Origin: Rivularia sp. PCC 7116
Lineage (GTDB): Bacteria > Cyanobacteriota > Cyanobacteriia > Cyanobacteriales > Nostocaceae
Length of the DNA: 64,000 nt
Assembly: GCF_000316665.1 (NCBI RefSeq)
Contig: NC_019678.1
Coordinates: 7,597,001 to 7,661,000, forward strand
Direction of reading: 5' to 3'
Shown: piece by piece, positions 1 through 64,000 of the stretch
How the letters are laid out: every line of letters starts with the position of its first letter
Position numbering within the stretch: the stretch's first letter is position 1
Position numbers and translations under genes: made by a program
Notes under the pieces: generated by a model
What the model saw: only the letters and a program-made list of their open reading frames with translations
Databases searched by the model: none
Told to the model about the DNA's origin: nothing

Positions 1-2
1 CT

Positions 3-440
3 CCTGAAGAAATAATGCAAATGGCGATCGCCGAAGCTGAAAAGAGCGAAACCCCTTTTGGTGCGGTGATTGTGAAGGATAACGAAATAGTTGAGAAAGC
101 CGGTAATACCGTAGAATCAGATGCAGATCCAAGCTGTCACGCTGAAGTTAATGTTCTACGTAAATTAACCAAACGTTTGAAAACTGCGGCTTTAGAATCA
201 GGGTATACACTGTATTCTACCTGCGAACCCTGTGCAATGTGTGCTGCGACTATCTTTTGGGCTGGTGTTTCCGAAATAGTTTATGGTGCAGGTGCTTCAG
301 ATTTTGAAGATGATTACAACCCCAACATGATTAATATGTCATGTGAAGAAGTAATAACTAAATCTCCAGCTTCCATAAAAATCAAATCCGGGATATTAAA
401 AGAAGAATGCAAAAAGCTACACAGTAGATTTCCGCTTTAA
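3..440 (+). CDS. Nucleoside deaminase (CMP/dCMP deaminase fold), 5' end cut by window edge
   Basis: Zinc-dependent deaminase of the TadA/guanine deaminase-like family, cytosolic, acting on a purine or pyrimidine base or nucleoside. Both zinc motifs are visible: CHAEVN, with His as ligand and Glu as proton shuttle, and PCAMCAATIFWAG, whose two Cys complete the site. The frame is open to the left edge (codons P-E-E-I before the first ATG at 15), and family members usually start a few residues further out, so the true start probably lies outside the window. The substrate cannot be told from sequence. The absence of typical TadA tRNA-binding features I could recognise makes a free-base or nucleoside deaminase more likely than tRNA adenosine deaminase. 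HIP1 octamer at 24-31. Confidence 0.8.
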   Translation, partial: PEEIMQMAIAEAEKSETPFGAVIVKDNEIVEKAGNTVESDADPSCHAEVNVLRKLTKRLKTAALESGYTLYSTCEPCAMCAATIFWAGVSEIVYGAGASDFEDDYNPNMINMSCEEVITKSPASIKIKSGILKEECKKLHSRFPL

Positions 441-444
441 ACAG

Positions 445-575
445 TGAACAGTGAACAGTGAACAGTAAAGAATTAATTCCTAATTCCTAACTCCTAACTC
501 TTCACCTTTAACCTTTAACCTTTAACCTTTAACCTCTAACCTTTAACCTTTAACCTTTGACCTTTAACCTTAATT
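445..575. repeat. Heptanucleotide tandem repeats, two units
   Basis: Two back-to-back arrays of 7-bp units follow the deaminase gene: (AACAGTG) three to four times at about 445-470, then (TTTAACC) about nine times with few variants at 503-572. The same two units recur elsewhere in the window (42420-42465, 43190-43222). They match the short tandemly repeated repetitive (STRR) sequences known from heterocystous cyanobacteria. No coding potential. Confidence 0.85.
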
Positions 576-577
576 AC

Positions 578-1327
578 TCACAACTCAACTACACTATATT
601 GAATCCCAGTTTCAAAGATTTTCACGCCACCACCTTCGGCAACTGTTTCTCTTAAAGCTTGTAAATTGGTAACTTTAATTCCTGCTAAATAATCGATTCC
701 CATTTGCTTTAAGTCTGGCAACCAAGGAAGAGTTGGTCCCATTAAAACTAATTTAGAATTTTTTGCTAACTGAACTAAGCGAGGAAAGGTTTTATTCGCA
801 ATAGAAGTAGCAGTTAAAAATACCCATTCGGCTTCCGGTAGCAAATATTCTGAAGCTGGTGCGGGAAAATCTTGTGGTCCCGGATTTAATTCGATTACTT
901 TCATTTGCATTTCTTCGGAATATTTATTCAATCCCGGATAGCGTCCAATTATGCAAACATTTTTGTGACGAATCTGTGGTAAAAAATGCTCGAATACTGC
1001 TAAATTTGCCGAACTATCGGGAGATAAAAGCGTACCAGTATCGGGTAAATTTGAAGAGGAATTGATAACAGAATTAATCGCTGCCATTCCGATAGTTGCT
1101 TGATAGGGATTCCACGAACGCAGCCAAGGAGCTAAATCGGAAATTGATTTATTTACTAAAGTTCCGGAAAAAGGTAACGTCCGAGTCAGCATTCCTGGAC
1201 TCATGCATAAACCAGCACCTTCAGTTAAGCATAAAGTCCAAGTTAAACCGATGATAATTTCTTTTGTTTGGGTATTTTTATTGCCATAATCTAACATTAA
1301 ATCGTAGATTTCACGAGGGTTAATCAT
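578..1327 (-). CDS. DUF364-family (Rossmann-like, putative heavy-metal chelation) protein
   Basis: Soluble protein of about 249 residues. It resembles the DUF4213/DUF364 family: an N-terminal domain with the run GLTWTLCLTEGAGLCMSPG, then a Rossmann-like C-terminal half (VCIIGRYPGLNKY, VFLTATSIANKTFPRLVQLA, VLMGPTLPWLP). Family members occur near metal or molybdenum/iron homeostasis genes and are proposed metal chelators; the activity is not established. The ATG at 1327 (MINPREIY) is preferred because the seven residues before it look like read-through of the upstream spacer. The gene stands alone, facing the deaminase across heptamer repeats. The family call rests on pattern recognition. Confidence 0.6.
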   Translation of the reverse strand: MINPREIYDLMLDYGNKNTQTKEIIIGLTWTLCLTEGAGLCMSPGMLTRTLPFSGTLVNKSISDLAPWLRSWNPYQATIGMAAINSVINSSSNLPDTGTLLSPDSSANLAVFEHFLPQIRHKNVCIIGRYPGLNKYSEEMQMKVIELNPGPQDFPAPASEYLLPEAEWVFLTATSIANKTFPRLVQLAKNSKLVLMGPTLPWLPDLKQMGIDYLAGIKVTNLQALRETVAEGGGVKIFETGIQYSVVEL

Positions 1328-1437
1328 AGTTATAAATCGGAGAAGCAAATCATTATTTATATTAGAAATAACAATTTTAGTGAAAGATTAATGTAGTTAT
1401 TGGCGCTGAATGCTATCTGAAGAAAAAATAACAGTTT

Positions 1438-1605
1438 TCAATTGCTTAAGTAGGTAGGTGCAAATACAACGAACTAAGTAACGAAATGTAAATTAGCCGA
1501 AACCCTTGAGATGAGCCGCAGCTTTGCTGAATGCTTCGCTTCATTTCATTTCGCTCGCAATGACATAGTTATAAATTTTCTCACCCACCTACTTAAATTG
1601 TGTTG
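1438..1605. mobile_element. Small inverted-repeat element, about 165 bp (family C, single copy)
   Basis: Imperfect inverted ends TTAAGTAGGTAGGTG (left, from about 1445) and CACCCACCTACTTAA (right, ending about 1597) match at 14 of 15 positions. AATTG on both outer sides may be a 5-bp target duplication. The interior contains a GC-rich stretch (about 1510-1560) with no ORF. Probably a decayed MITE-like insertion. No second full copy was found in the window. Confidence 0.45.
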
Positions 1606-1849
1606 AAGCAGTGCTGACGATTTTTGCATTCGGAAGCATAATTTTGATAAATGAACCTTTTGTTACTTACAGCACTTAGCAGGTAAATGAGGTACAAGAC
1701 TGTACTGTAAAGCTCTTATAGTACGGGCAGGAATGCCCGTCCGAATGTACTTCACTAAAATAAAATCTGCTGTATTTTCCGGTTAAACATAAATTAGGTA
1801 AATTAGAAAAAAGCTGTATTTTGAACTTTATTAACCGGTTTTACCGGGT

Positions 1850-2016
1850 TAGGACTTACGCAAGTGGCACATTTTGCTTGTAGGGGAGGCAAAAAGGGGT
1901 GTAGATTTTCTTCCCCCTTTATTGCCGTTGCTAGTACACTGATTGATTCTGAACGCAATAATAAGGTTTTCCTGTCACGCACCAACCAAAGGCTTATGAC
2001 AATTGCGTAAGTCCTG
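1850..2016 (+). mobile_element. Family A MITE copy 1 (167 bp), TSD CGGGT
   Basis: Terminal inverted repeats AGGACTTACGCAA (1851-1863) and TTGCGTAAGTCCT (2003-2015). The element is flanked by a perfect 5-bp direct duplication CGGGT at 1845-1849 and 2017-2021. It is longer than the other five copies by about 40 bp of interior sequence around 1888-1935. The interior shares the CTGTCACGCACC block near the right end with the sister copies. No transposase. Confidence 0.9.
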
Positions 2017-2068
2017 CGGGTATCTCAATAGTTCAAAATTTCAAATTATTACTGCATAATATGGAAAA

Positions 2069-4672
2069 TTATGCGCTCTCAACAGTAACAGTGAAAGTCA
2101 AATCGCTAAAATCTTTGTCGCCCCCGCCATACATATCCTCAAAGGCAAAGCCGTTATCTAAAGATTTGAGGTGCTCTATCCCATCTGGATTAGCATTGCC
2201 AAAACCAAAGTAGGCATTTAATGCGTTTCCATTCATATTATTAGTAGGATTTTTGTCCAGAAACTCTTGTGGAGTACCATTCGTAATCAAGTATGGTGCT
2301 AAAATTATTCCCCCATCAACCTTTGTGGTTAAGTTAGCATTATCTGCATCGAACTCTAATTCAGTAATACGTTGGTTGAGTGCTGCTGTTTCATAGCCTT
2401 TTTCTCCCGGTAAAATAAGCTGATTTGTAACTTTATCGACCACACTACCATCTAAGTCCAAGACTTCGTAAAAGCCTCCTGAATTGCTATAGAATGCCGT
2501 ACTGTTAATATCATCTAAAATCAACGAAACTTTTTGATCGATTCGATCATCTTTATCGAAATCAACGTTCCGGAGATTTACTATTCCATTGATGACAGGT
2601 TCTGAAACTTCAGAAACTAAAGAGTCATTTTCTGTAGATGACTGAGGCTCAGTTATGTTCGGGCTTTGTGGAGTCAAAGAATTAGAGTTGAGTTCTAATG
2701 CTTCTACATCTTCAATGGGAGAGAATTCAATATAATCAAAGCGAGCGAATTCACCTTGGTTACTATTTCCTTCGATTTTAAAGGTGTCACCAGACTGTAG
2801 TTGCACTTTTTCTATGGCAATACGGCTAGTTTTAGCGGCGGGTTTTGCCCAACCATCGGGTAAATCCTGGTTAAAGATAAAACTTGTAGTCTCTTCTTCT
2901 ACAGTGACCTTAGCTCTAGATTGACCGTCGTTTTCGTCATAGTAACCTACCTCTACCTGATAAGTTCCAGCTTCACCATTAAACGTGCCTGTAGCAAAGC
3001 CTTTATTCCCACGAGTCCCTTTAAGAGAGATATGTTTACCACCACTAGCACCAGAGCCTTCTACAGTTTCAACTTGATAACCATTTAGAGTCAGTTCCTC
3101 AGCTTCATAACGTAAGGGTTCATTGTTAAGAACTGTGGGAGGTGATTCAGACTCAGGCTCAGGGCTGTTTGGACTTTGCGAATTAGAAGGGTTCGAGGTA
3201 AATTCAAATGCTCCTACATCTGGACTACTATCTCGTACTACACCGCGTTGGTCAGTTTTTATACTTGTACTAGTGCCTGCATCAATTGCAGGACTATTAG
3301 ACTTGAGAGGACGCACTAAAGAACCATTGATAGTTTGCAATGAGTCTAACTTCGGGTCAACTATTTGAGAGCCTTCGACAACTCTTCCCCTTCCGTCGGG
3401 TTCTGAAAATTCTATATTTCCTCCGCCATCTATAAGCTGAAAGGAAGTTTGCGTTCCATTATTTGAGCTATTATTAGCAACGATTGAATTACTCAGGGTA
3501 ATTTCATTCTTACCTGAGAACCACAGTGCCCCAGCTCCATCGCCAGCAGTATTATCAACGATAGTAGAGTTGCTAATGCTTATAGGAGCGCTCGATGGCG
3601 GATTGATGAAGATACCGCCTCCCGCGTCGAAAGTTTCTTCATCATCAGAGACAGCCCGATTGCCAGATAAAGTAGTGTTTTCAATGGTGAGTGGGTTAGG
3701 TCCATCATACCAAAGACCTCCACCTTGCATTTCTGAAGTGTTATCAGCAATAGTGGTATTACGGATTGTCAGTTCGCCTAGTCCTCCTCTGATACCGCCA
3801 CCTAGAGCAATTCCCTTGCTACTTTTGCTCAGAGAGTTGTTGATAACTGTACTGTCTTCTACAAATACTTTGTCCTGCTTGTAAGAAAATAGAAATAATC
3901 CTCCTCCATGACCAGCGGCTTCATTCCCTTCAAACTGACTATTGCGAATAGCAATGGTTCCAGGTTCACTCCCTCTTGGTCCACCAGGACTAGCACCATC
4001 GGTAAAGATTGCTCCACCTCCGTCTTTGGCACTATTTTTAAGAAAAACAGAGTTTTCGACGGTTAATGGACCGAGCAAACTATAGATAGCTCCACCCGTT
4101 ATACCTTTGTTATTAGTGAAACGGCTATTTTCAACAGTCAAGCCTTGAGTTTGCTGGGCAGCAATTGCACCTGCGCTAAAACCAGAATTAGCAGGAGTGC
4201 CATCGTTGTTATCAAAACTACTATTCAAGACTGTGCCTTGAGAACGATAGTCCAGGTAGATTCCTGCACCTCGATCGGCTACGTTATCTTTGAACTCGAC
4301 ATTATCTATAGTGAGAGTAGCATAGTCATCAGCGAAAACTCCTCCACCTCTTAACTCTGCTTTATTGTCCTTAACTTTGCCGCTAACTGCTTTAGCATCA
4401 CTAACAGTTAAGTTTTTTAGCGTAAAGTCTTTTCCTCTACCTACAAAGAAAACCCGACTGGATTTATTGCCGCTAATGGTAAAGTTTTCGGCATCTGCTC
4501 CATCAATACTCAAATCTTTGTCGATATCTAATTGACCGCTAGTAAGCGTTATCTTCTTGTTAGCAAGGGCGGAATCGAAGCGAACAGTATCGCCAGAATT
4601 TGCATTTAAGATAGCTTCTCTAAGGGTTCCTTCTCCACTGTCTGCGGTGCTAGTAACTGTAATAATGGCCAT
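2069..4672 (-). CDS. Secreted/surface beta-helix protein with choice-of-anchor Q, CBM-like and DUF4114 domains
   Basis: About 867 residues. The N-terminus (ITVTSTADSGEGTLREAI) is the CSLREA-type start of polymorphic right-handed beta-helix proteins. About 25 rungs with NSTF/NNTA-like asparagine ladders follow to roughly residue 450, then a choice-of-anchor Q ending (SPAIDAG, TDQRGVVRD, DVGAFEF, about 465-495). A carbohydrate-binding-like module (YEAEELTLNGYQ to FARFDYIEF, about 525-655) and a C-terminal DUF4114 domain (FAFEDMYGGGDKDFSDLTF) complete it. Start: the TTG at 4681 is possible, but the ATG at 4672 with GGAA just upstream is preferred. No classical signal peptide is seen, so the export route is unknown. 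Its CBM module is homologous to those of the two proteins encoded at 33622-39544. Probably an extracellular polysaccharide-binding or matrix protein; enzymatic activity is not shown. Confidence 0.85.
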   Translation of the reverse strand: MAIITVTSTADSGEGTLREAILNANSGDTVRFDSALANKKITLTSGQLDIDKDLSIDGADAENFTISGNKSSRVFFVGRGKDFTLKNLTVSDAKAVSGKVKDNKAELRGGGVFADDYATLTIDNVEFKDNVADRGAGIYLDYRSQGTVLNSSFDNNDGTPANSGFSAGAIAAQQTQGLTVENSRFTNNKGITGGAIYSLLGPLTVENSVFLKNSAKDGGGAIFTDGASPGGPRGSEPGTIAIRNSQFEGNEAAGHGGGLFLFSYKQDKVFVEDSTVINNSLSKSSKGIALGGGIRGGLGELTIRNTTIADNTSEMQGGGLWYDGPNPLTIENTTLSGNRAVSDDEETFDAGGGIFINPPSSAPISISNSTIVDNTAGDGAGALWFSGKNEITLSNSIVANNSSNNGTQTSFQLIDGGGNIEFSEPDGRGRVVEGSQIVDPKLDSLQTINGSLVRPLKSNSPAIDAGTSTSIKTDQRGVVRDSSPDVGAFEFTSNPSNSQSPNSPEPESESPPTVLNNEPLRYEAEELTLNGYQVETVEGSGASGGKHISLKGTRGNKGFATGTFNGEAGTYQVEVGYYDENDGQSRAKVTVEEETTSFIFNQDLPDGWAKPAAKTSRIAIEKVQLQSGDTFKIEGNSNQGEFARFDYIEFSPIEDVEALELNSNSLTPQSPNITEPQSSTENDSLVSEVSEPVINGIVNLRNVDFDKDDRIDQKVSLILDDINSTAFYSNSGGFYEVLDLDGSVVDKVTNQLILPGEKGYETAALNQRITELEFDADNANLTTKVDGGIILAPYLITNGTPQEFLDKNPTNNMNGNALNAYFGFGNANPDGIEHLKSLDNGFAFEDMYGGGDKDFSDLTFTVTVESA

Positions 4673-4900
4673 ATTTTCCAATGTTGATTACATCAATTGG
4701 TAGAATACACTGGTCAATATAACTACAAAAAATCCACTTGAATACTAACAATATTTTTTCAAATACGCAAAGTTTATTCGTAAAAATAGAACAAGTATCG
4801 GTAAGTATAATTACTCTTTTTTACGAAAAAGACAAGATTCATACTTCCTCAATTTCTTGCCTTTTGAAACTGTATATTAAAAACATTATTTGAACGTATA

Positions 4901-5197
4901 TCAGCCACTACAATCGGCAATTTGTTTATTTACCAAAGGGGTATTTTGAAGAGCAACAAGTTCAATTTCCCCATTTTCATTACGCATAAAACCAGTCGCT
5001 TCTACAATGACTGATTGATTTGATACCCGTGTATTTTCAATAATATTATTATCTCGTTTACGAAATGCTGATAAATCGCGAATATTTGACCAATTTAGAT
5101 TTAAATCAACAGATTCGGTGGGATTTTGTGGTATTCTATGCCTTCCGGTAGCGACAAAAGTACTATCAGTGTTGCTAGAACATACTTGTATTTTTTT
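4901..5197 (-). pseudogene. C-terminal remnant of a filamentous hemagglutinin-type (TpsA) exoprotein
   Basis: Read on the minus strand, 98 codons end in the stop at 4901. The translation has the hallmark tail of cyanobacterial filamentous-hemagglutinin exoproteins: STFVATGRHRIPQNP, then LNWSNIRDLSAFR, then VEATGFMRNENGEIELVAL and finally QIADCSG-stop. The intact family is 700 or more residues with an N-terminal secretion domain; here the frame is closed by TAA at 5198-5200, with no homologous sequence upstream. It is therefore a decayed 3' end. An intact TpsB transporter lies at 40388, far from this relic. Confidence 0.7.
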
Positions 5198-5289
5198 TTA
5201 TGAATTTGTGAATCAAGTAAATAATTGTACTAGTTGTGACTAACTGGATTTGTCATTCCCGAATTGTAGATACAGCATATTTAGTTTTG

Positions 5290-5380
5290 GTAAAGTACAT
5301 TCGGACGGGCAGGAATGCCCCGCAGTTGCTACAACGGAACCTCCGCGACTCGCTGCTCTCCATCCTACAAGAGTTTCAGA
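5290..5380. repeat. Dispersed GC-rich repeat with hairpin core
   Basis: The core GGACGGGCAGGAATGCCC (from about 5296) is shared with 1724-1741 (ACGGGCAGGAATGCCCGT) and 57367-57384 (GGACGGGCAGGGATGCCC). The following GTTGCTACAACGGAACCTCC is matched in reverse orientation at 8766-8788. Interspersed palindromic repeats of this kind are common in Nostocales spacers. The 64-codon open frame over it is not judged a gene. Confidence 0.6.
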
Positions 5381-5553
5381 ATATAGCTTTGTACCTCATT
5401 TAGCTGCAAAGTGCTGTATAACTAACATCTTGCACTATTGTTAATCTGAAATTACTCCCAAGTAAAAAAACTACTCCCCTCTCGGCTTTATGATCGCCTA
5501 ACTTATTTAAGGAGGAAGTAACTCTTAGCCAGCTTTTTGTAAGCTAATATCAA

Positions 5554-6300
5554 ATGAAAAATTTTATTACAGAAGATATTCTTAACTGCTTAGATAGAGC
5601 AGCAGCAAATTTATATTTTCCAGGTTTTGATAATATGAATTACGATATGGTAACTGCTCGTCTAACGGGATTCCGAAACGATGCTAATTGGGCTTTGACG
5701 ATAGAAGAAATAGTTAGTTGGTACGGCTTAAATGGTGTTGAACCAGTCTTGGTTATTTCTGCATTCGGAAGCCGTGTTTTAATAAACGAACCTTTCGCTA
5801 CTTATTTCCCAGTTAAGTATTCATTGGGTGAATTAGAAAGAAGCAAAGAAGAAGATTATCAAGATATGTCCGTAGCAGGAATTATTTGCGACGAAGGATT
5901 TGATGTATGGGAAGATTCGGAGCAAGAAATCCCGGACTATTTGTTAGTAGTGATTCGCGGTAAGAAAATTATAGTTCACTCAAGGGAAATTCCGAGACAT
6001 CTTCAGATAAAAGATAACTTTAATTTTGACCTGACAATTCATATCGCAAACAAATATCGCACGCAAATTCTAGCAACTGAAACAGAATTAAGAGAAATAG
6101 TACCTGAAGAATTAACTCAAATTATTCAACTAGACAATTGGCATCATCCCGATGTCTATAACCCTAATTCTGAATTTTATATACCTAGTAAAACCAAATC
6201 TATGCAGATGATTGCTGAAGTGCTTGTATCTGGTAATCCAGAATTATATCAACCATGTGAGGAGAATAATGTTGACTGGCGAAAATGGATTGTTAAGTAA
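5554..6300 (+). CDS. Hypothetical protein, 248 residues
   Basis: Soluble acidic protein with no signal peptide or membrane segment and no motif I can assign. The start ATG follows GGAGGAAG about 35 bases upstream, which is too far to be its ribosome site, so the start is only moderately sure. Features visible: an N-terminal Tyr/Asn-rich segment (NLYFPGFDNMNYDM), a central beta-rich part (VLVISAFGSRVLI, DYLLVVIRGKKIIVHSR) and a C-terminal WHHPDVYNP...EFYIPS segment. The overall look (single domain of about 250 residues, accessory location) is like immunity-type or DUF proteins, but no family is claimed. Coding is supported by length and by typical codon use. Confidence 0.55.
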   Translation: MKNFITEDILNCLDRAAANLYFPGFDNMNYDMVTARLTGFRNDANWALTIEEIVSWYGLNGVEPVLVISAFGSRVLINEPFATYFPVKYSLGELERSKEEDYQDMSVAGIICDEGFDVWEDSEQEIPDYLLVVIRGKKIIVHSREIPRHLQIKDNFNFDLTIHIANKYRTQILATETELREIVPEELTQIIQLDNWHHPDVYNPNSEFYIPSKTKSMQMIAEVLVSGNPELYQPCEENNVDWRKWIVK

Positions 6301-6317
6301 AAAGCTGTTCAAACGTC

Positions 6318-6345
6318 GGGAGACGTAGCACTGCTACGTCTCTAC
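6318..6345. terminator. Palindromic AGACGTAGCA hairpin between convergent genes
   Basis: AGACGTAGCA (6321-6330), one central base, then TGCTACGTCT (6332-6341) form a perfect 10-bp inverted repeat between the convergent genes ending at 6300 and 6351. The same motif class recurs at 30318, 36715 and 57407, always just after a gene end. It may work as a bidirectional terminator or be a dispersed palindromic repeat. There is no strong T-run here. Confidence 0.5.
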
Positions 6346-6350
6346 AATAA

Positions 6351-8087
6351 CTAATAATAACTCCCCGATTTCCGGTGTTCTACAGCAGTCAAACCTTCAT
6401 TTTCAAAGACTTCACCGTTATCAACTACAGCATAAATTAACCATCTTTCACCGCATTTGGTTCTATTTTGTACGGTACATTCTAAGTAAGATAATGCTTC
6501 GGTGAGAACGAGACAACCGTTGTCAGCAGTTTTTGTAGATAGATCGACAAACGGATTATCTCCTAATGTACTATGACGAGAAAAATAACGGCGCACATTT
6601 CTGCCTTCTTTGAGGATATTTAGTACAAATTTATCCCCTAAATTACATATCAAATCTGCATTTTGTTCGTCAGCAATAGCAATCATGATTCCTGGGGGGT
6701 TAAAGCTGGCTTGAGATACCCAAGAAGTTAAAACACCTTTATCTGTCTCTCCATCGCGAGTTGTTACAACACACAAGGAACCAACAATTCGCCCTACTGC
6801 TTGTTCGGTACGATCTATATGGGTTTCCGTAATAACTTGGCTAGGAGTACGATTTTTTTTAGATTTTTTCAAGTTTTCAGCAAATAATCCACCAGCTTCT
6901 TGACACTCTTTGAGAATTTGAGGTGTAGGAGTGAAACGAACCCGAATTGATTCAAACCCCAAGCGATAATTGGCATCTTTAAACTTGTTTTCTATTAAAT
7001 CAACTGCTTCTCCACTCCACCCATAGGAGCCAAAGACTCCTGCTAATTTGGTTTTAGCTGCTGTTGAAAGAATTATTCCTAAAGCGGTTTGAATTTGAGT
7101 TGGTGCATGTCCACCTAATGTCGGCGAGCCAATAATCAATCCATCGCAAGCTTCTACAATGCGGGTAATCTCTTCTGTATCTGCGAGTTCGCAATTAATA
7201 GATTTTACATTCACTCCATTTTCAACTAAACCTTGAGCGATCGCACCTGCCAAAATCGCTGTATTCCCATAAGCAGAAGCATAAAGCAAAGCAACGCTCA
7301 ACTCTTTGGATTTTTGATTCTGGCACCATTGATTGTAATCATAAGTGAATCTACTGAGACTATAATTAACAATTGGACCATGACCGGGAGCGTAGGTTTT
7401 GGCAGGAAAAACTGCAATCTTTTCTAAAATAGCTTCGACTTGTTTGGCTTGGGGTGCGTGGAGACAGTCAAAATAGTAACGACGTTCCGCATCTAAACTT
7501 TTCCAGTCTTTATCAAATAAGGTATCTTCGCAAATATGAGCGCCAAACAATTTATCTGTATAGAGAATTTTTGTACCTGAATCATAAGTACAAAGTCCAT
7601 CAGCCCAACGGGGAGTAGGTATAGTCACAAATGTTAGATCGTGTCCACCTCCTAAATCTAGAGTATCCTCGGAGCGTACAGTTTGAATTCGCGATTCCCA
7701 CTCAGGCAAAGCCGCTTTGAGCGCATTCGCAGCCGGACGAGAGCAAATTATAGTTGCTTGAGGAGCTATTGGCAGCAATGCTTCTAAAGTTTTTCTACGG
7801 TTGGGATTGACATGACCCAGAATAATATAATCTAAGCTAGTAAGGTCTAGATGTTGCTTTAATTCTTGGAGATAAATTTCCGTAAAAGATTCACCAGGAG
7901 GATCGATTAAAGCTTTTTTATCAGCTTGTATCAAATAAGAATTTGCTGTAGTTCCCTTTTGACGGGAATATTCAACTTCAAACTTTAATCGTTCCCAAGT
8001 TCGCGATCGCAAAATTTTTGTATCTTGACCAATTTCAGCAACTTGGACATCTCTTTTACGATTTGTGGTTGTGGTAGTAGTTGACAT
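6351..8087 (-). CDS. flv1: Flavodiiron protein Flv1-type (diflavin flavoprotein, non-canonical metal site)
   Basis: Three-domain cyanobacterial flavodiiron protein of 578 residues: metallo-beta-lactamase-like domain (about 30-265), flavodoxin domain (about 275-420, ASAYGNTAILAGAIA, GSPTLGGHAPT) and flavin reductase domain (about 450-575). It acts with Flv3 in NAD(P)H-linked or ferredoxin-linked photoreduction of oxygen to water, protecting photosystem I. Where canonical enzymes have H-x-E-x-D-H iron ligands, this one has His92, Asn94, Asn96 and Arg97 (HVNPNR), as in Flv1 homologues. The ATG at 8087 is chosen: the open frame runs 30 codons further, but those residues are read-through of TTGGTAATT heptamers. 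Third gene of flv3 - psiE-like - flv1, all on the minus strand. A versus B paralogue (vegetative or heterocyst) cannot be decided. Confidence 0.92.
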   Translation of the reverse strand: MSTTTTTTNRKRDVQVAEIGQDTKILRSRTWERLKFEVEYSRQKGTTANSYLIQADKKALIDPPGESFTEIYLQELKQHLDLTSLDYIILGHVNPNRRKTLEALLPIAPQATIICSRPAANALKAALPEWESRIQTVRSEDTLDLGGGHDLTFVTIPTPRWADGLCTYDSGTKILYTDKLFGAHICEDTLFDKDWKSLDAERRYYFDCLHAPQAKQVEAILEKIAVFPAKTYAPGHGPIVNYSLSRFTYDYNQWCQNQKSKELSVALLYASAYGNTAILAGAIAQGLVENGVNVKSINCELADTEEITRIVEACDGLIIGSPTLGGHAPTQIQTALGIILSTAAKTKLAGVFGSYGWSGEAVDLIENKFKDANYRLGFESIRVRFTPTPQILKECQEAGGLFAENLKKSKKNRTPSQVITETHIDRTEQAVGRIVGSLCVVTTRDGETDKGVLTSWVSQASFNPPGIMIAIADEQNADLICNLGDKFVLNILKEGRNVRRYFSRHSTLGDNPFVDLSTKTADNGCLVLTEALSYLECTVQNRTKCGERWLIYAVVDNGEVFENEGLTAVEHRKSGSYY

Positions 8088-8097
8088 AATCAATATT

Positions 8098-8193
8098 GGA
8101 TTAAATTTGGTATTTGGTATTTGGTAATTGGTAATTGGGTTAGAGGGGGTAAAACTTTCTAATTCATCACTGTTCACTGTTCACTGCTCACTG
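8098..8193. repeat. Heptamer repeats (GGTAATT and CACTGTT units)
   Basis: The spacer between the PsiE-like gene and flv1 contains TTGGTATTTGGTAATTGG-type units at about 8107-8140 and CACTGTTCACTGTTCACTG-type units at about 8168-8193. These are STRR-like tandem heptamers, and they extend the flv1 reading frame artificially upstream. Confidence 0.8.
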
Positions 8194-8709
8194 TTAACGC
8201 CCATTGGTTTCTATTAATTCCGATTTATTTTGTCGATTTCGATAGCGTTGAGATACTGCTTGTTCGGGATCGATACCATTAAAGGTAGGGGGTAGCCAAA
8301 CTCGGAGAACTAATAGTACTCCTAGAACTAGTAAAAAGGCACAGGTTGCTACAACTTGAGTCCAACCGATTTCTAAAACACCTTTAACAATAATTTCTCG
8401 CAATGCGGAAACAATGGAAACTTCAACAGCTACACCAATAGATACTCGATGTTCCTGCAAGTAAATAATCAGCAGTCGGAATAACTCAACTAAAATCAGC
8501 AAAAACAGAATATCGGCAGTAACAGCATGAGACTCTAGAGGTGGAAGCAAAGAGAGAAACATATCTCTTACCTCAAGCACCATGAAGCTAAATAAACCGA
8601 TACACAAGCAAATTACAATTGTGTCTTGAATAAATTCCAAGCTTTTGACAACGCGCTCCCGGTTGATTTCATACATGGAATTCGAGGTATTTTCAGCAGG
8701 ATTATACAT
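8194..8709 (-). CDS. PsiE-family (phosphate-starvation-inducible) integral membrane protein
   Basis: About 171 residues with four hydrophobic segments: VICLCIGLFSFMVLEV, ADILFLLILVELFRLLIIYL, VAVEVSIVSALREIIVKGVL and VVATCAFLLVLGVLLVLRVWL. The EHRVSIGVAVEVSIVSALREIIV stretch after the second segment is the characteristic PsiE core. The family's function is unknown. The ATG at 8709 (MYNPAENT) is chosen because the 26 codons upstream read through a dispersed repeat; ATG at 8676 (MYEINRE) is also possible. It sits between flv3 and flv1 on the same strand, 107 bp from flv1. In Synechocystis the flv4 and flv2 genes also flank a small membrane protein gene, so a membrane partner here is a reasonable inference. 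Confidence 0.8.
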   Translation of the reverse strand: MYNPAENTSNSMYEINRERVVKSLEFIQDTIVICLCIGLFSFMVLEVRDMFLSLLPPLESHAVTADILFLLILVELFRLLIIYLQEHRVSIGVAVEVSIVSALREIIVKGVLEIGWTQVVATCAFLLVLGVLLVLRVWLPPTFNGIDPEQAVSQRYRNRQNKSELIETNGR

Positions 8710-8829
8710 AGCGGGAAGAGGGGTAGATGGGAGAGATGAGGGGGAAGAGGAGCCATTGCGTTGCGGAGGTTCCCTCCGTTGTAGCAAATGGCGTGGGGTA
8801 GAGGGGGGAGATAATAACTACTCCCTTCC

Positions 8830-8900
8830 CGGTAAAAGATTACCTAAGTGATTGAGGGAGGGAGTGAGAGAGGGAGAGAGTGAGGGAGAAATTTTTATAG
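8830..8900. repeat. Purine-rich low-complexity tract
   Basis: A run of GAGGGAG/GAGAG-type units at about 8853-8890 (TGAGGGAGGGAGTGAGAGAG and following) lies in the flv3 to PsiE spacer. There is no coding potential. It could affect transcript readthrough between the two genes. Confidence 0.55.
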
Positions 8901-8955
8901 GAAATCTTAGAGCGGGATAGGAGTAATTATGTTCCCACTAACCACTAACCACTAA

Positions 8956-10689
8956 CTAATAATGATTGCCTATTTTCCGATGGTGGACTGCGGTTAATGC
9001 ATTTACCTGGGCAACTCGTCCGGTGTGGATGGTACTATAAATCACCCAATGGTCTCCACAATCCATGCGACTGGTGATTTCACATTCCATATAAGCCAGA
9101 GCTTCAGCTAAAATTGGAGATTCATTGGTTTGAGCGGGATATGTTTTTACTCCAGCAAATCTGTCTGCACCAGGAGGAAAGCGCTTGAGGAAATGTCTCA
9201 TTAATCCTTGATATTTCCCTTCTTCCAAGACGTTTAAAACAAAGCTGTCTCCAACATGCAGCAAGGATTCAATTGCCCTGTCTTTGGCTACTGCAATTGC
9301 AACTCCCAATGGATTGACGCTCGCTTGTGTCACCCAAGAAGCCAGCATTGCACTTTGAACTTCTCCTTTTTTGGCAGTAATAATATAAAGTCCGGTGCTA
9401 ATCCGTCCTAATGATTTTTCTAGCTCGTTATCGATAGATTTGATTTGTTTAATTGTCTTGTCGCGGTTCAACCATTGTCCTAAATCGGTTCCCGCTTCAT
9501 CACAAAGTTGTTCTGTGGCTTTAGTGGGAGTTTCCTTAACTAATATCGGAGGAAAGATTTCGGTTAATCCCAATTCTTGAAACTTATTTCGTAAGGGATA
9601 AATGGGTTCATCTTCTCCTCCTCCCGATTCTAATAAACCAATTGCTTGCTTATTATGAGCAGTAGCTAAGATGGTGTTTAAAGCGACTTGAGCTACATCG
9701 GAAGATTGGGGAGGCATTCCAATAACTAAACCGTGAGCTTGTGTAACTATTTCTCGGACTTCTTGAAGCTCGGTATTATTGATATCTACTAATTCTACAA
9801 TTACATCTGTTTTGTCACTGCCATGTGCAACCGCTCTTACTAATTCTTCGCTATAACCGTAATCTTCTACGTAAAATAAAGCTACTAATGTTTCTTTTTT
9901 AGTTTTCTCCGAACTCCAATCTTGATAGCGTCCAATCCATTCTGGAATATGGTGTTTTAATAAAGGTCCGTGTCCTGTTGCAACCGTGCCTATTTCTAAT
10001 TTTTGAATCCGCTTTAAAGCCGACAACACCGAACGTGCATTCGGACCCATCAAACAGTCGTAATAATATTTGTAATCTTCCTCTATTATGCTGAAATTCT
10101 CATCATAAGTGCGGTCATCACAGTAATGCATTCCAAATACATCACAAGTATAGAGAATGTTGCTTTTATGGTCGTAAGTAAAGATTGTATCGGGCCAATG
10201 TAAATTAGGTGCGGAAACAAATTCTAATTCATGTCCGTTGCCTAAATCTAACTTTTGTCCGCTTTTCACCACCATTGATTCAAAAGGCTGGTGAACCATG
10301 TTTTCTAAAAATTGAATCGCTACCTTAGCGCCAACAACAGTAATAGAAGGAGCTAGTTTTAAAATATTTTTAACCAAGCCACTATGGTCTGGTTCGGTGT
10401 GACTAATAATTAAGTAATCTATTCTATTTACATCAATCAATCCCGCAAGTATCGATAGATATAAATCCTCAAATTTGCGGTGAGAAGTATCAACCAAAGC
10501 AACTTTTTCACCCTCTATTAAGAAAGAATTATAAGTTGTTCCATTCCGCAAACCAAACTCAACATCAAAACGCTCTCTATCCCAATCAAGACAGCGAATC
10601 GCGGTAGTTTGAGGAGCTATTTCAACAGTTTCAACTGTTAAACGTCCTGGATTTGTTTCAGCTTGAATTAACTGTGTGAGTTGAACCAT
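8956..10689 (-). CDS. flv3: Flavodiiron protein Flv3-type (diflavin flavoprotein, canonical diiron site)
   Basis: 577 residues with the cyanobacterial three-domain layout: beta-lactamase-like (about 30-270), flavodoxin (about 275-425) and flavin reductase (about 440-575). The canonical diiron ligands are present: His97, Glu99, Asp101 and His102 in SHTEPDHSG, with further ligands in NLHWPD, CDVFGMHYCDD and TGHGPLL. It closely resembles Synechocystis Flv3, for example in the run YYYDCLMGPNARSVLSALKRI-like around residues 210-230. It reduces oxygen to water at the acceptor side of photosystem I, normally with Flv1. First gene of the locus; the next minus-strand gene starts about 250 bp downstream of its stop. 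The divergent spacer 10690-10930 probably carries the promoter. Confidence 0.93.
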   Translation of the reverse strand: MVQLTQLIQAETNPGRLTVETVEIAPQTTAIRCLDWDRERFDVEFGLRNGTTYNSFLIEGEKVALVDTSHRKFEDLYLSILAGLIDVNRIDYLIISHTEPDHSGLVKNILKLAPSITVVGAKVAIQFLENMVHQPFESMVVKSGQKLDLGNGHELEFVSAPNLHWPDTIFTYDHKSNILYTCDVFGMHYCDDRTYDENFSIIEEDYKYYYDCLMGPNARSVLSALKRIQKLEIGTVATGHGPLLKHHIPEWIGRYQDWSSEKTKKETLVALFYVEDYGYSEELVRAVAHGSDKTDVIVELVDINNTELQEVREIVTQAHGLVIGMPPQSSDVAQVALNTILATAHNKQAIGLLESGGGEDEPIYPLRNKFQELGLTEIFPPILVKETPTKATEQLCDEAGTDLGQWLNRDKTIKQIKSIDNELEKSLGRISTGLYIITAKKGEVQSAMLASWVTQASVNPLGVAIAVAKDRAIESLLHVGDSFVLNVLEEGKYQGLMRHFLKRFPPGADRFAGVKTYPAQTNESPILAEALAYMECEITSRMDCGDHWVIYSTIHTGRVAQVNALTAVHHRKIGNHY

Positions 10690-10984
10690 TAGTTTTATCC
10701 AAAAATGTATTATGTGCAGTGGTGTTATTACTTATTATCTTGACGTGAAATATTCAATTCGTAAAATGCCAATTTGTAAAGCTATGCATTAGTAAAACTT
10801 ATTATTCGCAGCTTGAGGAATAAGCTTGAGTTAACAAAACGACCGATTCCTTAATTTCTGGTGACCATCGATCCAAAATTCAATATCTCTGCTGAAATTA
10901 AACCAGGAGATATATAAACATAAAACTATGGTAGTAAGTGTATCTTCTCCATCTATGGTAATCATAATAAATTGTTTAGAGCAT

Positions 10985-11527
10985 ATGGAAAAAGATTCAT
11001 CCGCAGAACAAATTACTCTCAGCACCAAAATAGCTCATAGCGCAATCAAACAATATAATTTTAAATCCTCCAAACTAAAATTCATCAAACATTTAGAAAA
11101 TACAACTTTTGGATTATCTACCGAAAGAGGTAATTTCTTACTTCGGGTATATTGCGGATTGCAGAATACTGTTAAAGAGATAGAATCTGAAGCAAAAATC
11201 ATCGAGTATTTAGCCAGTTGCAATCATTACAAATATCAAAAGCCCATTTACAACAATTCAAATAGCTTTGTTTCTATTGCTGAAGCTGACGAAATATCTA
11301 AGCCTGTTTCGATACTTTCATGGATTGACTCGCCGATTATTGGACATCAAGTCAACGATATAAGCTTGTTTAATAGACTTGGTAAATTAACCGCTCAAAT
11401 TCACAATAAATTAGCAGAATGGCAAAAGTCTGTTGATTTTCAGCGTCCAATATTCGATGCCGATAATTTAGTTGGAAAAAATGGGGCTTTCGGATATGCG
11501 AATTATACTTACCCATTTATTTTGTAA
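10985..11527 (+). pseudogene. Truncated APH/choline kinase-like phosphotransferase
   Basis: The frame encodes the N-lobe of a phosphotransferase of the APH superfamily: an STERGNFLLRVY strand with the putative nucleotide-binding Arg/Lys region, ESEAKIIEYL as the alpha-C-like helix with its Glu, and a hinge-like PVSILSWIDSPIIGHQV followed by LGKLTAQIHN. It stops after about 180 residues at YANYTYPFIL, before the catalytic HGD-x4-N and DxD motifs expected in proteins of about 330 residues. An upstream in-frame ATG at 10928 exists, but its added residues are unconvincing. Just past the stop, TACCTGATTTTCTCCTAT occurs twice (11531-11548 and 11562-11579), which may mark the deletion junction. Likely inactive. 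Confidence 0.6.
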
Positions 11528-11530
11528 GTA

Positions 11531-11579
11531 CCTGATTTTCTCCTATAAATATTATTTTTGATACCTGATTTTCTCCTAT
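11531..11579. repeat. 18-bp direct repeat at gene break
   Basis: TACCTGATTTTCTCCTAT appears at about 11531-11548 and again at about 11562-11579, separated by 13 bases. It lies immediately after the truncated phosphotransferase frame and before the promoter region of the repeat protein. Confidence 0.75.
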
Positions 11580-11679
11580 GGCTACTTTATTTAATCTACA
11601 ACAAAATAACTAATATAAAGCTGTTGAATCAATTTTGATTTGCATACAGCTTTATATAAAAAATAGATGCTTAATTATC

Positions 11680-12348
11680 ATGAAACGACTTCTAATTTCA
11701 ACACTTTTGGCGACAGTTTTGGGTTCTACCGCTGGTATGGCTGCAGTCCAAGCTAATTCTGTTAGTTCAGGACGTAGCAATGACTTAGATAAATACAGAG
11801 CGCTGTATAACTATACTATTACTGCGGGAAAAACAGCCTCGGACATTGTGGGTATGGGTATTGCAGGCTCTAACGACCATGTTTATGTATGGTACAAAGA
11901 CGGAACGGTAAGTTCAGGACGTAGCAATGACTTAGACAAGTATAGACAGCGTTATCGCTATAGTTTACCTACAGGAAAGACTCCTTCGGACATTGTAGGT
12001 ATTGGTATTGCAGGCTCTAACGACCATGTTTATGTATGGTACAAAGACGGAACAGTTTCTTCAGGAACTAGCAGAGACTTGGACAAGTATAGAACCCCTT
12101 ATAACTACACTTTACCGCCTGGAAAATCATTCTCTGATATTGTAGCTATGGGTATTGCAGGTTCCAACGACCATGTTTATGCTTGGTACAGAGACGGAAA
12201 GGTTTCTTCGGGTACTAGCAACAATCTGGATAAGTATAGAGCGCCCTATAGCTATACTTTGCCTATTGGAACCCAAATAAATGACATTGTAGGTATGGGT
12301 ATTGCAGGTTCCAACGACCACGTTTATACCTGGTTTAAAAATCCGTAA
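11680..12348 (+). CDS. Secreted protein made of four 49-residue repeats
   Basis: 222 residues. A signal peptide (MKRLLISTLLATVLGSTAGMAAVQA) is followed by four tandem units of 49, 49, 49 and 48 residues. Each has the pattern VSSG(R/T)S-x-(D/N)LDKYR, then Y-x-YT(L/I)PxGK, then DIV(G/A)MGIAGSNDHVY-x-WY(K/R)DG. The constant AGSNDHVYxWY core followed by a DGxVSSG turn looks like a propeller blade or lectin-type strand repeat, but four blades would be unusually few. Probably periplasmic or secreted; function unknown. The ATG at 11680 is chosen because it begins the signal peptide. The frame also opens at 11635, but those codons lack one. A hairpin terminator follows at 12384-12424. Confidence 0.85.
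   Translation: MKRLLISTLLATVLGSTAGMAAVQANSVSSGRSNDLDKYRALYNYTITAGKTASDIVGMGIAGSNDHVYVWYKDGTVSSGRSNDLDKYRQRYRYSLPTGKTPSDIVGIGIAGSNDHVYVWYKDGTVSSGTSRDLDKYRTPYNYTLPPGKSFSDIVAMGIAGSNDHVYAWYRDGKVSSGTSNNLDKYRAPYSYTLPIGTQINDIVGMGIAGSNDHVYTWFKNP
11755..12345 (+). repeat. Tandem 147-bp coding repeat, four copies
   Basis: Each 49-residue unit is encoded by 147 bp. Copies begin near 11761, 11908, 12055 and 12202 with GTTAGTTCAGGACGTAGC-like sequence. The blocks GGCTCTAACGACCATGTTTA (copies 1 and 2) and GGTTCCAACGACCA (copies 3 and 4) show pairwise similarity, as expected from two rounds of duplication. Confidence 0.8.
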
Positions 12349-12383
12349 TCGTAACACCATAAACTGCTTCGATAATTAACAAC

Positions 12384-12435
12384 AGGACACTTGCTACAAC
12401 TCCCGAAGAGCAATGCAGTGTCCTTACTTTTTGTC
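12384..12435 (+). terminator. Rho-independent terminator after the repeat protein gene
   Basis: AGGACACT (12384-12391) pairs with AGTGTCCT (12417-12424). An inner TTGCT/AGCAA pairing extends the stem, and TACTTTTTGTC follows. It lies 36 bases past the stop. Confidence 0.65.
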
Positions 12436-12485
12436 TTCTTGATTCTAAAGTTTGATATAAACCCTTAAAATTAAAACTATAAGTA

Positions 12486-12580
12486 TTTAGGCAAAATTAA
12501 TTGTGTATAGTCCGAAGCCAGGAACGAAGCAATCCCAAGAACTTCAAGTTTTAAAAATGTAAAATTAATTTTGCACGACT
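12486..12580. mobile_element. Small inverted-repeat element (family D copy 1), about 90 bp
   Basis: Perfect 12-bp inverted repeat GCAAAATTAATT (12491-12502) and AATTAATTTTGC (12563-12574), with no ORF. The arms resemble those of the element at 47301-47433 (ATTAATTTTGCC), so this is taken as a second dispersed family. It abuts the methyltransferase-like relic. Confidence 0.5.
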
Positions 12581-12582
12581 AA

Positions 12583-12684
12583 TTACTCGAGCAAATTGGT
12601 TTTCAAGTTGAAATTGTCAACGGTTATGGTGAGTTTAATCTTCCGCCAAACCATGCAGCATTGATTGCAATTAAATCAATATAA
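12583..12684 (+). pseudogene. C-terminal relic of a methyltransferase-like gene
   Basis: 33 open codons end in TAA: LLEQIGFQVEIVNGYGEFNLP followed by PNHAALIAIK. This is reminiscent of the last strands of class I SAM-dependent methyltransferases. No start or upstream homologous sequence is present; the reading begins at the edge of the inverted-repeat element. Family assignment is tentative. Confidence 0.35.
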
Positions 12685-12804
12685 TATGTCTATTGGTACT
12701 TGCATAATTATGGAAAATCATGGATATTCTGTTAAGAATTATCAACTAGCCATTATTTGTAATTGCGTTTATCTTTAAAACTGGCTGTTTTTTTTTACTC
12801 CTAC

Positions 12805-13464
12805 ATGAACGCAACAACATTTGCACCCCAAGAAGTTCTCAAGCAACTAGAATGGCGTTACGCTACCAAAGAATTTGACTCCAGCAAAAAGATACCAGAA
12901 GATGTTTGGAAAGTATTGGAACAAAGCCTGGTACTTTCACCCTCATCCTTCGGATTGCAACCTTGGAAATTCTTCGTGGTTGGCAATCCCGAAATTCGTC
13001 AGCAATTAGTAGAACATTCCTGGGGACAGAAACAGGTTGTGGATGCTTCTCATTTAATAGTTTTAGCTATTAAAGAAGGTGTAAACGAGAAAGATGTTGA
13101 TACTTATCTATCAAGGATGTCAGAAGTCCGAAATATTCCGGTAGATAAGCTTGAAGGTCTTGCTAATATGGTTAAAGGTTTTCTCGATCAACCTTCTGAC
13201 GTTTTTGATAAAGATGCATGGTCAGCTAAACAAGTTTACATTGCTTTAGGGTTTTTTATGTTTACTGCGGCAATGTTAGAAGTTGATACCTGTGCAATGG
13301 AAGGTATCGATCCAACTAAGTACGATGAAGTTTTGGGATTAAAAGACAAAGGATATCGTACAGCAGTTGTTTGTACTGCTGGATATCGTCTTCCTAGTGA
13401 CAAGTATGCAAATATGGCGAAAGTTCGCTTCAAAACGGAAGAAGTTGTGGAATATATAGATTAA
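12805..13464 (+). CDS. NAD(P)H-dependent nitroreductase-family oxidoreductase
   Basis: 219 residues from ATG 12805. FMN-dependent nitroreductase fold of the NfsB group: an N-terminal WRYATKEFD flavin-phosphate-binding segment, SPSSFGLQPWKFFVV near residue 50, and the C-terminal LGLKDKGYRTAVVCTAGYR with KYANMAKVRF. The enzyme probably reduces quinones or nitroaromatics using NAD(P)H; the physiological substrate is unknown. The upstream in-frame ATG at 12763 adds 14 poorly conserved residues and was rejected. First of several same-strand genes (regulator, SnoaL-like, Rieske), although spacing of about 80-120 bp leaves a common transcript unproven. Confidence 0.85.
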   Translation: MNATTFAPQEVLKQLEWRYATKEFDSSKKIPEDVWKVLEQSLVLSPSSFGLQPWKFFVVGNPEIRQQLVEHSWGQKQVVDASHLIVLAIKEGVNEKDVDTYLSRMSEVRNIPVDKLEGLANMVKGFLDQPSDVFDKDAWSAKQVYIALGFFMFTAAMLEVDTCAMEGIDPTKYDEVLGLKDKGYRTAVVCTAGYRLPSDKYANMAKVRFKTEEVVEYID

Positions 13465-13585
13465 GTTTTTGTGTAAATAAAAGTAATATTCTTGTAAGGT
13501 GGGCATCTTTGCTCGCCTATTTTTATGATTATGATTTACCTTTTCCCAAAATAATTGTAAGTGAAAGTAATATCAAAATTTTCTC

Positions 13586-14167
13586 ATGCATCAATCATTT
13601 TATACGTTTATTCAGCAGCTTTCACCTGAATTCAAAATTGATATAAATCTTCTCGAAGAGAGCTTAAAATCTAGAAAAGTAAGTAAGGGAAAATTATTGT
13701 TTCATAAAGGTGATGTTTGTGATTTTGTCGCTTTTACTTACAAAGGTTGTTTGAGAAGTTTTGTATTGAAAGACGGTAAAGAATATACTCTATTTTTTCA
13801 TACCGAAAATCAAACTTTTGGAGATTATGAAAGTTTTCAAAAACGGAAACCTGCTTGCTTTTCTTGTCAAGCCATTGAAGATTCAGAAATTATGATTTTG
13901 AATCATCAAACAATGCTCTTGTTTGAAAATGCGCCGGGAGGACAAAAATTACTGAGACTTGTTGCTGAAGATTTAGCATTTCTATTGAGAGACAAATTAC
14001 TTTCTCTTTTAATTGATACTCCGCAAGAACGCTATCTCAAGTTGATAGAAACTGAACCCCAACTTTTGCAAAGGATTCCTCAATATTATCTCGCTTCATA
14101 TCTTGGTATTGAACCGGAATCTCTAAGTAGATTAAAGCGGAGAGTGAATAAACACAGAGAATCTTAA
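13586..14167 (+). CDS. Crp/Fnr-superfamily transcriptional regulator
   Basis: 193 residues. A cyclic-nucleotide-binding-type beta barrel (VSKGKLLFHKGDVCDFVAFTYKGCLRSFVL, FGDYESFQKRKPA) is followed by a dimerisation helix and a short C-terminal helix-turn-helix (RIPQYYLASYLGIEPESLSRLKRRV), the usual length for small Crp-like regulators. The effector is unknown; canonical cAMP-binding Arg/Ser residues are not clearly present. It is placed between the nitroreductase and the Rieske oxygenase genes, which are the natural candidates for regulation. Confidence 0.85.
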   Translation: MHQSFYTFIQQLSPEFKIDINLLEESLKSRKVSKGKLLFHKGDVCDFVAFTYKGCLRSFVLKDGKEYTLFFHTENQTFGDYESFQKRKPACFSCQAIEDSEIMILNHQTMLLFENAPGGQKLLRLVAEDLAFLLRDKLLSLLIDTPQERYLKLIETEPQLLQRIPQYYLASYLGIEPESLSRLKRRVNKHRES

Positions 14168-14244
14168 CCAAAGTCAATGAAAGTCGAAAATCTGCAAATT
14201 ATAGTGATTAAAAATAGACTTTTGCAGAAATCGTTGTAGAAAAT

Positions 14245-14661
14245 ATGTTACTAGAACAGAACAAAGCAATCGTGCTGAAAATGTATGCAGCCTTTGATAA
14301 ACAAGATGTTGAGCAAGGTATAAAATTTATGTCTGCTGATATAGTCGGACATGGATTGGATACAATTCCTTGTAAAGGAATTGATGATTTCATGCAGTAT
14401 GCAATGTCATTATTTACTGCATTTCCAGATGGTTATCACCTGTTTGAAGATGTTATTGCTGAAGGTAATAAAGTTCTCACTCGCGGAACTTTCAGTGGTA
14501 CTCATCAAGGGGAATTGATGGGAATCTCCCCGACGGGAAAACAAGTCAAATTTTCAGTTATACATATTGATACTATTGTAGATAATAGAGTTATAGAACA
14601 TTGGGGTCAAGCTGATGTTTTTGGAATGATACAGCAGTTGGGTTTTGCTAAAAGTCTTTAA
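14245..14661 (+). CDS. SnoaL-like/ester cyclase-type protein (NTF2 fold)
   Basis: 138 residues with the SnoaL-like pattern: an N-terminal helix (NKAIVLKMYAAFDKQDVEQG), DIVGHGLDTIPCKGIDDFMQY, ALFTAFPDGYHLFEDVIAEGNKVLTRGTFSGTHQGELMGI, and HIDTIVDNRVIEHWGQADVFGMIQQLG. Members are small polyketide or ester cyclases or uncharacterised ligand-binding proteins, and the reaction here is unknown. It lies 78 bp after the Crp-like gene and about 77 bp before the Rieske gene, on the same strand. Confidence 0.8.
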   Translation: MLLEQNKAIVLKMYAAFDKQDVEQGIKFMSADIVGHGLDTIPCKGIDDFMQYAMSLFTAFPDGYHLFEDVIAEGNKVLTRGTFSGTHQGELMGISPTGKQVKFSVIHIDTIVDNRVIEHWGQADVFGMIQQLGFAKSL

Positions 14662-14738
14662 TAAGTATTGAATAATTAGGGAGCAGGATGCTCCGACTAC
14701 AGAACGAGTTAATAATTAAATATTAGGAGAATAATTTC

Positions 14739-15707
14739 ATGAATTATATTCTTCCCGGTGCCCCTTGGTTAGTTGCTCACCGTTCGATGTTATGTATCGA
14801 TAAGCCTTATAAAATTACGCTCAATAACTGCGATTATGTCATTTGGCAAAATGCAAAAGGTGAAATTTATGCTTTAGAAAATGTATGTCCGCATATGCAA
14901 GCTCCTCTATCTAATGGTTGGATTTGCAAGGAACATAACTCGATTACTTGTCCGTTTCACGCGCTGGAATTTGATGGTAAAGGTAGACTTATTAAGGATG
15001 GAGAGGTAAAAGGAGAACCGATTGCAAAAAGCTTGAATTTAATTATTCAAGATGACTTAATTTGGACTTATGGTAATTTTGAGCCTCGTTTACCTATTCC
15101 TAGTTTGATTTCTGAGAAAACCAAGGGATTAAGTTTTTTAGGCATTGCAGGTGATACGACTATTCAAGCTGAATTTTTGCAGTGCATTAAGGTTAACTAT
15201 GATTTTAACCACCAGAATGGAGTTCATCACGATACTTTTAGAATTAAAGATAATCCAGTAGAAAGTTTTGAAAAGGATGGTTATTACGCTAAAGTTGTGC
15301 AAACCTTTCTCCGGGAAGACAATACAATGCAGGAACTCTTCCAGAATCCATCATTAATGACTTTTCCGAAAAAGATTAAAAATCAGTTAGTTTATAATTT
15401 CCCATCAACTACTTTATTTAAAGCTGAAGTTCCCCTCGGAGAAATTCTACAATTCTTTATTCTTTACCCAGAAACAGAAAATCAAACCCGGACATTTGTA
15501 CTTTTATATGCGAATTGGCGGAATCCTATAATTAATGTACCCGGATTCGGAGATTTAATTAAACGTTCGCTCTTACAGTCAACGGCTAAAATTGTTGAAC
15601 AAGATAGCAAAGCTGTTGAAAGTTTATATCCGCAGCAAAAGCCGAAAATTCGATTACCAAAAGAAGAAATTATGTCTTATGTTGAGGGGCTTTATCATGA
15701 GTGGTGA
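14739..15707 (+). CDS. Rieske non-heme iron oxygenase-type protein
   Basis: 322 residues. The N-terminal Rieske [2Fe-2S] domain shows CPHMQAPLSNGW and CPFHALEFDG (C-x-H and C-x2-H ligands, about residues 50-80). The C-terminal catalytic part has NYDFNHQNGVHHDTF near residue 150, supplying the two His of a mononuclear iron site. This is the alpha-subunit layout of ring-hydroxylating oxygenases and relatives of pheophorbide oxygenase. The substrate is unknown. Well-placed ribosome site AGGAGA ten bases before the ATG. Last of the redox-type group starting with the nitroreductase. Confidence 0.85.
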   Translation: MNYILPGAPWLVAHRSMLCIDKPYKITLNNCDYVIWQNAKGEIYALENVCPHMQAPLSNGWICKEHNSITCPFHALEFDGKGRLIKDGEVKGEPIAKSLNLIIQDDLIWTYGNFEPRLPIPSLISEKTKGLSFLGIAGDTTIQAEFLQCIKVNYDFNHQNGVHHDTFRIKDNPVESFEKDGYYAKVVQTFLREDNTMQELFQNPSLMTFPKKIKNQLVYNFPSTTLFKAEVPLGEILQFFILYPETENQTRTFVLLYANWRNPIINVPGFGDLIKRSLLQSTAKIVEQDSKAVESLYPQQKPKIRLPKEEIMSYVEGLYHEW

Positions 15708-15789
15708 TTAAGTAAAGTTTAAAAGTTTAATTAGGAAACCCGATTTTTTAAATAACTGGGTTTTTCGTATAAAATCGATAACTAATAAG

Positions 15790-16806
15790 ATGGAAATAAA
15801 TCAAACCACTGCATCAAAATTAGTAGAATTAGTTTTAAACTGCGTCGATTGCGAATATCCTCACAGTAATATCTATTGGCTGAATAGCGATGAAGACGTA
15901 AAACCACCCCGAGAATTGACTCCTGCTTTTTACGGTTGTTTAGATTGGCATTCTTCGGTACATGGGCACTGGTTACTTGCGCGTTTAGCTCGCGGTTTTC
16001 CAGAAGCAGCTTTTAGTTTGTCAGCAAAGCAAGCTTTAGAAAAAAGTTTAACTTCCGAAAATATTGAGGGAGAGGTGTCATATTTGAAGCATCACCCTCG
16101 TTTTGAAATTCCTTATGGTGTCGCTTGGTTATTGCAGCTTGTCGCCGAGCTTCGTGAATGGGATGATGTTTGTGCGAAGCAATGTTTGATGGCGTTGCAA
16201 CCATTAGAAATACAGATTGCCGAAAACTTATACCATTGGCTGAAAAAGTTGATCGTTCCCAATCGCACTGGGATGCATAAGCAAACGGCTTTTGGATTGG
16301 GTTTGATTTTCGACTGGGCGCAAACCACAAAAAATACTGACTTTATTCATTTAATTGAGGATAAAGTAAAACAGTTTTATTTCCAGGATAGAAATCATTC
16401 TTTAAGATTTGAACCCTTGGGACACGATTTTCTTTCACCCTGTCTTGCTGAAGCTGATTTGATACGAAGAACACTTACAAAAAATGCTTTTGCTGACTGG
16501 TTAACTAATTTTCTTCCAGATATACCAATTGATAATACAAGTTGGTTAAACCCCGTTGAGGTTAATGATGCTGAAGATTATATGCAAGCTCACTTCTACG
16601 GACTAAATTTGAGTCGAGCTTGGATGATAGAAGGAATAATTTCTGGATTACCTAATGGCGATCGCCGCATTAAAACACTTATAAATACTGCTGCTGTTCA
16701 TCGTCAACTTGGATTAGCAAATGCCGTCAGCGAACATTATGCTGGTAGCCATTGGCTAGGAACTTTTGCTGTTTATCTAGCAACTTCTCGTGGTTTGGTT
16801 TCTTGA
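15790..16806 (+). CDS. DUF2891 family protein
   Basis: 338 residues, soluble and alpha-helical. It matches DUF2891 by AFYGCLDWHSSVHGHWLLARL near the N-terminus, HPRFEIPYGVAWLLQL, and SEHYAGSHWLGTFAVYL at the C-terminus. The repeated His/Trp pattern suggests an (alpha/alpha)-barrel hydrolase-like fold, but no activity is known. It follows the Rieske gene by 82 bp, with a small AAACCC/GGGTTT hairpin between. An HIP1 site lies at about 16660. Confidence 0.8.
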   Translation: MEINQTTASKLVELVLNCVDCEYPHSNIYWLNSDEDVKPPRELTPAFYGCLDWHSSVHGHWLLARLARGFPEAAFSLSAKQALEKSLTSENIEGEVSYLKHHPRFEIPYGVAWLLQLVAELREWDDVCAKQCLMALQPLEIQIAENLYHWLKKLIVPNRTGMHKQTAFGLGLIFDWAQTTKNTDFIHLIEDKVKQFYFQDRNHSLRFEPLGHDFLSPCLAEADLIRRTLTKNAFADWLTNFLPDIPIDNTSWLNPVEVNDAEDYMQAHFYGLNLSRAWMIEGIISGLPNGDRRIKTLINTAAVHRQLGLANAVSEHYAGSHWLGTFAVYLATSRGLVS

Positions 16807-16844
16807 TTGAGAGTTTACGCAGGTAAAGTACTAAGGATTTGATA

Positions 16845-16880
16845 ATTTTTGATTACCAATTACCAATTACCAATTTTGAG
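16845..16880. repeat. TTACCAA heptamer repeats
   Basis: About three copies of (TTACCAA) lie at 16853-16875, the reverse-complement form of the GGTAATT heptamer found at 8.1, 23.1, 25.2, 53.2 and 61.0 kb. Confidence 0.75.
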
Positions 16881-16895
16881 TAATAAAACATAAAA

Positions 16896-16927
16896 AAACA
16901 GGACTTAACTAACCTTAAGTCCTGTTT
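16896..16927 (-). terminator. Rho-independent terminator of the BON lipoprotein gene
   Basis: Perfect 13-bp inverted repeat AAACAGGACTTAA (16896-16908) and TTAAGTCCTGTTT (16915-16927) with a 6-base loop. On the minus strand the stem is followed by a T-run (complement of 16891-16898), 46 bases past the stop codon at 16973. Confidence 0.8.
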
Positions 16928-16972
16928 CGGGTAATAATTCGACTCAACACACTTGAGCGAAATTTGAATTTT

Positions 16973-17491
16973 CTACTGAGGATTAGTACCTTCAGGAGCA
17001 GCACCTTCGGGAGCAACAGGAATAGCACCTTCAGCACCAGGAACAGCACCTTCAACATTTGCTTCTACGTTTACCCCTTTCACGCCTTTAACTCCTTTAG
17101 TTAAAGGTTCAACTTGTTGAAGTTCTTCTTGAGAAGAAACTGTACCGCCAACGGTAACAACTCCTTCTTGCTCTTTAACTTCTAAGTTGCTAGCTGGTAA
17201 ATTTTCTTTTAGCTTTTTACTAACTTCTTTTGATAAATCGCTTGTTAACGCATCTGCTCCTTCACTTACAGCAGCTGGATCTTTAGGTGCGGTTTCCGCT
17301 CCGGGAACAGATCCAGATTGACCTAAAGGTTGATTTAAACCTTCTGTTTCACTAGCTTCTCTTGCTGAAGGTTGTAAAGCCTCATTAGTAGCACTGGGAT
17401 TTTCTGAACCAGTGTTAGCGGCTTCTTCACCACAACCAACTGCACCTGTAACCAAAATACCGCTAATGAGAAGAGGAATAAAATTTTTCAT
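16973..17491 (-). CDS. BON-domain lipoprotein
   Basis: 172 residues. Lipoprotein-type signal MKNFIPLLISGILVTGAVGCG, with Cys20 as probable lipidation site although the -3 position is Ala. A low-complexity Ala/Ser/Glu-rich linker (about 25-80) is followed by a BON domain (about 85-150; LEVKEQEGVVTVGGTVSSQEELQQVEPLTKGVKGV). A Pro/Ala/Gly/Glu tail ends the protein. BON domains bind membranes or phospholipids and occur in osmotic-stress proteins of the OsmY type. Single gene with its own terminator. Confidence 0.85.
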   Translation of the reverse strand: MKNFIPLLISGILVTGAVGCGEEAANTGSENPSATNEALQPSAREASETEGLNQPLGQSGSVPGAETAPKDPAAVSEGADALTSDLSKEVSKKLKENLPASNLEVKEQEGVVTVGGTVSSQEELQQVEPLTKGVKGVKGVNVEANVEGAVPGAEGAIPVAPEGAAPEGTNPQ

Positions 17492-18399
17492 TTGAATCTC
17501 CTTATAGATCCTTCAAAGCAATTAAATTAATCGGTGTGTTGTGTTGAGGAGCGACTGTTTAAAAACAATCGAAGATGAGTTTGAGTAAGCACCACTTGAG
17601 GTACTAAATTTGACGAAAACTAAAGATAGCATTACCTCTTATAAGAAGCACTTTCTTTGAATTTCCATAACCAACCACTAGATATATACGACACAACAAT
17701 ACGAAATTGCATTTTTAAAATCTGACACGTTTGCCAATAACTTTCAAATGCTTACATGTAATGTCGCCGGACAGCAGCTATTTGATGTTAGCAAATTTGT
17801 GAAAGTTAGCCACTTTTTTTTCAAGTTGCTGTTAGTTTATTAAATCTAATTGAGAATCAAACTTTAAAACAGCTTGCACAACTTAAATGCAGCAAATTCA
17901 TCTATCTTTACACTGAAGTAACTTTTTGCAACTTTTTTTGCCTGCAATTAAGTGTTAACGCCCTACGCGAAGTCAAAAGCAATACAAGTGTATATGAAAG
18001 CTTAATAAATGATTGCACTAATCATTAATAATTAACAACTGATTGCTGCTTCAGTCTCAACAAAAAAATACCCTATTCCTGAAATTTAGTTATTTAGGAG
18101 TATTCATGTGGTAAAAAACAATCCTAATCTCACCCTTTACACTCTTGACAGTTTTAAGATGTTTTTATAAGCAAATTATTAAATTATTAATTCTGGAATA
18201 GTGAAGAGAAAACTAATAAGAGAATCATAAATACATTCTTATAAGACACGCTTTTCATCAAGGCAGTTCCTATCGAATAGTTTTATAAATTAAACCAAAA
18301 TTATATTAGACATTAAGCTACGTAATATATGATGCATCTATCTGTAGAAAAGAAATTTTATAGAATATAAAAAAATAATTAAAAAGTTTGGTATCTAAT
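17492..18399. other. Long AT-rich spacer without recognisable gene
   Basis: About 900 bases between the BON gene start and a family A element. Six frames are broken by frequent stops, and I saw no RNA gene. The first 150 bases upstream of the BON gene probably carry its promoter. Confidence 0.6.
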
Positions 18400-18525
18400 T
18401 AGGAATGGCCGCAACTGGCACATTTATGCTGTAGGGTGCTTGTACACAGATTAATTGTTAAGGGAATAATAAAGCAATGAGTGTACGGCACCATCCGAGT
18501 TGTGTGACGCGCAGCCTTAGTCCTG
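18400..18525 (+). mobile_element. Family A MITE copy 2 (126 bp, degenerate ends), TSD CTAAT
   Basis: It begins TAGGAATGGCCGCAACTGG and ends CAGCCTTAGTCCTG. A perfect 5-bp duplication CTAAT lies at 18395-18399 and 18526-18530. The interior keeps GTAGGGTGCTTGTACAC and GTGTACGGCACC. The degenerate inverted ends suggest an old insertion. A second decayed fragment with GACTTACGCAACTAG and CAGTTGCGTAGC ends follows at 18537-18611. Confidence 0.8.
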
Positions 18526-18766
18526 CTAATATTTATGACTTACGCAACTAGCAGATCGCGTTCGCTCGCACGGTTACGCCGAATGCAATCGTCTTATTAC
18601 AGTTGCGTAGCGCTTAAAAACAGTTTGCTTCTCAGGTTAAGGTAAGAAATAGGCTTTGGAGGCAAAGCCTCCATCTACTACCGATGCAAGATTTGACATC
18701 CTCGCCGCCCTGTAAGTGCAGCGATTCCCATCTATTCAAACAATTCGATTCAGCGAACAAATTTGA

Positions 18767-19441
18767 TTAAAAAGCAGACTCGCGATGGTCAATAATTACA
18801 ACTTTAGAATCCTTGCCCGCTATTGGCTTCGGATTTTGCTCAATATTATTAGTATCGGGGGCAGAATTTATATAGTCAGAATCATTGGCTGCGGAATTAG
18901 GAGCATCGTAAATTTCAAATTCTTCAATCCCGTGATTTTTTACAATTACCTCAGCACTACTAATAGAAGCTTCACTGCCATCTAAAATTAATAGATAATC
19001 ACCGCGCTCAATTCGTTGATTGTATATTTTCGCTCGTTCTTCAGGAATTCCCAAACTCACCAGCGCGCCTAATAAGCCACCAGCAGCGGCACCAATGCTA
19101 GCACCAGCCACAGTTGTAATCAAAGTTGTAGCAATTTCACCAGCAAGCAATATTGCACCAACACCCGGAACAGCCAAACTACCCAAGCCCACAAGTAAAC
19201 CTGTTATACCTGCAAAAACTCCACCTGTAACGGCTCCGGTAGTAGCAACTTCATCAGTTTTGTTGGCAAGCTGTTCCTTAGTCTCTATACCACCAACTTC
19301 ACCATCGCCATCACTATTTCTAGCAATTACAGAAGCTTTATTCATATCGAAACCAGCATCCTTAAGCTCTTGGAGTGCATCTTCAATATTCTTGCGGCTC
19401 GAAAATGTTCCAACAGCACGCTTATGTTCGCCCAAACTCAT
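18767..19441 (-). CDS. General stress protein with YflT-like domain and glycine-rich hydrophobic core
   Basis: 224 residues. The N-terminal YflT-like domain (KRAVGTFSSRKNIEDALQELKDAGFDMNKASVIARN) is followed by a long Gly/Ala/Val hydrophobic region (about 70-135, with GGVFAGITGLLVGLGSLAVPG and ASIGAAAGGLLGALVSLGIP) of the glycine-zipper kind. A second alpha/beta segment follows (ERAKIYNQRIERGDYLLILDG). Homologues are annotated as general stress or heat-induced proteins; a membrane-associated stress role is inferred. Long antisense frames over this gene are shadows of its Gly/Ala-rich codons. Confidence 0.8.
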   Translation of the reverse strand: MSLGEHKRAVGTFSSRKNIEDALQELKDAGFDMNKASVIARNSDGDGEVGGIETKEQLANKTDEVATTGAVTGGVFAGITGLLVGLGSLAVPGVGAILLAGEIATTLITTVAGASIGAAAGGLLGALVSLGIPEERAKIYNQRIERGDYLLILDGSEASISSAEVIVKNHGIEEFEIYDAPNSAANDSDYINSAPDTNNIEQNPKPIAGKDSKVVIIDHRESAF

Positions 19442-19643
19442 TTAAAATCTCCGTTTAGCAATTTAATATAGTTAGTAGTTCGCCACAATCAGTCATAATC
19501 AAAGTTAGACCTACGTGTCCTACTAATGTTCTTGCTTAATAAACTTAAATTGCAATCAATCTCTAGTTAACATGTGCATTTATCTTGAGGAGGAAATTAG
19601 GGAGTAGGAAGTAGCGAGTGTTAATTTGAGGCGTGTTTGTAAA

Positions 19644-19769
19644 CAGGACTTACGTAATTGTCATCAGGTTTTGGTTGGTGCGTGACAGGAAAACCTTATT
19701 ATTGCGTTAGAAATCAAGCGGACTGTCACAGCACCCTACAAGCAAAATGTTCCAGTTGCATAAGTCCTA
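19644..19769 (-). mobile_element. Family A MITE copy 3 (126 bp), TSD GTAAA
   Basis: Ends AGGACTTACGTAA and TTGCATAAGTCCT. Perfect duplication GTAAA at 19639-19643 and 19770-19774. Orientation is reversed relative to copies 1, 4, 5 and 6: the conserved block reads TGTCACAGCACCCTACA near the right end. Confidence 0.9.
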
Positions 19770-19925
19770 GTAAATAAGCGTGTTTGTAACTGAAAACGGA
19801 AATCGCCCCTATAGTTGTTCGGTTCTACTCCTTTCGTTAGAAGACACATTTTAGGTAAGCTCATATGTAGTGAGTCACCAGTTTCTGAAGCTGTTAGTCG
19901 CTTTGAAATAAAGGGGTGAAACCTT

Positions 19926-21464
19926 GTGTATGAGTATAAGTGGATTTTGCCGAGTTTAAAGGAAATTTTAGTTTCAAGTGGAGCATCACTAGCTGAATGT
20001 TCGTTGCATAAAGCACGACAACAATGGCGTACAGCTGCTTCTGCTGCTCAAGAACTGCTGTTAAATTCTTTATCTGTAGTTACACCTGTCACGAATCAGG
20101 GATTAGTTTTGGCTGCGCCTGCACCTGTATTGTGCGAGTCAACGCTCTTGGAGTGTTTGCGGACTGTAACTTTTACGGCAAAGCCATTTAACCCTTTGGC
20201 TTTGATGCCCTTTCAAATGTCTGACAGCAGCGAAGCAGCACAGAAAAATATTTCCGATGAGTCAGTGTTACCTTTGCTGAGGGTAGATCCATTGGCGAAG
20301 GAGCAGTTTTGCTTAATTTTTACTAAAAAGTTTTCATTAATATTAGTTTTAGCCGAAGAAAGTAATGATAAAAGTAAGTTTTTATTTTCTTTCGATCCAG
20401 AAGTAATTAGTCAAGCATGGCAGGCTCTCGCGGGCAGGGTAATGCTAACTAATCCCGATTTATTTGTGGAGTTGGATAATTTAGTACAGGAATATTATCC
20501 GGTTGCACCTGATTATCGATTAGTTATGCAGTTCAGTCAATTGTTGCTGGCGAAGTATCCGGAAACTGAAGATAGAGGAACAAAGTTGCATGGTAAAGGA
20601 GCGGGAGAATTTAAAAGCAAGGTTGAAGAATCACATTGCTCTAGCTACTCTACTGCTACCTCAACAAAACCCTCATCTCGCTCGGATGTTGAGTTATTGC
20701 AGGCTTTCGCTCATGAAGTGCGTACTCCTTTAACAACAATTCGTACTACTACCCGTTTGTTATTGAAGCAAAAAGATTTGCCTGCTAATGTTACTAAAAG
20801 ATTGCAATCTATAGATCGCGAATGTACCGAGCAGATCGACAGAATGGAGCTGTTGTTTAGGGCTGCGGAATTAGAAACATCTTCTTCCCAAAACCCTTCT
20901 AATTCTCAACTAACGTCGATGTGCTTGGAGCAAATGTTGCAGCAAAGTATTCCTCGCTGGCGGCAAGCTGCAAATCGAAGAAATTTAACCTTGGATGTAC
21001 TTGTGCCGCAGCAATTACCGGCGGTGGTAACTAACCCAGGTATGCTTGATAGAGTCCTTACAGGCTTGATGGAAAACTTTACACGTAATTTACCCGCAGG
21101 TAGTAATATTCAAGTTCGAGTAATTCAAGCTGGCGATCAATTAAAGCTGCAATTGCTGCCAAATTCTTCGCAAGATATAAAACAAGCGCAATGTTCTAAT
21201 ACGCCACCCATTCGCAAAGCAATTGGTCAACTTCTAATGTTCCAGCCGGAAACCGGTACAATAAGCCTGAATTTAGCTGCTACGAAGCATTTATTTCAAG
21301 CTATCGGCGGCAAGTTGATTGTACGCGAACGTCCTCAACATGGTGAAATTTTGACGATTTATCTGCCTTTAGAAGGAGTAAATAATTCAAATTCTTGCTT
21401 TGATAAATTTGAGCAATATGGATTGAAAAAGCTCAAAGAGCAAAGGTTAAAAGTCAAGGGTTAA
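19926..21464 (+). CDS. Histidine-kinase-like protein: intact H-box, degraded ATPase domain
   Basis: 512 residues from a GTG start with AAGGGGTG about 8 bases upstream. An N-terminal sensory region of about 220 residues (EQFCLIFTKKFSLILVLAEES, FSFDPEVISQAWQAL) resembles that of the convergent neighbour. The dimerisation domain has an intact phospho-acceptor box AFAHEVRTPLTTIRT with His263. The C-terminal catalytic domain keeps an N-box-like GLMENFTRN, but the DxGxG (G1) and GLGL (G2) motifs are missing; the corresponding place reads LLPNSSQDIKQ. It can probably accept phosphate but not hydrolyse ATP by itself. It ends 97 bp from the convergent kinase, which has the opposite defect. Confidence 0.8.
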   Translation: MYEYKWILPSLKEILVSSGASLAECSLHKARQQWRTAASAAQELLLNSLSVVTPVTNQGLVLAAPAPVLCESTLLECLRTVTFTAKPFNPLALMPFQMSDSSEAAQKNISDESVLPLLRVDPLAKEQFCLIFTKKFSLILVLAEESNDKSKFLFSFDPEVISQAWQALAGRVMLTNPDLFVELDNLVQEYYPVAPDYRLVMQFSQLLLAKYPETEDRGTKLHGKGAGEFKSKVEESHCSSYSTATSTKPSSRSDVELLQAFAHEVRTPLTTIRTTTRLLLKQKDLPANVTKRLQSIDRECTEQIDRMELLFRAAELETSSSQNPSNSQLTSMCLEQMLQQSIPRWRQAANRRNLTLDVLVPQQLPAVVTNPGMLDRVLTGLMENFTRNLPAGSNIQVRVIQAGDQLKLQLLPNSSQDIKQAQCSNTPPIRKAIGQLLMFQPETGTISLNLAATKHLFQAIGGKLIVRERPQHGEILTIYLPLEGVNNSNSCFDKFEQYGLKKLKEQRLKVKG

Positions 21465-21561
21465 AGGATTTTGGATTGCGAGTAGGAAGCTAGGATTATC
21501 AAGTAGCAAGTGATGAGTAAATTATTCTTCATCTTGTCTCCGACTCTCCTTATTCCCCCTG

Positions 21562-22989
21562 TCACTGGGAGACGCTAGGCAAAAGTACTTTAAAGCTAGA
21601 GCCTTCACCCGGCATGGAAGAGACGGATATGCTTCCTCCACAACGTTGGAGTAACTTTTCTACAATAGTTAAACCTAAACCAGCGCTTCCTGTTTCTTCG
21701 TTAACAACTGGGCGCACCTTGTAAAAGCGATTAAATATTTTAGAAATTTCATTTTCTGGAATACCTATACCGGTATCGCGGAATTCTAACTGCACGTAAT
21801 TTGGCTGAATCCGAGTTCTTACCCAAACTTGACCGCCGTTTGGCGTAAATTTTATACAATTAGATAGAAGATTAATTACTATTTGCCTTAATCCACCGCT
21901 AACGCACCAAACATATGGTAGGTCGTTTGGTACGGTATACGCGAGCATGATGCCTCTTTCCTGTGCCAAAGGTTGGTAAGTGCTAACAACACCTGGTACA
22001 ACCTCAGACAAACATACAGGTTCTAGAGAAGTGGATTCCAAATTACGTTCCAACTCTACCAAATCCATTACACCAGTCATCAAATAATTTTGGCGATCGC
22101 ACTCTCGTTTAATCATGTCCAAGTAACGCTGTCGCTGGGTAGTTTTGATACTAGGAGAATTTAATAAGGAAAGTGCAGTTTTTATGTGTGTTAGGGGTGA
22201 AAGTAATTCTTGACACACATTTCTGAGATATTCGTCCTTTGCTTGTAACTTTGTCTGGAGTGTTTTGTTTTGTTCTTTAAAACTACTGAAACGGCTTTTA
22301 TATTTTCGGGAATTTATTTGCTCTTGTCTTTTAATTTGTGCCAGAAATAATTGGCTAGTTAAAGCAGATTTTGGTTCTTGAGGATAACTAAATTCAGGTG
22401 TTGCTAAAAATTCTTCTGAGTTACTTATGTTTTTGATCGCATTTAATACTTGCTCAATTACTTTACCGTCAAAAGTCTGGACAGTTACCAGCGACGGAAT
22501 ATGATGATTACTTTTGCGATCTAAAATCTGCTTTTTAACTTTCCTGAGGGGACGATGTGCCAAAAGCAAGCTGCAAAATTGAGCAGATAAAACAATAAAA
22601 AAATATTCTCGTTCAATTTGGCGATTCTCAGCAATCATTTGTATCAAATTATGCTTTGAACCGGAGTCAGAAGCCGAATCATTGCCAATGGATGCCAGCG
22701 TATTTGAGTTAACCTCTGTGTTTATTTCTCCAGCCTTAGCTAGTTGGCAATTATAGATAAGCGGATTATCAAAATGCTGCCGATACCGCTTTAATTGCGA
22801 GTTAAAAATATCTAACGGAGGAAATTTAGCCACAACAGTAGCTGAAATTTCTTGCTCAATGAGTAAATCAATTTGCGACTTCACCATAGACAGCAAAGTT
22901 GTACAACTAAGATTTAAAGGTTTTGGAGGCAATTGCACTTTCATTGCCGACTGATAAATAGATAAGTTCTGAGGTGGAGATAAATTCAT
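21562..22989 (-). CDS. Histidine-kinase-like protein: Gln in place of phospho-His, intact ATPase domain
   Basis: 475 residues from ATG 22989. The N-terminal sensory region (YFFIVLSAQFCSLLLAHRP, VQTFDGKVIEQVLNAI) is DICT-like and comparable to that of the neighbour. After a coiled-coil stretch, the H-box reads NVCQELLSPLTHIKTAL: the codon at 22210-22212 is CAA, giving Gln260 where His is expected. The HATPase domain is complete: INLLSNCIKFTPNGGQVWV (N-box), FRDTGIGIPE (G1), SAGLGLTIVEKLLQ (G2). It should bind ATP but cannot autophosphorylate on that residue. Whether it phosphorylates the His263 protein, as a split kinase, is an inference. Confidence 0.82.
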   Translation of the reverse strand: MNLSPPQNLSIYQSAMKVQLPPKPLNLSCTTLLSMVKSQIDLLIEQEISATVVAKFPPLDIFNSQLKRYRQHFDNPLIYNCQLAKAGEINTEVNSNTLASIGNDSASDSGSKHNLIQMIAENRQIEREYFFIVLSAQFCSLLLAHRPLRKVKKQILDRKSNHHIPSLVTVQTFDGKVIEQVLNAIKNISNSEEFLATPEFSYPQEPKSALTSQLFLAQIKRQEQINSRKYKSRFSSFKEQNKTLQTKLQAKDEYLRNVCQELLSPLTHIKTALSLLNSPSIKTTQRQRYLDMIKRECDRQNYLMTGVMDLVELERNLESTSLEPVCLSEVVPGVVSTYQPLAQERGIMLAYTVPNDLPYVWCVSGGLRQIVINLLSNCIKFTPNGGQVWVRTRIQPNYVQLEFRDTGIGIPENEISKIFNRFYKVRPVVNEETGSAGLGLTIVEKLLQRCGGSISVSSMPGEGSSFKVLLPSVSQ

Positions 22990-23099
22990 AACAACTAGAG
23001 AAAACAAAAGAAGGAAAACCTAAGAAGTATCTAGCAATAAATAATACTTTCTTAGATTCTCCCCCCTAAGTGTGATTTTTTTACAAAAAGATAGAAAAT

Positions 23100-23325
23100 T
23101 AAAAATTAAAAAATTAAAAATTGGGCATTGGGAATTGGGTAATGGGTAATTGGGCATTGCTAATTGGGCATTGAAAATTAAGTTAGGAGTTAGGAATTTA
23201 ATATGTAGTAGGAGCGTGTTAAGTTCCCTACTAAAAATAAAGTTGCGAAATTTAATTTTCTTCCCATCACCCATGCCCCATTACCCATTACCAATTACCC
23301 ATTACCCATTACCCATTCTTCATCC
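23100..23325. repeat. GGTAATTGGGCATT / ACCCATTACCCATT heptamer clusters
   Basis: The 300-bp spacer between murE and the kinase holds two clusters of degenerate heptamers: TTGGGCATTGGGAATTGGG-type at 23120-23175 and CATTACCCATTACCAATTA-type at 23262-23322. Because they run in opposite sense they could pair as a long imperfect hairpin. No gene. Confidence 0.75.
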
Positions 23326-24835
23326 TTTCCTCTAAAGCTTCTCGGGCGTGTTCTCTATCGTCAAAATGTATTTTTTCAGTACCAAGGATTTGATAATCTT
23401 CATGTCCTTTACCGGCTAATAGTATTCCGTCTCCGGATTCTGCTTCCATAATTGCAGTACGGATAGCGCTAGCTCTATCGCCAATCACCATTGGCTGCAC
23501 TGTATCGGGAATTCCGGTTAAAACATCTTGTAAAATGGCTTCTGGATCTTCAGTGCGGGGATTATCGGAAGTGACTACGGCTAAATCGGCTAAATGAGCG
23601 GCGATTTTACCCATTTTGGGACGCTTGGTTTTGTCTCTATCTCCACCACAGCCAAATACGCAAATCATTTTACCCGGAATAAATGGGCGCGATGCTTTTA
23701 ATAAATTTTCCAAACTATCGGGAGTGTGAGCATAATCTACAATTACGCTGACATCTTGGTTTGAGCTAATTTGGACTCTCTCCATACGTCCGGGAACTCC
23801 CTCAAATTTGGGTATCGCCGACGCTATTAATTGTAAATCTACACCGAAGTGTAAAACGGCTCCTACAGCCGCTAATAGATTTTCTAGATTAAATTGTCCT
23901 ACAAGAGGCGATCTAAAAGCTACTTCACCTTCTGGAGTATGTAAGGTGCCGTTGACTCCATTAGGTTCGTAACTCAACTCGCTCATGTATAAGTCAGCAG
24001 TGGAATCATTGACGCTGTAACTCCATACCTTGCGCTCACTTAAAGATTTTATTAACCGCTTACCATAAACGTCATCGGCGTTAATTATTGCCCTGCCGGT
24101 AAGATAATCAGAACCAAATAGTAAGCTCTTAGCAGCAAAATAATCTTCCATATCCTTGTGGTAATCAAGGTGATCTTGAGTCAAGTTGGTAAATACACCA
24201 ACATCAAATTTGCAACCCAAAACCCTTCCTTGTGCCAAAGCATGGGAACTTACTTCCATAGTTCCATACTCATTACCAGCATCGAGAGCGGCTTTCAACT
24301 GTTTTTGTAACTCAACTGCAAACGGAGTAGTGTAAGCAGCAGTTTGAACAAACCCCTTCCAACGAGTATACAAAGTTCCCATCAAAGCAGCATCTAATTC
24401 AGCTTGCCCCAGAAAATATTCAATTAAATGGCTGGTAGTGGTTTTACCGTTAGTTCCAGTTACCCCAATTAACTTTAACTTGTGTCCGGGATAATCGTAA
24501 AAAGCCGCAGCTAGCTGAGCGCAAGCTTTTGTCATATCAGCCGCCACGATAACCAAAGGAGAATTTCCATCAACTCCTTCTTGATAAGGAGGAGCAAGGG
24601 GAGGATACTTTTGGGCAGCTTGAGGAGAAATTACAGCAGCGATCGCACCAGCTTTAATCGCGCTTTCCCAAAAATCTCCGCCATCAACTCGCGTACCCGG
24701 CATTCCAATAAATACATCCCCAACATTGGTAGCATGGGAATTTGTTGTCAAACCCTTTACTTCGGCATCCATAGCAGGATGCTGGGGTAATTGGGACAAA
24801 CTATCAATAGCACCTAGTAATTCACGCAGTTTCAT
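23309..24835 (-). CDS. murE: UDP-N-acetylmuramoyl-L-alanyl-D-glutamate--2,6-diaminopimelate ligase
   Basis: 508 residues from ATG 24835 (MKLRELLGAID). Mur ligase catalysing ATP-dependent addition of meso-diaminopimelate to UDP-MurNAc-L-Ala-D-Glu in peptidoglycan synthesis, in the cytoplasm. The P-loop VTGTNGKTTTSHLIEYFLG, the central-domain HLDYHKDMEDYFAAK with the carbamylated-Lys region, and the DAP-specifying DNPRTEDP motif in the C-terminal domain are all present. The 22 codons upstream of the ATG are poorly conserved and were excluded. The last codons overlap heptamer repeats (ending MKNG). A glutaredoxin-like gene ends 67 bp upstream on the same strand. Confidence 0.95.
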   Translation of the reverse strand: MKLRELLGAIDSLSQLPQHPAMDAEVKGLTTNSHATNVGDVFIGMPGTRVDGGDFWESAIKAGAIAAVISPQAAQKYPPLAPPYQEGVDGNSPLVIVAADMTKACAQLAAAFYDYPGHKLKLIGVTGTNGKTTTSHLIEYFLGQAELDAALMGTLYTRWKGFVQTAAYTTPFAVELQKQLKAALDAGNEYGTMEVSSHALAQGRVLGCKFDVGVFTNLTQDHLDYHKDMEDYFAAKSLLFGSDYLTGRAIINADDVYGKRLIKSLSERKVWSYSVNDSTADLYMSELSYEPNGVNGTLHTPEGEVAFRSPLVGQFNLENLLAAVGAVLHFGVDLQLIASAIPKFEGVPGRMERVQISSNQDVSVIVDYAHTPDSLENLLKASRPFIPGKMICVFGCGGDRDKTKRPKMGKIAAHLADLAVVTSDNPRTEDPEAILQDVLTGIPDTVQPMVIGDRASAIRTAIMEAESGDGILLAGKGHEDYQILGTEKIHFDDREHAREALEERMKNG

Positions 24836-24901
24836 TTCGTCGTCCTCGTCACACGCATTGCTTGCGCTTATTCTGCAACATTTTTCACGATATACAAACA
24901 C

Positions 24902-25168
24902 TTAAATATACTTCCGGAGAGTTTTTTCTAACTGACTTACCGAAGTACGGGGAGAAGGGCGGGGAATTGTTTGCAAACTATCATCTTTTGCTACACACAG
25001 TACGGGCACTTCATACTGATAAGCAGCAAACCAATCTTCACGAGTGGTAATATCTCGCACCTCAAAATCAAGAGAAGCTAAATCCTGGGTTTGCAGTATG
25101 GTTTCCAATTTTTCCTGCAAACCCTCGCATAAATGACATCCCGGCTTACTGTATAAAATTAGTTTCAT
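24902..25168 (-). CDS. Glutaredoxin-family (DUF836-like) thiol protein
   Basis: 88 residues with a thioredoxin fold: LILYSKPGCHLCEGLQEKL contains the C-x2-C redox pair near the N-terminus, followed by DFEVRDITTREDWFAAYQYEVPVLCVA with the cis-Pro. Typical of the short glutaredoxin-like proteins found in cyanobacteria. It lies 67 bp upstream of murE on the same strand and may share a transcript. Partner unknown. Confidence 0.82.
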   Translation of the reverse strand: MKLILYSKPGCHLCEGLQEKLETILQTQDLASLDFEVRDITTREDWFAAYQYEVPVLCVAKDDSLQTIPRPSPRTSVSQLEKTLRKYI

Positions 25169-25171
25169 AAT

Positions 25172-25330
25172 GAATTTGGTAATTGGTAATTGGTAATTGG
25201 TAATTGGTAATTGGGCATTGGTAATTGGGCATTGGTAATTGGAAACTTTTCACTGCCCACTGCTCACTGATAACTGCTCACTGCTCACTGCTCACTGCTC
25301 ACTGCTCACTGCTCACTGTCCGCTGTTCGC
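25172..25330. repeat. Dense heptamer arrays (GGTAATT)n and (CACTGCT)n
   Basis: Two arrays lie head to tail in a divergent spacer. (GGTAATT) has about five perfect copies plus variants at 25176-25245. (CACTGCT) has about nine copies at 25253-25322, including six nearly perfect consecutive units. These are the longest heptamer tracts in the window. Confidence 0.9.
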
Positions 25331-25390
25331 TGCGAACATAAATTTGGGAACTATAAATATTGAAGGCTATTTTAAAATCCTATTTTTACA

Positions 25391-28300
25391 ATGAATGAAA
25401 ATTCTATCACTATTGATAAAAGTATTTATGAATCTCTTATACAAGAAAATCAGCAGCTAAAAGCAGAATTACAATGGTCGCAACAATTATTCCAGCTTGC
25501 GATTGATAATATCCCGCATTCTATGTTCTGGAAAGATCGGAATTCAGTTTATCTGGGCTGTAACCGCAATCTTGCTGAAGATGCTGGTGTGGATAAACCA
25601 GAAAATATAGTAGGTAAAAGCGATTACGATTTACCTTGGACAAAAGAGGAAGCACAATGGTTTCGCGAATGCGATAAGCGGGTTATGGATAGTGGTTTAC
25701 CCGAACTCAATATTATCGAAACTCAAGTTCAAGCAGATGGGAACCGTTTCTGGCTGGATACAAATAAAATTCCTTTACGCGATGGTGAAGGTAATGTAGT
25801 TGGAATTTTCGGTACTTACGAAAACATTACTCAACGAAAGCAAGTAGAAGAAAACCTCAAAAAATTAAATGAGACACTAGAAGCAAGGGTTGAAAGACGT
25901 ACAGCAAAGCTACGTGAAACTGAAGCGCGTCTTTCTCGATTAGCAGATAACGTTCCGGGGATGATTTACCAGTTTCAACTAAACCCCGATGGTGTAATAT
26001 CTTTTCCCTACGTTTCTTCTGGCTGTCAAGACATTTGGGAAGTTGAACCGCAAGAGGTATATGACGATGGCGAGCTACTGTTTAGAATGATTTATCCCGA
26101 AGACCTATTAAAGTTGAAGAACGCAATTGTTAAATCTGCTGAAACTTTGGAAAATTGGGAATCTGAATGGCGGATGACTACTGGGAGTGGTCAATATAAG
26201 TGGTTGAAAGGTATATCAAAACCTCAATTACAAACGGATAAGTCTATTCTTTGGGATGGGTGTATAGTTGATATTACTCAGCGCAAACAAGCAGAAAATG
26301 CGCTACAAAAACTGAATGAAGAATTAGAAGCAAGAGTCGCACAACGTACCGCAGAACTTGCAAAAACCGAAGCAAGATTAAAAAAACTGACAGACAACGT
26401 ACCGGGAATGATTTACGAATTTTGTTTACATCCCGACGCTACAATGTCATTTCCTTATGTTTCTTCGGGATGTGAGGAAATTTTTGAAATTAAGCCATCA
26501 CAATTAACACAACCTGAAAGTAGTGAATTAGTATTTAGTGATATCCATCCCGAGGATCTTCCTCAAGTAGAAAAAAGTATTGCAATTTCTGCTCAGACTT
26601 TAAGAAATTGGGAACATGAGTGGCGAAGTATAACTGCAAGTAATAGAAAAAAGTGGTTAAAAGGTATTGCGAAGCCCGAATTACAAGTAGATAATTCGAT
26701 TATTTGGTACGGTTGTGTTGTAGATATTACAGAGCAGAAAAAAGTCGAAGCCAAATTAAGAGAAAAAGAACAATTTCTACGCAGTATTTACGATGGATTG
26801 GAACATAATATCTACGTTCTTGATGTTGAAGGTGACGAATTACTTTGTGTAGGTATCAACTCTTTCGGACTACGAATGATGGGTTTATCTACTGCTGAAG
26901 TTATTGGTAAAACAGTCAAAGAATTATTTGGCTTGGAAGCATCAGCAGATATATATCTAAGATGTAAAAAATGTATAGAAACGGGTAAAGCTATTACTTA
27001 CGAAGAAACTTTAACGTTGCAAGGTCGAGAAATGTGTTTTTTAACAACTCTTAACCCTATCAAAGATAGTCAAGGTGAGGTTTATAGATTAATAGGAACT
27101 ACTTTAAATATTACCGAACGCAAGCAAGCAGAAGAAAAACTTCAAGCAAGCCAACACTTTATTCAAAGAATTACAGATTCTTCTCCTAACGTTCTTTATA
27201 TCTACGATTTTGAAAAACAGAAAACAATTTACGTCAATAAAGAAGCTGTTAGCTTCCTTGGTCACTTTAAGGAAGATATTCTCGCTTCGATAGACGAGCT
27301 AATGCTTGAAATAACTCATCCACAAGACTTAGAAAAAATTGTTTCTCAACAGCAAAAAATGCTTGCTGCTGCTGATGGAGACATTTTAGAGTTTGAATAT
27401 CGCCTCAAAGATTCAGATGAAGAATGGCACTGGTTTTACGATAGACAAATGGTTTTTAATCGTAAAGAAGATGGTACGGTTAAACAAATACTAGGTGTCG
27501 CAACCGATATTACCAAACGCAAACAAGCAGAAATAGAGGTACAGCAAAAAGCGATTGAGTTAGAAAATACCCTCAAGAAACTACAAGAAACTCAAGCCCA
27601 ACTAATTCAAACAGAAAAAATGTCTGGTTTAGGACAAATGGTAGCAGGGGTAGCTCATGAAATTAATAACCCTGCAAATTTTATTCATGCAAATGTTTCT
27701 TTTGTTGAAGAATATAGCCAAGACTTAATCCGACTTGTAGAGCTTTATCAAAAGCATTACTCAAATCCAGTACCAGAAATTCAAGAAGAAATTGACAATA
27801 TAGACCTTGATTTTCTCAAAATTGATTTGCAAAATATTGTTCGCTCAATGGGAGAAGGAACGCGACGTATCCGAGAAATTGTTTTATCATTACGTAATTT
27901 TTCACGCTTAGATGAAGCCGAATTTAAGGAAGTAAATATCCACGAAGGACTAGAATCTACATTAATGATTTTACAAAACCGTTTAAAGCTAAAAAATAAT
28001 TCATCTGGTATTGCGGTGATTGAAGAATACGGCAATCTTCCTTTAATTGAATGCTACCCTTCTCAACTAAATCAAGTATTTCTGAATATCTTGGTTAATG
28101 CAATTGATGCTTTAGAAGAGCAAATATCCAAAAAGAATGGTTTTATTCCCAAAATTACAATTTTGACTAAAAAAATCAATCAAAATACTGCTCAAATTTG
28201 CATTTCCGATAACGGCTGCGGCATTCCTCCAAGCATTGTACCAAAACTTTTTAATCCTTTTTTCACCACTAAAGAAGTAGGAAAAGGTACGGGTTTAGGC

Positions 28301-28414
28301 TTATCAGTCAGCTACCAAATTATTACAGAGAAACATGCTGGCAAGTTGTTTTGTCATTCGGTAGTTGGAGAGGGAACAAGTTTTATGATTGAGATTCCTA
28401 TTATTCATCGGTAA
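25391..28414 (+). CDS. Multi-PAS sensor histidine kinase
   Basis: 1007 residues with no membrane segment. An N-terminal coiled coil and PAS (about 30-150) precede two near-duplicate coiled coil plus PAS modules (about 155-300 and 300-450, both with [12 protein letters not shown]/[12 protein letters not shown] and FPYVSSGC). Two further PAS domains follow (about 460-585 and 590-720), each ending in an ITxRKQAE-type PAC. The transmitter has the H-box [14 protein letters not shown] with His756, an ATPase domain with N-box [11 protein letters not shown]1 DNGCGIPP and [12 protein letters not shown]. No receiver domain is attached, and no response regulator gene is adjacent. Cytoplasmic sensor; signal unknown. 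Confidence 0.92.
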
Positions 28415-28504
28415 TAGGGAATTGGGCATTAGTAATTGCTAACAAAGACATTTGAAAAATCAAAATCAAAATCTAAAGTTCAATCATCCGTTGTTAAAAT
28501 CGAG

Positions 28505-28613
28505 GGCATTGCTGAATTAAAATATGAATTTATTCTTACTATTTAAGGGTAGCCCTCTAAATCTCCAAAAATTGAAGATTAGAGGGCTATTCATACTTTT
28601 AATTAGCAACGCC
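28505..28613 (+). mobile_element. Family B MITE copy 1 (109 bp)
   Basis: Ends GGCATTGCTGAATT and AATTAGCAACGCC. The interior has AGCCCTCTAAATCTCC and GAGGGCTATTCATACTTTT, forming a long hairpin. The flanks AAATC match on both sides, but the last three bases of an 8-bp duplication differ (AAATCGAG versus AAATCTTA). Confidence 0.8.
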
Positions 28614-28635
28614 AAATCTTAAATACAAAATTTAA

Positions 28636-28661
28636 AACCCCTCTCAGTCATGAGCGGGGTA
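28636..28661 (-). terminator. Terminator of the 34-residue membrane ORF
   Basis: CCCCTCTCA (28638-28646), loop GTCA, TGAGCGGGG (28651-28659), one mismatch. On the minus strand the stem is followed by TTTTAAATTT. It lies about 40 bases past the stop at 28699. Confidence 0.6.
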
Positions 28662-28698
28662 ATACTAATTTATATTAAACGAAAATATTTTCTTTATC

Positions 28699-28803
28699 TT
28701 AAAACATGTTCATGATAGTGATTACACTCGCGCCAGTAATCATTACAAAAAAGCCCATAAGTAAGGATTCTTTGAGTGCATTAGGAGCTTTTGATTCCTT
28801 CAT
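28699..28803 (-). CDS. Very small membrane protein, 34 residues
   Basis: Minus-strand frame MKESKAPNALKESLLMGFFV continuing MITGASVITIMNMF-stop. The charged N-terminus, one hydrophobic segment of about 18 residues and short tail resemble the tiny subunits of photosynthetic or respiratory complexes, but it matches none that I recognise (not PetM, PetN, PsaM, PsbN, CydX or KdpF). Support for a real gene: an AGG-containing leader upstream of the ATG, an independent terminator right after it, and clean codons in a repeat-filled spacer. Single-copy in the window. Confidence 0.5.
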   Translation of the reverse strand: MKESKAPNALKESLLMGFFVMITGASVITIMNMF

Positions 28804-29109
28804 ATTTCACAACCTTTTGTTTTTAAACTTTTTCCAGACTACCAATTTTCCGTATAATTATCTACAAAACCATATCAAAACTTAAAATTACGCAAACTTA
28901 CTTAGTAATTGCGATAGCAAGCAGTTTCTAGTGGCTCCCTTAATTCAATTTGACAGATTTACCCTAGCCCAATGTGGAATACAGTTCTCCCGCTAATAGC
29001 ACAAACCATACGAATCTCATTAAATATTGCATCAGTCTCAACAAGAGCCGGAGACTCCAGCAACAGTTGTTAATAGTCTGGCAACTCAACAAAGCCCAGA
29101 AAAATAAAG

Positions 29110-29381
29110 GCATTGCTGAATTGAGATATGAATTTATTATTACTGTTTTAGGACTTACGCAACCGGCACATTTTTCTTGTAGGGTGCTGTGACACTTTGA
29201 GTAACTGTGAACGTAGTAACAATGTTTTCAGTGTCACGCACCAAACGGACATTGTGACAATTGCGTAAGTCCTGTGTTTAATAGCAGCCCCCTAAATTCC
29301 CGCTTCTTTGGGGAACTTTAAAATATATTTCTTCCCCAGAATTGGGGGTTGGGGCTGTTCATACTTTTAATCAGCAACGCC
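29110..29381 (+). mobile_element. Family B MITE copy 2, split by a family A element; TSD AAAATAAA
   Basis: Outer ends GGCATTGCTGAATTGAGATA (29110 on) and ATCAGCAACGCC (ending 29381). A perfect 8-bp duplication AAAATAAA lies at 29102-29109 and 29382-29389. Removing the inserted family A element and one copy of its duplication leaves about 141 bp, close to the 145-bp copy at 39803. Confidence 0.85.
29150..29275 (+). mobile_element. Family A MITE copy 4 (126 bp) nested in family B, TSD TGTTT
   Basis: Perfect 13-bp inverted ends AGGACTTACGCAA and TTGCGTAAGTCCT, with duplication TGTTT at 29145-29149 and 29276-29280. The interior has GTAGGGTGCTGTGACAC and GTGTCACGCACC, which also pair. The insertion point lies inside the family B element. 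Confidence 0.92.
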
Positions 29382-29555
29382 AAAATAAATAGAATAAAAA
29401 AGTTTTCCCCTCTTCCCCCTCCCTTACTTCACTCTGGGAACCACTGTATTGTTAGCTTGTTAATTATTAACTGCTTAATCCCGACCGGATTATGTGCCTT
29501 TGTGCGGTAAAATTACTTTATCCTTGGTATATAAGCATTTGAGCAATTAATTTTC

Positions 29556-30278
29556 ATGACTATTTCTACGGCATCTACCAAATCTAGCAATTTCAATTTG
29601 GAAGAGTTGAACCAAAAATATGAAACTGCCCATCCAAGAGAGATTTTGGCATGGTCTGCGGAGAATATTTCTACTGGGTTAGTGCAAACTAGCGCTTTTA
29701 ACGTAGATGATATTGTCATTACTGATATTCTCTATCGCGAACTTAAGCAGCAATCACCTGTTATTTTTCTCGATACGCTGTTTCATTTCCGCGAAACTTT
29801 AGAATTAGTGGACAAAGTAAAAAAGTTGTATAACGTTAATTTGAAAATTTATACAAATGAGGAAGTAGATAGCCGCGAAGCCTTTAATGCTAAGTACGGC
29901 GAAGCGCTTTGGGACAAAGATATTGCGAAATTCCACGACGTTACTAAAATTGAACCTTTGCAAAGAGGATTAGACGAACTTGACACTGTTGCTTGGATCA
30001 CCGGACGCAGAAGAGATCAAGCACCAACTCGTGCAAGTATGCCAATTTTTGAATTAGATAAAAAAGGTCGTCTTAAAATTAATCCTTTAGCTACCTGGAC
30101 TCGTAAAGAAACTTGGGATTTTGTTGAAGAACATAAAGTAATTTACAATCCTTTACACGACCAGGGTTATCCCAGCATTGGCGATGAGCCTATCACTACT
30201 AAAGTTGCTGAAGGTGAAAGCGAACGCGATGGAAGATGGAGAGGTAGTGGTAAAACTGAGTGTGGAATTCACATTTAG
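29556..30278 (+). CDS. cysH: Phosphoadenylyl-sulfate (PAPS) reductase, thioredoxin-dependent
   Basis: 240 residues. Reduces PAPS to sulfite in assimilatory sulfate reduction, cytosolic. ILAWSAENISTGLVQTSAFNVDDIV is the PP-loop-like nucleotide region, followed by FLDTLFHFRETL, WITGRRRDQAPTRASMP and the catalytic C-terminal KTECGIH. The only Cys is in that ECGIH motif, so the CC...CxxC cluster of APS reductases is absent, which supports PAPS and thioredoxin use. A family hairpin terminator follows at 30318-30338. Confidence 0.93.
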   Translation: MTISTASTKSSNFNLEELNQKYETAHPREILAWSAENISTGLVQTSAFNVDDIVITDILYRELKQQSPVIFLDTLFHFRETLELVDKVKKLYNVNLKIYTNEEVDSREAFNAKYGEALWDKDIAKFHDVTKIEPLQRGLDELDTVAWITGRRRDQAPTRASMPIFELDKKGRLKINPLATWTRKETWDFVEEHKVIYNPLHDQGYPSIGDEPITTKVAEGESERDGRWRGSGKTECGIHI

Positions 30279-30317
30279 AATATCGAAGGTTAAGAACAAT
30301 TAATATTTATTGTGTAG

Positions 30318-30350
30318 AGACGTTGCAATGCAACGTCTTTCTATTTTTTA
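30318..30350 (+). terminator. AGACGTTGCA hairpin with T-run after cysH
   Basis: AGACGTTGCA (30318-30327), one base, TGCAACGTCT (30329-30338), then TTCTATTTTTTA. It lies 40 bases past the cysH stop and belongs to the same palindrome class as the hairpins at 6321, 36715 and 57407. Confidence 0.75.
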
Positions 30351-30523
30351 TTGGTATTGAGAATTTGGTGAAATAGTACCAAAAAATAGTTGTAAGTTAT
30401 AAGTTATAAGTTATGAGTTATGAGTTACTAATGCTAAATTTACTATTTCATGACTCAGCTTTTAAAACCCGCAAACTATATTTCTTTCCGATTAATCTAA
30501 CAACTAACAACTAATAACTAATT

Positions 30524-31831
30524 ATGATTAAAATCCTACACCTTTCCGATATCCACATGGGAAGTGGCTTTACCCACGGACGTATCAATCCGGAAACTGG
30601 ATTAAATACGCGATTAGAAGATTTTGTCACGACTCTATCTGTATGCATGGATCGCGCGATCGAACAACAAGTAGATTTGGTGTTATTCGGTGGGGATGCT
30701 TTTCCTGATGCAACTCCCCCGCCCTACGTACAACAGGCTTTTGCAAGTCAGTTTCGCCGTTTGGTAGATGCTCAAATTCCTACCGTATTGCTTGTAGGCA
30801 ATCACGATCAGCATTCTCAGGGACAAGGGGGAGCTAGCTTATGTATTTACCGTACTTTGGGCGTTCCTGGGGTTATTGTAGGAGATACTTTAGATACACA
30901 TAATGTTCAAACTCGTAGCGGTGAAGTACAGGTAATTACTTTACCTTGGTTAACTCGTTCTGCTTTAATGACTCGTCAAGAGACTCAAGGTTTATCGCTC
31001 GGGGAAATCAATCAATTATTAACCGAACGTTTGCAAGTTGTGCTAGAAGCAGAAATCCGTCGTCTCGATCCCGATATTCCGATTATACTTTTAGCCCATT
31101 TAATGGCTGACAAAGCAAACTTGGGAGCAGAGCGCTTTTTAGCTGTGGGGAAAGGTTTCACTCTTCCTTTATCTTTACTTACACGTCCGTGTTTTGATTA
31201 TGTCGCTTTGGGACATGTACATCGACACCAAAATTTGAATAAATCTAACAAACCGCCGGTAGTATACCCCGGAAGCATCGAACGAGTTGATTTTAGCGAA
31301 GAAAAGGAAGACAAAGGTTATGTAATGGTAGAAGTCGAATCCGGCAGCGCTAAATGGGAATTTTGTCCTTTAGCAGTTCGCAGTTTTCGTACCATTGAAG
31401 TAGACGTGTCCAAAACTGAAGATCCACTCGCGGCGATCGCTAAATCTGTAGCCAAAAACAATATTGAAGATGCAGTTGTTAGGTTAGTTTACAAGCTTCG
31501 TTCGGAACAGTTAGATTTAATTGATAACTCTTCGTTACAGGAAATATTAAGCCCAGCCCATACTTATACTATTCACCCAGAATTAGTAAGCCAGTTGGCT
31601 CGCCCCCGCGTTCCAGAATTGAGTGCCAGCAGTAGCATCGATCCCATGGAAGCATTAAAAACTTATCTTAATAATCGAGAAGACCTCCAGGATATAGCTG
31701 ATTCTATGCTACAAGCGGCACATACTCTATTAGGAGAAGATGATGAATTGTTTGATTCTATAGAGGAGAAAAATAATTCGGAAGAACACAATGCTGCAAA
31801 CAGCCAAAATCAACAGTTACGTTTATTATAA
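30524..31831 (+). CDS. sbcD: DNA repair exonuclease SbcD/Mre11-type subunit
   Basis: 435 residues. Metallophosphoesterase motifs in order: DIHMGSGF (D-x-H), GGDAFPD (GD), GNHDQHS (GNHD), AHLMAD, GHVHRHQ (GxH). The C-terminal part has the capping region and a Ser/Asn-rich acidic tail. The partner ATPase SbcC is not in the window. SbcCD-type nucleases cleave hairpins and long palindromes; the hairpin-rich sequence of this window is a natural substrate class, though no special link is shown. An imperfect ACATGGTAG...CTACCATGT repeat (31861-31921) follows and may be a weak terminator. Confidence 0.85.
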   Translation: MIKILHLSDIHMGSGFTHGRINPETGLNTRLEDFVTTLSVCMDRAIEQQVDLVLFGGDAFPDATPPPYVQQAFASQFRRLVDAQIPTVLLVGNHDQHSQGQGGASLCIYRTLGVPGVIVGDTLDTHNVQTRSGEVQVITLPWLTRSALMTRQETQGLSLGEINQLLTERLQVVLEAEIRRLDPDIPIILLAHLMADKANLGAERFLAVGKGFTLPLSLLTRPCFDYVALGHVHRHQNLNKSNKPPVVYPGSIERVDFSEEKEDKGYVMVEVESGSAKWEFCPLAVRSFRTIEVDVSKTEDPLAAIAKSVAKNNIEDAVVRLVYKLRSEQLDLIDNSSLQEILSPAHTYTIHPELVSQLARPRVPELSASSSIDPMEALKTYLNNREDLQDIADSMLQAAHTLLGEDDELFDSIEEKNNSEEHNAANSQNQQLRLL

Positions 31832-32601
31832 ATAATTCATTAAACAATAATTCCGAACTAACATGGTAGTGCAACAGAATTTTCACAAGGTAACATGACA
31901 GTAAAATACCGCCTACCATGTTTAATAAAAGTAATTGCTAGGCTCTAATTTATAATTTATCAGTTACAATAAGAATATTTTTTATCTAGTTTAATCTCAT
32001 ATTTATTTTGTCTTTCAATCCTTTTTACTGCCTATCACTTTGCTTTTTATGCTGTTATTAATGCTTTTTAGACTATAAAATTAATCCAATCTCTTTTAGA
32101 AAAAAGTCTTTAGATTCTTAAAATTATTTAAACATTCCCTATTACCTATTAGCCAATAGAAGTTACCTACCTTTAAATAGAAAATAGCCATCAACAGCGA
32201 AGACAATACACAACTTATATATATAAATATTAGTTACCGAGCAATTGTTTATTTATATAGCTTTGATAAATAAATCATAATGAAAGTGTTAAATAGTATA
32301 ATATAGACGTTGGTTCTGCTAAACAAAATATAGAGAATATCTAAAGATTCACCAAAAATTCGTAAAAATATATCCTTTGTAAATTTATATTTTTATAGTA
32401 TGAACTCTTTGTATGATATTAATAATTTAGGAGTTGATTCTCCTTTCCTCCCTTCTGTCCCTAGATTCGGCTAGTTTTCAGTATTGATAAGTGTCTCAAG
32501 CTTTGATGCCACTTTTGCTTACAAAAATGATGCACCCAACTAATTATTAGTCGCGGTGCATTATTACTTCGTTGCAAATGTAGAAGTAAAATTAATAAAA
32601 A
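31832..32601. other. AT-rich spacer, no gene seen
   Basis: 770 bases with many stops in all frames. The only structure noted is the inverted repeat AACATGGTAG (31860-31869) and CTACCATGTT (31913-31922), about 43 bases apart, just downstream of sbcD. Confidence 0.6.
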
Positions 32602-33132
32602 ATGAATAATATTCACAATAGTGTAAATTTTGATACCCCGTTTATTAAAAGCTATCTTGCTATTTTAAAAAATAAAAAGGTAGTAAATCATAGAGACAGA
32701 ACAAGAAAAATAATTCAAGAAGCGACCGAAGAGTTGGCTTCCTCTTTCAATGGTATTCCTTCAAATATTGATGATGTTTTTATCGGTTTAAAAAATCATT
32801 TACGAAAAAATCCAAAAATACTTGGCAGCGCATTCGCTTTTTCACCGGAGATAATGTGTTCTTGTCCTTTTGTATTGAGAGATGTAAACAAATTTGTTAG
32901 TAAAGATATTGCAGATACATTGATGTATTCTAATACAGTTTGGTATGAAGTCCCAGTGAAGCAAAGAAAACCTATTTGGAGCGTTCCTTATTTTGACATC
33001 GGAAAAAGTGGTGAAGATATTTTACTAACAACTTATTCTGTACCGTTATTTAGTAGAGATTCTCACATATTTGGTGTAGTTATCAGCGACCTTTTATTAG
33101 CAAGGTTAGAGGATATCCAAAAAATAGAATAG
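32602..33132 (+). CDS. Stand-alone Cache/PDC-like sensory domain protein
   Basis: 176 residues. The frame matches one lobe of a Cache domain as found outside sensor kinases and chemoreceptors: FAFSPEIMCSCPFVLRD, then TVWYEVPVKQRKPIWSVPYFDIGKSGEDILLTTYSVPLFSRDSHIFGVVISDLLLARL with the usual W-Y-x2-P, P-x-W-S-x-P-Y and T-Y-x-V-P elements. There is no signal peptide, membrane segment or output domain, unlike typical Cache proteins of 350 or more residues. It could be a relic of a larger sensor or a free ligand-binding protein. Confidence 0.6.
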   Translation: MNNIHNSVNFDTPFIKSYLAILKNKKVVNHRDRTRKIIQEATEELASSFNGIPSNIDDVFIGLKNHLRKNPKILGSAFAFSPEIMCSCPFVLRDVNKFVSKDIADTLMYSNTVWYEVPVKQRKPIWSVPYFDIGKSGEDILLTTYSVPLFSRDSHIFGVVISDLLLARLEDIQKIE

Positions 33133-33169
33133 CTATGCAATTTTATATTAAAGTGTAAGATGTCTATTT

Positions 33170-33391
33170 ATGAATATCGAAATACAGGGTGCATTTAATC
33201 ATTTAAGTATTATATATACTATATTCTCGATATCTTTTTTGATTAACTGGATAAGGTTTAAGTCTCGCCATCCAAGTTTATATCCAGAAGATAAATTTAT
33301 ATCTTTTATCATCATTTTGATTATTACTGTACTATGGTTATTTGCTTTACCTTTTTACTGGATAGAACAGTCGAGAAAAAATAAAATATAA
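33170..33391 (+). CDS. Small two-helix membrane protein
   Basis: 73 residues with two hydrophobic segments (YTIFSISFLINWI, about 16-30, and FIIILIITVLWLFALPFYW, about 46-66) separated by a basic/acidic loop, ending in RKNKI. No family recognised. It starts 38 bp after the Cache-like gene on the same strand, which suggests co-transcription, so it might anchor or signal for the Cache protein; this is inference only. Confidence 0.5.
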   Translation: MNIEIQGAFNHLSIIYTIFSISFLINWIRFKSRHPSLYPEDKFISFIIILIITVLWLFALPFYWIEQSRKNKI

Positions 33392-33523
33392 ACAGTACAA
33401 AAATCAAATTCATAAGTTGATGTGCAGCTATCATTGCATCAAAAGAAATAGTTATATGACGGTTTTAACTTGGGTGGAATGCAAAGACAATTGATAGAAG
33501 TCTAATGGAAAAGGGTGCTGCCA

Positions 33524-33556
33524 ATTTTGACGGGAAGAATATCTCCCCGCCAAAAT
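33524..33556. terminator. Bidirectional hairpin between convergent genes
   Basis: ATTTTGACGGGAAGA (33524-33538) pairs with TCTCCCCGCCAAAAT (33542-33556) at 13 of 15 positions around a 3-base loop, with A/T flanks. It lies between the convergent genes ending at 33391 and 33622. Confidence 0.65.
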
Positions 33557-33621
33557 TTCTTCATCCCACCATAAGGATGTATTTTACTCAACCGAAAAGG
33601 GCTATATTTTCGATGAATAAG

Positions 33622-35856
33622 TTAGAAGAATTTATTTCTTAAGACAATATTTTCATCGTCTGAAGAATCTTTAGAATTTGCTGCTTTTTCTGCATCTTCT
33701 TGTCTGCCTTTATTGTAAGCTTTTACAGAATTATCATCGACTACGGCATCTGATTTACCAAATTCAAAGCTTCCTACGTCAACAGCTTTACCTATTTTGC
33801 GCTGTTTGCTATCTGCATCGCCTTTTAAGTATTCAGGCATGACATTTGTACCCGCATCAACTGCCGCAGAATTAGCAGTTAAGTGGTAATCTTTAGCTTT
33901 TGCATCGGAGAAACCGACTGATTTGACTTCAAAGTTATTTGTTTCTTCAATATTATTGACTCCATCGCCTGTTTCAAATAGTTTATCAGCGCCGTCTGTA
34001 AATAAGTTGTTGTCCAATACTATATCTTCTGCATCTTCAACAAAACCATGACGGTATTCAGAATCTGCAAAGATATTGTTACGCAGTACAACATTAGAGA
34101 CTTTATCTCCTTCAAAGAAGTCACTACCATCAATCACAAACGACTGAACATTGCCAGACAAAGTATTATTGGTAATTTCAACATCCTTAACATTACTACC
34201 TACCATTATTCCAGCGCCACTGTTAACACCTTGAGTTCCATTGTCATAAACCACGTTATTAAAAACGCGAATATCTCTGACATCACCAGCACCAGGCTCC
34301 TCATCATTAATCACAATTCCTTCTGAGGTATTACCGTAAACTTTATTGTTGTAAATATCGATATTGAAACTGTCAGCGCGATTACCATCAACGTAGATAG
34401 CGGGACCACCGTTATAACCTGCGGCTGTACCGCCTATTTTTGCAACCTCCGTCACAGTGTTATTGTGAATCGAACCATTTCGAGAGCCTGTTTTGACATC
34501 AATACCCTCACGGGTTCCTTCTTTCACAATATTGTTCGCAACCTCGAAACCGTCAACACCCCAAATACTCAATGCCTCCTGCGTACCTCTAGTATCGCCG
34601 AGTCCAGTCCATCTCCAGTTTGCTCGTTCAATCTTATTGTCTACAACCTTGATATCTTGGCTAGTAACTTCAGCCTCTCCACCCTCGTAATAACTTTCAG
34701 GTAAGACAATAATACCTGAAGCACCAGTCTCGAATGTATGGTTATTCTGAACAATCATATTGTTTGCATCTCTCAAGGCAATACCAGCCCAGGAAGTATT
34801 TTCAATTCGGAAACCATCGATAATCCAATGTCCTTGATTAGCCGATTGAATCACACCTTCTCTAAAATCTCCGACATTAGGATCTGGATCGCGCAAAGTA
34901 ACATCACCATCAGCCTTTAATGTAATATGACCTAGTTCTTCATTTCCAGATTTATCCAGAGTAATCAACTCTGTATATGTACCGGGTTGTACTAAGATGG
35001 TATCTCCAGCTTTTACCGCAGAATCTTTTTGAACGGCGTGGTTAACGGTTTTCCAAGGCTTTTCTTTTGTCCCTGGATTATCATCGCTACCGTCTAGAGA
35101 TACATAGTATGTTTGAGCATCCATCGGAGACTTTATACTGTCATCTTTGCCAGCATCCTTATCGATAGAAGAGTCTATGTTACCACCTGGATCGGTATCT
35201 GTTTCGATAGAAGAGTCTATGTTACCACCTGGATCGGTATCTGTTTCGATAGAAGAGTCTATATTACTACCTAGATCGGTATCTGTTTCGGTAGAAGAAT
35301 CCATTGGAATAAATTCTACATAGTCAATTCGAGCGAATTCACCTAAATTACTTTCTGCTTCAATCTTAAAATCATCTCCTGGTTGCAGTTCAATTTCTGA
35401 ATGGGTGACGCGGGATGTCAAAGCCTCTGCTGCTGCTTTATCCGCAGGCAAATCTTTGTCGAATGAAAAGGTTTCAAGCTTACCTGCAACAGTTATATCT
35501 ACAGAAGAAACTCCATCATTTTCATCATAGAAACCTACATTTACCTCATAAGTTCCGGCTTCACCATTAAAAACACCTGTTGCCGTGCCACTATTACTAT
35601 CGCTGCCCAAAAGAGAAATATGTTTTCCCTCTGAAGAAGCATTATTTGACTCAATTTGATAGTTGCTTAACGTTAATTCCTCCGCTTCGTAACGCAAAAT
35701 ATCTTCTGACAAGGTAGGTAACATTGAGGAATTACCGGAATTCTGTGAATCATCTGCAACCATTCCTGCTGCTTCTAATCCTGAATTCGGAACTAATTCT
35801 TGGGGATTTGCAGACAAAGAGGATTCGTTATTAAGTGATATGTCGAAATCATTCAT
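33622..35856 (-). CDS. CBM plus right-handed beta-helix surface protein (768-type)
   Basis: 744 residues from ATG 35856 (MNDFDISLNNES), preceded by AGGAGAAAG. After about 55 residues a CBM6/35-like module (YEAEELTLSNYQ to FARIDYVEF) is followed by a 14-residue linker unit repeated three times (TDTDPGGNIDSSIE). A DUF1565-type beta-helix domain then begins YYVSLDGSDDNPGTKEKPWKT and carries ladder motifs (NNMIVQNNHTFETGASGIIV), ending in a choice-of-anchor Q-like VDVGSFEFG and a charged tail. No classical signal peptide. The family suggests binding or cleavage of acidic polysaccharides (lyase or epimerase fold); catalysis is not shown. Close paralogue of the next gene upstream. Confidence 0.85.
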   Translation of the reverse strand: MNDFDISLNNESSLSANPQELVPNSGLEAAGMVADDSQNSGNSSMLPTLSEDILRYEAEELTLSNYQIESNNASSEGKHISLLGSDSNSGTATGVFNGEAGTYEVNVGFYDENDGVSSVDITVAGKLETFSFDKDLPADKAAAEALTSRVTHSEIELQPGDDFKIEAESNLGEFARIDYVEFIPMDSSTETDTDLGSNIDSSIETDTDPGGNIDSSIETDTDPGGNIDSSIDKDAGKDDSIKSPMDAQTYYVSLDGSDDNPGTKEKPWKTVNHAVQKDSAVKAGDTILVQPGTYTELITLDKSGNEELGHITLKADGDVTLRDPDPNVGDFREGVIQSANQGHWIIDGFRIENTSWAGIALRDANNMIVQNNHTFETGASGIIVLPESYYEGGEAEVTSQDIKVVDNKIERANWRWTGLGDTRGTQEALSIWGVDGFEVANNIVKEGTREGIDVKTGSRNGSIHNNTVTEVAKIGGTAAGYNGGPAIYVDGNRADSFNIDIYNNKVYGNTSEGIVINDEEPGAGDVRDIRVFNNVVYDNGTQGVNSGAGIMVGSNVKDVEITNNTLSGNVQSFVIDGSDFFEGDKVSNVVLRNNIFADSEYRHGFVEDAEDIVLDNNLFTDGADKLFETGDGVNNIEETNNFEVKSVGFSDAKAKDYHLTANSAAVDAGTNVMPEYLKGDADSKQRKIGKAVDVGSFEFGKSDAVVDDNSVKAYNKGRQEDAEKAANSKDSSDDENIVLRNKFF
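35164..35289 (-). repeat. 42-bp in-frame tandem repeat, three copies
   Basis: Unit GATAGAAGAGTCTATGTTAC... begins at 35164, 35206 and 35248. Copies 1 and 2 are identical; copy 3 has a few changes. It encodes the 14-residue acidic linker repeated between the CBM and beta-helix domains, a likely site of length variation. Confidence 0.85.
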
Positions 35857-35928
35857 GAGTAACTTTCTCCTGAAAATGAATTCGGCAAACACACGCTGAT
35901 ATTTAACTGACACTTCCAGTTTTAACAA

Positions 35929-36710
35929 TAAAAATTGAGGTTTAAAGTGATATTAAAAACCTCTGAATATAAAAAATATAGATAAATACTTAGTAAGAAA
36001 TGCCTATATAAAATTCTTTAATCAATGACTAAATTCATATTATTATTTGTCAAAAAAAAAGCATAAATCTCTCTCAAAACAAGATTACGGAAAATAATTG
36101 TTTTAATATTTGTATATCTGGGCTTTGAAGCAAAAAGTGAGTATTTACCTAAGCATAATAACTTAGTTAACCAAGATGACATGCCGCTCATAATTTGTAT
36201 TGATTTATGATTTTATCAATTTTTATAATTTCCAAATATAATAAAATCTAAACTATATATACTGCAATATAAAGGTTTCAGAGAATTACAAAACATTGCT
36301 TATCTCCAAGTCAAAAAAGCGCGATCGCAAATTTTTTAATAGATCAATTTTCTGAAGTCTCAGGATGCAAAAATATAATTTGAGATTCATAGGAGTTTAT
36401 CAAAACTTATCTAAAAGACAAAAATACACTATTGAAGATTAAATAAAATGAAGTGGATTGATAAATTAAAGACTTATGTAGGTAGCCAAATATGATTATA
36501 GGGTTTGTAGCTTAGAAAAAATTTACAGCAGTAATAAAGCTTGTAGTGTTACACACCAAGCAATAGCTAGGATAAAAACGTAATTCCTGAAATTTATATG
36601 GGATAAAAAAATCGCAGAGAACACTAAGGAAGAAGAGAGAGAAAGTTTAACATTGCTCAATTGAGTGATGAATTATATTCATCTACATGTTGTGACAAAT
36701 CCGAAACTCA
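35929..36710. other. AT-rich spacer, no gene seen
   Basis: About 780 bases with no coding frame that I can support. A HIP1 site lies at about 36322. The 5' leader of the downstream gene is in its first 70 bases. Confidence 0.55.
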
Positions 36711-36712
36711 TG

Positions 36713-36740
36713 TAGAGACGTAGCATGGCTACGTCTCACA
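36713..36740 (-). terminator. GAGACGTAGC palindrome downstream of the 933-type gene
   Basis: GAGACGTAGC (36715-36724), ATG, GCTACGTCTC (36728-36737), perfect. It lies about 50 bases past the stop of the minus-strand gene at 36788 and belongs to the palindrome class also seen at 6321, 30318 and 57407. Confidence 0.5.
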
Positions 36741-36787
36741 CAATATAAAATTACAACTTCATATTTCTCAGCAACACTCTTTATCTG

Positions 36788-39544
36788 TTAAACGACATAC
36801 TCGTAAGCACCTGCATCCGGAGCCTCATCTTGGTTTCGCAGTATCCCATCTTTATCAATGGATGCATAATCGGGAATTCCATCGGAACCAATATTGATTG
36901 CAGCTGAATTAGAAGACAAACGGTAATTGTTAGCTGCAACATCTAAGAAACCAACTATTTCTACCTGAATATTATTGGTTTCAATAAAGTTAGTTAATCC
37001 ACCTCCACTTTCATAAAGCTGGTTAAAGTCGTTGGTAAATAGGTTGTTATCGAGGGTTACATTGCTCGCATCTTGGATTAAACCATTACGAAAGACAGCA
37101 TCAGCAAAGATGTTATTTCGTACCAATACATCATATGTATTGTAGCCGCCAGTATAATCCGTACCATTAACCACAATCGACTGAATATTATTGAAAACCG
37201 TATTGTTAATAACTTCAACATTATTGACGTTACTAGTTACCGCAATACCCATACCGCTATTGATGCCTAATGTTCCATTTCCATAGACTACGTTGTTGAA
37301 AACGCGAATATCGCTAACATCCCCATTACCAGGTATTTCGTCAGCCACTACAATTCCTTCAGCAACGTTATCGTAAACAATATTGTTGTAAACATCTATG
37401 TTGAAAGTATCAGCCCGATTTCCTTCTACATAAATTGCAGCACCTGCGTTGTAACCGATTGGAGTTCCAGATACCTGTGCGACTCCAGTTACAGTATTGT
37501 TGTGAATAGAACCATTACGAGAACCTGTTTTAGCATCGATTCCCTCGCGCTTTCCTTCTTTGACAAGATTGTTCGCAACCTCAAAGCCATCTACACCCCA
37601 AATACTCAAAGCTTCTTGAGTGCCTCTTGTGTCTCCTAAACCTGCCCATATCCAATTGGCTCGTTCAATTGTGTTACCTAAGACTTTTATATCTCTACTA
37701 GTAACTTCGGCATCTCCTCCGAAGAAGTAAGTATCGGGCATGATAATAATGCCTGAAGCTCCTGTTTCAAATGTATGATTGTTTTGCACAATCATATTAT
37801 TTGCATCTCTAAGGGAAATACCAGCCCAAGATGTATCTTCAATCCGGAAGCCATCGATAATCCAGAAACCTTCTCCAGCAGATTGAATTACACCCTCTCT
37901 GAAGTGACCATTTATAGGATCTGGATCTTTTAAAATCACCTCACCATCAGCTTTTAAAGTAATATGTCCTAGCTCATCATCACCGGATTTATCTAAGTTA
38001 ATTAGCTCGGTATATGTACCCGGTTTTACTAAAACTGTGTCTCCTGCTATTACTGGAGAACCTTGGCTAACTGCATAATTAATAGTCTTCCAAGGCAATT
38101 GTTCCGTGCCTGGATTATCGTCGCTGCCATCCGGTGAAACGTAGTATGTCGAACCATCTGGAGGATTTACCGCGACGAATTCTATATAGTCAAAACGGGC
38201 GAACTCGGCAGCATTCGATATTGCATCAATTACAAAATTGTCTCCCTTTTGTATTCTTACAGCTTCATGGGTTACACGTTGGGTTAAGGCTGCGGCAGTT
38301 GCTCCAGCAGAAGGCAAATCTTCATCAAACAAGAAAGTACGGCTTTGCCCTCCAACAGTCACCGTTGCCGTAGACTTACCGTCATTTTCATCGTAGTAAC
38401 CTACTTTTACCTGATAAAAACCTGTTTCTCCATCGAACACATCGCCTATAGTTTGATAACTTGAATTGTATACAGAAATATGTTTATCAGCAGAAGAGTT
38501 ACTGTTAGAGCTAATTACATAGTCATCAAGCTGTTGGAAATTTTCTGCTTCATAGCGTATAGCTGTTGTGGCATCGACTGTAGTTTGTATGGGAATGAAT
38601 TCGATATAATCAACGCGAGCAAATTCACCAAAATTAGATTGCCCTTCAATCTTAAAAGCATCACCAGGCTTTAATCCTATTACTGAATGAGTGACACGAG
38701 ATGTTAAAGTTTCAGGTACGGGAGCACTGGATGGTAAATCTTCATCGAATTCAAAGCTTCTAGTTTGCCCTGCAACTGTTACTGTTGCAGAAGAAACTCC
38801 ATCATTTTCGTCGTAATAACCTACCCTTACTCTATAAATTCCAGCTTCACCAGCAAAAACACCTTGTGCAACTCCAGATGTATTGTCTGTATTGTTTAAA
38901 TTTATTTGCTCTCCACCCGAAGCTCCTGAAATTGGTGCCGTTTGATAGCCTGTAAGCTGTAATTTTTCAGCTTCATAACGTAGGCTTCCGTCAGGCTGAG
39001 ATGCATTTTGCGTCGGAACGAATTCAATATAGTCAATACGAGCAAACTCACCCAAGTCATATTGTGCTTCAATCTCAAAAGCATCTCCTGACTGCAATTC
39101 CAATATGGGATGAGTCACATAAGATGTTAACGTTTCCGGTGCAACAGCATTTCCAGGTAAATTTTTATCAAAACGAAAATTCTCAATTTCTCCCGCAACC
39201 GTTACGGTAGCAGAAGAAATACCATCATTTTCATCGTAATAAGCTACATTTACGTAATAACTTCCTGCCAAACCGTTGAAAATTCCCGCAGCGGTTCCAG
39301 TGTTACTATTACTACCCAACAAAGAAATATGTTCGCCGCCTGAAGAAACATTATTACTCTTAATCAAAAAATTATTCAGATTTAAATCTTCTGCTTCATA
39401 ACGGACAGGCAGCATTGAAAAACTAGATGAAGAACTAGACTGTGGTAGCGGACTTCCACCATTCAATCCATTATCAGCAAGCAGTTGTGAAGAGTCTTCA
39501 GTTAAAAGCGAATCGTTACTTGGTATTATGTCGAAGCCATTCAT
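36788..39544 (-). CDS. Triple-CBM right-handed beta-helix surface protein
   Basis: 918 residues from ATG 39544 (MNGFDIIPSNDS), with AGGAGAAAG upstream. Three tandem CBM6/35-like modules occupy about 45-180, 185-320 and 330-465: YEAEDLNLNNF, YEAEKLQLTGYQ and YEAENFQQLDDY, each ending FARxDYIEF and each carrying Y-DENDG. A DUF1565-type beta-helix then starts YYVSPDGSDDNPGTEQLPWKT and ends in PDAGAYEYVV. The helix domain is very similar to that of the 33622 gene. Probably an extracellular polysaccharide-binding protein; three modules would raise avidity. No signal peptide recognised. Confidence 0.85.
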   Translation of the reverse strand: MNGFDIIPSNDSLLTEDSSQLLADNGLNGGSPLPQSSSSSSFSMLPVRYEAEDLNLNNFLIKSNNVSSGGEHISLLGSNSNTGTAAGIFNGLAGSYYVNVAYYDENDGISSATVTVAGEIENFRFDKNLPGNAVAPETLTSYVTHPILELQSGDAFEIEAQYDLGEFARIDYIEFVPTQNASQPDGSLRYEAEKLQLTGYQTAPISGASGGEQINLNNTDNTSGVAQGVFAGEAGIYRVRVGYYDENDGVSSATVTVAGQTRSFEFDEDLPSSAPVPETLTSRVTHSVIGLKPGDAFKIEGQSNFGEFARVDYIEFIPIQTTVDATTAIRYEAENFQQLDDYVISSNSNSSADKHISVYNSSYQTIGDVFDGETGFYQVKVGYYDENDGKSTATVTVGGQSRTFLFDEDLPSAGATAAALTQRVTHEAVRIQKGDNFVIDAISNAAEFARFDYIEFVAVNPPDGSTYYVSPDGSDDNPGTEQLPWKTINYAVSQGSPVIAGDTVLVKPGTYTELINLDKSGDDELGHITLKADGEVILKDPDPINGHFREGVIQSAGEGFWIIDGFRIEDTSWAGISLRDANNMIVQNNHTFETGASGIIIMPDTYFFGGDAEVTSRDIKVLGNTIERANWIWAGLGDTRGTQEALSIWGVDGFEVANNLVKEGKREGIDAKTGSRNGSIHNNTVTGVAQVSGTPIGYNAGAAIYVEGNRADTFNIDVYNNIVYDNVAEGIVVADEIPGNGDVSDIRVFNNVVYGNGTLGINSGMGIAVTSNVNNVEVINNTVFNNIQSIVVNGTDYTGGYNTYDVLVRNNIFADAVFRNGLIQDASNVTLDNNLFTNDFNQLYESGGGLTNFIETNNIQVEIVGFLDVAANNYRLSSNSAAINIGSDGIPDYASIDKDGILRNQDEAPDAGAYEYVV

Positions 39545-39802
39545 AAATCTTTCTCCTAAAAAATGAGTTCGGCAAATACACCCCTTCAAAGAAAATTAGT
39601 TCTGCTATTTTTACTTAGATACATGTCTATGTCAACAAAATTATACTTATTTCTCAGAGAATATACTTATTTGATGTTTTAATTGGTGAATTCTATATTT
39701 TTAATTAAATTAAGTCGTGAATGTCGAAAAATACGCTACCGCAAAATGACATTGCCAATCTAGTCATAACGGATTAGAAAGATTCGCAGTAGTGCATAAC
39801 TT

Positions 39803-39947
39803 GGCGCTGCTGATTAAAAGTATGATTTGCTCCCCCAGCCCTCAATTTTGGGGGAGAAAGATAATTTCAAGTCCCCCGAAACTGGGGGATTTAGGGGGCA
39901 TATGTAGATATAAGAAAAATCAATTCATACCTCAATTCAGCAACGCC
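39803..39947 (-). mobile_element. Family B MITE copy 3 (145 bp, reversed), TSD 7 of 8
   Basis: Reads GGCGCTGCTGATTAAAAGTA at the left and GAATTCAGCAACGCC at the right. Flanks CATAACTT (39795-39802) and CATAACCT (39948-39955) match at 7 of 8 positions. The interior has two CCCCC/GGGGG stem arms (CCCCCAGCCCTCAATTTTGG; CCCCCGAAACTGGGGG). Confidence 0.85.
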
Positions 39948-39955
39948 CATAACCT

Positions 39956-40387
39956 TGCTTGATGATTTTGGAAAGATAAAAATTTATGTAGGTTGGATCG
40001 AACCGATCTATGAGGAACAGTAATATTTTCATATCTTCCATAAGCAGAGTCTTTCAACCTTAATTAATACTGAAGAATTAAAAAATTAAGGCAAGAATCC
40101 GCGAATGATAACTAGAATCCGTGCTAAACAAGTGAGTTTAATTGATTAAAATATTGCCTTAGGTTTAATTGACGTGTTTGCAGGCATATGATAATAGTAA
40201 ACATTCATATCTTTAGTTATTGGCTGTTATCAGCTATAAATTAAAGTTTTTGTATATATTGAACTGAATGTTGGTAAAATCAACGAGGCAAATAACCAAA
40301 TCTTCAGTTACAAGAGTAATGTTATGTTTGTTACTAAAGTGACTGTCTTCAATTTTATATTGTCCAGGTCCTCATTTACCTGTTATT
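39956..40387. other. Spacer upstream of the TpsB gene, no gene seen
   Basis: About 430 AT-rich bases. No coding frame or clear regulatory motif was recognised. It must contain the promoter of the TpsB gene. Confidence 0.5.
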
Positions 40388-42361
40388 ATGCCTGTTAAAG
40401 ATTTTTTACTTCCAGATAGCTATAAATACTGTCAGTGTTTAAGTTTTGCCTTCTTATTCACTTTTACGTTAGTAAAACCGCTTAAAGCCGAAGAAATTAA
40501 GAAAACAAATAGGAATTCAGAATATTATAAACAATTTAATATCTCAGATTCAAAAGCTATAAGGTTAAACAAAGCTATTGCGAAAAACAAGTCAAAGCGT
40601 ACTAGTAATAGTTCAACTGTGTCAGTTTTAAATAGCTCAACCCCAAAGCAATCTGTAGATGCAGATATCTTATTCAGATATCCGGCAAATATTTCCCAAG
40701 CACCCCAGCCCAACAAACCTTCCTCAAAAGATCCTACTAAGCCTCCGTCAACTCAAACCCTTCCGGAACCAAGTATCCCGACTTTACCACCACCGGAACA
40801 ATTGTTAGAACCAAACGGTACTCCTACCCAACCAGAAATAAACGTACCCAGCGAAGTTCCTCAGAAAATTGTTGTAGATAAATTTGAGATTAAAGGTAGC
40901 ACGGTTTTTGATGAGAAAGAATTTGATGCAATTACCAAACCTTATACTAATCGCGCAATAACATTTGCCGAACTTTTACAACTGCGATCGCAACTGACGC
41001 AGTTGTACCTTGATGCAGGATACATAACTAGTGGAGCTTTTATTCCAACCCAGAAATTTCAAGACGGTACGGTTGAAATTGAGATTATAGAAGGTGAACT
41101 AGAAGATATCAAAGTCACCGGAAATCGCCGGTTAAATTCTGGATATATTCGTTCCCGCATCAAAAGAGGCGCGAGAAAACCTTTAAATCGCACAAAGCTA
41201 CTAGAATCATTACAGCTATTACAGCTTAACCCTTTAATAGACAAGCTTTCAGCCGAACTATCTGCTGGCACCCGCCCCGGAGAAAGTCTACTAGAATTAA
41301 CCATTGAAGAAACAAAAACTTTTAACACTCAACTGAGCTTAGATAACGGACGTTCCCCGGCAGTAGGTAGTTTTCGCCGCCAAATTCAAGTAAGCGAAGC
41401 CAACTTATTTGGATGGGGTGACAGTATCAGCGGTGGTTACAGCAATACCGACGGCAGTAATTCCTTTGATTTCAATTATACTTTGCCCGTAAATCCTCGT
41501 AACGGGACTTTATCATTTAGTTATGGTACTTCCGATAGCGATGTAATTGAAAGTCCGTTCAATGTTCTTGATATTCAATCCCAATCCCGTTATTACGAAT
41601 TATCGCTGCGTCAACCGATAATAGAAACACCGCAGCAAGAATTTGCTATAGGTGTAACAGCCAGTCGTCGAGAAAGTAAAGCGAGTTTATTTGATGGTGA
41701 AATTCCCTTTCCTAATTCACCGGGAGCAGATGACGAAGGCAGAACCCGCATCAGCGCAATTCGTTTTTTCCAGGAGTGGACAAATCGTAGCAGCAGTCAA
41801 GTTTTTGCTGTGCGTTCTCAGTTTAGCGTCGGATTAGATGCTCTTGATTCTACGATTAACAACACATCCCCCGATAGTCGTTTTTACGCTTGGAGAGGAC
41901 AAGCTCAGTGGGTGCGTCTTTTAGCACCAGATACACTGTTCCTATTACGTGGTGACGTACAGTTCTCAGACAGACCCCTCGTACCTTTGGAGCAAATTGG
42001 TATCGGCGGGCAAGAAAGTGTTAGGGGATACCGTCAAGACGCTTTGCTTACCGATAATGCCGTTTTTGCATCAGCCGAAGTAAGACTTCCCATAGCTCGT
42101 TTTTCCGGTCAAAATAACCTCTTGCAGCTTGCTCCTTTTGTAGACTTTGGTACCGCTTGGAACCGAGGAGGTAGAGACGAAGCCAATGGCGAAAGCGAAA
42201 CCGAAACTTTGTTATCTGTAGGATTGGGATTGCGATTGCAGCTACAAGAACGACTTACTGCCCGTTTTGACTGGGGAATTCCCCTAATTACAGTTGAAGG
42301 AGACAAAGACACCTTACAAGAAAACGGTTTATATTTCTCCGTAATTTATAATCCATTTTAA
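40388..42361 (+). CDS. ShlB/FhaC/HecB-family two-partner secretion transporter (TpsB)
   Basis: 657 residues. A signal-type N-terminus (CLSFAFLFTFTLVKPLKA) is followed by a Pro-rich linker (about 95-155). The POTRA2-like domain (VVDKFEIKGSTVFDEKEF, DGTVEIEIIEGELEDIKVTGNRRL) and a second POTRA lead into a 16-strand-type outer-membrane barrel with the L6 motif GQESVRGYRQD, ending in Phe as barrel proteins do. It exports a TpsA exoprotein with an N-terminal hemagglutinin domain. No intact TpsA lies in the window; only a C-terminal relic exists at 4901-5197. The gene stands between the CBM proteins and an M50 peptidase. Confidence 0.92.
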   Translation: MPVKDFLLPDSYKYCQCLSFAFLFTFTLVKPLKAEEIKKTNRNSEYYKQFNISDSKAIRLNKAIAKNKSKRTSNSSTVSVLNSSTPKQSVDADILFRYPANISQAPQPNKPSSKDPTKPPSTQTLPEPSIPTLPPPEQLLEPNGTPTQPEINVPSEVPQKIVVDKFEIKGSTVFDEKEFDAITKPYTNRAITFAELLQLRSQLTQLYLDAGYITSGAFIPTQKFQDGTVEIEIIEGELEDIKVTGNRRLNSGYIRSRIKRGARKPLNRTKLLESLQLLQLNPLIDKLSAELSAGTRPGESLLELTIEETKTFNTQLSLDNGRSPAVGSFRRQIQVSEANLFGWGDSISGGYSNTDGSNSFDFNYTLPVNPRNGTLSFSYGTSDSDVIESPFNVLDIQSQSRYYELSLRQPIIETPQQEFAIGVTASRRESKASLFDGEIPFPNSPGADDEGRTRISAIRFFQEWTNRSSSQVFAVRSQFSVGLDALDSTINNTSPDSRFYAWRGQAQWVRLLAPDTLFLLRGDVQFSDRPLVPLEQIGIGGQESVRGYRQDALLTDNAVFASAEVRLPIARFSGQNNLLQLAPFVDFGTAWNRGGRDEANGESETETLLSVGLGLRLQLQERLTARFDWGIPLITVEGDKDTLQENGLYFSVIYNPF

Positions 42362-42467
42362 TGTTGTGGCATTGGGCATGGTTATTAGGGATTAGATAGT
42401 ATATAGAAACAAGTTTGTTTAACCTTTACCCTTTAACTTTTAATCTTTGACCTTTAGCCTTTAATTT
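42362..42467. repeat. TTTAACC-type heptamers before the M50 gene
   Basis: Degenerate units CCTTTAAC, CTTTTAATC, TTTGACC and CTTTAGC at 42420-42465, matching the array at 503-572. They end directly at the ATG of the M50 gene, so its ribosome site is embedded in repeats. Confidence 0.65.
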
Positions 42468-43190
42468 ATGGATTTTCAATCACTAGAAACTAAACTAAAC
42501 AATAGCGTAGACCGTATAGGAATATGGTGGTTAATTGGGGCTGCCGTAGCTACGATTGTACTATGGCAAGTACCATATGGAGATTATATTTTATACCCAT
42601 TTTCGATTTTAGCGACTTGGTTTCACGAAATGGGTCACGGCTTAGCAGCTATACTGCTGGGAGGAAACTTTCAGCAGCTACAAATTTCCGCTGATGGTTC
42701 TGGTGTCGCCTATCACAGCGGTAGGTTATTGTTTGGACCGATTGGTCGTGCTTTAGTATCTGCTGCTGGACCGATGGGACCGCCAATTGCAGGTGCTATA
42801 TTAATTTTGGCATCCCGTAGCTTCAAGACAGCCAGCATCAGTTTAAAAATATTAGGCGGATTTTTACTATTTTCAGTATTAATTTGGGTACGTTCGCTTT
42901 TTGGAATAGTCGCGATTATCCTTTTAGGTTTAATTATCCTTGGTATTGGTTTTAAAGGAAATCGTTGGTTTCAGGGATTTAGCATTCAATTTCTCGGCGT
43001 GCAAGCCTGTATAAGTACTTATCACCAAGTTGATTATTTGTTTACTCGTACCGCAGGTCCTTTAGGACTTTCTGATACCGGACAAATACAGCGACAATTA
43101 TTTTTACCTTATTGGTTTTGGGGTGGATTAATGGCAGTTGCTTCCCTTGTCATACTCATACAAAGTTTGCGAATCGCTTATAAAAAGTGA
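42468..43190 (+). CDS. M50-family membrane metallopeptidase
   Basis: 240 residues with about six membrane segments. The zinc motif HEMGHG (His53, Glu54, His57) lies in the second segment, and AAGPMGPPIAGA supplies the M50-like Pro/Gly segment; a distal Asp is likely in the C-terminal third. The protein is of the short M50B-like type. Intramembrane proteolysis is the family role; the substrate is unknown. It lies 106 bp after the TpsB gene on the same strand. Confidence 0.85.
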   Translation: MDFQSLETKLNNSVDRIGIWWLIGAAVATIVLWQVPYGDYILYPFSILATWFHEMGHGLAAILLGGNFQQLQISADGSGVAYHSGRLLFGPIGRALVSAAGPMGPPIAGAILILASRSFKTASISLKILGGFLLFSVLIWVRSLFGIVAIILLGLIILGIGFKGNRWFQGFSIQFLGVQACISTYHQVDYLFTRTAGPLGLSDTGQIQRQLFLPYWFWGGLMAVASLVILIQSLRIAYKK

Positions 43191-43375
43191 GCAGTGAGCA
43201 GTGAACAGTGAACAGTGAGCAGGTGCAGCGGTTTTTGGTTGGATAAACGGTAAACTCTTGATTTAGTTAATAATTGACTGCACAAAATAGATTATTAGAC
43301 GAATAATTCTTTGTTTGTCGCTTATTTTATTTTTACCGATAACTGATAACTGCTCACTGCTCGCTGTTAACTGAT
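43190..43375. repeat. GTGAGCA/GTGAACA heptamers
   Basis: (GTGAGCA)/(GTGAACA) about five copies at 43188-43222 and the complementary (CTGCTCA)/(CTGTTAA) units at 43342-43372 flank the spacer between the convergent M50 and GIY-YIG genes. They can pair as a long hairpin. Confidence 0.8.
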
Positions 43376-43939
43376 TCACCCAAACGGCTGTCCCCAAAGT
43401 TTCCAGTTTTCTTTATTAAAAGGGGACTTCCATTTTTGAATTAGTTTTAATTCTAAATTTTGTCTGGGTTTGGTTGAATCAGGAGCATCCCACCAAAAGG
43501 CAATGTTAACTGCTGTCTTTAAACCATATTGATAATGCAAGTCCTGATATTTTTCAATATACCGCTTGCAATCATGTATCCCTTTCCATCTGTGATTCGA
43601 TTTACAGGTTTCACCGACATAAAGCAGTAAATCAGCAGCCATATCGACCACAAAATAAAGGCAAGCTTGACCTGGACTATCTGCTGGCAATCTATAAAAA
43701 GACAGCGAACAAGGTTCAAGTTCAAAAGGATCTATTATATCTGGCGAGACATGTGCTGGCGACACTTCAAATAAAGCTACTTGAAGCGCTGGTTTACTTG
43801 TTCTCACTTGTTGTTGATGGACGGATATCTGCTTTTTCCACTTTTTTAAAGCTTTCACATCCATCAATAACACGGGAGTTCTGCTTGTTGCAGAATCAAT
43901 CTCCGACGGTGAGAACAAATCAAGTTGATTAGTTTTCAC
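43376..43939 (-). CDS. GIY-YIG nuclease domain protein
   Basis: 187 residues. After about 90 N-terminal residues of unknown fold, a GIY-YIG-like core is seen: CLYFVVDMAADLLLYVGET, then HRWKGIHDCKRYIEKYQ, and a late NLELKLIQKWKSPFNKENW carrying the acidic metal ligand Glu. Such proteins are single-domain endonucleases of unknown cell role. An ORF overlapping it in another frame is a shadow. Confidence 0.75.
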   Translation of the reverse strand: MKTNQLDLFSPSEIDSATSRTPVLLMDVKALKKWKKQISVHQQQVRTSKPALQVALFEVSPAHVSPDIIDPFELEPCSLSFYRLPADSPGQACLYFVVDMAADLLLYVGETCKSNHRWKGIHDCKRYIEKYQDLHYQYGLKTAVNIAFWWDAPDSTKPRQNLELKLIQKWKSPFNKENWKLWGQPFG

Positions 43940-44151
43940 TCTTCGTTCCTATAGAACGCAACTTGGGAATCCTATCATTAATTTGTGATTAATCAGACAT
44001 CATAATAATTTAAATATTTATTTTTGTCAGAGAATGTTTATTTAAAGCCTGCAAGTAAGTGGCTCAACCAGCGAAAAGATTACTGGGCTTCTTCTGCAAA
44101 GAGTATTGTTTTCAATCACAAGAATAAATGAATATTAATTTTTAATTTTTA

Positions 44152-44276
44152 TAGGGCTTACGCAAACGATATATTTTTTTGTAGGGTGCTGTGACACTTA
44201 GATCAACTTTGAACGTAGTAATAGGACTTGTAGTGTCACGCACCATCCGGGTCTTGTGACAGTTGCGTAAGTCCTG
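44152..44276 (+). mobile_element. Family A MITE copy 5 (125 bp), TSD TTTTA
   Basis: Ends AGGGCTTACGCAA and TTGCGTAAGTCCT, with perfect duplication TTTTA at 44147-44151 and 44277-44281. The conserved interior GTAGGGTGCTGTGACAC and GTGTCACGCACC is present. The right duplication overlaps the stop codon region of the acyltransferase (stop at 44279-44281), so the insertion may have supplied the 3' end of that gene. Confidence 0.9.
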
Positions 44277-44278
44277 TT

Positions 44279-45415
44279 TTAATTACTACTTGCCTGCTGA
44301 TTGCTACTTTTTGTGAATTTTAAATTTTTATTCCATTGAATAGATGGTTTTTCCATGACTTGCCATATTAGGGTTGCAAAGGCAATTGAACCTCCTACTC
44401 CCAGCATTAAGGCAAGAAATTCACTCCAGACTGAATGATTAAACAGTTTAAATACAATCCAATATATACCTCCCAAAACAGGAGTGTGAGTTAGATATAA
44501 GCTATAAGAAATTTTCCCTAAAAATTGTAACCATTGCCAATTCAGCAATTGTCCCATCCGGTTAGCACGCGCAACTTCCAGCAAGAGTACCGCAACAATT
44601 GAACTCGCGATCGCAAAAATTGAAGAATTGGCTATTCCCGCAGACACTAATATTGCAACATAGAAATAGAAAAGCAAAAGCTTCAATTCCTTGCGCCATG
44701 CCCAATAAGCAAAAATACCGAGTAGAAAACTGTACCATATCGGTAAAAATATTGTTGCCCTACCCTCATATCTAATTATTTCGATTGCATAGAAAGCAGC
44801 AATAACAGCACTGGGAAGAAAGACAAAAAGTCTCCCTCGATTAGTATTCCAACGAGAATCGATCCATTGCACTAACCAAAAAAGGATGCCAAATATAAAA
44901 TAGGATTGAACTTCCAAACATAATGTCCAGTAAACATCATTTATATGATGCAGTTTGAAAATATCCTGTAGATAAAACAAATGCGCTATTAATCTTGGAA
45001 CAGATAAAGGGTGTCCCAAGGGTGCAAATTCTTCACTCTTAGCATATGCAGCAATAAAACCAATAGCTAGTGTTATCAGAATAGATAGGTAATAAGTAGG
45101 ACTGAGTCTGACTAAACGACGTAGAACAAAATTTTTGAACCAGGCAAAATTAAATTGAGTATTTTTTAACGAATAAGCAATTAAAAAACCGCTGATTACG
45201 AAAAAGATAGGCACACCCAAATGACCTTTTTCAAATACTACATATACAAACCATTTGGGTAAGGTATCGGTAAATTGGGAAATAGTCTTATCAGGATCTA
45301 TTACAGAGTGAAACAGAATAACCCATAAAGCCGCCAAAGCACGAAGCCCGTCAATAAAGTGAAAATGTACTTTAGGTTTTTTCGTAGTGGTTTTCAACAG
45401 TGCTTTTGATTCCAT
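44279..45415 (-). CDS. Acyltransferase 3 (OafA/YrhL-like) membrane protein
   Basis: 378 residues, about ten membrane segments. It starts with the family signature HFIDGLRALAALWVILFHS with the conserved His, then RRLVRLSPTYYLS. The C-terminus has YSLYLTHTP. Family members transfer acetyl or other acyl groups to extracellular sugars such as O-antigen or exopolysaccharide. The stop codon coincides with the target duplication of a family A element, so the last few residues may differ from relatives. Isolated gene in the surface-polysaccharide part of the window. Confidence 0.85.
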   Translation of the reverse strand: MESKALLKTTTKKPKVHFHFIDGLRALAALWVILFHSVIDPDKTISQFTDTLPKWFVYVVFEKGHLGVPIFFVISGFLIAYSLKNTQFNFAWFKNFVLRRLVRLSPTYYLSILITLAIGFIAAYAKSEEFAPLGHPLSVPRLIAHLFYLQDIFKLHHINDVYWTLCLEVQSYFIFGILFWLVQWIDSRWNTNRGRLFVFLPSAVIAAFYAIEIIRYEGRATIFLPIWYSFLLGIFAYWAWRKELKLLLFYFYVAILVSAGIANSSIFAIASSIVAVLLLEVARANRMGQLLNWQWLQFLGKISYSLYLTHTPVLGGIYWIVFKLFNHSVWSEFLALMLGVGGSIAFATLIWQVMEKPSIQWNKNLKFTKSSNQQASSN

Positions 45416-45671
45416 TGGTATATCAGAATACTTTTAATAAATAAAACAAGTGTTAATTCCTAAGTATAATCATCAATTACTGAAAGTCAACTGTTTAAAA
45501 AGCAACATATTTACTTTACCCCGGCAAAAAGTAAATGTATATTTATCAACTAAGTATTAGCTTCAAGACTAGGAACGCAATTCATTGAGGTTCTGCCTAG
45601 GCTGTGTACTTTGATAAACTAAACCCCTTAAACTCGGGAGCCTGTAAATTTCATTTATTGTGCAAAACTAG
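45416..45671. other. Spacer without gene
   Basis: No open frame of note. It leads into the family B fragment. Confidence 0.5.
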
Positions 45672-45707
45672 GGTTATTGGCTATTCATACTTTCAATCAG
45701 CAACGCC
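45672..45707 (+). mobile_element. Family B fragment (right end only)
   Basis: GGCTATTCATACTTTCAATC followed by AGCAACGCC matches the right end of family B. No matching left end or duplication was found, so this is a relic. Confidence 0.6.
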
Positions 45708-45909
45708 ATTTTCTTAACGAGCTTGTTATTCTTGCACAAACACTATCTCTTTTTATTGCAAGATTTGTTCCACTAATACATTAACCAAAAGTATAAAATA
45801 ACATATTTATGAATAAGTATTTTTACTTCTAATACTGGTAATTAAATTGTTCATTACAGCACGTAATTACAATCGAAACTATAGTATTTTCTGAAATATT
45901 CAGCAATTT

Positions 45910-46665
45910 TCAGCGAATATCTTCATAAAACCGCTTGAGAAACTTAGCATCAACACCTATTCCCCAGAGAAACCCAATATATAGATAAATTACATTTGCT
46001 TTCAGGGCACCCCAACGTGCAACTCGGCGGTCAGAACTTTGCACTACACGATTTAACATGCATATTCTTCCCTTGCGCGCAATTTTTCGACATAAATCTC
46101 CATCTTCCATAATTGGTAGCGCTTCATCAAAGCCACCGCAATCCCAAAAGTCCTGGCGACGACAAAACATTACCTGATCGCCAAATAACAAACGCAAACC
46201 TTTGAAAAACAAATGAGGTCGAAAAATTAGTGGTGCGTAATAAGTTTTAAGATAATTGTGTAATGATGTAGCCCAGCGAGTAGTTTGAGAACCAGTCATC
46301 AAAGAAATAAACCCACCGCAAGCAACCGTTGAGTCTGCTAAAGTCTTATCAACTAAAGCAATTAAATCATCGGGTACGGTAGTATCTGCATGAACAAAAC
46401 ATAAAATATCTCCAGTCGCCTGTTTTGCACCATAATTCATTTGTACAGAACGTCCGCGATCGCAAGATTGAAGGATTAGGATTTTCGCTGTTGAAGAAAA
46501 AGATTCAAAAGCAGATTTTGCGATTAGAAGAGTTTCATCTTCGCTGCCACCGTCAACCACTATAATTTCTTGGGGTGGTGGTGAAAGTAGAGCAAGTTGA
46601 CGCAAAGTTCTAATCAAGCAGGCTTCTTCGTTAAAAGTAGGAATAATGATCGAAACTGAAGACAT
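45910..46665 (-). CDS. TIGR04283-type family 2 glycosyltransferase
   Basis: 251 residues. GT-A fold: VSIIIPTFNEEACLIRTLRQL at the N-terminus, VDGGSEDET, CDRGRSVQMNYGAKQATGDILCFVHADT, then GDQVMFCRRQDFW and MEDGDLCRKI. This run (GRSxQMNxGA, HADT, FGDQ) is the signature of the TIGR04283 family, whose members in other cyanobacteria are annotated as arsenosugar-biosynthesis glycosyltransferases. The arsenosugar role is taken from family naming and not shown here. Preceded on the same strand by a rhodanese gene 46 bp upstream. Confidence 0.88.
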   Translation of the reverse strand: MSSVSIIIPTFNEEACLIRTLRQLALLSPPPQEIIVVDGGSEDETLLIAKSAFESFSSTAKILILQSCDRGRSVQMNYGAKQATGDILCFVHADTTVPDDLIALVDKTLADSTVACGGFISLMTGSQTTRWATSLHNYLKTYYAPLIFRPHLFFKGLRLLFGDQVMFCRRQDFWDCGGFDEALPIMEDGDLCRKIARKGRICMLNRVVQSSDRRVARWGALKANVIYLYIGFLWGIGVDAKFLKRFYEDIR

Positions 46666-46711
46666 TAACTATCAATAAACGGATAAATTTAATTACTCAA
46701 TGCCCAATGCC

Positions 46712-47164
46712 TTATCCTTTCATAGAAGCATGATACTTTGATTTGAGCAATTTTCCCCAAATAAAATTGTAAGGATGAACAATTTCTACTTGACGGTTAT
46801 CTTGATAAATTGGTTTTCCCCGATTAACCCACTGAAAAATACCACCACTCAAATTAAAAACATTTTGATATCCTGCTCTTTGAAGTTGTTGAGCAACCTT
46901 AGCGCTACGATAGCCTACAGAACAATAAACTACGATACGGGTATTTAGAGGGACTTCCGATAATTGTGGAATACCTGAATTATTAGCTTCGATTATTTGT
47001 GCAGATTCAATGTGACTGACAGCATATTCTTCTGAAGCGCGTGCATCTATGATTAGTGGAATTGACGAAGATTGTTCATCTAACCATAGACTGAATTTTG
47101 GGATACTTACTGATTTTACTTGAGGAAAATTAAGTTTGATGAGCAGTTCGAGTAAGTAAAACAT
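46712..47164 (-). CDS. Rhodanese-like sulfurtransferase domain protein
   Basis: 150 residues with one rhodanese domain: IIDARASEEYAVSHIESAQII, and an active-site loop CSVGYRSAKVAQQL whose Cys would carry persulfide. The preceding N-terminal hydrophobic stretch is short. The C-terminus has YQDNRQVEIVHPYNFIWGKLL. Probably co-transcribed with the TIGR04283 glycosyltransferase; such rhodanese/glycosyltransferase pairs are common in cyanobacteria. Confidence 0.85.
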   Translation of the reverse strand: MFYLLELLIKLNFPQVKSVSIPKFSLWLDEQSSSIPLIIDARASEEYAVSHIESAQIIEANNSGIPQLSEVPLNTRIVVYCSVGYRSAKVAQQLQRAGYQNVFNLSGGIFQWVNRGKPIYQDNRQVEIVHPYNFIWGKLLKSKYHASMKG

Positions 47165-47300
47165 TAGCTACATTTTCAAAACGATTCAACTACCGAATAC
47201 TAAAAACTAGACTAGCTACTTAGACTATTTGATGTTGCCCAATTAATGCAAAATTTCACTTATATTTTATTAAGCAATACCAGTTATTTAGCAAAAGATA

Positions 47301-47433
47301 AGTGGGTATGCAAAATTATTTGTGTTATTGCGTTAGCGCAGCGTGTCCGATAGGACATACGACAGCGTTAGCAGAGCGCTGCGCTAACGTTCAACTCACA
47401 ATCACAAATATACAATTAATTTTGCCTAAGTAC
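47301..47433. mobile_element. Inverted-repeat element with strong internal stem (family D copy 2)
   Basis: Outer arms GCAAAATTA (47310-47318) and TAATTTTGC (47417-47425). Inside lies a perfect 13-bp pair CGTTAGCGCAGCG (47331-47343) and CGCTGCGCTAACG (47377-47389) around TGTCCGATAGGACA. No ORF. Related by its arms to 12486-12580. Confidence 0.55.
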
Positions 47434-47463
47434 TTACAATTACAGGAGATGCGTTATAGATTT

Positions 47464-47589
47464 TAGGAATAACCGCAACTGGCATATTTTTCTTGTAGGG
47501 TGATTGTACACTGACTCCCAACTCAAGGTATTAATAAGGCAATCAGAGTATGCTACCATCGGAATCTTGTAACAATTGCGTAAGTACTG
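47464..47589 (+). mobile_element. Family A MITE copy 6 (126 bp), TSD GATTT
   Basis: Begins TAGGAATAACCGCAACTGG (as copy 2) and ends TTGCGTAAGTACTG. Perfect duplication GATTT at 47459-47463 and 47590-47594. The interior keeps TTGTAGGGTG. Copies 2 and 6 share the variant left end and form a subgroup. Confidence 0.85.
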
Positions 47590-47864
47590 GATTTTATACA
47601 GCGCACTTATACTTAATATATTGTTTGCAAATTTACGAACTCTTCACACATATTGTTGTTTTCTTCCTAGAAAATAGTTAATCTCCAAGTATTAAAATAA
47701 ACGAGTAGATTGCAAGCCCTAGTATCATATAGTACGTTAGATAGTGGTAATATTATCAATCTACCAACCTATTGAGCAAAAATTAGGCTGTTAACATCTT
47801 ATTTTCAGGGGTTTTACGATAACTGCACCGAAGAAAATTTGTAAATCAGACAACCTAAATTGTA

Positions 47865-48719
47865 ATGAATATAACTGAAATAGCCTCGTTCAAACGACTC
47901 AAAGATATTCGTTATTGGCTCCTAGGGATTGCTGGAGGTTTAGAAGCAATTTGTTTAACACTAGTTTGGAAGGCTGATGATACCGGACATTTAGGCATGA
48001 GCCTACTCTTCTTATTTGCTGTAGGAAGCTTAACTTGGGAAAAACGTCATACCCTGAAATTTGAAAGTGAAGTTGTGCCTAGTATTGTAGGTGTCGGGTT
48101 GATCGGTTGGGTTTTGTGGCAAAGTGCAAACTTAGCTGATGGTAATATAATGCGGCTTTTATCTTTTGTTTCTGCTTTAGGAGTTGCTTTACTGGCTTCT
48201 GGCTTTCAAGGATTAAAGCAATATTGGCAGGAACTTATGATTTTGTTTTTCTTAGGTGTACCAAGTGTCATTGCCAGTTTTTTATATGATATTTCTCCCT
48301 TGACTGCCAAATTTTCAGCATTCCTTTTGCACTATCTTGGCTTTGAAGTTATGAGTCAAGGAGTTTTCATTAATTTACCTAACGGTGGAATAGAAGTCAC
48401 AACTGAATGCTCTGGCATAGACACTATAGTTTATATTCTCAGCGTTTCGGTGCTGGCTTTAATAATGTTTCCCGTACATCGCACTAAAAGATTTTTCGTG
48501 CCTTTTATGGCAATAATCATAGGTTTTGTAATTAATGGGGTTCGTGTTGCAATGCTGGCGATATTTGCTGCATCTGACAAAGCCGCATTTGAAAGCTGGC
48601 ATGGTGGGCAAGCGTCGTATTTATACGGAATGATAGGTATTCTGATTTTCGGGTGTTTCTACTGGTTGATATTACAGCAGGAAGAAAAAGCTCAAATCAA
48701 TAATAGTTCTCAAAGCTAA
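47865..48719 (+). CDS. Exosortase/cyanoexosortase family membrane protease-transpeptidase
   Basis: 284 residues, about eight membrane segments. The catalytic triad of the exosortase family is visible: Cys182 in VTTECSGIDT, Arg227 in NGVRVAML, His246 in ESWHGGQAS. It would process proteins with a C-terminal PEP-CTERM-type sorting signal, typically linked to exopolysaccharide export. No PEP-CTERM substrate is recognised in the window. The stop codon overlaps the start of the next short gene (TAATG), so the two are translationally coupled. Cyanoexosortase A or B type is not resolved. Confidence 0.88.
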   Translation: MNITEIASFKRLKDIRYWLLGIAGGLEAICLTLVWKADDTGHLGMSLLFLFAVGSLTWEKRHTLKFESEVVPSIVGVGLIGWVLWQSANLADGNIMRLLSFVSALGVALLASGFQGLKQYWQELMILFFLGVPSVIASFLYDISPLTAKFSAFLLHYLGFEVMSQGVFINLPNGGIEVTTECSGIDTIVYILSVSVLALIMFPVHRTKRFFVPFMAIIIGFVINGVRVAMLAIFAASDKAAFESWHGGQASYLYGMIGILIFGCFYWLILQQEEKAQINNSSQS

Positions 48720-48889
48720 TGAATAGTTGGAAACAAGTTCGTACTCCCTTATTAGCGGTTATCTTTGCTGCTGTTGTCTTAATTTTGGTAAGAGTGATTT
48801 TGGTAACGGCTTTTTATACTAAGCAAAAAGATAATACTTACTTACCAAAATTACCGATACAAATAACAGCATTGATAGAAGAAAAATAA
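48719..48889 (+). CDS. Very short cyanoexosortase-associated protein (56 residues)
   Basis: MNSWKQVRTPLLAVIFAAVV and onward: one N-terminal membrane segment, then a short tail KLPIQITALIEEK before TAA. The start matches the usual beginning of cyanoexosortase-associated proteins, which are normally about 200 residues with a periplasmic domain; here nearly all of that domain is missing. One-base overlap with the exosortase. It may be a truncated but conserved partner, or a pseudogene; no downstream continuation was seen in other frames. Confidence 0.6.
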   Translation: MNSWKQVRTPLLAVIFAAVVLILVRVILVTAFYTKQKDNTYLPKLPIQITALIEEK

Positions 48890-49088
48890 TTTTTATCTAT
48901 ATTGTTTTCGCTGCATCTTGCATAAAGATTTAATTTGACTTACATTCATTTCGCTTGCAAATAGCTACAGAGAGAAGAAAGGACTCAACTTACTTTTTTG
49001 TAGAATAATCGGCTGATATAGAAGGCTGTAAATTTCTAGTATCCGAATTTCCAATCTAATAATTCACTAAATCTATTAAATTAAACTC

Positions 49089-49859
49089 ATGTCTAATATT
49101 GATAGTAATCAGTCAAATAAATCATTACTGGCTCAAATTGCCAATTTGAATCAAACTACCAACGATTTTTCAAGATTTATCTTTGAAATGGTCGATTCTT
49201 TGCCAGCTATACGCTGGATAGGTTACGGACTGTTGATTTTGGCATTATTCGATGTCATTGAAATGTTCATCCCCGCTAAATTTCTGAATCCCAACTGGGA
49301 ATTCCAAACTTTCGGTGCATTAGTAGAAAGAGTTGCAGTACCTTTGATTGGCTTTGCATTTGTATTTATAGCAGGATTAAACGAAAGGGGAAATAAAGAA
49401 GGGATTATCCTTAAATTTCTCTCTTGGCTAACTTTATTATTAGGAATTATATATTTTATAACTGTACCTTTAGGAGTTATCAATACAGCTAGGATATACA
49501 AACAGCAGCAAGGGCAAATTACGGCTAGGTTGAATCAACAAAAAGCTGCAATTGAACAAGTGAAAAAGAATCTAGACGGCCCGATAAATGAAGTCCAAAT
49601 GCAACAAATACTGGCTCAATTAAGCGGGGGACGCGCTCCTGAACTTAAAAACTCGGAAGAATTACAAAAAGCCAAGCAGCAGCTTTCTGATTTTGTTAAT
49701 AAAGGTGAAAGCGAGCTAGAAACACAAGTACAAACTGCACGTACTAATCAACGGATTAACTTATTGAAGAAGTCTGTGAAGTGGAATTTAGGAGCGCTGA
49801 TTTCTGGTGCTTTATTTATCACTATTTGGCGTAATACTGGTTGGGCTAGACGCGCTTAA
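49089..49859 (+). CDS. HpsJ-like (hormogonium polysaccharide) membrane protein
   Basis: 256 residues. Membrane segments at about 38-60, 75-98 and 105-125 are followed by a coiled-coil region (QGQITARLNQQKAAIEQVKK..., about 135-215) and a last segment VKWNLGALISGALFITIWRNTGWAR. This layout and the closing GWARR match HpsJ-family proteins linked to secretion of motility polysaccharide in filamentous cyanobacteria. The rest of the hps cluster is not nearby. A good stem-loop terminator follows at 49913-49929. Confidence 0.75.
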   Translation: MSNIDSNQSNKSLLAQIANLNQTTNDFSRFIFEMVDSLPAIRWIGYGLLILALFDVIEMFIPAKFLNPNWEFQTFGALVERVAVPLIGFAFVFIAGLNERGNKEGIILKFLSWLTLLLGIIYFITVPLGVINTARIYKQQQGQITARLNQQKAAIEQVKKNLDGPINEVQMQQILAQLSGGRAPELKNSEELQKAKQQLSDFVNKGESELETQVQTARTNQRINLLKKSVKWNLGALISGALFITIWRNTGWARRA

Positions 49860-49912
49860 TTGATGGGAAAATAGAGTATTGAAATGTCAGAAATTATAAA
49901 AACATTTTGAGT

Positions 49913-49945
49913 GGGAGCATTTTGCTCCCTATTTATTTTTCAAGC
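49913..49945 (+). terminator. Rho-independent terminator after the HpsJ-like gene
   Basis: GGGAGCA (49913-49919), TTT, TGCTCCC (49923-49929), then TATTTATTTTT. Perfect 7-bp stem, 54 bases past the stop. Confidence 0.8.
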
Positions 49946-50092
49946 TTTCGGATTCCCAACTCCCAATGCCCTATTCCCAATTCTCAATTCCCATATTTTT
50001 TGTCGTGCCTTCCACACTCGCATGATTTGACACAATGTATTTAAAATGTGAAGTAAGGTTAAGACGTTTTCACAAATACAGAGTTATAAACA

Positions 50093-50749
50093 ATGGGATT
50101 ATTCGGACTTGGGAAAAAAATGGCTATACCGACTGCTGAAGAAGCTTTACCAGGAAGAAGTTCTTCAATGCCAGTACCTGAAAAGCATTATGTGAATGGC
50201 AATCCTCTCAAGCCTCCTTTTCCCGAAGGTATGGAGCAGGTAGTATTCGGGATGGGATGCTTTTGGGGTGCCGAGCGTAAATTTTGGCAATTGGATGGAG
50301 TTTATACTACTGCTGTAGGTTATGCTGCTGGTTCAACTCCTAATCCTACATATAAAGAAGTATGTAGCGGCATGACTGGGCATAATGAAGTTGTGCTCGT
50401 TGTGTACGATCCCAAAAAAATTAGTTACGAACAACTGTTAAAAACTTTTTGGGAAAGTCACAATCCTACTCAAGGAATGCGTCAAGGTAATGACACTGGT
50501 ACCCAGTATCGTTCGGGAATTTACACTTTTTCCCCAGCGCAAAAACAACTTGCACAAGCATCAAAAGAATCTTACGAACAAGCTTTGAAAAAAGCAGGTT
50601 TTGGGGATATTACTACAGAAATTCTTGATGCTCCTGAATTTTACTATGCTGAAGATTACCATCAACAGTATTTAGCTAAAAATCCTAATGGCTATTGTGG
50701 ATTAGGTGGAACTAATGTTGCTTGCCCTGTTGGTGTTGTAAATTCTTAA
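50093..50749 (+). CDS. msrA: Peptide-methionine (S)-S-oxide reductase
   Basis: 218 residues. Repairs oxidised methionine in proteins. The active site [13 protein letters not shown] has catalytic Cys56, and the YRSGIY and EDYHQQY motifs follow. C-terminal [14 protein letters not shown] supplies resolving Cys residues for thioredoxin recycling. The N-terminal extension of about 45 residues is usual in cyanobacterial MsrA. The redox-repair role fits with the flavodiiron genes elsewhere, but no operon link is present. Confidence 0.93.
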
Positions 50750-50811
50750 AAGTTTTTAGTGTTCACTAAAATCACTTTTATCAATAGCTGGAGGCAGAGC
50801 CTCTAAAATAT

Positions 50812-50836
50812 AGTTCCCAGGTTGAACCTGGGAACT
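50812..50836. terminator. 12-bp palindromic hairpin between convergent genes
   Basis: AGTTCCCAGGTT (50812-50823), G, AACCTGGGAACT (50825-50836), perfect. It lies between the convergent msrA and rfbB genes and is probably a dispersed palindromic repeat acting as a terminator. Confidence 0.55.
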
Positions 50837-50905
50837 AGATAGCAAAAATACATCAGAATTATTGTTTTAATAGCCGTAGAAACTGGATTGATTAAATTTA
50901 TATTC

Positions 50906-51970
50906 TTATTTTTTATAAATTTGCCGATAATAATCTTGATATTCTTGTGATAATAAAAGTTGCCACCATTGATTATGATTAAGGTACCACTGTACGGTTA
51001 GATGTAAACCTTCTTCAACTGTTACTAAAGGAGTCCAGCCTAAATTATTTTTGATTTTAGTTGCATCAATTGCATATCTGCGGTCGTGTCCCGGTCTGTC
51101 TTTGATAAAAGTAATTAATTTTTCACTGGGTTTTATCGGTAAATCGGGAGCTAATTTATCAATAATTTGGCATAAAGTATGAACTAAATTAATGTTTTCA
51201 ACTTCATTGTTACCGCCAATGTTGTAGGTTTCTCCTACTGCACCGGTATTTATAACTATATCCAAAGCATTACAATGGTCTTTCACGTAAAGCCAATCTC
51301 TGACGTTTTTCCCATCACCATAAATTGGTAGTGGTTTACCCAATAAAGCATTAATACACATTAAAGGAATCAATTTTTCTGGGAACTGATATGGTCCATA
51401 ATTATTAGAACAGTTAGTAATAATTGTTGGTAGTTCGTAGGTGTGAAAATAAGCTCTAACTAAATGGTCGCTACCGGCTTTTGATGCAGAATAGGGGCTA
51501 TTTGGAGCATAAGCTGTAGTTTCGGTGAAAGGTGAGTCTTGCGGACTCAAACTTCCATAAACCTCGTCTGTAGAAACATGGAGAAAACGATAATGTCCGG
51601 GTTGATTTTGAGTTAACCAATATTGACGAAAAGCTTCTAAAAGTGTGTAGGTTCCAACTACGTTTGTCTGTACGAAAGCACCAGGTCCCAGAATCGACCT
51701 ATCAACATGAGATTCAGCCGCAAAATGCGCGATAGTATCTATTTTTTCTGATTCTAGAAGTTGTTTAACTAAAGAAGAATTGCAAATATCACCTTTAATA
51801 AAACAAAAATTTTTCTTTGCTTCTAAAGAAGATAAGTTAGCGCGATTTCCCGCGTAGGTAAGTGCATCTAATACTACTACTTTGTCATCTGGATAATTAT
51901 CGCACCAATAATGTACAAAGTTGGAGCCAATAAATCCGGCTCCACCCGTTACTAGCAACCTACGACTCAT
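50906..51970 (-). CDS. rfbB: dTDP-glucose 4,6-dehydratase
   Basis: 354 residues from ATG 51970, preceded by GGGGGTAAATTTA; an ATG 15 bases upstream lies on the Shine-Dalgarno stretch and is less likely. Short-chain dehydrogenase/NDP-sugar dehydratase: LLVTGGAGFIGSNFVH (NAD site), FAAESHVDRSI, the catalytic HVSTDEVYGSL, YSASKAGSDHLV with the Tyr-x3-Lys pair, and NNYGPYQFPEKLIPL. It converts dTDP-glucose to dTDP-4-keto-6-deoxyglucose in deoxysugar (rhamnose-type) biosynthesis. Other rml genes are not adjacent; a glycosyltransferase gene lies just upstream. Confidence 0.93.
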   Translation of the reverse strand: MSRRLLVTGGAGFIGSNFVHYWCDNYPDDKVVVLDALTYAGNRANLSSLEAKKNFCFIKGDICNSSLVKQLLESEKIDTIAHFAAESHVDRSILGPGAFVQTNVVGTYTLLEAFRQYWLTQNQPGHYRFLHVSTDEVYGSLSPQDSPFTETTAYAPNSPYSASKAGSDHLVRAYFHTYELPTIITNCSNNYGPYQFPEKLIPLMCINALLGKPLPIYGDGKNVRDWLYVKDHCNALDIVINTGAVGETYNIGGNNEVENINLVHTLCQIIDKLAPDLPIKPSEKLITFIKDRPGHDRRYAIDATKIKNNLGWTPLVTVEEGLHLTVQWYLNHNQWWQLLLSQEYQDYYRQIYKK

Positions 51971-52043
51971 TAAATTTACCCCCATAACATGATATTCACT
52001 TGAACACTTATCATATATGTGTAATTGGGTAATTGGTAATCTA

Positions 52044-53036
52044 TTATTGCAATTTCTTCTTAATTTTATTAAGTATTCTTTGGGTAGATAATTTTGTCAG
52101 ACGCATTTTTGTTAAAGGTTGAATATTTGATTGATGATTTTGTTTGTGGTCAAAAAACTCATTTAGCTCAGACAATATAACCTGAAAGCGGGGAATAATA
52201 TTCTCGCGGCGATATTCTTGAAAAAAGCTTTCTGGTAAATTTGAAGGTGACCAATCTTGCAGCAACTTAAGAATACGTTGCATATCATATTCTTTGGAAT
52301 AAGCTGCTATTTTATAACTGTTGAATCCTGGATCTAAATAATCAGAAAGTCCACCATTCAGGCTGGAAAAAATTTGACAACCACAAGCAGCAGCTTCCAT
52401 CGGTTGCAAACCAAATCCTTCAGTTACTCGCTGCTGCGCCCAGTATTCGGCAGAGTCGTAAATGTAGATTTTAGCTCGATTAAATAGTGCTGGAATATCT
52501 TCTATATAATAGTCAATTAATTCTAATTTACATTTTGGCTGCAATGCTGGAACTAAATCTTTAATTAGATATTCCGAAGATTTCCTTGCTAAAACCAAGA
52601 CATCTATATCTCTTTCCAAATTTTGATTTGTGAATTCGTCGCTAATTTGATTGGGTAAATAATAAATTAAACTGTGAGGTGATAATTGTCCCCAATATCC
52701 TAAAGTGTTACGACTGACTGTAATTATAGGAATGCTTGCTGGGAGTTTGAAACCATAACCAGCACTATGAGCATGGTAAACAACATTATAAGATTTGAGG
52801 CGAGGAGCAAGTTTTGCAACATCAAAGCCCCAGCTAATGACAAATATAGCTTGCTGTAAATCTTGCTGTTGCAACACATCATCTAAGAAAAGCTTGTCTT
52901 TTTCTCTTTGACGATAAGTCACCACTTGGGCATCACATATTTCTTTAGCAAGGTTGAGAGTTTTTAATTCCGCCCATAATCCACCGCAAGCGAATTTGCC
53001 ATCTGTACCCGGAACTAAAAAATAAAGTTTTCTCAT
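52044..53036 (-). CDS. Glycosyltransferase (GT4-like)
   Basis: 330 residues, GT-B fold. MRKLYFLVPGTDGKFACGGL forms the N-terminal domain start, VLARKSSEYLIKDLVPAL and EGFGLQPMEAAACGCQIFSS the C-terminal donor-binding part with the E-x7-E-like pair; GGLSDYL follows. The acceptor is unknown. It lies upstream of rfbB on the same strand (about 70 bp between), so it may use a dTDP-deoxysugar donor, which is inference. Confidence 0.8.
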   Translation of the reverse strand: MRKLYFLVPGTDGKFACGGLWAELKTLNLAKEICDAQVVTYRQREKDKLFLDDVLQQQDLQQAIFVISWGFDVAKLAPRLKSYNVVYHAHSAGYGFKLPASIPIITVSRNTLGYWGQLSPHSLIYYLPNQISDEFTNQNLERDIDVLVLARKSSEYLIKDLVPALQPKCKLELIDYYIEDIPALFNRAKIYIYDSAEYWAQQRVTEGFGLQPMEAAACGCQIFSSLNGGLSDYLDPGFNSYKIAAYSKEYDMQRILKLLQDWSPSNLPESFFQEYRRENIIPRFQVILSELNEFFDHKQNHQSNIQPLTKMRLTKLSTQRILNKIKKKLQ

Positions 53037-53204
53037 TTTTAATAATCTATTAATACCACTTTCCTATCTCACACCCTATCAGAACTCCCGTCGATGGGTA
53101 ATAAATCAATCAATTGCCTATCTGACTACATTAATTCAATTTTTTCAAGATGCTTGAGGCACAAATATAATGTCCGGTAAAATATTTATCATGTCTGTGG
53201 GGTT

Positions 53205-53245
53205 GGTAATTAGTAGTTGGTAATTGGTAATTGGCAATCAAAAAT
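53205..53245. repeat. GGTAATT heptamers
   Basis: (TTGGTAA)-type units GGTTGGTAATTAGTAGTTGG and GGTAATTGGCAATC at 53202-53238, in the spacer between the DUF2809 and glycosyltransferase genes. Confidence 0.7.
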
Positions 53246-53284
53246 TATGATATTTGGGTTGTATAGTAATTGCGTAATTAGAAA

Positions 53285-53698
53285 TTATAAATAACGTTTT
53301 TTGAAAAAATAGCTTTTTATTACATATAACCATATCCATCCGACAAAACTACCAATAAAGTAAACTGGAAAATCTGCCCAAACAAAGGTATTTCCTAAAA
53401 CAAGTCTACCGGGTATAGTTTTACGAGCTGCTTCTAAAAATGGCGGTTTCCACAATTGCAAAAATTCTATCGCGCAAGTCGCAATGCAAACTCCAACTGC
53501 TATACGCCAAGGCGAAACTTTGGGTAAAAGAAAAGCGAAGAATAATACCCAAAATATTTCATAAGCAACACTTCCTAATGCATCATGCAGCCATGCTGGG
53601 TTCAATCCTTGGGAAAACCTGACTATGTAGCCAAAAGGAACGATAATTACCATACTAGCTAGCAGTGCTAAGCGATATTTTAAGAAGGGTATACTCAT
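53285..53698 (-). CDS. DUF2809 membrane protein
   Basis: 137 residues with four membrane segments. The family pattern is visible: YEIFWVLFFAFLLPKVSPWRIAV, CAIEFLQLWKPPFLEAARKTIPGRLVLGNTFVWADFPVYFIGSFVGW (E-x2-Q and G-R-L-x-L-G-x3-W-x-D). Function unknown; VanZ-like fold is possible. Reading frame and length fit the family. Confidence 0.78.
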   Translation of the reverse strand: MSIPFLKYRLALLASMVIIVPFGYIVRFSQGLNPAWLHDALGSVAYEIFWVLFFAFLLPKVSPWRIAVGVCIATCAIEFLQLWKPPFLEAARKTIPGRLVLGNTFVWADFPVYFIGSFVGWIWLYVIKSYFFKKRYL

Positions 53699-53951
53699 GA
53701 CGGCAGTAATTTTAGCAATGAAAATGAGTCTATTCTAAAGTAATAAAGACTGGTAATGGGTAGAGGGGGAAGAGTGGGGAGAGGGGGAAGAAAAAATTTC
53801 TTGTTTTTACGATACACCCTGCAAAGTTAATTTGGTAGAGTACTAAGCTATATATAAAAAAATAACAAGCAGAGAATACAAATGAATTCCCTGCTGTATC
53901 GTTCAAATTTAATTAGTTAATGCTTTCTAAAGGGAGATAGTGAAAAACTTT

Positions 53952-54524
53952 TTAGCTAGCTAAACCGCTGAATAAACCTTTAGCAGCAGCGATTCCATCT
54001 TCAACAGCAGCCCAAATGCTTGTATCTGGCTCTTTACCAACTAATTCACGAGTTCCCAAAGCGTAAATAACTGCTTTTAATTGCTCTTGGTGAGCGCGAT
54101 TTTGGAAATTTACTTTGTTGATAGGATCGATTGCTTCTTCCCAATCTTCACCAGCAGTTTGAGCGCACTTGTGTACGAGCATACCAGTCATTACTAACTG
54201 ATGCTTCATTCCTTCATGCTGTAATGCTTTTTCATAAAGGTCTAATTCGCTACCACCCATAATTTTGTCAACGGTTTGGGTCAAATTCTTTACTTTCTCT
54301 TGAGGTTCGGATGCTGTACCAAACTTAGCGATCGCCGCTTCAATAGTTCCTAAGCTTTCTCGATCATCCTTAAGCATATCCTGTAGACGCTTGGTTATCT
54401 CACCATCGTTGATAGCCGAGATTAATTTCTGTTCGTTAGCAATCAACTGATTTTGCAGCACTTTCATATCCGCTAACTTCATAGCGATCGCCTTTCGTTG
54501 ATTATCTTTTAATGTCGCAACCAT
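53952..54524 (-). CDS. All-helical cytoplasmic protein (ferritin-like or hemerythrin-like)
   Basis: 190 residues, nearly all helix: KLADMKVLQNQLIANEQKLISAIN, TKRLQDMLKDDRESLGTIEAAIAKFG, ELDLYEKALQHEGMKHQLVMTGMLVHKCAQ, NFQNRAHQEQLKAVIYALGTREL. The spaced E/H residues (KALQHEGMKH, RAHQEQ) resemble four-helix metal-binding bundles of the DUF892 or hemerythrin type, but no complete set of ligands can be assigned. Cyanobacterial homologues with the same MVATL start are familiar. The tail IAAAKGLFSGLAS is amphipathic. Function unknown. Confidence 0.6.
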   Translation of the reverse strand: MVATLKDNQRKAIAMKLADMKVLQNQLIANEQKLISAINDGEITKRLQDMLKDDRESLGTIEAAIAKFGTASEPQEKVKNLTQTVDKIMGGSELDLYEKALQHEGMKHQLVMTGMLVHKCAQTAGEDWEEAIDPINKVNFQNRAHQEQLKAVIYALGTRELVGKEPDTSIWAAVEDGIAAAKGLFSGLAS

Positions 54525-54693
54525 AATAAACGCTTCTCTATGTCAAATTACTCTCCTAGTGTTACTAAGAGTTAAATCAACTCCATCTTTCGTGCGGCTT
54601 AGAAGACATTTAAAAAACGGTTATTTTTTTGTAGCGAAGAATACCGCTTGGGGAGGATGAGGAGATGGCAAGAAGAATTAATAGAGTATCTAC

Positions 54694-54735
54694 TGCTCGC
54701 TGTTCACTGCTCACTGCTCGCTGCTCGCTGTTTAC
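54694..54735. repeat. CTGCTCG/CTGCTCA heptamers
   Basis: (CTGCTCG), (CTGTTCA), (CTGCTCA) and so on, five to six units at 54693-54733. They run into the 3' end of the DUF6391 gene on the minus strand. Confidence 0.8.
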
Positions 54736-55385
54736 TCTCTCCACTTAACTTTGACAAAATAAGCTTTGCGTCCCATTGCATCATGCTTGAGAGTAATATT
54801 TTCAACTGCAAGGTTGAAAGGAATTGCGGTGGTAATATGACGTTGAAAGAAAGCACCGACATCGGGGGCAATTTCGGTTGCGGTTGTTGTTGCTACACTC
54901 AAACCAATTAATTGTTCAATTGGTCCTCGCGGTAATAATAAATGCATTCCTAAAGCCAATCCTGCCGTCAATAACATGGCAACCGATGCATTTGTTCCGC
55001 AGCGAGGATGCACGGCTAAATTCCATTCTCCATTAGTAAGGCGTTGGAGAGCAAGGTTTACAGAGCGTCGTAAATCGCTGATGTTGACTTCACCATAAAG
55101 ATAAAAACCTTCTTCTGTTGATAAACCACTGTAAAGCTGATTATCAACCACATCTTCATGCTGCATTATCTTTTGTCTGGCTGTTGAATGCGATTCACCT
55201 AAAGTCCAGACTGTAGCGTGTTCTAAAGCATGAACTTGACGCAGCATCAAAACTTCTTTCAATCCAGGAACAAATGATAGCTGGTTAAGTATCTCGACAT
55301 CCTGGGTGGGGCGGGGTGAAATGAGATCAAAATTCAAAATATCAAAGGTATTATCGCTACCTTTGGCTAAATTTGAGCTATTCAT
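54732..55385 (-). CDS. DUF6391-type protein
   Basis: 217 residues. N-terminal LRQVHALEHATVWTL with a His pair, EEGFYLYGEVNISDLRRSVNLALQRL, then NLAVHPRCGTNASVAMLLTAGLALGMHLLL with one hydrophobic segment and TAIPFNLAVENITLKHDAMGRKAYFVKVKWRE at the end. This matches cyanobacterial proteins annotated DUF6391, membrane-attached, function unknown. The HALEH motif could bind a metal. Convergent with nothing; it stands alone. Confidence 0.65.
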   Translation of the reverse strand: MNSSNLAKGSDNTFDILNFDLISPRPTQDVEILNQLSFVPGLKEVLMLRQVHALEHATVWTLGESHSTARQKIMQHEDVVDNQLYSGLSTEEGFYLYGEVNISDLRRSVNLALQRLTNGEWNLAVHPRCGTNASVAMLLTAGLALGMHLLLPRGPIEQLIGLSVATTTATEIAPDVGAFFQRHITTAIPFNLAVENITLKHDAMGRKAYFVKVKWRE

Positions 55386-55594
55386 AACAACATTGCTCCC
55401 CCACCTAAATCGGCAATTTATATTCCATTATTAATGTAACCTTTTACAAAAGAAATTATTGCTAACTTTTGTTGATTATTAAACTTATATAAATAATCTG
55501 AAAAGATTAAAATTGTTGAATTAATTTATCTTTCTTGGCTAATAATTTATTTGTTAATTATTTATTAATTATTTAAAAAAAAGTTAAAGATGAA

Positions 55595-55618
55595 CCCGTC
55601 CGTTGCTAGTCGGACGGG
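55595..55618 (-). terminator. Strong hairpin terminator, minus strand
   Basis: CCCGTCCG (55595-55602) pairs with CGGACGGG (55611-55618). On the minus strand it is followed by an A/T-rich stretch containing a T-run (complement of 55574-55583). It lies downstream of pedR and of the inverted-repeat element. Confidence 0.65.
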
Positions 55619-55620
55619 AA

Positions 55621-55731
55621 TTGATTGCTGCTAGCTGTGAGCGCGTAGACCAATACCCTGCGATTGCGCGTCAAAGAGATGAGTTAAACACCGAAAAGTG
55701 AAGCGTGAGGAGACGAGCTAGCAGCAATCAA
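55621..55731. other. 111-bp element with perfect 16-bp inverted ends, 3' of pedR
   Basis: TTGATTGCTGCTAGCT (55621-55636) and AGCTAGCAGCAATCAA (55716-55731) are perfect reverse complements around about 79 bases containing GAGCGCGTAG and TGCGCGTC blocks. It starts 31 bases past the pedR stop. No target duplication is seen. Candidate structured 3'UTR or small RNA, or a mobile repeat; only one copy in the window. Confidence 0.6.
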
Positions 55732-55762
55732 ACCTGGCATCAAATAATTGTCGTAATGCTGT

Positions 55763-56026
55763 TTAGTCCTGCAAAGGAGGAATAGGACAGCAGTTAACAT
55801 CATTTAAACATACTTTACCCCAGTGCAAAGCCCAGCGGACAAGAGCAACTCGGTTCTCAGTTTGTGTTTTGGTAAGAATATTGCTGATATGGTTATCAAC
55901 AGTACGCTTACTAATTTCCAGTTTGACTGCAATTTGTTGGTTAGTTAAGCCAGTGGCCACTAAGTCGATAATTTGCAGTTCTCGGTCAGACAGACTAACA
56001 GGGGTCTGAGACTCGCCACCAGCCAT
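55763..56026 (-). CDS. pedR: PedR-type small LuxR-family transcriptional regulator
   Basis: 87 residues: a single LuxR-type helix-turn-helix (LSDRELQIIDLVATGLTNQQIAVKLEISKRTVDNHISNIL) without receiver domain, then a Cys-containing tail (KVCLNDVNCCPIPPLQD). Synechocystis PedR is the same size and responds to photosynthetic electron transport through thioredoxin-dependent reduction of a Cys in its tail; the Cys cluster here fits that mode. In this window it is followed by the inverted-repeat element at 55621. Target genes cannot be named. Confidence 0.8.
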   Translation of the reverse strand: MAGGESQTPVSLSDRELQIIDLVATGLTNQQIAVKLEISKRTVDNHISNILTKTQTENRVALVRWALHWGKVCLNDVNCCPIPPLQD

Positions 56027-56379
56027 TTAGATTCCATCCTCCCTTTTGTGGTAAATGTACTCAATTGCTTTTTCCCATTGTAGAAGATTCTTTTACTGGT
56101 AGGAGTTTCAACTGTTTAATGCTATACGATTATCTGGAATTTATTCTTTATTTCAGTTTTACGCTATACAGTATTTTATATTAGTATTTATTATATCTTT
56201 AAAGGGCACATTCAATTAGAATTAATACGGATGCTAAATCTCTTATGCAAGAGTTAATGGACACAATTTCGGCAAGAATATTGTTGTTTATTTGTATGAA
56301 CGATTGCTTTAGGAATACTAAATATTATTGTAGGTTTTATACAGAAATTCTCTTTAAAAATTAAAACAAGTCTAATTAA
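56027..56379. other. Divergent spacer between pedR and fructokinase
   Basis: 350 AT-rich bases. No ORF or hairpin of note; presumably holds both promoters. Confidence 0.5.
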
Positions 56380-57351
56380 ATGAGCAATCCCCGCGTTTTA
56401 TGTTTAGGTGAAATACTATATGATGTGCTTGCCGATCAATTAGGTCGTTCGGTTCCTGAGGTTGAGTCATGGACTTCTTATCCAGGGGGAGCGCCAGCGA
56501 ATGTTGCTTGTGCTTTAGTCAAGTTGGGAACCCCGTCAGCATTTATCGGCTGTGTTGGTGAAGATGAAACCGGAACTAGTCTAGTAAAGCTTTTAGAAGC
56601 AGTAGGTGTAGATACAACTGGAGTGCAGCATCATCCCTCTTCACCTACCAGACAAGTATTAGTAACTAGAAAACAAAACGGCGATCGCGTGTTTGCCGGT
56701 TTCAAGGATTACGACACTACCGAATTTGCCGACACTCGTCTGAAGGCAGAAAATTTACCAGAAAAATTATTTGCTACTGCCGATATTTTAGTCGTCGGGA
56801 CTTTAGAACTAGCTTATCCCGAAAGTGGTGCGGCAGTTTATCGTGCCTTAGAGTTAGCTTCTCAACACAATGTAAAGATTTTGCTAGATGTCAACTGGCG
56901 CGATGTATTTTGGAAAAATCCTGACGCTGCTCCTGACGTAATTCGGGAATTAATCAAAAAAGTAGATTTTCTGAAACTAGCAAAGGAAGAAGCTGAATTA
57001 TTATTTGATACTCACGATGCAGGGGCAATTACTTACCGTGCCAGCAGTTTAGAAGGAGTATTAGTCACGGATGGAGAAAAGGGTTGTGCTTATTGTCTCG
57101 GCGAAAACGAAGATAAACTTCCGGCTTTTTCTGTCCCCGTAGTTGATACAACTGGTGCTGGAGATAGTTTTGTTGCTGGCTTTGTTCACCAGTTGTTGAA
57201 TTACGGAATCAAGAATTTAAGCGATGCCGAAGTTGTGAAAAAAATTATTGCTTATGCTAGCGCTGCGGGGGCTTTGACTACATTAAAACCCGGTGCGATC
57301 GCTTCTCAGCCAACAGTGGAGGAAGTAGAGAATTTTCTGAAGGAGCATTGA
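56380..57351 (+). CDS. Fructokinase/PfkB-family sugar kinase
   Basis: 323 residues, ribokinase fold. CLGEILYDVLADQLG at the start, SYPGGAPANVACALVKLG (PfkB signature 1), and VPVVDTTGAGDSFVAGFVHQL (signature 2, with catalytic Asp) at about 250. Similar to cyanobacterial fructokinases; phosphorylates fructose with ATP, though another ketose cannot be excluded. A gluconokinase gene lies downstream on the other strand. Confidence 0.88.
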   Translation: MSNPRVLCLGEILYDVLADQLGRSVPEVESWTSYPGGAPANVACALVKLGTPSAFIGCVGEDETGTSLVKLLEAVGVDTTGVQHHPSSPTRQVLVTRKQNGDRVFAGFKDYDTTEFADTRLKAENLPEKLFATADILVVGTLELAYPESGAAVYRALELASQHNVKILLDVNWRDVFWKNPDAAPDVIRELIKKVDFLKLAKEEAELLFDTHDAGAITYRASSLEGVLVTDGEKGCAYCLGENEDKLPAFSVPVVDTTGAGDSFVAGFVHQLLNYGIKNLSDAEVVKKIIAYASAAGALTTLKPGAIASQPTVEEVENFLKEH

Positions 57352-57364
57352 ATTCACTTTAGAA

Positions 57365-57436
57365 TTGGACGGGCAGGGATGCCCATCCTACAAGAATTTT
57401 GTCTAGAGACGTTGCATTGCAACGTCTTTATTAATT
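57365..57436. terminator. GGACGGGCAGG repeat and AGACGTTGCA hairpin between convergent kinase genes
   Basis: The block GGACGGGCAGGGATGCCC (57367-57384) is followed by the perfect 10-bp hairpin AGACGTTGCA (57407-57416), T, TGCAACGTCT (57418-57427) and a T-rich tail. Both are dispersed repeats also seen at 1724/5296 and at 30318. Confidence 0.65.
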
Positions 57437-57447
57437 TGAAGTAATAG

Positions 57448-57942
57448 TTAACCAAGTTGCGATCGCAGTTTTTCTACAATCTCTCGCACAATAACCTCAA
57501 GAGGCTGCGAAATATCAACTGTAAGTGAGTCTAAAGGTTCTTCAAGGATATCAAATTGACTTTTAAGAAGTTGTTCGTTCATAAAATGATTTTTTCGTTC
57601 TTTCAAACGTTGTTGAATCAATTCAAATGAACCTTTGAGATAAACCAGCTTTACAGATTCATGATTTACTAACAGCATCTGACGATAACTTTCTTTTAAA
57701 GCCGAACAAGTGATAACTATATTTGTAGTTTCTGACAAACACTGTTTGATGACATCAAGCATTTTTTGCAGCCACGGTAGTCTATCTGCATCATTCAATG
57801 CAACACCGTTTCGCATTTTATCAATATTCTCTTGTGGATGAAAATCATCAGCATCCCGAAACTTCCAGCCTAAAGATTCTGCTAGCGTTTTACCAATGGT
57901 AGTTTTACCGGAACCCGAAACGCCCATGACAAGGATAATCAT
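57448..57942 (-). CDS. gntK: Gluconokinase
   Basis: 164 residues from ATG 57942 (two TTG codons precede it in frame). P-loop GVSGSGKTTIGKTLAESLGW, then FRDADDFHPQENIDKMRNGVALNDADRLPWLQ and TCSALKESYRQML with the kinase Arg-rich lid VKLVYLKGSFELIQQRLKERKNHFM. ATP-dependent phosphorylation of gluconate to 6-phosphogluconate, feeding the oxidative pentose phosphate pathway. Faces the fructokinase across two repeats. Confidence 0.9.
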   Translation of the reverse strand: MIILVMGVSGSGKTTIGKTLAESLGWKFRDADDFHPQENIDKMRNGVALNDADRLPWLQKMLDVIKQCLSETTNIVITCSALKESYRQMLLVNHESVKLVYLKGSFELIQQRLKERKNHFMNEQLLKSQFDILEEPLDSLTVDISQPLEVIVREIVEKLRSQLG

Positions 57943-58153
57943 CAACAAATTTAAAACTTGAGTTGTTGCTTATTACAAAAAAAATGTATCATAAAGATAC
58001 TAAAATTAGAAAAATGTATCATTTTGATACTAAAAATTTGAGCTAAATCGCTTCTGAATTTATATGATTGCTAGTAAAATATACTGCATAAGTCTCAAAA
58101 GTCTTACCCTATTTAATTAGAAATCATATTATTAGCTAAATAATAACTTAAAA

Positions 58154-59623
58154 ATGAGCGCTGAACTTAATCCAGGAACTTTAATTAGTAATCGCTATCA
58201 AATTCAGAAAACTTTGGGAAGGGGCGGGTTTGGAAGAACTTACTTAGCTTTGGACAATCGGCGTTATAACGAACCATGCGTTCTAAAGGAATTTTTACCT
58301 GATACCCAAAGCCCCAGTGTTATTCGTAAATCAAAGGAACTATTTGAACGCGAAGCAAAAGTTTTATATCAAATTAAACATCAACAAATTCCTCAGTTTT
58401 TAGCTTTATTGACTCATGATGAAAAACTATTTATTGTTCAAGAATATATTGATGGTAAAACTTATCTACAAATTTTAGACGAACGTCTTTCTACAACTGG
58501 TAAGCCATTTTCGGAAGCGGAAGTCAGAGAATGGCTATTAGATATGCTGCCAGTTTTAGAATATATTCATGGCTGTAATATTATTCACCGAGATATTTCA
58601 CTAGAAAATGTCATGCTTCCTAATCATCAATCGAAACCAGTATTGATTGATTTTGGAGTGGTAAAAGAAAAGTTTACTCAAATTTTTAGCAATTCTTCCC
58701 AGTCTTTTAGACAGGCTTCAGTAGTCGGAAAAATTGGTTACTCTCCACCGGAGCAATTACGTTTGGGGCATTGTTTTCCTTCCAGCGATATGTATGCCCT
58801 TGCGGTTAGCGCGCTGATTCTTTTAACTGGGAAAATGCCGCATTTATTAATAGATGATTCTTTAAACTGGGATTGGCAATCTTATGCAAATGTTAGTAAC
58901 TCTTTAGCTAGCATTTTGAATAAAATGTTGTCAGCAGCACCCAATGAACGTTATCAATCTGCTAAGGAAATAATAGTAGAGCTTCATAAGAATCAAGGTA
59001 CTAACACTAATCTTAACCAGACAGTTACTAACACTAACTTGAAACCAAAAATGTCACTAGGTGGCATTATTTCAAGTATATTACCGAGAAGAACTCAACA
59101 AAATGAGCCGCAGAATGCTGATAATGAGAACAATTTTGAACAACTCGGAAAAAAACCAGTTACTCAAAATCCACAATTTATAGATTACTGTCGTTCTCAG
59201 CTTACTAGTTTTGTGGGACCTTTAGCTAGTGTTGTGATGGAACAAACTTTAGAAGAAAACCCCGATATCGCACCCAAAGATTTGGTTGAAGCTTTAGCCG
59301 AAAAAATTCCAGATGCACAAAGAGCAGAAAATTTTAGGAGTCACGTCAAACTTCTCAAAGAATATAAAACAGAACAACCCCGAAAAGTAAATCATTCGGT
59401 ATCAAGTTTGACGACTACTCCTGCAATTAGTAACCCAGATTTTCTCGATTATTGTCGCCGAGAATTTAGTAGTTTTGTCGGACCTTTTGCTAGTGTGGTA
59501 ATTAGAGATACTTTAGACGAAAATCCAGATTTGACTCCAAAGCAGCTTGTAGAAAAATTGATGACTGGAATTCCCAATCGCAAAAGAGCGCAAGAATTTG
59601 AAAAACGAATTCTTAAGGATTGA
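58154..59623 (+). CDS. Ser/Thr protein kinase with duplicated C-terminal module
   Basis: 489 residues, no membrane segment. Kinase domain 10-275: GRGGFG (22-27), Lys45 in VLKEF, HRDISLENVMLP, IDFGVVK (DFG) and GYSPPEQ. Then a linker with the Gln/Asn-rich segment and two homologous modules of about 60 residues: PQFIDYCRSQLTSFVGPLAS (about 336-395) and PDFLDYCRREFSSFVGPFAS (about 424-483), each with EENPD/DENPD and a final basic helix. The modules probably bind a partner or lipid; I know no function for them. Cytosolic kinase of the cyanobacterial Pkn type. Confidence 0.85.
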   Translation: MSAELNPGTLISNRYQIQKTLGRGGFGRTYLALDNRRYNEPCVLKEFLPDTQSPSVIRKSKELFEREAKVLYQIKHQQIPQFLALLTHDEKLFIVQEYIDGKTYLQILDERLSTTGKPFSEAEVREWLLDMLPVLEYIHGCNIIHRDISLENVMLPNHQSKPVLIDFGVVKEKFTQIFSNSSQSFRQASVVGKIGYSPPEQLRLGHCFPSSDMYALAVSALILLTGKMPHLLIDDSLNWDWQSYANVSNSLASILNKMLSAAPNERYQSAKEIIVELHKNQGTNTNLNQTVTNTNLKPKMSLGGIISSILPRRTQQNEPQNADNENNFEQLGKKPVTQNPQFIDYCRSQLTSFVGPLASVVMEQTLEENPDIAPKDLVEALAEKIPDAQRAENFRSHVKLLKEYKTEQPRKVNHSVSSLTTTPAISNPDFLDYCRREFSSFVGPFASVVIRDTLDENPDLTPKQLVEKLMTGIPNRKRAQEFEKRILKD

Positions 59624-59785
59624 AAATTGGGGAATTGGTAATTGGGGATTGGTCATTGCAGCAATTTTTACAATGATGATTTATATAACCCTCTGTTTTT
59701 CTCAGTTAAATTACTATTTTTTTGCTAAAAGAGTTTAATTTTTGACTTATTTTCTTAAGGAAAGGAAAATCGGAAACTATATTAC

Positions 59786-60943
59786 TTATTTATCAATACT
59801 TGGTATCGCTTTATAAATCCAAACAAGCTTCCCACACCATGTTGACTCTTTCACAAACTCCATCCCAACTTTTTCCAAAACTCTAATTGAAGCTTTATTT
59901 TCGGGTTCCACAATTCCCAAAACATAATCAAGATTCAACTTATCAAAACCATATTTTAAACAAGCTTTCGCTGCTTCCGTTGCTAAACCCTGTGCCCAAA
60001 ATTCCGAATCCAAACGATAACCCAATTCGGTTTCTAATTTACCTTCAATTTTTTCAACAGCAATCCCACAATAACCAATCAAACGTCCGCTTTGACGATG
60101 AATTAGAGCATATTTCCCGTAGCCATATTTTTGGTAGGAATCAAGAAAGCTTTGAAGTTTCACCATTGTTTGTTTATGAGATAATGCACCCGTTGGTGAA
60201 GAAAATTGCATTACTTCGGGCTTGGCTAGAATTTCTGCTAGTGCTTCAATATCTAAAACTTGAAATTCGCGAATAATTAAACGTTTGGTTTGAGTAATTA
60301 TTTTTTCGTCAATATAACTTTCAGCTTTTCCTAAACTCGGTATATTCAAAAAATTCAGCAGCCACTGATTTTTTGAATTTAACCACAGAGCGAAAACAAT
60401 AACTAAATGTATCCCCAGAGTTATTTGAGCTAGTGGTTTTATTGATAAATCGTATATTGTTAACCAATCACCGCGAGAAGTAGTAAACGAAAAAATCGGA
60501 TAAACCACCAGCGAGTAAACCAGTTGAGCTTGAGAAAAAGTATAAAATAAATGCTTTAAAACTGTTTTTTTAACTAAAGGTACCGCTAAAATCGCTATAA
60601 AACCTAAAGCAATTGAAACTAAATTCCCGCTAAAGGCAATCCACCAAGATTCTACAGGAAGGAAATTTCCGACAGCGATAACATAACCCCAAACTACTCG
60701 CCATTGAAATTCCCGAACTTCACCACCAACCTGTAAAGTAGCTAAAGCGTGTCCGACTTCGTGAAAAAATACTCCTAACGGAATTAGAATAAATACTGCA
60801 ACTCTTTCTAATATAAATCTATCTTTGGCAGTTACTTTATCATCCCAAAATGAACCCCAATTATTGAATAAACGCAAAATGGTGTCAATGCTGATGATAC
60901 CGTAAATAATCGCCATGAAGTCGAATGACGAATCATTGAACAT
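59786..60943 (-). CDS. M50-type membrane metallopeptidase fused to a GNAT acetyltransferase
   Basis: 385 residues in a single frame. N-terminal half: about five or six membrane segments with the zinc motif HEVGHA (His61, Glu62, His65) in FFHEVGHALATLQVGGEVREFQW. C-terminal half (about 215-375) is a RimJ/RimL-like N-acetyltransferase: TKRLIIREFQVLDIEALAEIL, RLIGYCGIAVEK, GLATEAAKACLKYGF (acetyl-CoA pyrophosphate loop QGLATEA), and NKASIRVLEKVGMEFV. A fused protease and acetyltransferase suggests control of a protein terminus at the membrane. No frame break is seen, so this is a true fusion, not an annotation join. Confidence 0.8.
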   Translation of the reverse strand: MFNDSSFDFMAIIYGIISIDTILRLFNNWGSFWDDKVTAKDRFILERVAVFILIPLGVFFHEVGHALATLQVGGEVREFQWRVVWGYVIAVGNFLPVESWWIAFSGNLVSIALGFIAILAVPLVKKTVLKHLFYTFSQAQLVYSLVVYPIFSFTTSRGDWLTIYDLSIKPLAQITLGIHLVIVFALWLNSKNQWLLNFLNIPSLGKAESYIDEKIITQTKRLIIREFQVLDIEALAEILAKPEVMQFSSPTGALSHKQTMVKLQSFLDSYQKYGYGKYALIHRQSGRLIGYCGIAVEKIEGKLETELGYRLDSEFWAQGLATEAAKACLKYGFDKLNLDYVLGIVEPENKASIRVLEKVGMEFVKESTWCGKLVWIYKAIPSIDK

Positions 60944-60951
60944 GATTAATT

Positions 60952-61012
60952 AATTGGTGATTGGGCATGGGGGATTGCGGATTGGTAATTGGTAGTTGGT
61001 AATTGGTAATTA
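60952..61012. repeat. GGTAATT heptamers upstream of the fusion gene
   Basis: TTGGTGATTGGGCATGGGG, GGATTGGTAATTGGTAGTTGG and GGTAATTAATTA units at 60953-61008, same family as elsewhere. Confidence 0.75.
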
Positions 61013-61046
61013 ATTATTTTTAGTTTTATATTGTATATTTTCTAAT

Positions 61047-61301
61047 TTAATAAAAATGTGTAAATGCGTTTAAAATATCTTCTGGTAAAGGTGCATCAAA
61101 ATCATCAGGAACAGTAAATTCTCCTTTGCATAAACCAAATGGTCGTGATAGTTTTTTATTATTTTATTTGCTGTTTGTAATTGGTTTAAGTTCGGCAATA
61201 AGTTTATCTTCTTGGACAATAATAAAGCTTTCACCAGCTTCAACTTGGTTTAGATACTTTGAAGGATTTCGTTGAATTTCTTGGACTGTAATTTGTTGCA
61301 T
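61047..61301 (-). pseudogene. Phd/YefM-type antitoxin gene with an in-frame stop
   Basis: From ATG 61301: MQQITVQEIQRNPSKYLNQV, then EAGESFIIVQEDKLIAELKPITNSK and TAA at 61164-61166. The same frame continues for 38 more codons with family-typical sequence (LSRPFGLCKGEFTVPDDF, DAPLPEDILNAF) to TAA at 61047. The full-length product would be about 84 residues as usual for Phd/YefM-like antitoxins (VapB-type). No toxin frame (PIN or RelE type) lies beside it. The first 45 residues contain the DNA-binding part, so residual autoregulation is possible. Confidence 0.75.
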
Positions 61302-61670
61302 TTAATTAAGTTAGGATAATTTTTAATATTTAACGTTCTATTTAATTTTAAATCATGAGTTAAGCGAACAAAATAAAACTGATATCATATAATTACCAGA
61401 AGGTATTGGAATTGTTTATACTTTCTTCCTCTTCCTCCTAGCATCGCACTAAATTAATATGTCTAAATAATCCTTTATCCTACTCAAAATCAGTCTATCA
61501 TATTGAAAAATCTTTGCGCTGCTTTGCGTTTACCTTCGCGTTCCTCTGCGTTGAAAACAGATTATCCCCTGACTCGACACTAATAAAACCGTAAATCGCA
61601 GCGTTAACTATTCCCACCACATCAATCTGTTGATTTTCAGTCAATTTGTCTTCTATCCAATTAAAAATAG
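61302..61670. other. Spacer with decayed coding traces
   Basis: About 370 bases. On the minus strand a short open run FNWIEDKLTENQQIDVVGI... (about 61570-61665) looks like a gene fragment of unknown family, cut by the family B insertion at 61671. The rest is AT-rich. Confidence 0.35.
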
Positions 61671-61777
61671 GGCATTGCTGAATTGAAATATGAATTTATC
61701 TTTCTCATATTTACTAGCCCCCTAAATCCCCCAAAATTGGGGTTGGGGGGCTATTCATATTTTTAATCAGCAACGCC
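61671..61777 (+). mobile_element. Family B MITE copy 4 (107 bp), TSD AAAAATAG
   Basis: Ends GGCATTGCTGAATTGAAATA and AATCAGCAACGCC. Perfect 8-bp duplication AAAAATAG at 61663-61670 and 61778-61785. The interior has AGCCCCCTAAATCCCCC paired with TTGGGGGGCT. Confidence 0.92.
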
Positions 61778-62118
61778 AAAAATAGCTATATCCAAGTTGA
61801 AGCTTTGCAAACATTCTTTATACCAATCCTAAATAATTCATAAAGAAGATTTAACTACAAAAAATTATTTCTTCTATTGCCCCGTAATCGTTTAAGTAAC
61901 TTTTCTACGAACATAGCAATATTAATTATATTTGTATACTTTTATAATAAACAAAGTTTCGGTTAACATGTGCATAATTTATATCAGTTATTCCCTATCT
62001 AAATAATGTCGGATTGCCAACAAATTAACCTCGTTCGTTAAGAAAAATTAAAATAACCGTTTTTCTATCTTAGATGTTGAAGTTGTATTTACAACTATAA
62101 ATGGGAGGAAAATTATAT

Positions 62119-64000
62119 ATGACAGATTTATCAGAAAATAATCAAAATAATTTGTCACCAGTGGATAAATTAAAACTTGCTAGGCAAGAATACCAGTATA
62201 ACTATAGCCATATTCCACCTATTGCAATGGTGGATCAACTTCCTAGTAATGAGAATTTCTCTACTGGCTGGCTGCGTTTGTTAGCTAAAGAATTAAAAGT
62301 TGTTTTTATCAATACCCTAATCGCAAATCGAGGAAATCGTGGTTCCGAAAGTGTCCGCGACGATGTGAGATTATTTCTGATAGAAGTGTTAGCTAAAGGG
62401 GCATTACCGTTTAATTTAACTGTTAGTGCTAGAATTTTACAAATTATTCCGAATTTATTACTTACAGGAATATCAAAGGATTATAGTGAAATTGATGAGT
62501 TGTTCTTTTCCATACTTAGGGAAAGCGGACTTTCTATTTTTCAAGATTCTCTAAGTCGAGTTAAAAGTCTTTTATATGAAAAACGTCCTAGGGGACATGC
62601 GAAAAGCTTAAATGATTATCACAAGCTGTTCCCCGAGATGGGAATACCCAAGATAGCCGAGAATTTCTCTACAGACGAACAATTTGCTTATATGCGGGTA
62701 GCTGGATACAACCCGGTAATGATTGAGCAAGTGAATAAATTGGGCGATCGCTTTCCCGTTACCGAGGCTCAATATCGGGAAGTCATGGGAGATGATTCTT
62801 TAGCGGCAGCAGGTGAAGAAGGAAGACTTTATTTAGCAGACTATGGAATTTTGAAAGGTGCTGTTAACGGTACTTTTCCTTCACAGCAAAAGTATATTTA
62901 CGCTCCCCTAGCACTATTTGCAATTCCTAAAAATTCCAATAGCAATAAACCAACTTTAATGCGTCCAGTTGCGATTCAGTGCGGTCAAAATCCCCAGGAT
63001 AATCCGATTATTACGCCTAAATCAGACAAATATGCTTGGCTGTTTGCAAAAACTATCGTGCAAATCGCAGATGCTAACTACCACGAAGCTGTAACTCATT
63101 TAGGACGCACTCATTTACTTGTAGGTCCTTTTGTTGTTGCAACTCATCGTCAGTTACCGGATAGTCATCCGCTTAATATATTACTAAGTCCTCATTTTGA
63201 AGGAACTTTAGCGATAAACGATGCAGCCCAACGTCGTTTGATTGCTGCTGGTGGAGGTGTGGATAAATTACTGGCATCGACTATTGATAATTCCCGTGTT
63301 TTGGCAGCAGTCGGTTTACAAAGCTATGGGTTTAATGAAGCCATGTTACCCAAGCAATTAGAGAAACGCGGCGTTAACGATACACAAAAGCTACCTGTTT
63401 ACCCATACCGCGATGATGCGCTGTTAGTTTGGAATACAATTCATCAATGGGTTGGTGACTATTTAAACATTTACTACAAAAGCGATGCGGATGTTAAAAA
63501 TGACACCAAACTTCAGAACTGGGCTATTGAAGCAGGGGCTTTTGATGGCGGAAGAGTTCCAGATTTTGGTCAACAACATGGGCTTATTCAAACCTTAGAT
63601 TACTTAATTGATGCTATTACGCTGATTATTTTTACTGCTAGCGCTCAACATGCTGCGGTTAATTTTCCCCAGGGAGACATGATGAACTACGCTCCAGCAG
63701 TACCCTTAGCTGGTTATCAGCCTGCTTCAATTCTTGAAGGCAAAGTTACCGAAGAAAACTATTTAAATTTACTTCCACCTTTAGAACAAGCACAAGAACA
63801 ATTAAACTTAGTCCACTTGTTAGGTTCTATTTACTATCAAACTTTAGGTGATTACCCAGAGAATTACTTCAAAGATACCTTAGTAAAACCAGCTTTGCAA
63901 CAATTCCGAAATAATTTAATTGAAGTTGAAGCTACTATTCATCAACGCAATCAAAATCGTCCTACTTACGAATATTTGCTTCCTTCAAAAATTCCTCAAA
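62119..64000 (+). CDS. Lipoxygenase (3' end cut by window edge)
   Basis: Open from ATG 62119 (GGAGG at 62104-62108) to the window end, about 627 residues. The lipoxygenase iron site is present: THLGRTH with His327 and His332 in the run HEAVTHLGRTHLLVGPFVVA, then HPLNILLSPH, and SAQHAAVNFPQ with His511 and Asn515. The C-terminal Ile ligand lies outside the window. The family adds oxygen to polyunsaturated fatty acids such as linoleate or linolenate to form hydroperoxides (oxylipins). No PLAT domain: this is the shorter cyanobacterial form. Preceded by a long AT-rich spacer with a probable promoter. Confidence 0.9.
   Translation, partial: MTDLSENNQNNLSPVDKLKLARQEYQYNYSHIPPIAMVDQLPSNENFSTGWLRLLAKELKVVFINTLIANRGNRGSESVRDDVRLFLIEVLAKGALPFNLTVSARILQIIPNLLLTGISKDYSEIDELFFSILRESGLSIFQDSLSRVKSLLYEKRPRGHAKSLNDYHKLFPEMGIPKIAENFSTDEQFAYMRVAGYNPVMIEQVNKLGDRFPVTEAQYREVMGDDSLAAAGEEGRLYLADYGILKGAVNGTFPSQQKYIYAPLALFAIPKNSNSNKPTLMRPVAIQCGQNPQDNPIITPKSDKYAWLFAKTIVQIADANYHEAVTHLGRTHLLVGPFVVATHRQLPDSHPLNILLSPHFEGTLAINDAAQRRLIAAGGGVDKLLASTIDNSRVLAAVGLQSYGFNEAMLPKQLEKRGVNDTQKLPVYPYRDDALLVWNTIHQWVGDYLNIYYKSDADVKNDTKLQNWAIEAGAFDGGRVPDFGQQHGLIQTLDYLIDAITLIIFTASAQHAAVNFPQGDMMNYAPAVPLAGYQPASILEGKVTEENYLNLLPPLEQAQEQLNLVHLLGSIYYQTLGDYPENYFKDTLVKPALQQFRNNLIEVEATIHQRNQNRPTYEYLLPSKIPQ

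Follow-up and report, generated by a model that had tools for sequence, protein, structure and literature searches.

The window, a stretch of 64,000 nucleotides from Rivularia sp. PCC 7116, harbors copies of a short dispersed repeat, family A, which had been predicted from the letters of the DNA as a MITE with six copies. All six were located, each bounded by a perfect 5-bp target duplication that differs from the others, and they all fall between the ORFs of at least 90 amino acids (Table 1). The predicted starts agreed for five copies and lay one base late for copy 4. Six is not the full count, since an end scan uncovered a seventh, decayed copy. A profile built from 59 own-genome copies, with window copies 2-6 among them and copy 7 outside it, recovered copies 1-6 with E ≤ 7.5e-17 and matched copy 7 at 36526-36588 (E 1.7e-4).

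Table 1. Family A copies in the window with their target duplications; end types N, V and X are described in the text
Copy	Position	Strand	Length	Ends (left/right)	Target duplication	Position of duplication	Remarks
1	1850-2016	+	167 bp	N/N	CGGGT, perfect	1845-1849 and 2017-2021	long-body subfamily
2	18400-18525	+	126 bp	V/X	CTAAT, perfect	18395-18399 and 18526-18530	
3	19644-19769	-	126 bp	N/N	GTAAA, perfect	19639-19643 and 19770-19774	
4	29149-29274	+	126 bp	N/N	TGTTT, perfect	29144-29148 and 29275-29279	inside another dispersed repeat
5	44152-44276	+	125 bp	N/N	TTTTA, perfect	44147-44151 and 44277-44281	
6	47464-47589	+	126 bp	V/N	GATTT, perfect	47459-47463 and 47590-47594	V has 2 mismatches and N has 1
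7	36468-36589	+	122 bp		AAATT		decayed; 4 mismatches in each end; found by end scan

Target duplications, copy number and empty sites

The initial search gave at least 42 matches, and 40 of 215 candidates were scored. Own-genome elements were taken from the best 30 of the 42 matches and some of the remainder, from the first 100 of 219 N-type places listed and from part of the V-type places. One set of 83 elements was limited to those in which 4 or all 5 of the duplication bases match; nine of these were excluded from family A and three more from the tree, and L058 is a doubtful NV element. A second set of 78 elements was chosen by the ends alone. Exact 5-bp duplications were found in 63 of the 78 and a further 8 match at 4 of 5 bases, whereas a flush 6-bp repeat fits only 3; of the 15 elements with no exact duplication, 13 are NN. 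The predicted spread by transposition is borne out by this frequency, obtained without selection on the duplications, and by empty sites in related sequence. That short inverted repeats, by chance or artefact, were merely carried around by segmental duplication is an explanation to which we give practically no weight: it is refuted by the duplications (50 distinct pentamers among the 63 exact ones) and by the empty sites, and no evidence supporting it was found.

With at most one mismatch, the own genome contains 219 N-type ends (14 in a reversed-pattern control) and 72 V-type ends (control: 3). If paired, these correspond to about 140 elements, X ends being uncounted, so the expectation of hundreds per genome is somewhat high. 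The elements are mostly 124-128 bp long, with subfamilies of up to 167 bp, and are too short for a transposase; the youngest copies are 97-99% identical. Size, inverted ends, 5-bp duplications and copy number by intact ends are those of a MITE.

The empty-site comparison comprised 90 joined flanks, with some loci entered twice, and gave 15 junction-spanning rows. The host repeat of copy 4 is uninterrupted at four other places. The 90-bp element of L202 is missing from L153 (92% identity over 218 bp), and the 119-bp element of L153 is in turn missing from L202 and L138; related empty sites are thus present for copy 4 and two kindred elements. Copy 5 is missing at the aligned site of the same-genus genome G005, where the left flank has diverged and aligns poorly, and comparison of flanks with related genomes gave no clean empty site for copies 2 and 3. 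Two further candidates (L339 and L379 against L423) were dropped, the matched stretch being window copy 2 by its position. At the copy 4 locus of Rivularia MS3, inspection by eye revealed an apparent part of a differently placed family element.

The parental insertion sequence and its relatives

Same-genus and other cyanobacterial genomes contain 1.25-kb insertion sequences that share the 22-23-bp ends of family A, are flanked by 5-bp duplications and encode an IS701_2 transposase. Exact 5-bp duplications flank parental-type elements at 16 loci; the ends are those of family A at 12 of these and related at the other 4. Six close same-genus elements measure 1246-1249 bp and the other ten 1140-1329 bp. 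No exact duplication was found at 10 loci where a pair of end-like sequences, each with up to 3 mismatches, lies around or beside a transposase match (L290, L299, L302, L304, L305, L316, L317, L319, L320 and L356). Two of the parental-type transposases score 415.7 and 418.4 bits against NF049921 (IS701_2, cut-off 250), and a Nostoc protein of this type matches both PF01609 and PF13546 above cut-off. Candidate DDE residues, assigned by eye as D68/D69, D155 and E262/E267, are invariant in all seven aligned transposases.

The predicted autonomous parent, with the same ends and a 5-bp duplication, therefore exists in other cyanobacterial genomes. In Rivularia sp. PCC 7116 the parent appears reduced to a right-end stub of about 212 bp: one transposase fragment was found, in DNA that is 88% identical over 212 bp to the element of genome G006. 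As this stub is all that the own genome showed, family A looks orphaned there. The left 23 bp of copy 4 match one end of the G006 element exactly. Beyond the ends, sequence comparison revealed nothing convincing in common between the MITE body and the parent, which argues that the MITE is not a simple internal deletion of it. Ends and duplication length, a second mark of a MITE, are common to family A and the 1.25-kb elements. Together, these sequence data support the view that family A is one non-coding MITE family transposing with 5-bp duplications, and it is probably mobilized in trans by a transposase of the parental type. The parental type of a formerly unassigned repeat is thereby identified, and the repeat can be classed as a MITE family.

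Several other candidates for the parent were rejected. PF01609 proteins, with three matches in the own genome and also tried in relatives, were set aside as a route to it, and the single own-genome match to PF13359 belongs to a different element with likely inverted ends TAGACCCGTCCAAAA. A transposase beside a MITE end in G003 (L265) belongs to a different insertion sequence that lies within a MITE. L152 has a pair of ends spanning 1003 bp and a duplication matching at 4 of 5 bases, with no recognisable transposase frame.

The assignment to an IS701-type transposase follows from the NF049921 scores; with the general IS701 model NF033540 the parental transposases reach only 75.7 and 79.3, below the cut-off of 150. 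As characterized in the family descriptions of De Palmenaer et al. 2008 (PMC2266710), IS701 elements have a 4-bp duplication and a length of 1400-1550 bp, unlike the 5 bp and approximately 1.25 kb of the parent, which thus represents an IS701-related group duplicating 5 bp, not 4. The same descriptions present ISH3 as an archaeal family split from IS4, with 4-5-bp duplications and CRGT ends. The parent fits that range of duplication lengths but has YAGGA ends and cyanobacterial hosts, the comparison with ISH3 being one of descriptions rather than transposases. ISAs1-type elements of related genomes have ends such as CAGGGCAAACGCATC that resemble CAGGACTTACGCA; they were rejected as parent because the relatives' elements have different ends and 10-bp duplications (L211, L220, L234). 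The DDE_Tnp_1_assoc domain expected of ISAs1 is absent from the Pfam matches of the parental transposases, which duplicate 5 bp, not about 10, and PF13808 has no match in the own genome.

Repeated switching of end types among copies

Three types of end were distinguished: N (YAGGACTTACGCAA, the parental type), V (YAGGAATGGCCGCAA) and X (YAGGACTAAGGCTGCG), the last seen on right ends. The end block is bordered by the YAGGA tip and, on the inner side, by CGCAA; its V form is one base longer than the N form. Copies that are nearly identical in other respects have repeatedly had their ends swapped. One body was found as NN, NV, VN and VV; among bodies similar to copy 3, L049 is NV, L366 VN and L371 VV, and of the near-identical copies of copy 2, L361 and L363 are V/X and L075 is N/N. 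In four pairs whose ends differ although the bodies are at least 97% identical, the bodies vary in 1-3 columns only. Exact duplications flank 17 of 19 NV or VN elements, all VV (6/6) and VX (7/7) elements and the one NX element; with 31 of 33 V- or X-bearing elements so flanked, elements with these ends must have moved.

The body tree is based on 90 columns, with 31 of its 61 inner branches open. On it the end type changed at least 13 times on the left and 16 times on the right. When branches with SH-aLRT below 80 are collapsed, 10 left and 13 right changes are counted, and below 95 at least 6 and 8; a left-end count of 10 was also the minimum reached in 200 label shuffles. The original prediction had taken the variant left end of copies 2 and 6 as a sign of at least two waves. 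The two copies do have this end in common, but it does not identify a separate wave, given that switches of end type are frequent and that the same body bears both ends. V is present on many bodies besides these two, and the right end of copy 2 is X.

The swaps could have arisen without any special role for the hairpin, if dispersed copies underwent homologous recombination or gene conversion and the recombinants then transposed. Some bodies are mosaic by eye (in L044 the left half is like the 167-bp body and the right half like another), in line with such an origin, and side-specific bases are kept as if from same-side donors: all 19 left V ends retain a T at the tip and an inner C, and 18 of the 19 right V ends a C at the tip and an inner T. 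Against it, the few columns in which the nearly identical bodies differ mean that exchanged tracts would be short, and for V to occur on both sides, either a block of no more than 14 nt must once have passed from left to right or V must have arisen twice. We regard recombination as quite possible, somewhat short of probable.

Alternatively, V and X ends could derive from other insertion sequences of the IS701_2 type, the MITE ends following whichever transposase is active. As an exact 18-mer, V occurs in the own genome, in 5 of 7 other same-genus genomes and in none of 52 genomes outside the genus; with at most one mismatch, G006 has 97 V ends, G005 126 and G004 64. Such numbers (64-126 per genome, own genome included) and the duplications, which mark V ends as functional, would fit this origin, and a V-ended parent may exist outside the searched genomes. 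However, V is absent from the six full same-genus elements with these ends (L296, L297, L298, L353, L354, L355), the fetched loci held, with one exception, no V ends paired at 400-3000 bp and flanked by a duplication, and by eye none at insertion-sequence distance appeared among the exact matches listed for G000, G004 and G006. Plasmid searches gave no V end in a cyanobacterium, and NV hybrids require one enzyme accepting both ends regardless. We therefore consider other insertion sequences an unlikely source. The exception among the pairs, an N/V pair spanning 408 bp, is too short for an insertion sequence and has a duplication matching at 4 of 5 bases.

Hairpin structure and a possible mechanism

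The account that we favor, and hold with considerable confidence as a whole, is that of an orphaned MITE family with an IS701_2-type parent and modular ends, most likely exchanged by templated copying. The transposase of the 1.25-kb element would act in trans, cutting at the YAGGA tip and inserting the MITE with a 5-bp duplication; it probably tolerates N, V and X. End blocks would have been replaced many times on little-changed bodies, hybrids continuing to transpose, most likely through templated copying, the donor being either another copy or the other hairpin arm (quasipalindrome template switching). The specific version, in which hairpin template switching copies a 4-5-bp block arm-to-arm or copy-to-copy and one transposase moves all combinations, is put forward tentatively, as possible but well short of probable. 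Template switching at quasipalindromes is known as multi-base replacement that makes imperfect inverted-repeat arms alike, and the block exchange in the MITE ends resembles it in both respects; the portions of the reports drawn on here describe cases from a reporter gene and from RNA genes, without a link to transposon ends (PMC7202029; PMC8794818). If the tentative version holds, an orphan MITE makes new end combinations (NN, NV, VN, VV, VX) with its body little changed, and block exchange would offer non-autonomous elements a way to explore or escape transposase recognition. Block replacement in mobile, near-identical copies makes testable how transposon ends change yet stay mobile, and whether the hairpin contributes, one arm serving as template for the other.

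The hairpins could instead be conserved RNA or DNA structures with a regulatory function, transposition being incidental. Folding is far better than in shuffled sequences for copies 4 and 5 and for the VV element L371 (z -5.8, -3.9 and -5.4), 98.4% of cells in the inner stem are paired, three neighbouring pairs change in coordination, and the location of all six copies between ORFs would suit such a role. Copy 2 and the NV hybrid L007, in contrast, show only a modest gain over shuffles (z -1.7 and -2.0), and no Rfam match reached gathering scores. The 11 pairs changed on both sides were reached by 53 of 500 shuffles, a control on related rows and hence not a probability. Moreover, folding is an inherent property of terminal inverted repeats, and arms that undergo template switching stay similar with no need for selection. 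A regulatory function thus appears improbable.

Searches of open-licence PMC texts with the end letters (aggacttacgca, gcgtaagtcct, ggacttacgca) returned only unrelated subjects, judged by title, and none of the matches listed for the Rivularia/Calothrix literature contained the term for miniature inverted-repeat elements. Short, non-autonomous MITEs have reportedly been found in other cyanobacteria, namely Nezha (Zhou et al. 2008) and those of Anabaena PCC 7120 (Wolk et al. 2010). Family A is like them, by description only, as a short non-autonomous cyanobacterial element, and may be identical to Nezha or to one of the Anabaena PCC 7120 families.

Transposition and the parental insertion sequence

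The six MITE copies of the original prediction are all present, each between perfect pentamer duplications, and an end scan together with a profile of 59 own-genome copies added a seventh, decayed copy (see the table). Among 78 elements of the Rivularia sp. PCC 7116 genome chosen by their ends alone (at most 2 mismatches per end, 118-135 or 160-175 bp), a 5-bp direct repeat is exact in 63; it agrees in 4 of 5 bases in 8 elements, in 3 of 5 in 2 and in 1 of 5 in 5. A flush 6-bp repeat fits only 3 of the 78. The 63 exact pentamers are 86% A+T in composition and comprise 50 different sequences. The predicted spread by transposition was followed at empty sites, using 90 joined flanks as queries: related empty sites were found for three insertions (copy 4 and elements at the Brasilonema loci L202 and L153), and no clean one for copies 2 and 3. 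The host repeat of copy 4 is uninterrupted at four own-genome loci (L438, also numbered L363; L038; L014; L050), and the single pentamer at L438 agrees with the copy 4 duplication in 3 of 5 bases. The 90-bp element of L202 (B. bromeliae) is absent from L153 (B. angustatum; DNA 92% identical, pentamer 4/5), and the 119-bp element of L153 is absent from L202 and L138 (pentamer 4/5 in each); both elements have tips as in family A and differ from it in length. G005, a genome of the same genus, is without copy 5 at the aligned site, where the right flank alone aligned.

Coordinates of MITE copies and neighbouring features
Feature	Location	Duplication	Remark
Copy 1	window, 1850		
Copy 2	window, 18400		
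Copy 3	window, 19644		
Copy 4	window, 29149		
Copy 5	window, 44152	TTTTA	right duplication at 44277-44281
Copy 6	window, 47464		
Seventh copy	window, 36468-36589	AAATT	decayed
Host repeat of copy 4	window, about 29109-29381		GGCRTTGCTGAATTGA ... TCAGCAACGCC
Acyltransferase-like ORF	window, 44279-45415 (-)		
Lone N-like end	window, 18534-18556		TATGACTTACGCAACTAGCA
Interrupted MITE, L265 (G003:C1059:5500-8221)	1527-2557	ATATG	
Paired elements, L080	2010-2713	ATATT	

At copy 5 the right duplication and the stop codon of an acyltransferase-like ORF overlap, which places the insertion at the extreme end of the gene. The dispersed repeat in which copy 4 is nested is a different one with other copies in the genome, probably another MITE-like family. 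Just outside copy 2, the end scan and profile also located a lone N-like end.

An insertion sequence with the same ends and a 5-bp duplication had been anticipated, and such elements indeed occur in relatives, including G004, G005 and G006 of the same genus. In these three genomes, six elements 1246-1249 bp long have two intact ends and exact duplications (L296, L297, L298, L353, L354, L355); the transposase frame of L355 contains one stop. Plasmid searches with 38-39-nt end queries gave elements of 1248-1257 bp, two in Nostoc sp. ATCC 53789 and one in Gloeocapsopsis dulcis, with the duplications GCCCA, ACTAT and TATCC. NCBIfam assigns the 336-aa transposase of one of them to IS701_2; Pfam DDE_Tnp_1, DDE_5 and DDE_Tnp_2 match it more weakly, and sequence search gave no relative of solved structure. 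Transposase matches occur in 35 of 60 related genomes searched, and 16 loci combine two ends, a transposase frame (recognised by eye in L285 and L287) and an exact 5-bp duplication. The ends equal the MITE ends at 12 of these loci and agree in the outer part only at L300, L311, L315 and L357. The duplication is absent at ten loci with two end-like sequences (L290, L299, L302, L304, L305, L316, L317, L319, L320, L356). More distant transposase relatives (28-31% identity) have the ends YAGGACTTACGCATTGACA. The left 23 bp of copy 4 are identical to one end of the G006 element; past the ends, the two share short matches at chance level only.

The parental transposase is related to that of IS701, but the element has neither the 4-bp duplication nor the length of 1400-1550 bp given for IS701 in PMC2266710; we therefore call it IS701-like and no standard member. 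ISAs1-type elements of related genomes (L207, L211, L234, L247) have the ends CAGGGCAAACGCATC or near variants, which resemble the CAGGACTTACGCA ends of the parent, but they differ from it in their 10-bp duplications (L211, L234, L247).

Distribution and apparent orphan status

The host is a Nostocales cyanobacterium; one protein of the window matches Rivularia sp. MS3 at 95% and Calothrix parasitica NIES-267 at 91%. The family appears orphaned in its own genome (8.73 Mb, 3 contigs), where the transposase search gives a single fragment (residues 262-336) that ends next to a perfect N end, the parental end type; across the terminal 212 bp, the DNA of this fragment shares 88% identity with the G006 element. 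Nine copies (L004-L012) nevertheless share 97-99% identity with copy 4 across 116 bp, with identical trimmed bodies in four. Loss of the enzyme is therefore probably recent, or else it works from outside. Matches to the 126-bp copy occur in 15 of 60 genomes: the own genome, all seven others of the genus and 7 of 28 from the family's other genera, several of which match in the ends only. None of 24 genomes from other families of the order has a match. On the 8.7-Mb chromosome, 26 of the 42 copy 4 matches listed lie beyond 6.0 Mb, i.e. clustered in one third.

The N end is common to several MITE families. At L036, L037, L041, L045, L054, L067 and L078, elements (93-175 bp) that have N ends, and duplications agreeing in 4 or 5 of the 5 bases, contain unrelated interiors. 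At L265, a family MITE that retains its own duplication is broken by a second insertion sequence of ~0.9 kb (inverted ends CTAGGGCGTGTTTTCAAACT, PF01609 match), possibly forming a 1-kb composite. L080 holds two elements ~0.2 kb apart with the same pentamer at every duplication; the outer pair is also readable as a 705-bp unit.

Modular ends and their exchange

Three end types occur: N, V (AGGAATGGCCGCAA) and X (AGGACTAAGGCTGCG), the last seen at right ends only; each V end usually lengthens the element by one base. Among the 83 own-genome elements whose duplications agree in 4 or 5 of the 5 bases, the left/right combinations are NN 47, NV 15, VN 7, VV 6, VX 7 and NX 1, left and right being arbitrary for a few outside family A. 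One body may carry several combinations. The 167-bp body is found as NN (copy 1), NV (L032), VN (L033) and VV (L367), a body resembling that of copy 3 as NN, NV (L049), VN (L366) and VV (L371), and the copy 4 body as NN and also as NV (nine copies). The bodies of L027 (VN) and L279 (VX) are near-identical. Duplications are exact in 17/19 NV/VN, 6/6 VV, 7/7 VX, 1/1 NX and 32/45 NN elements of the 78-element set. The exact V 18-mer occurs 40 times in the own genome, 55 in G006, 37 in G005, 32 in G004, 3 in G001 and once in G003, and is found neither in G002 and G007 nor in 52 genomes outside the genus; a V 14-mer with at most one mismatch occurs 6 times in G002 and 11 in G007. Among the transposase loci and V-end pairs read and the plasmids searched, no complete insertion sequence bearing V ends was found.

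The tree built from 71 bodies stripped of their ends (90 columns, 31 of 61 inner branches open) requires at least 13 left and 16 right changes of end type. Collapsing branches under SH-aLRT 80 as soft polytomies leaves at least 10 and 13, and under 95 at least 6 and 8. Label shuffling (200 replicates, threshold 80) gave means of 14.6 left and 21.3 right and minima of 10 and 16; the left count thus just touches the shuffled values and the right count is lower than all of them, so that end types switch often yet retain some inheritance. Left V ends have tip T and C after the inner motif CGCAA in 19/19, right V ends tip C and T in 18/19, and these bases also predominate on their respective sides in N ends (T..C in 40/54 left, C..T in 29/46 right). 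The end type thus resides in a block no longer than 14 nt, and the side markers stay.

The ends, the duplications, the parent, the hybrids and the recurrent switching are all observed; the mechanism behind them is inferred. The N transposase would act in trans on all forms, requiring the tip YAGGA and an inner box (CGCAAYTGKCACA in N and V, TGTCACA in X) and tolerating the middle. The block itself would be replaced by templated copying. Exchange with another copy is favoured by bodies that are themselves mosaics, and copying from the other arm of the same element by the limits of the block and the left/right spread of V; the two routes are not separable from each other. MITEs whose parental type has been identified are a known kind. 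Recurrent block exchange within transposon ends is, to our knowledge, unusual, and raises this family above a routine MITE.

Hairpin structure

Long hairpins are formed by copy 4 (z -5.8), copy 5 (z -3.9) and the VV element L371 (z -5.4); copy 2 (z -1.7) and the NV hybrid L007 (z -2.0) fold more weakly. Pairing over 59 copies reaches 98.4% of cells in the inner stem, where three adjacent pairs changed jointly in 5 sequences, and 81.6% in the outer stem, the site of the hybrid mismatches. Every pairing measure but one was higher than in any of 500 shuffles; the exception, the count of pairs altered on both sides, was reached by 53 of the 500. Both template switching in quasipalindromes (PMC7202029, PMC8794818) and selection on a hairpin are expected to produce coordinated multi-base changes of this kind. 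Inner arm types are concordant in 56 of 59 copies; of the other three, L055 is a hybrid (by eye) and two were left unassigned by the motifs used.
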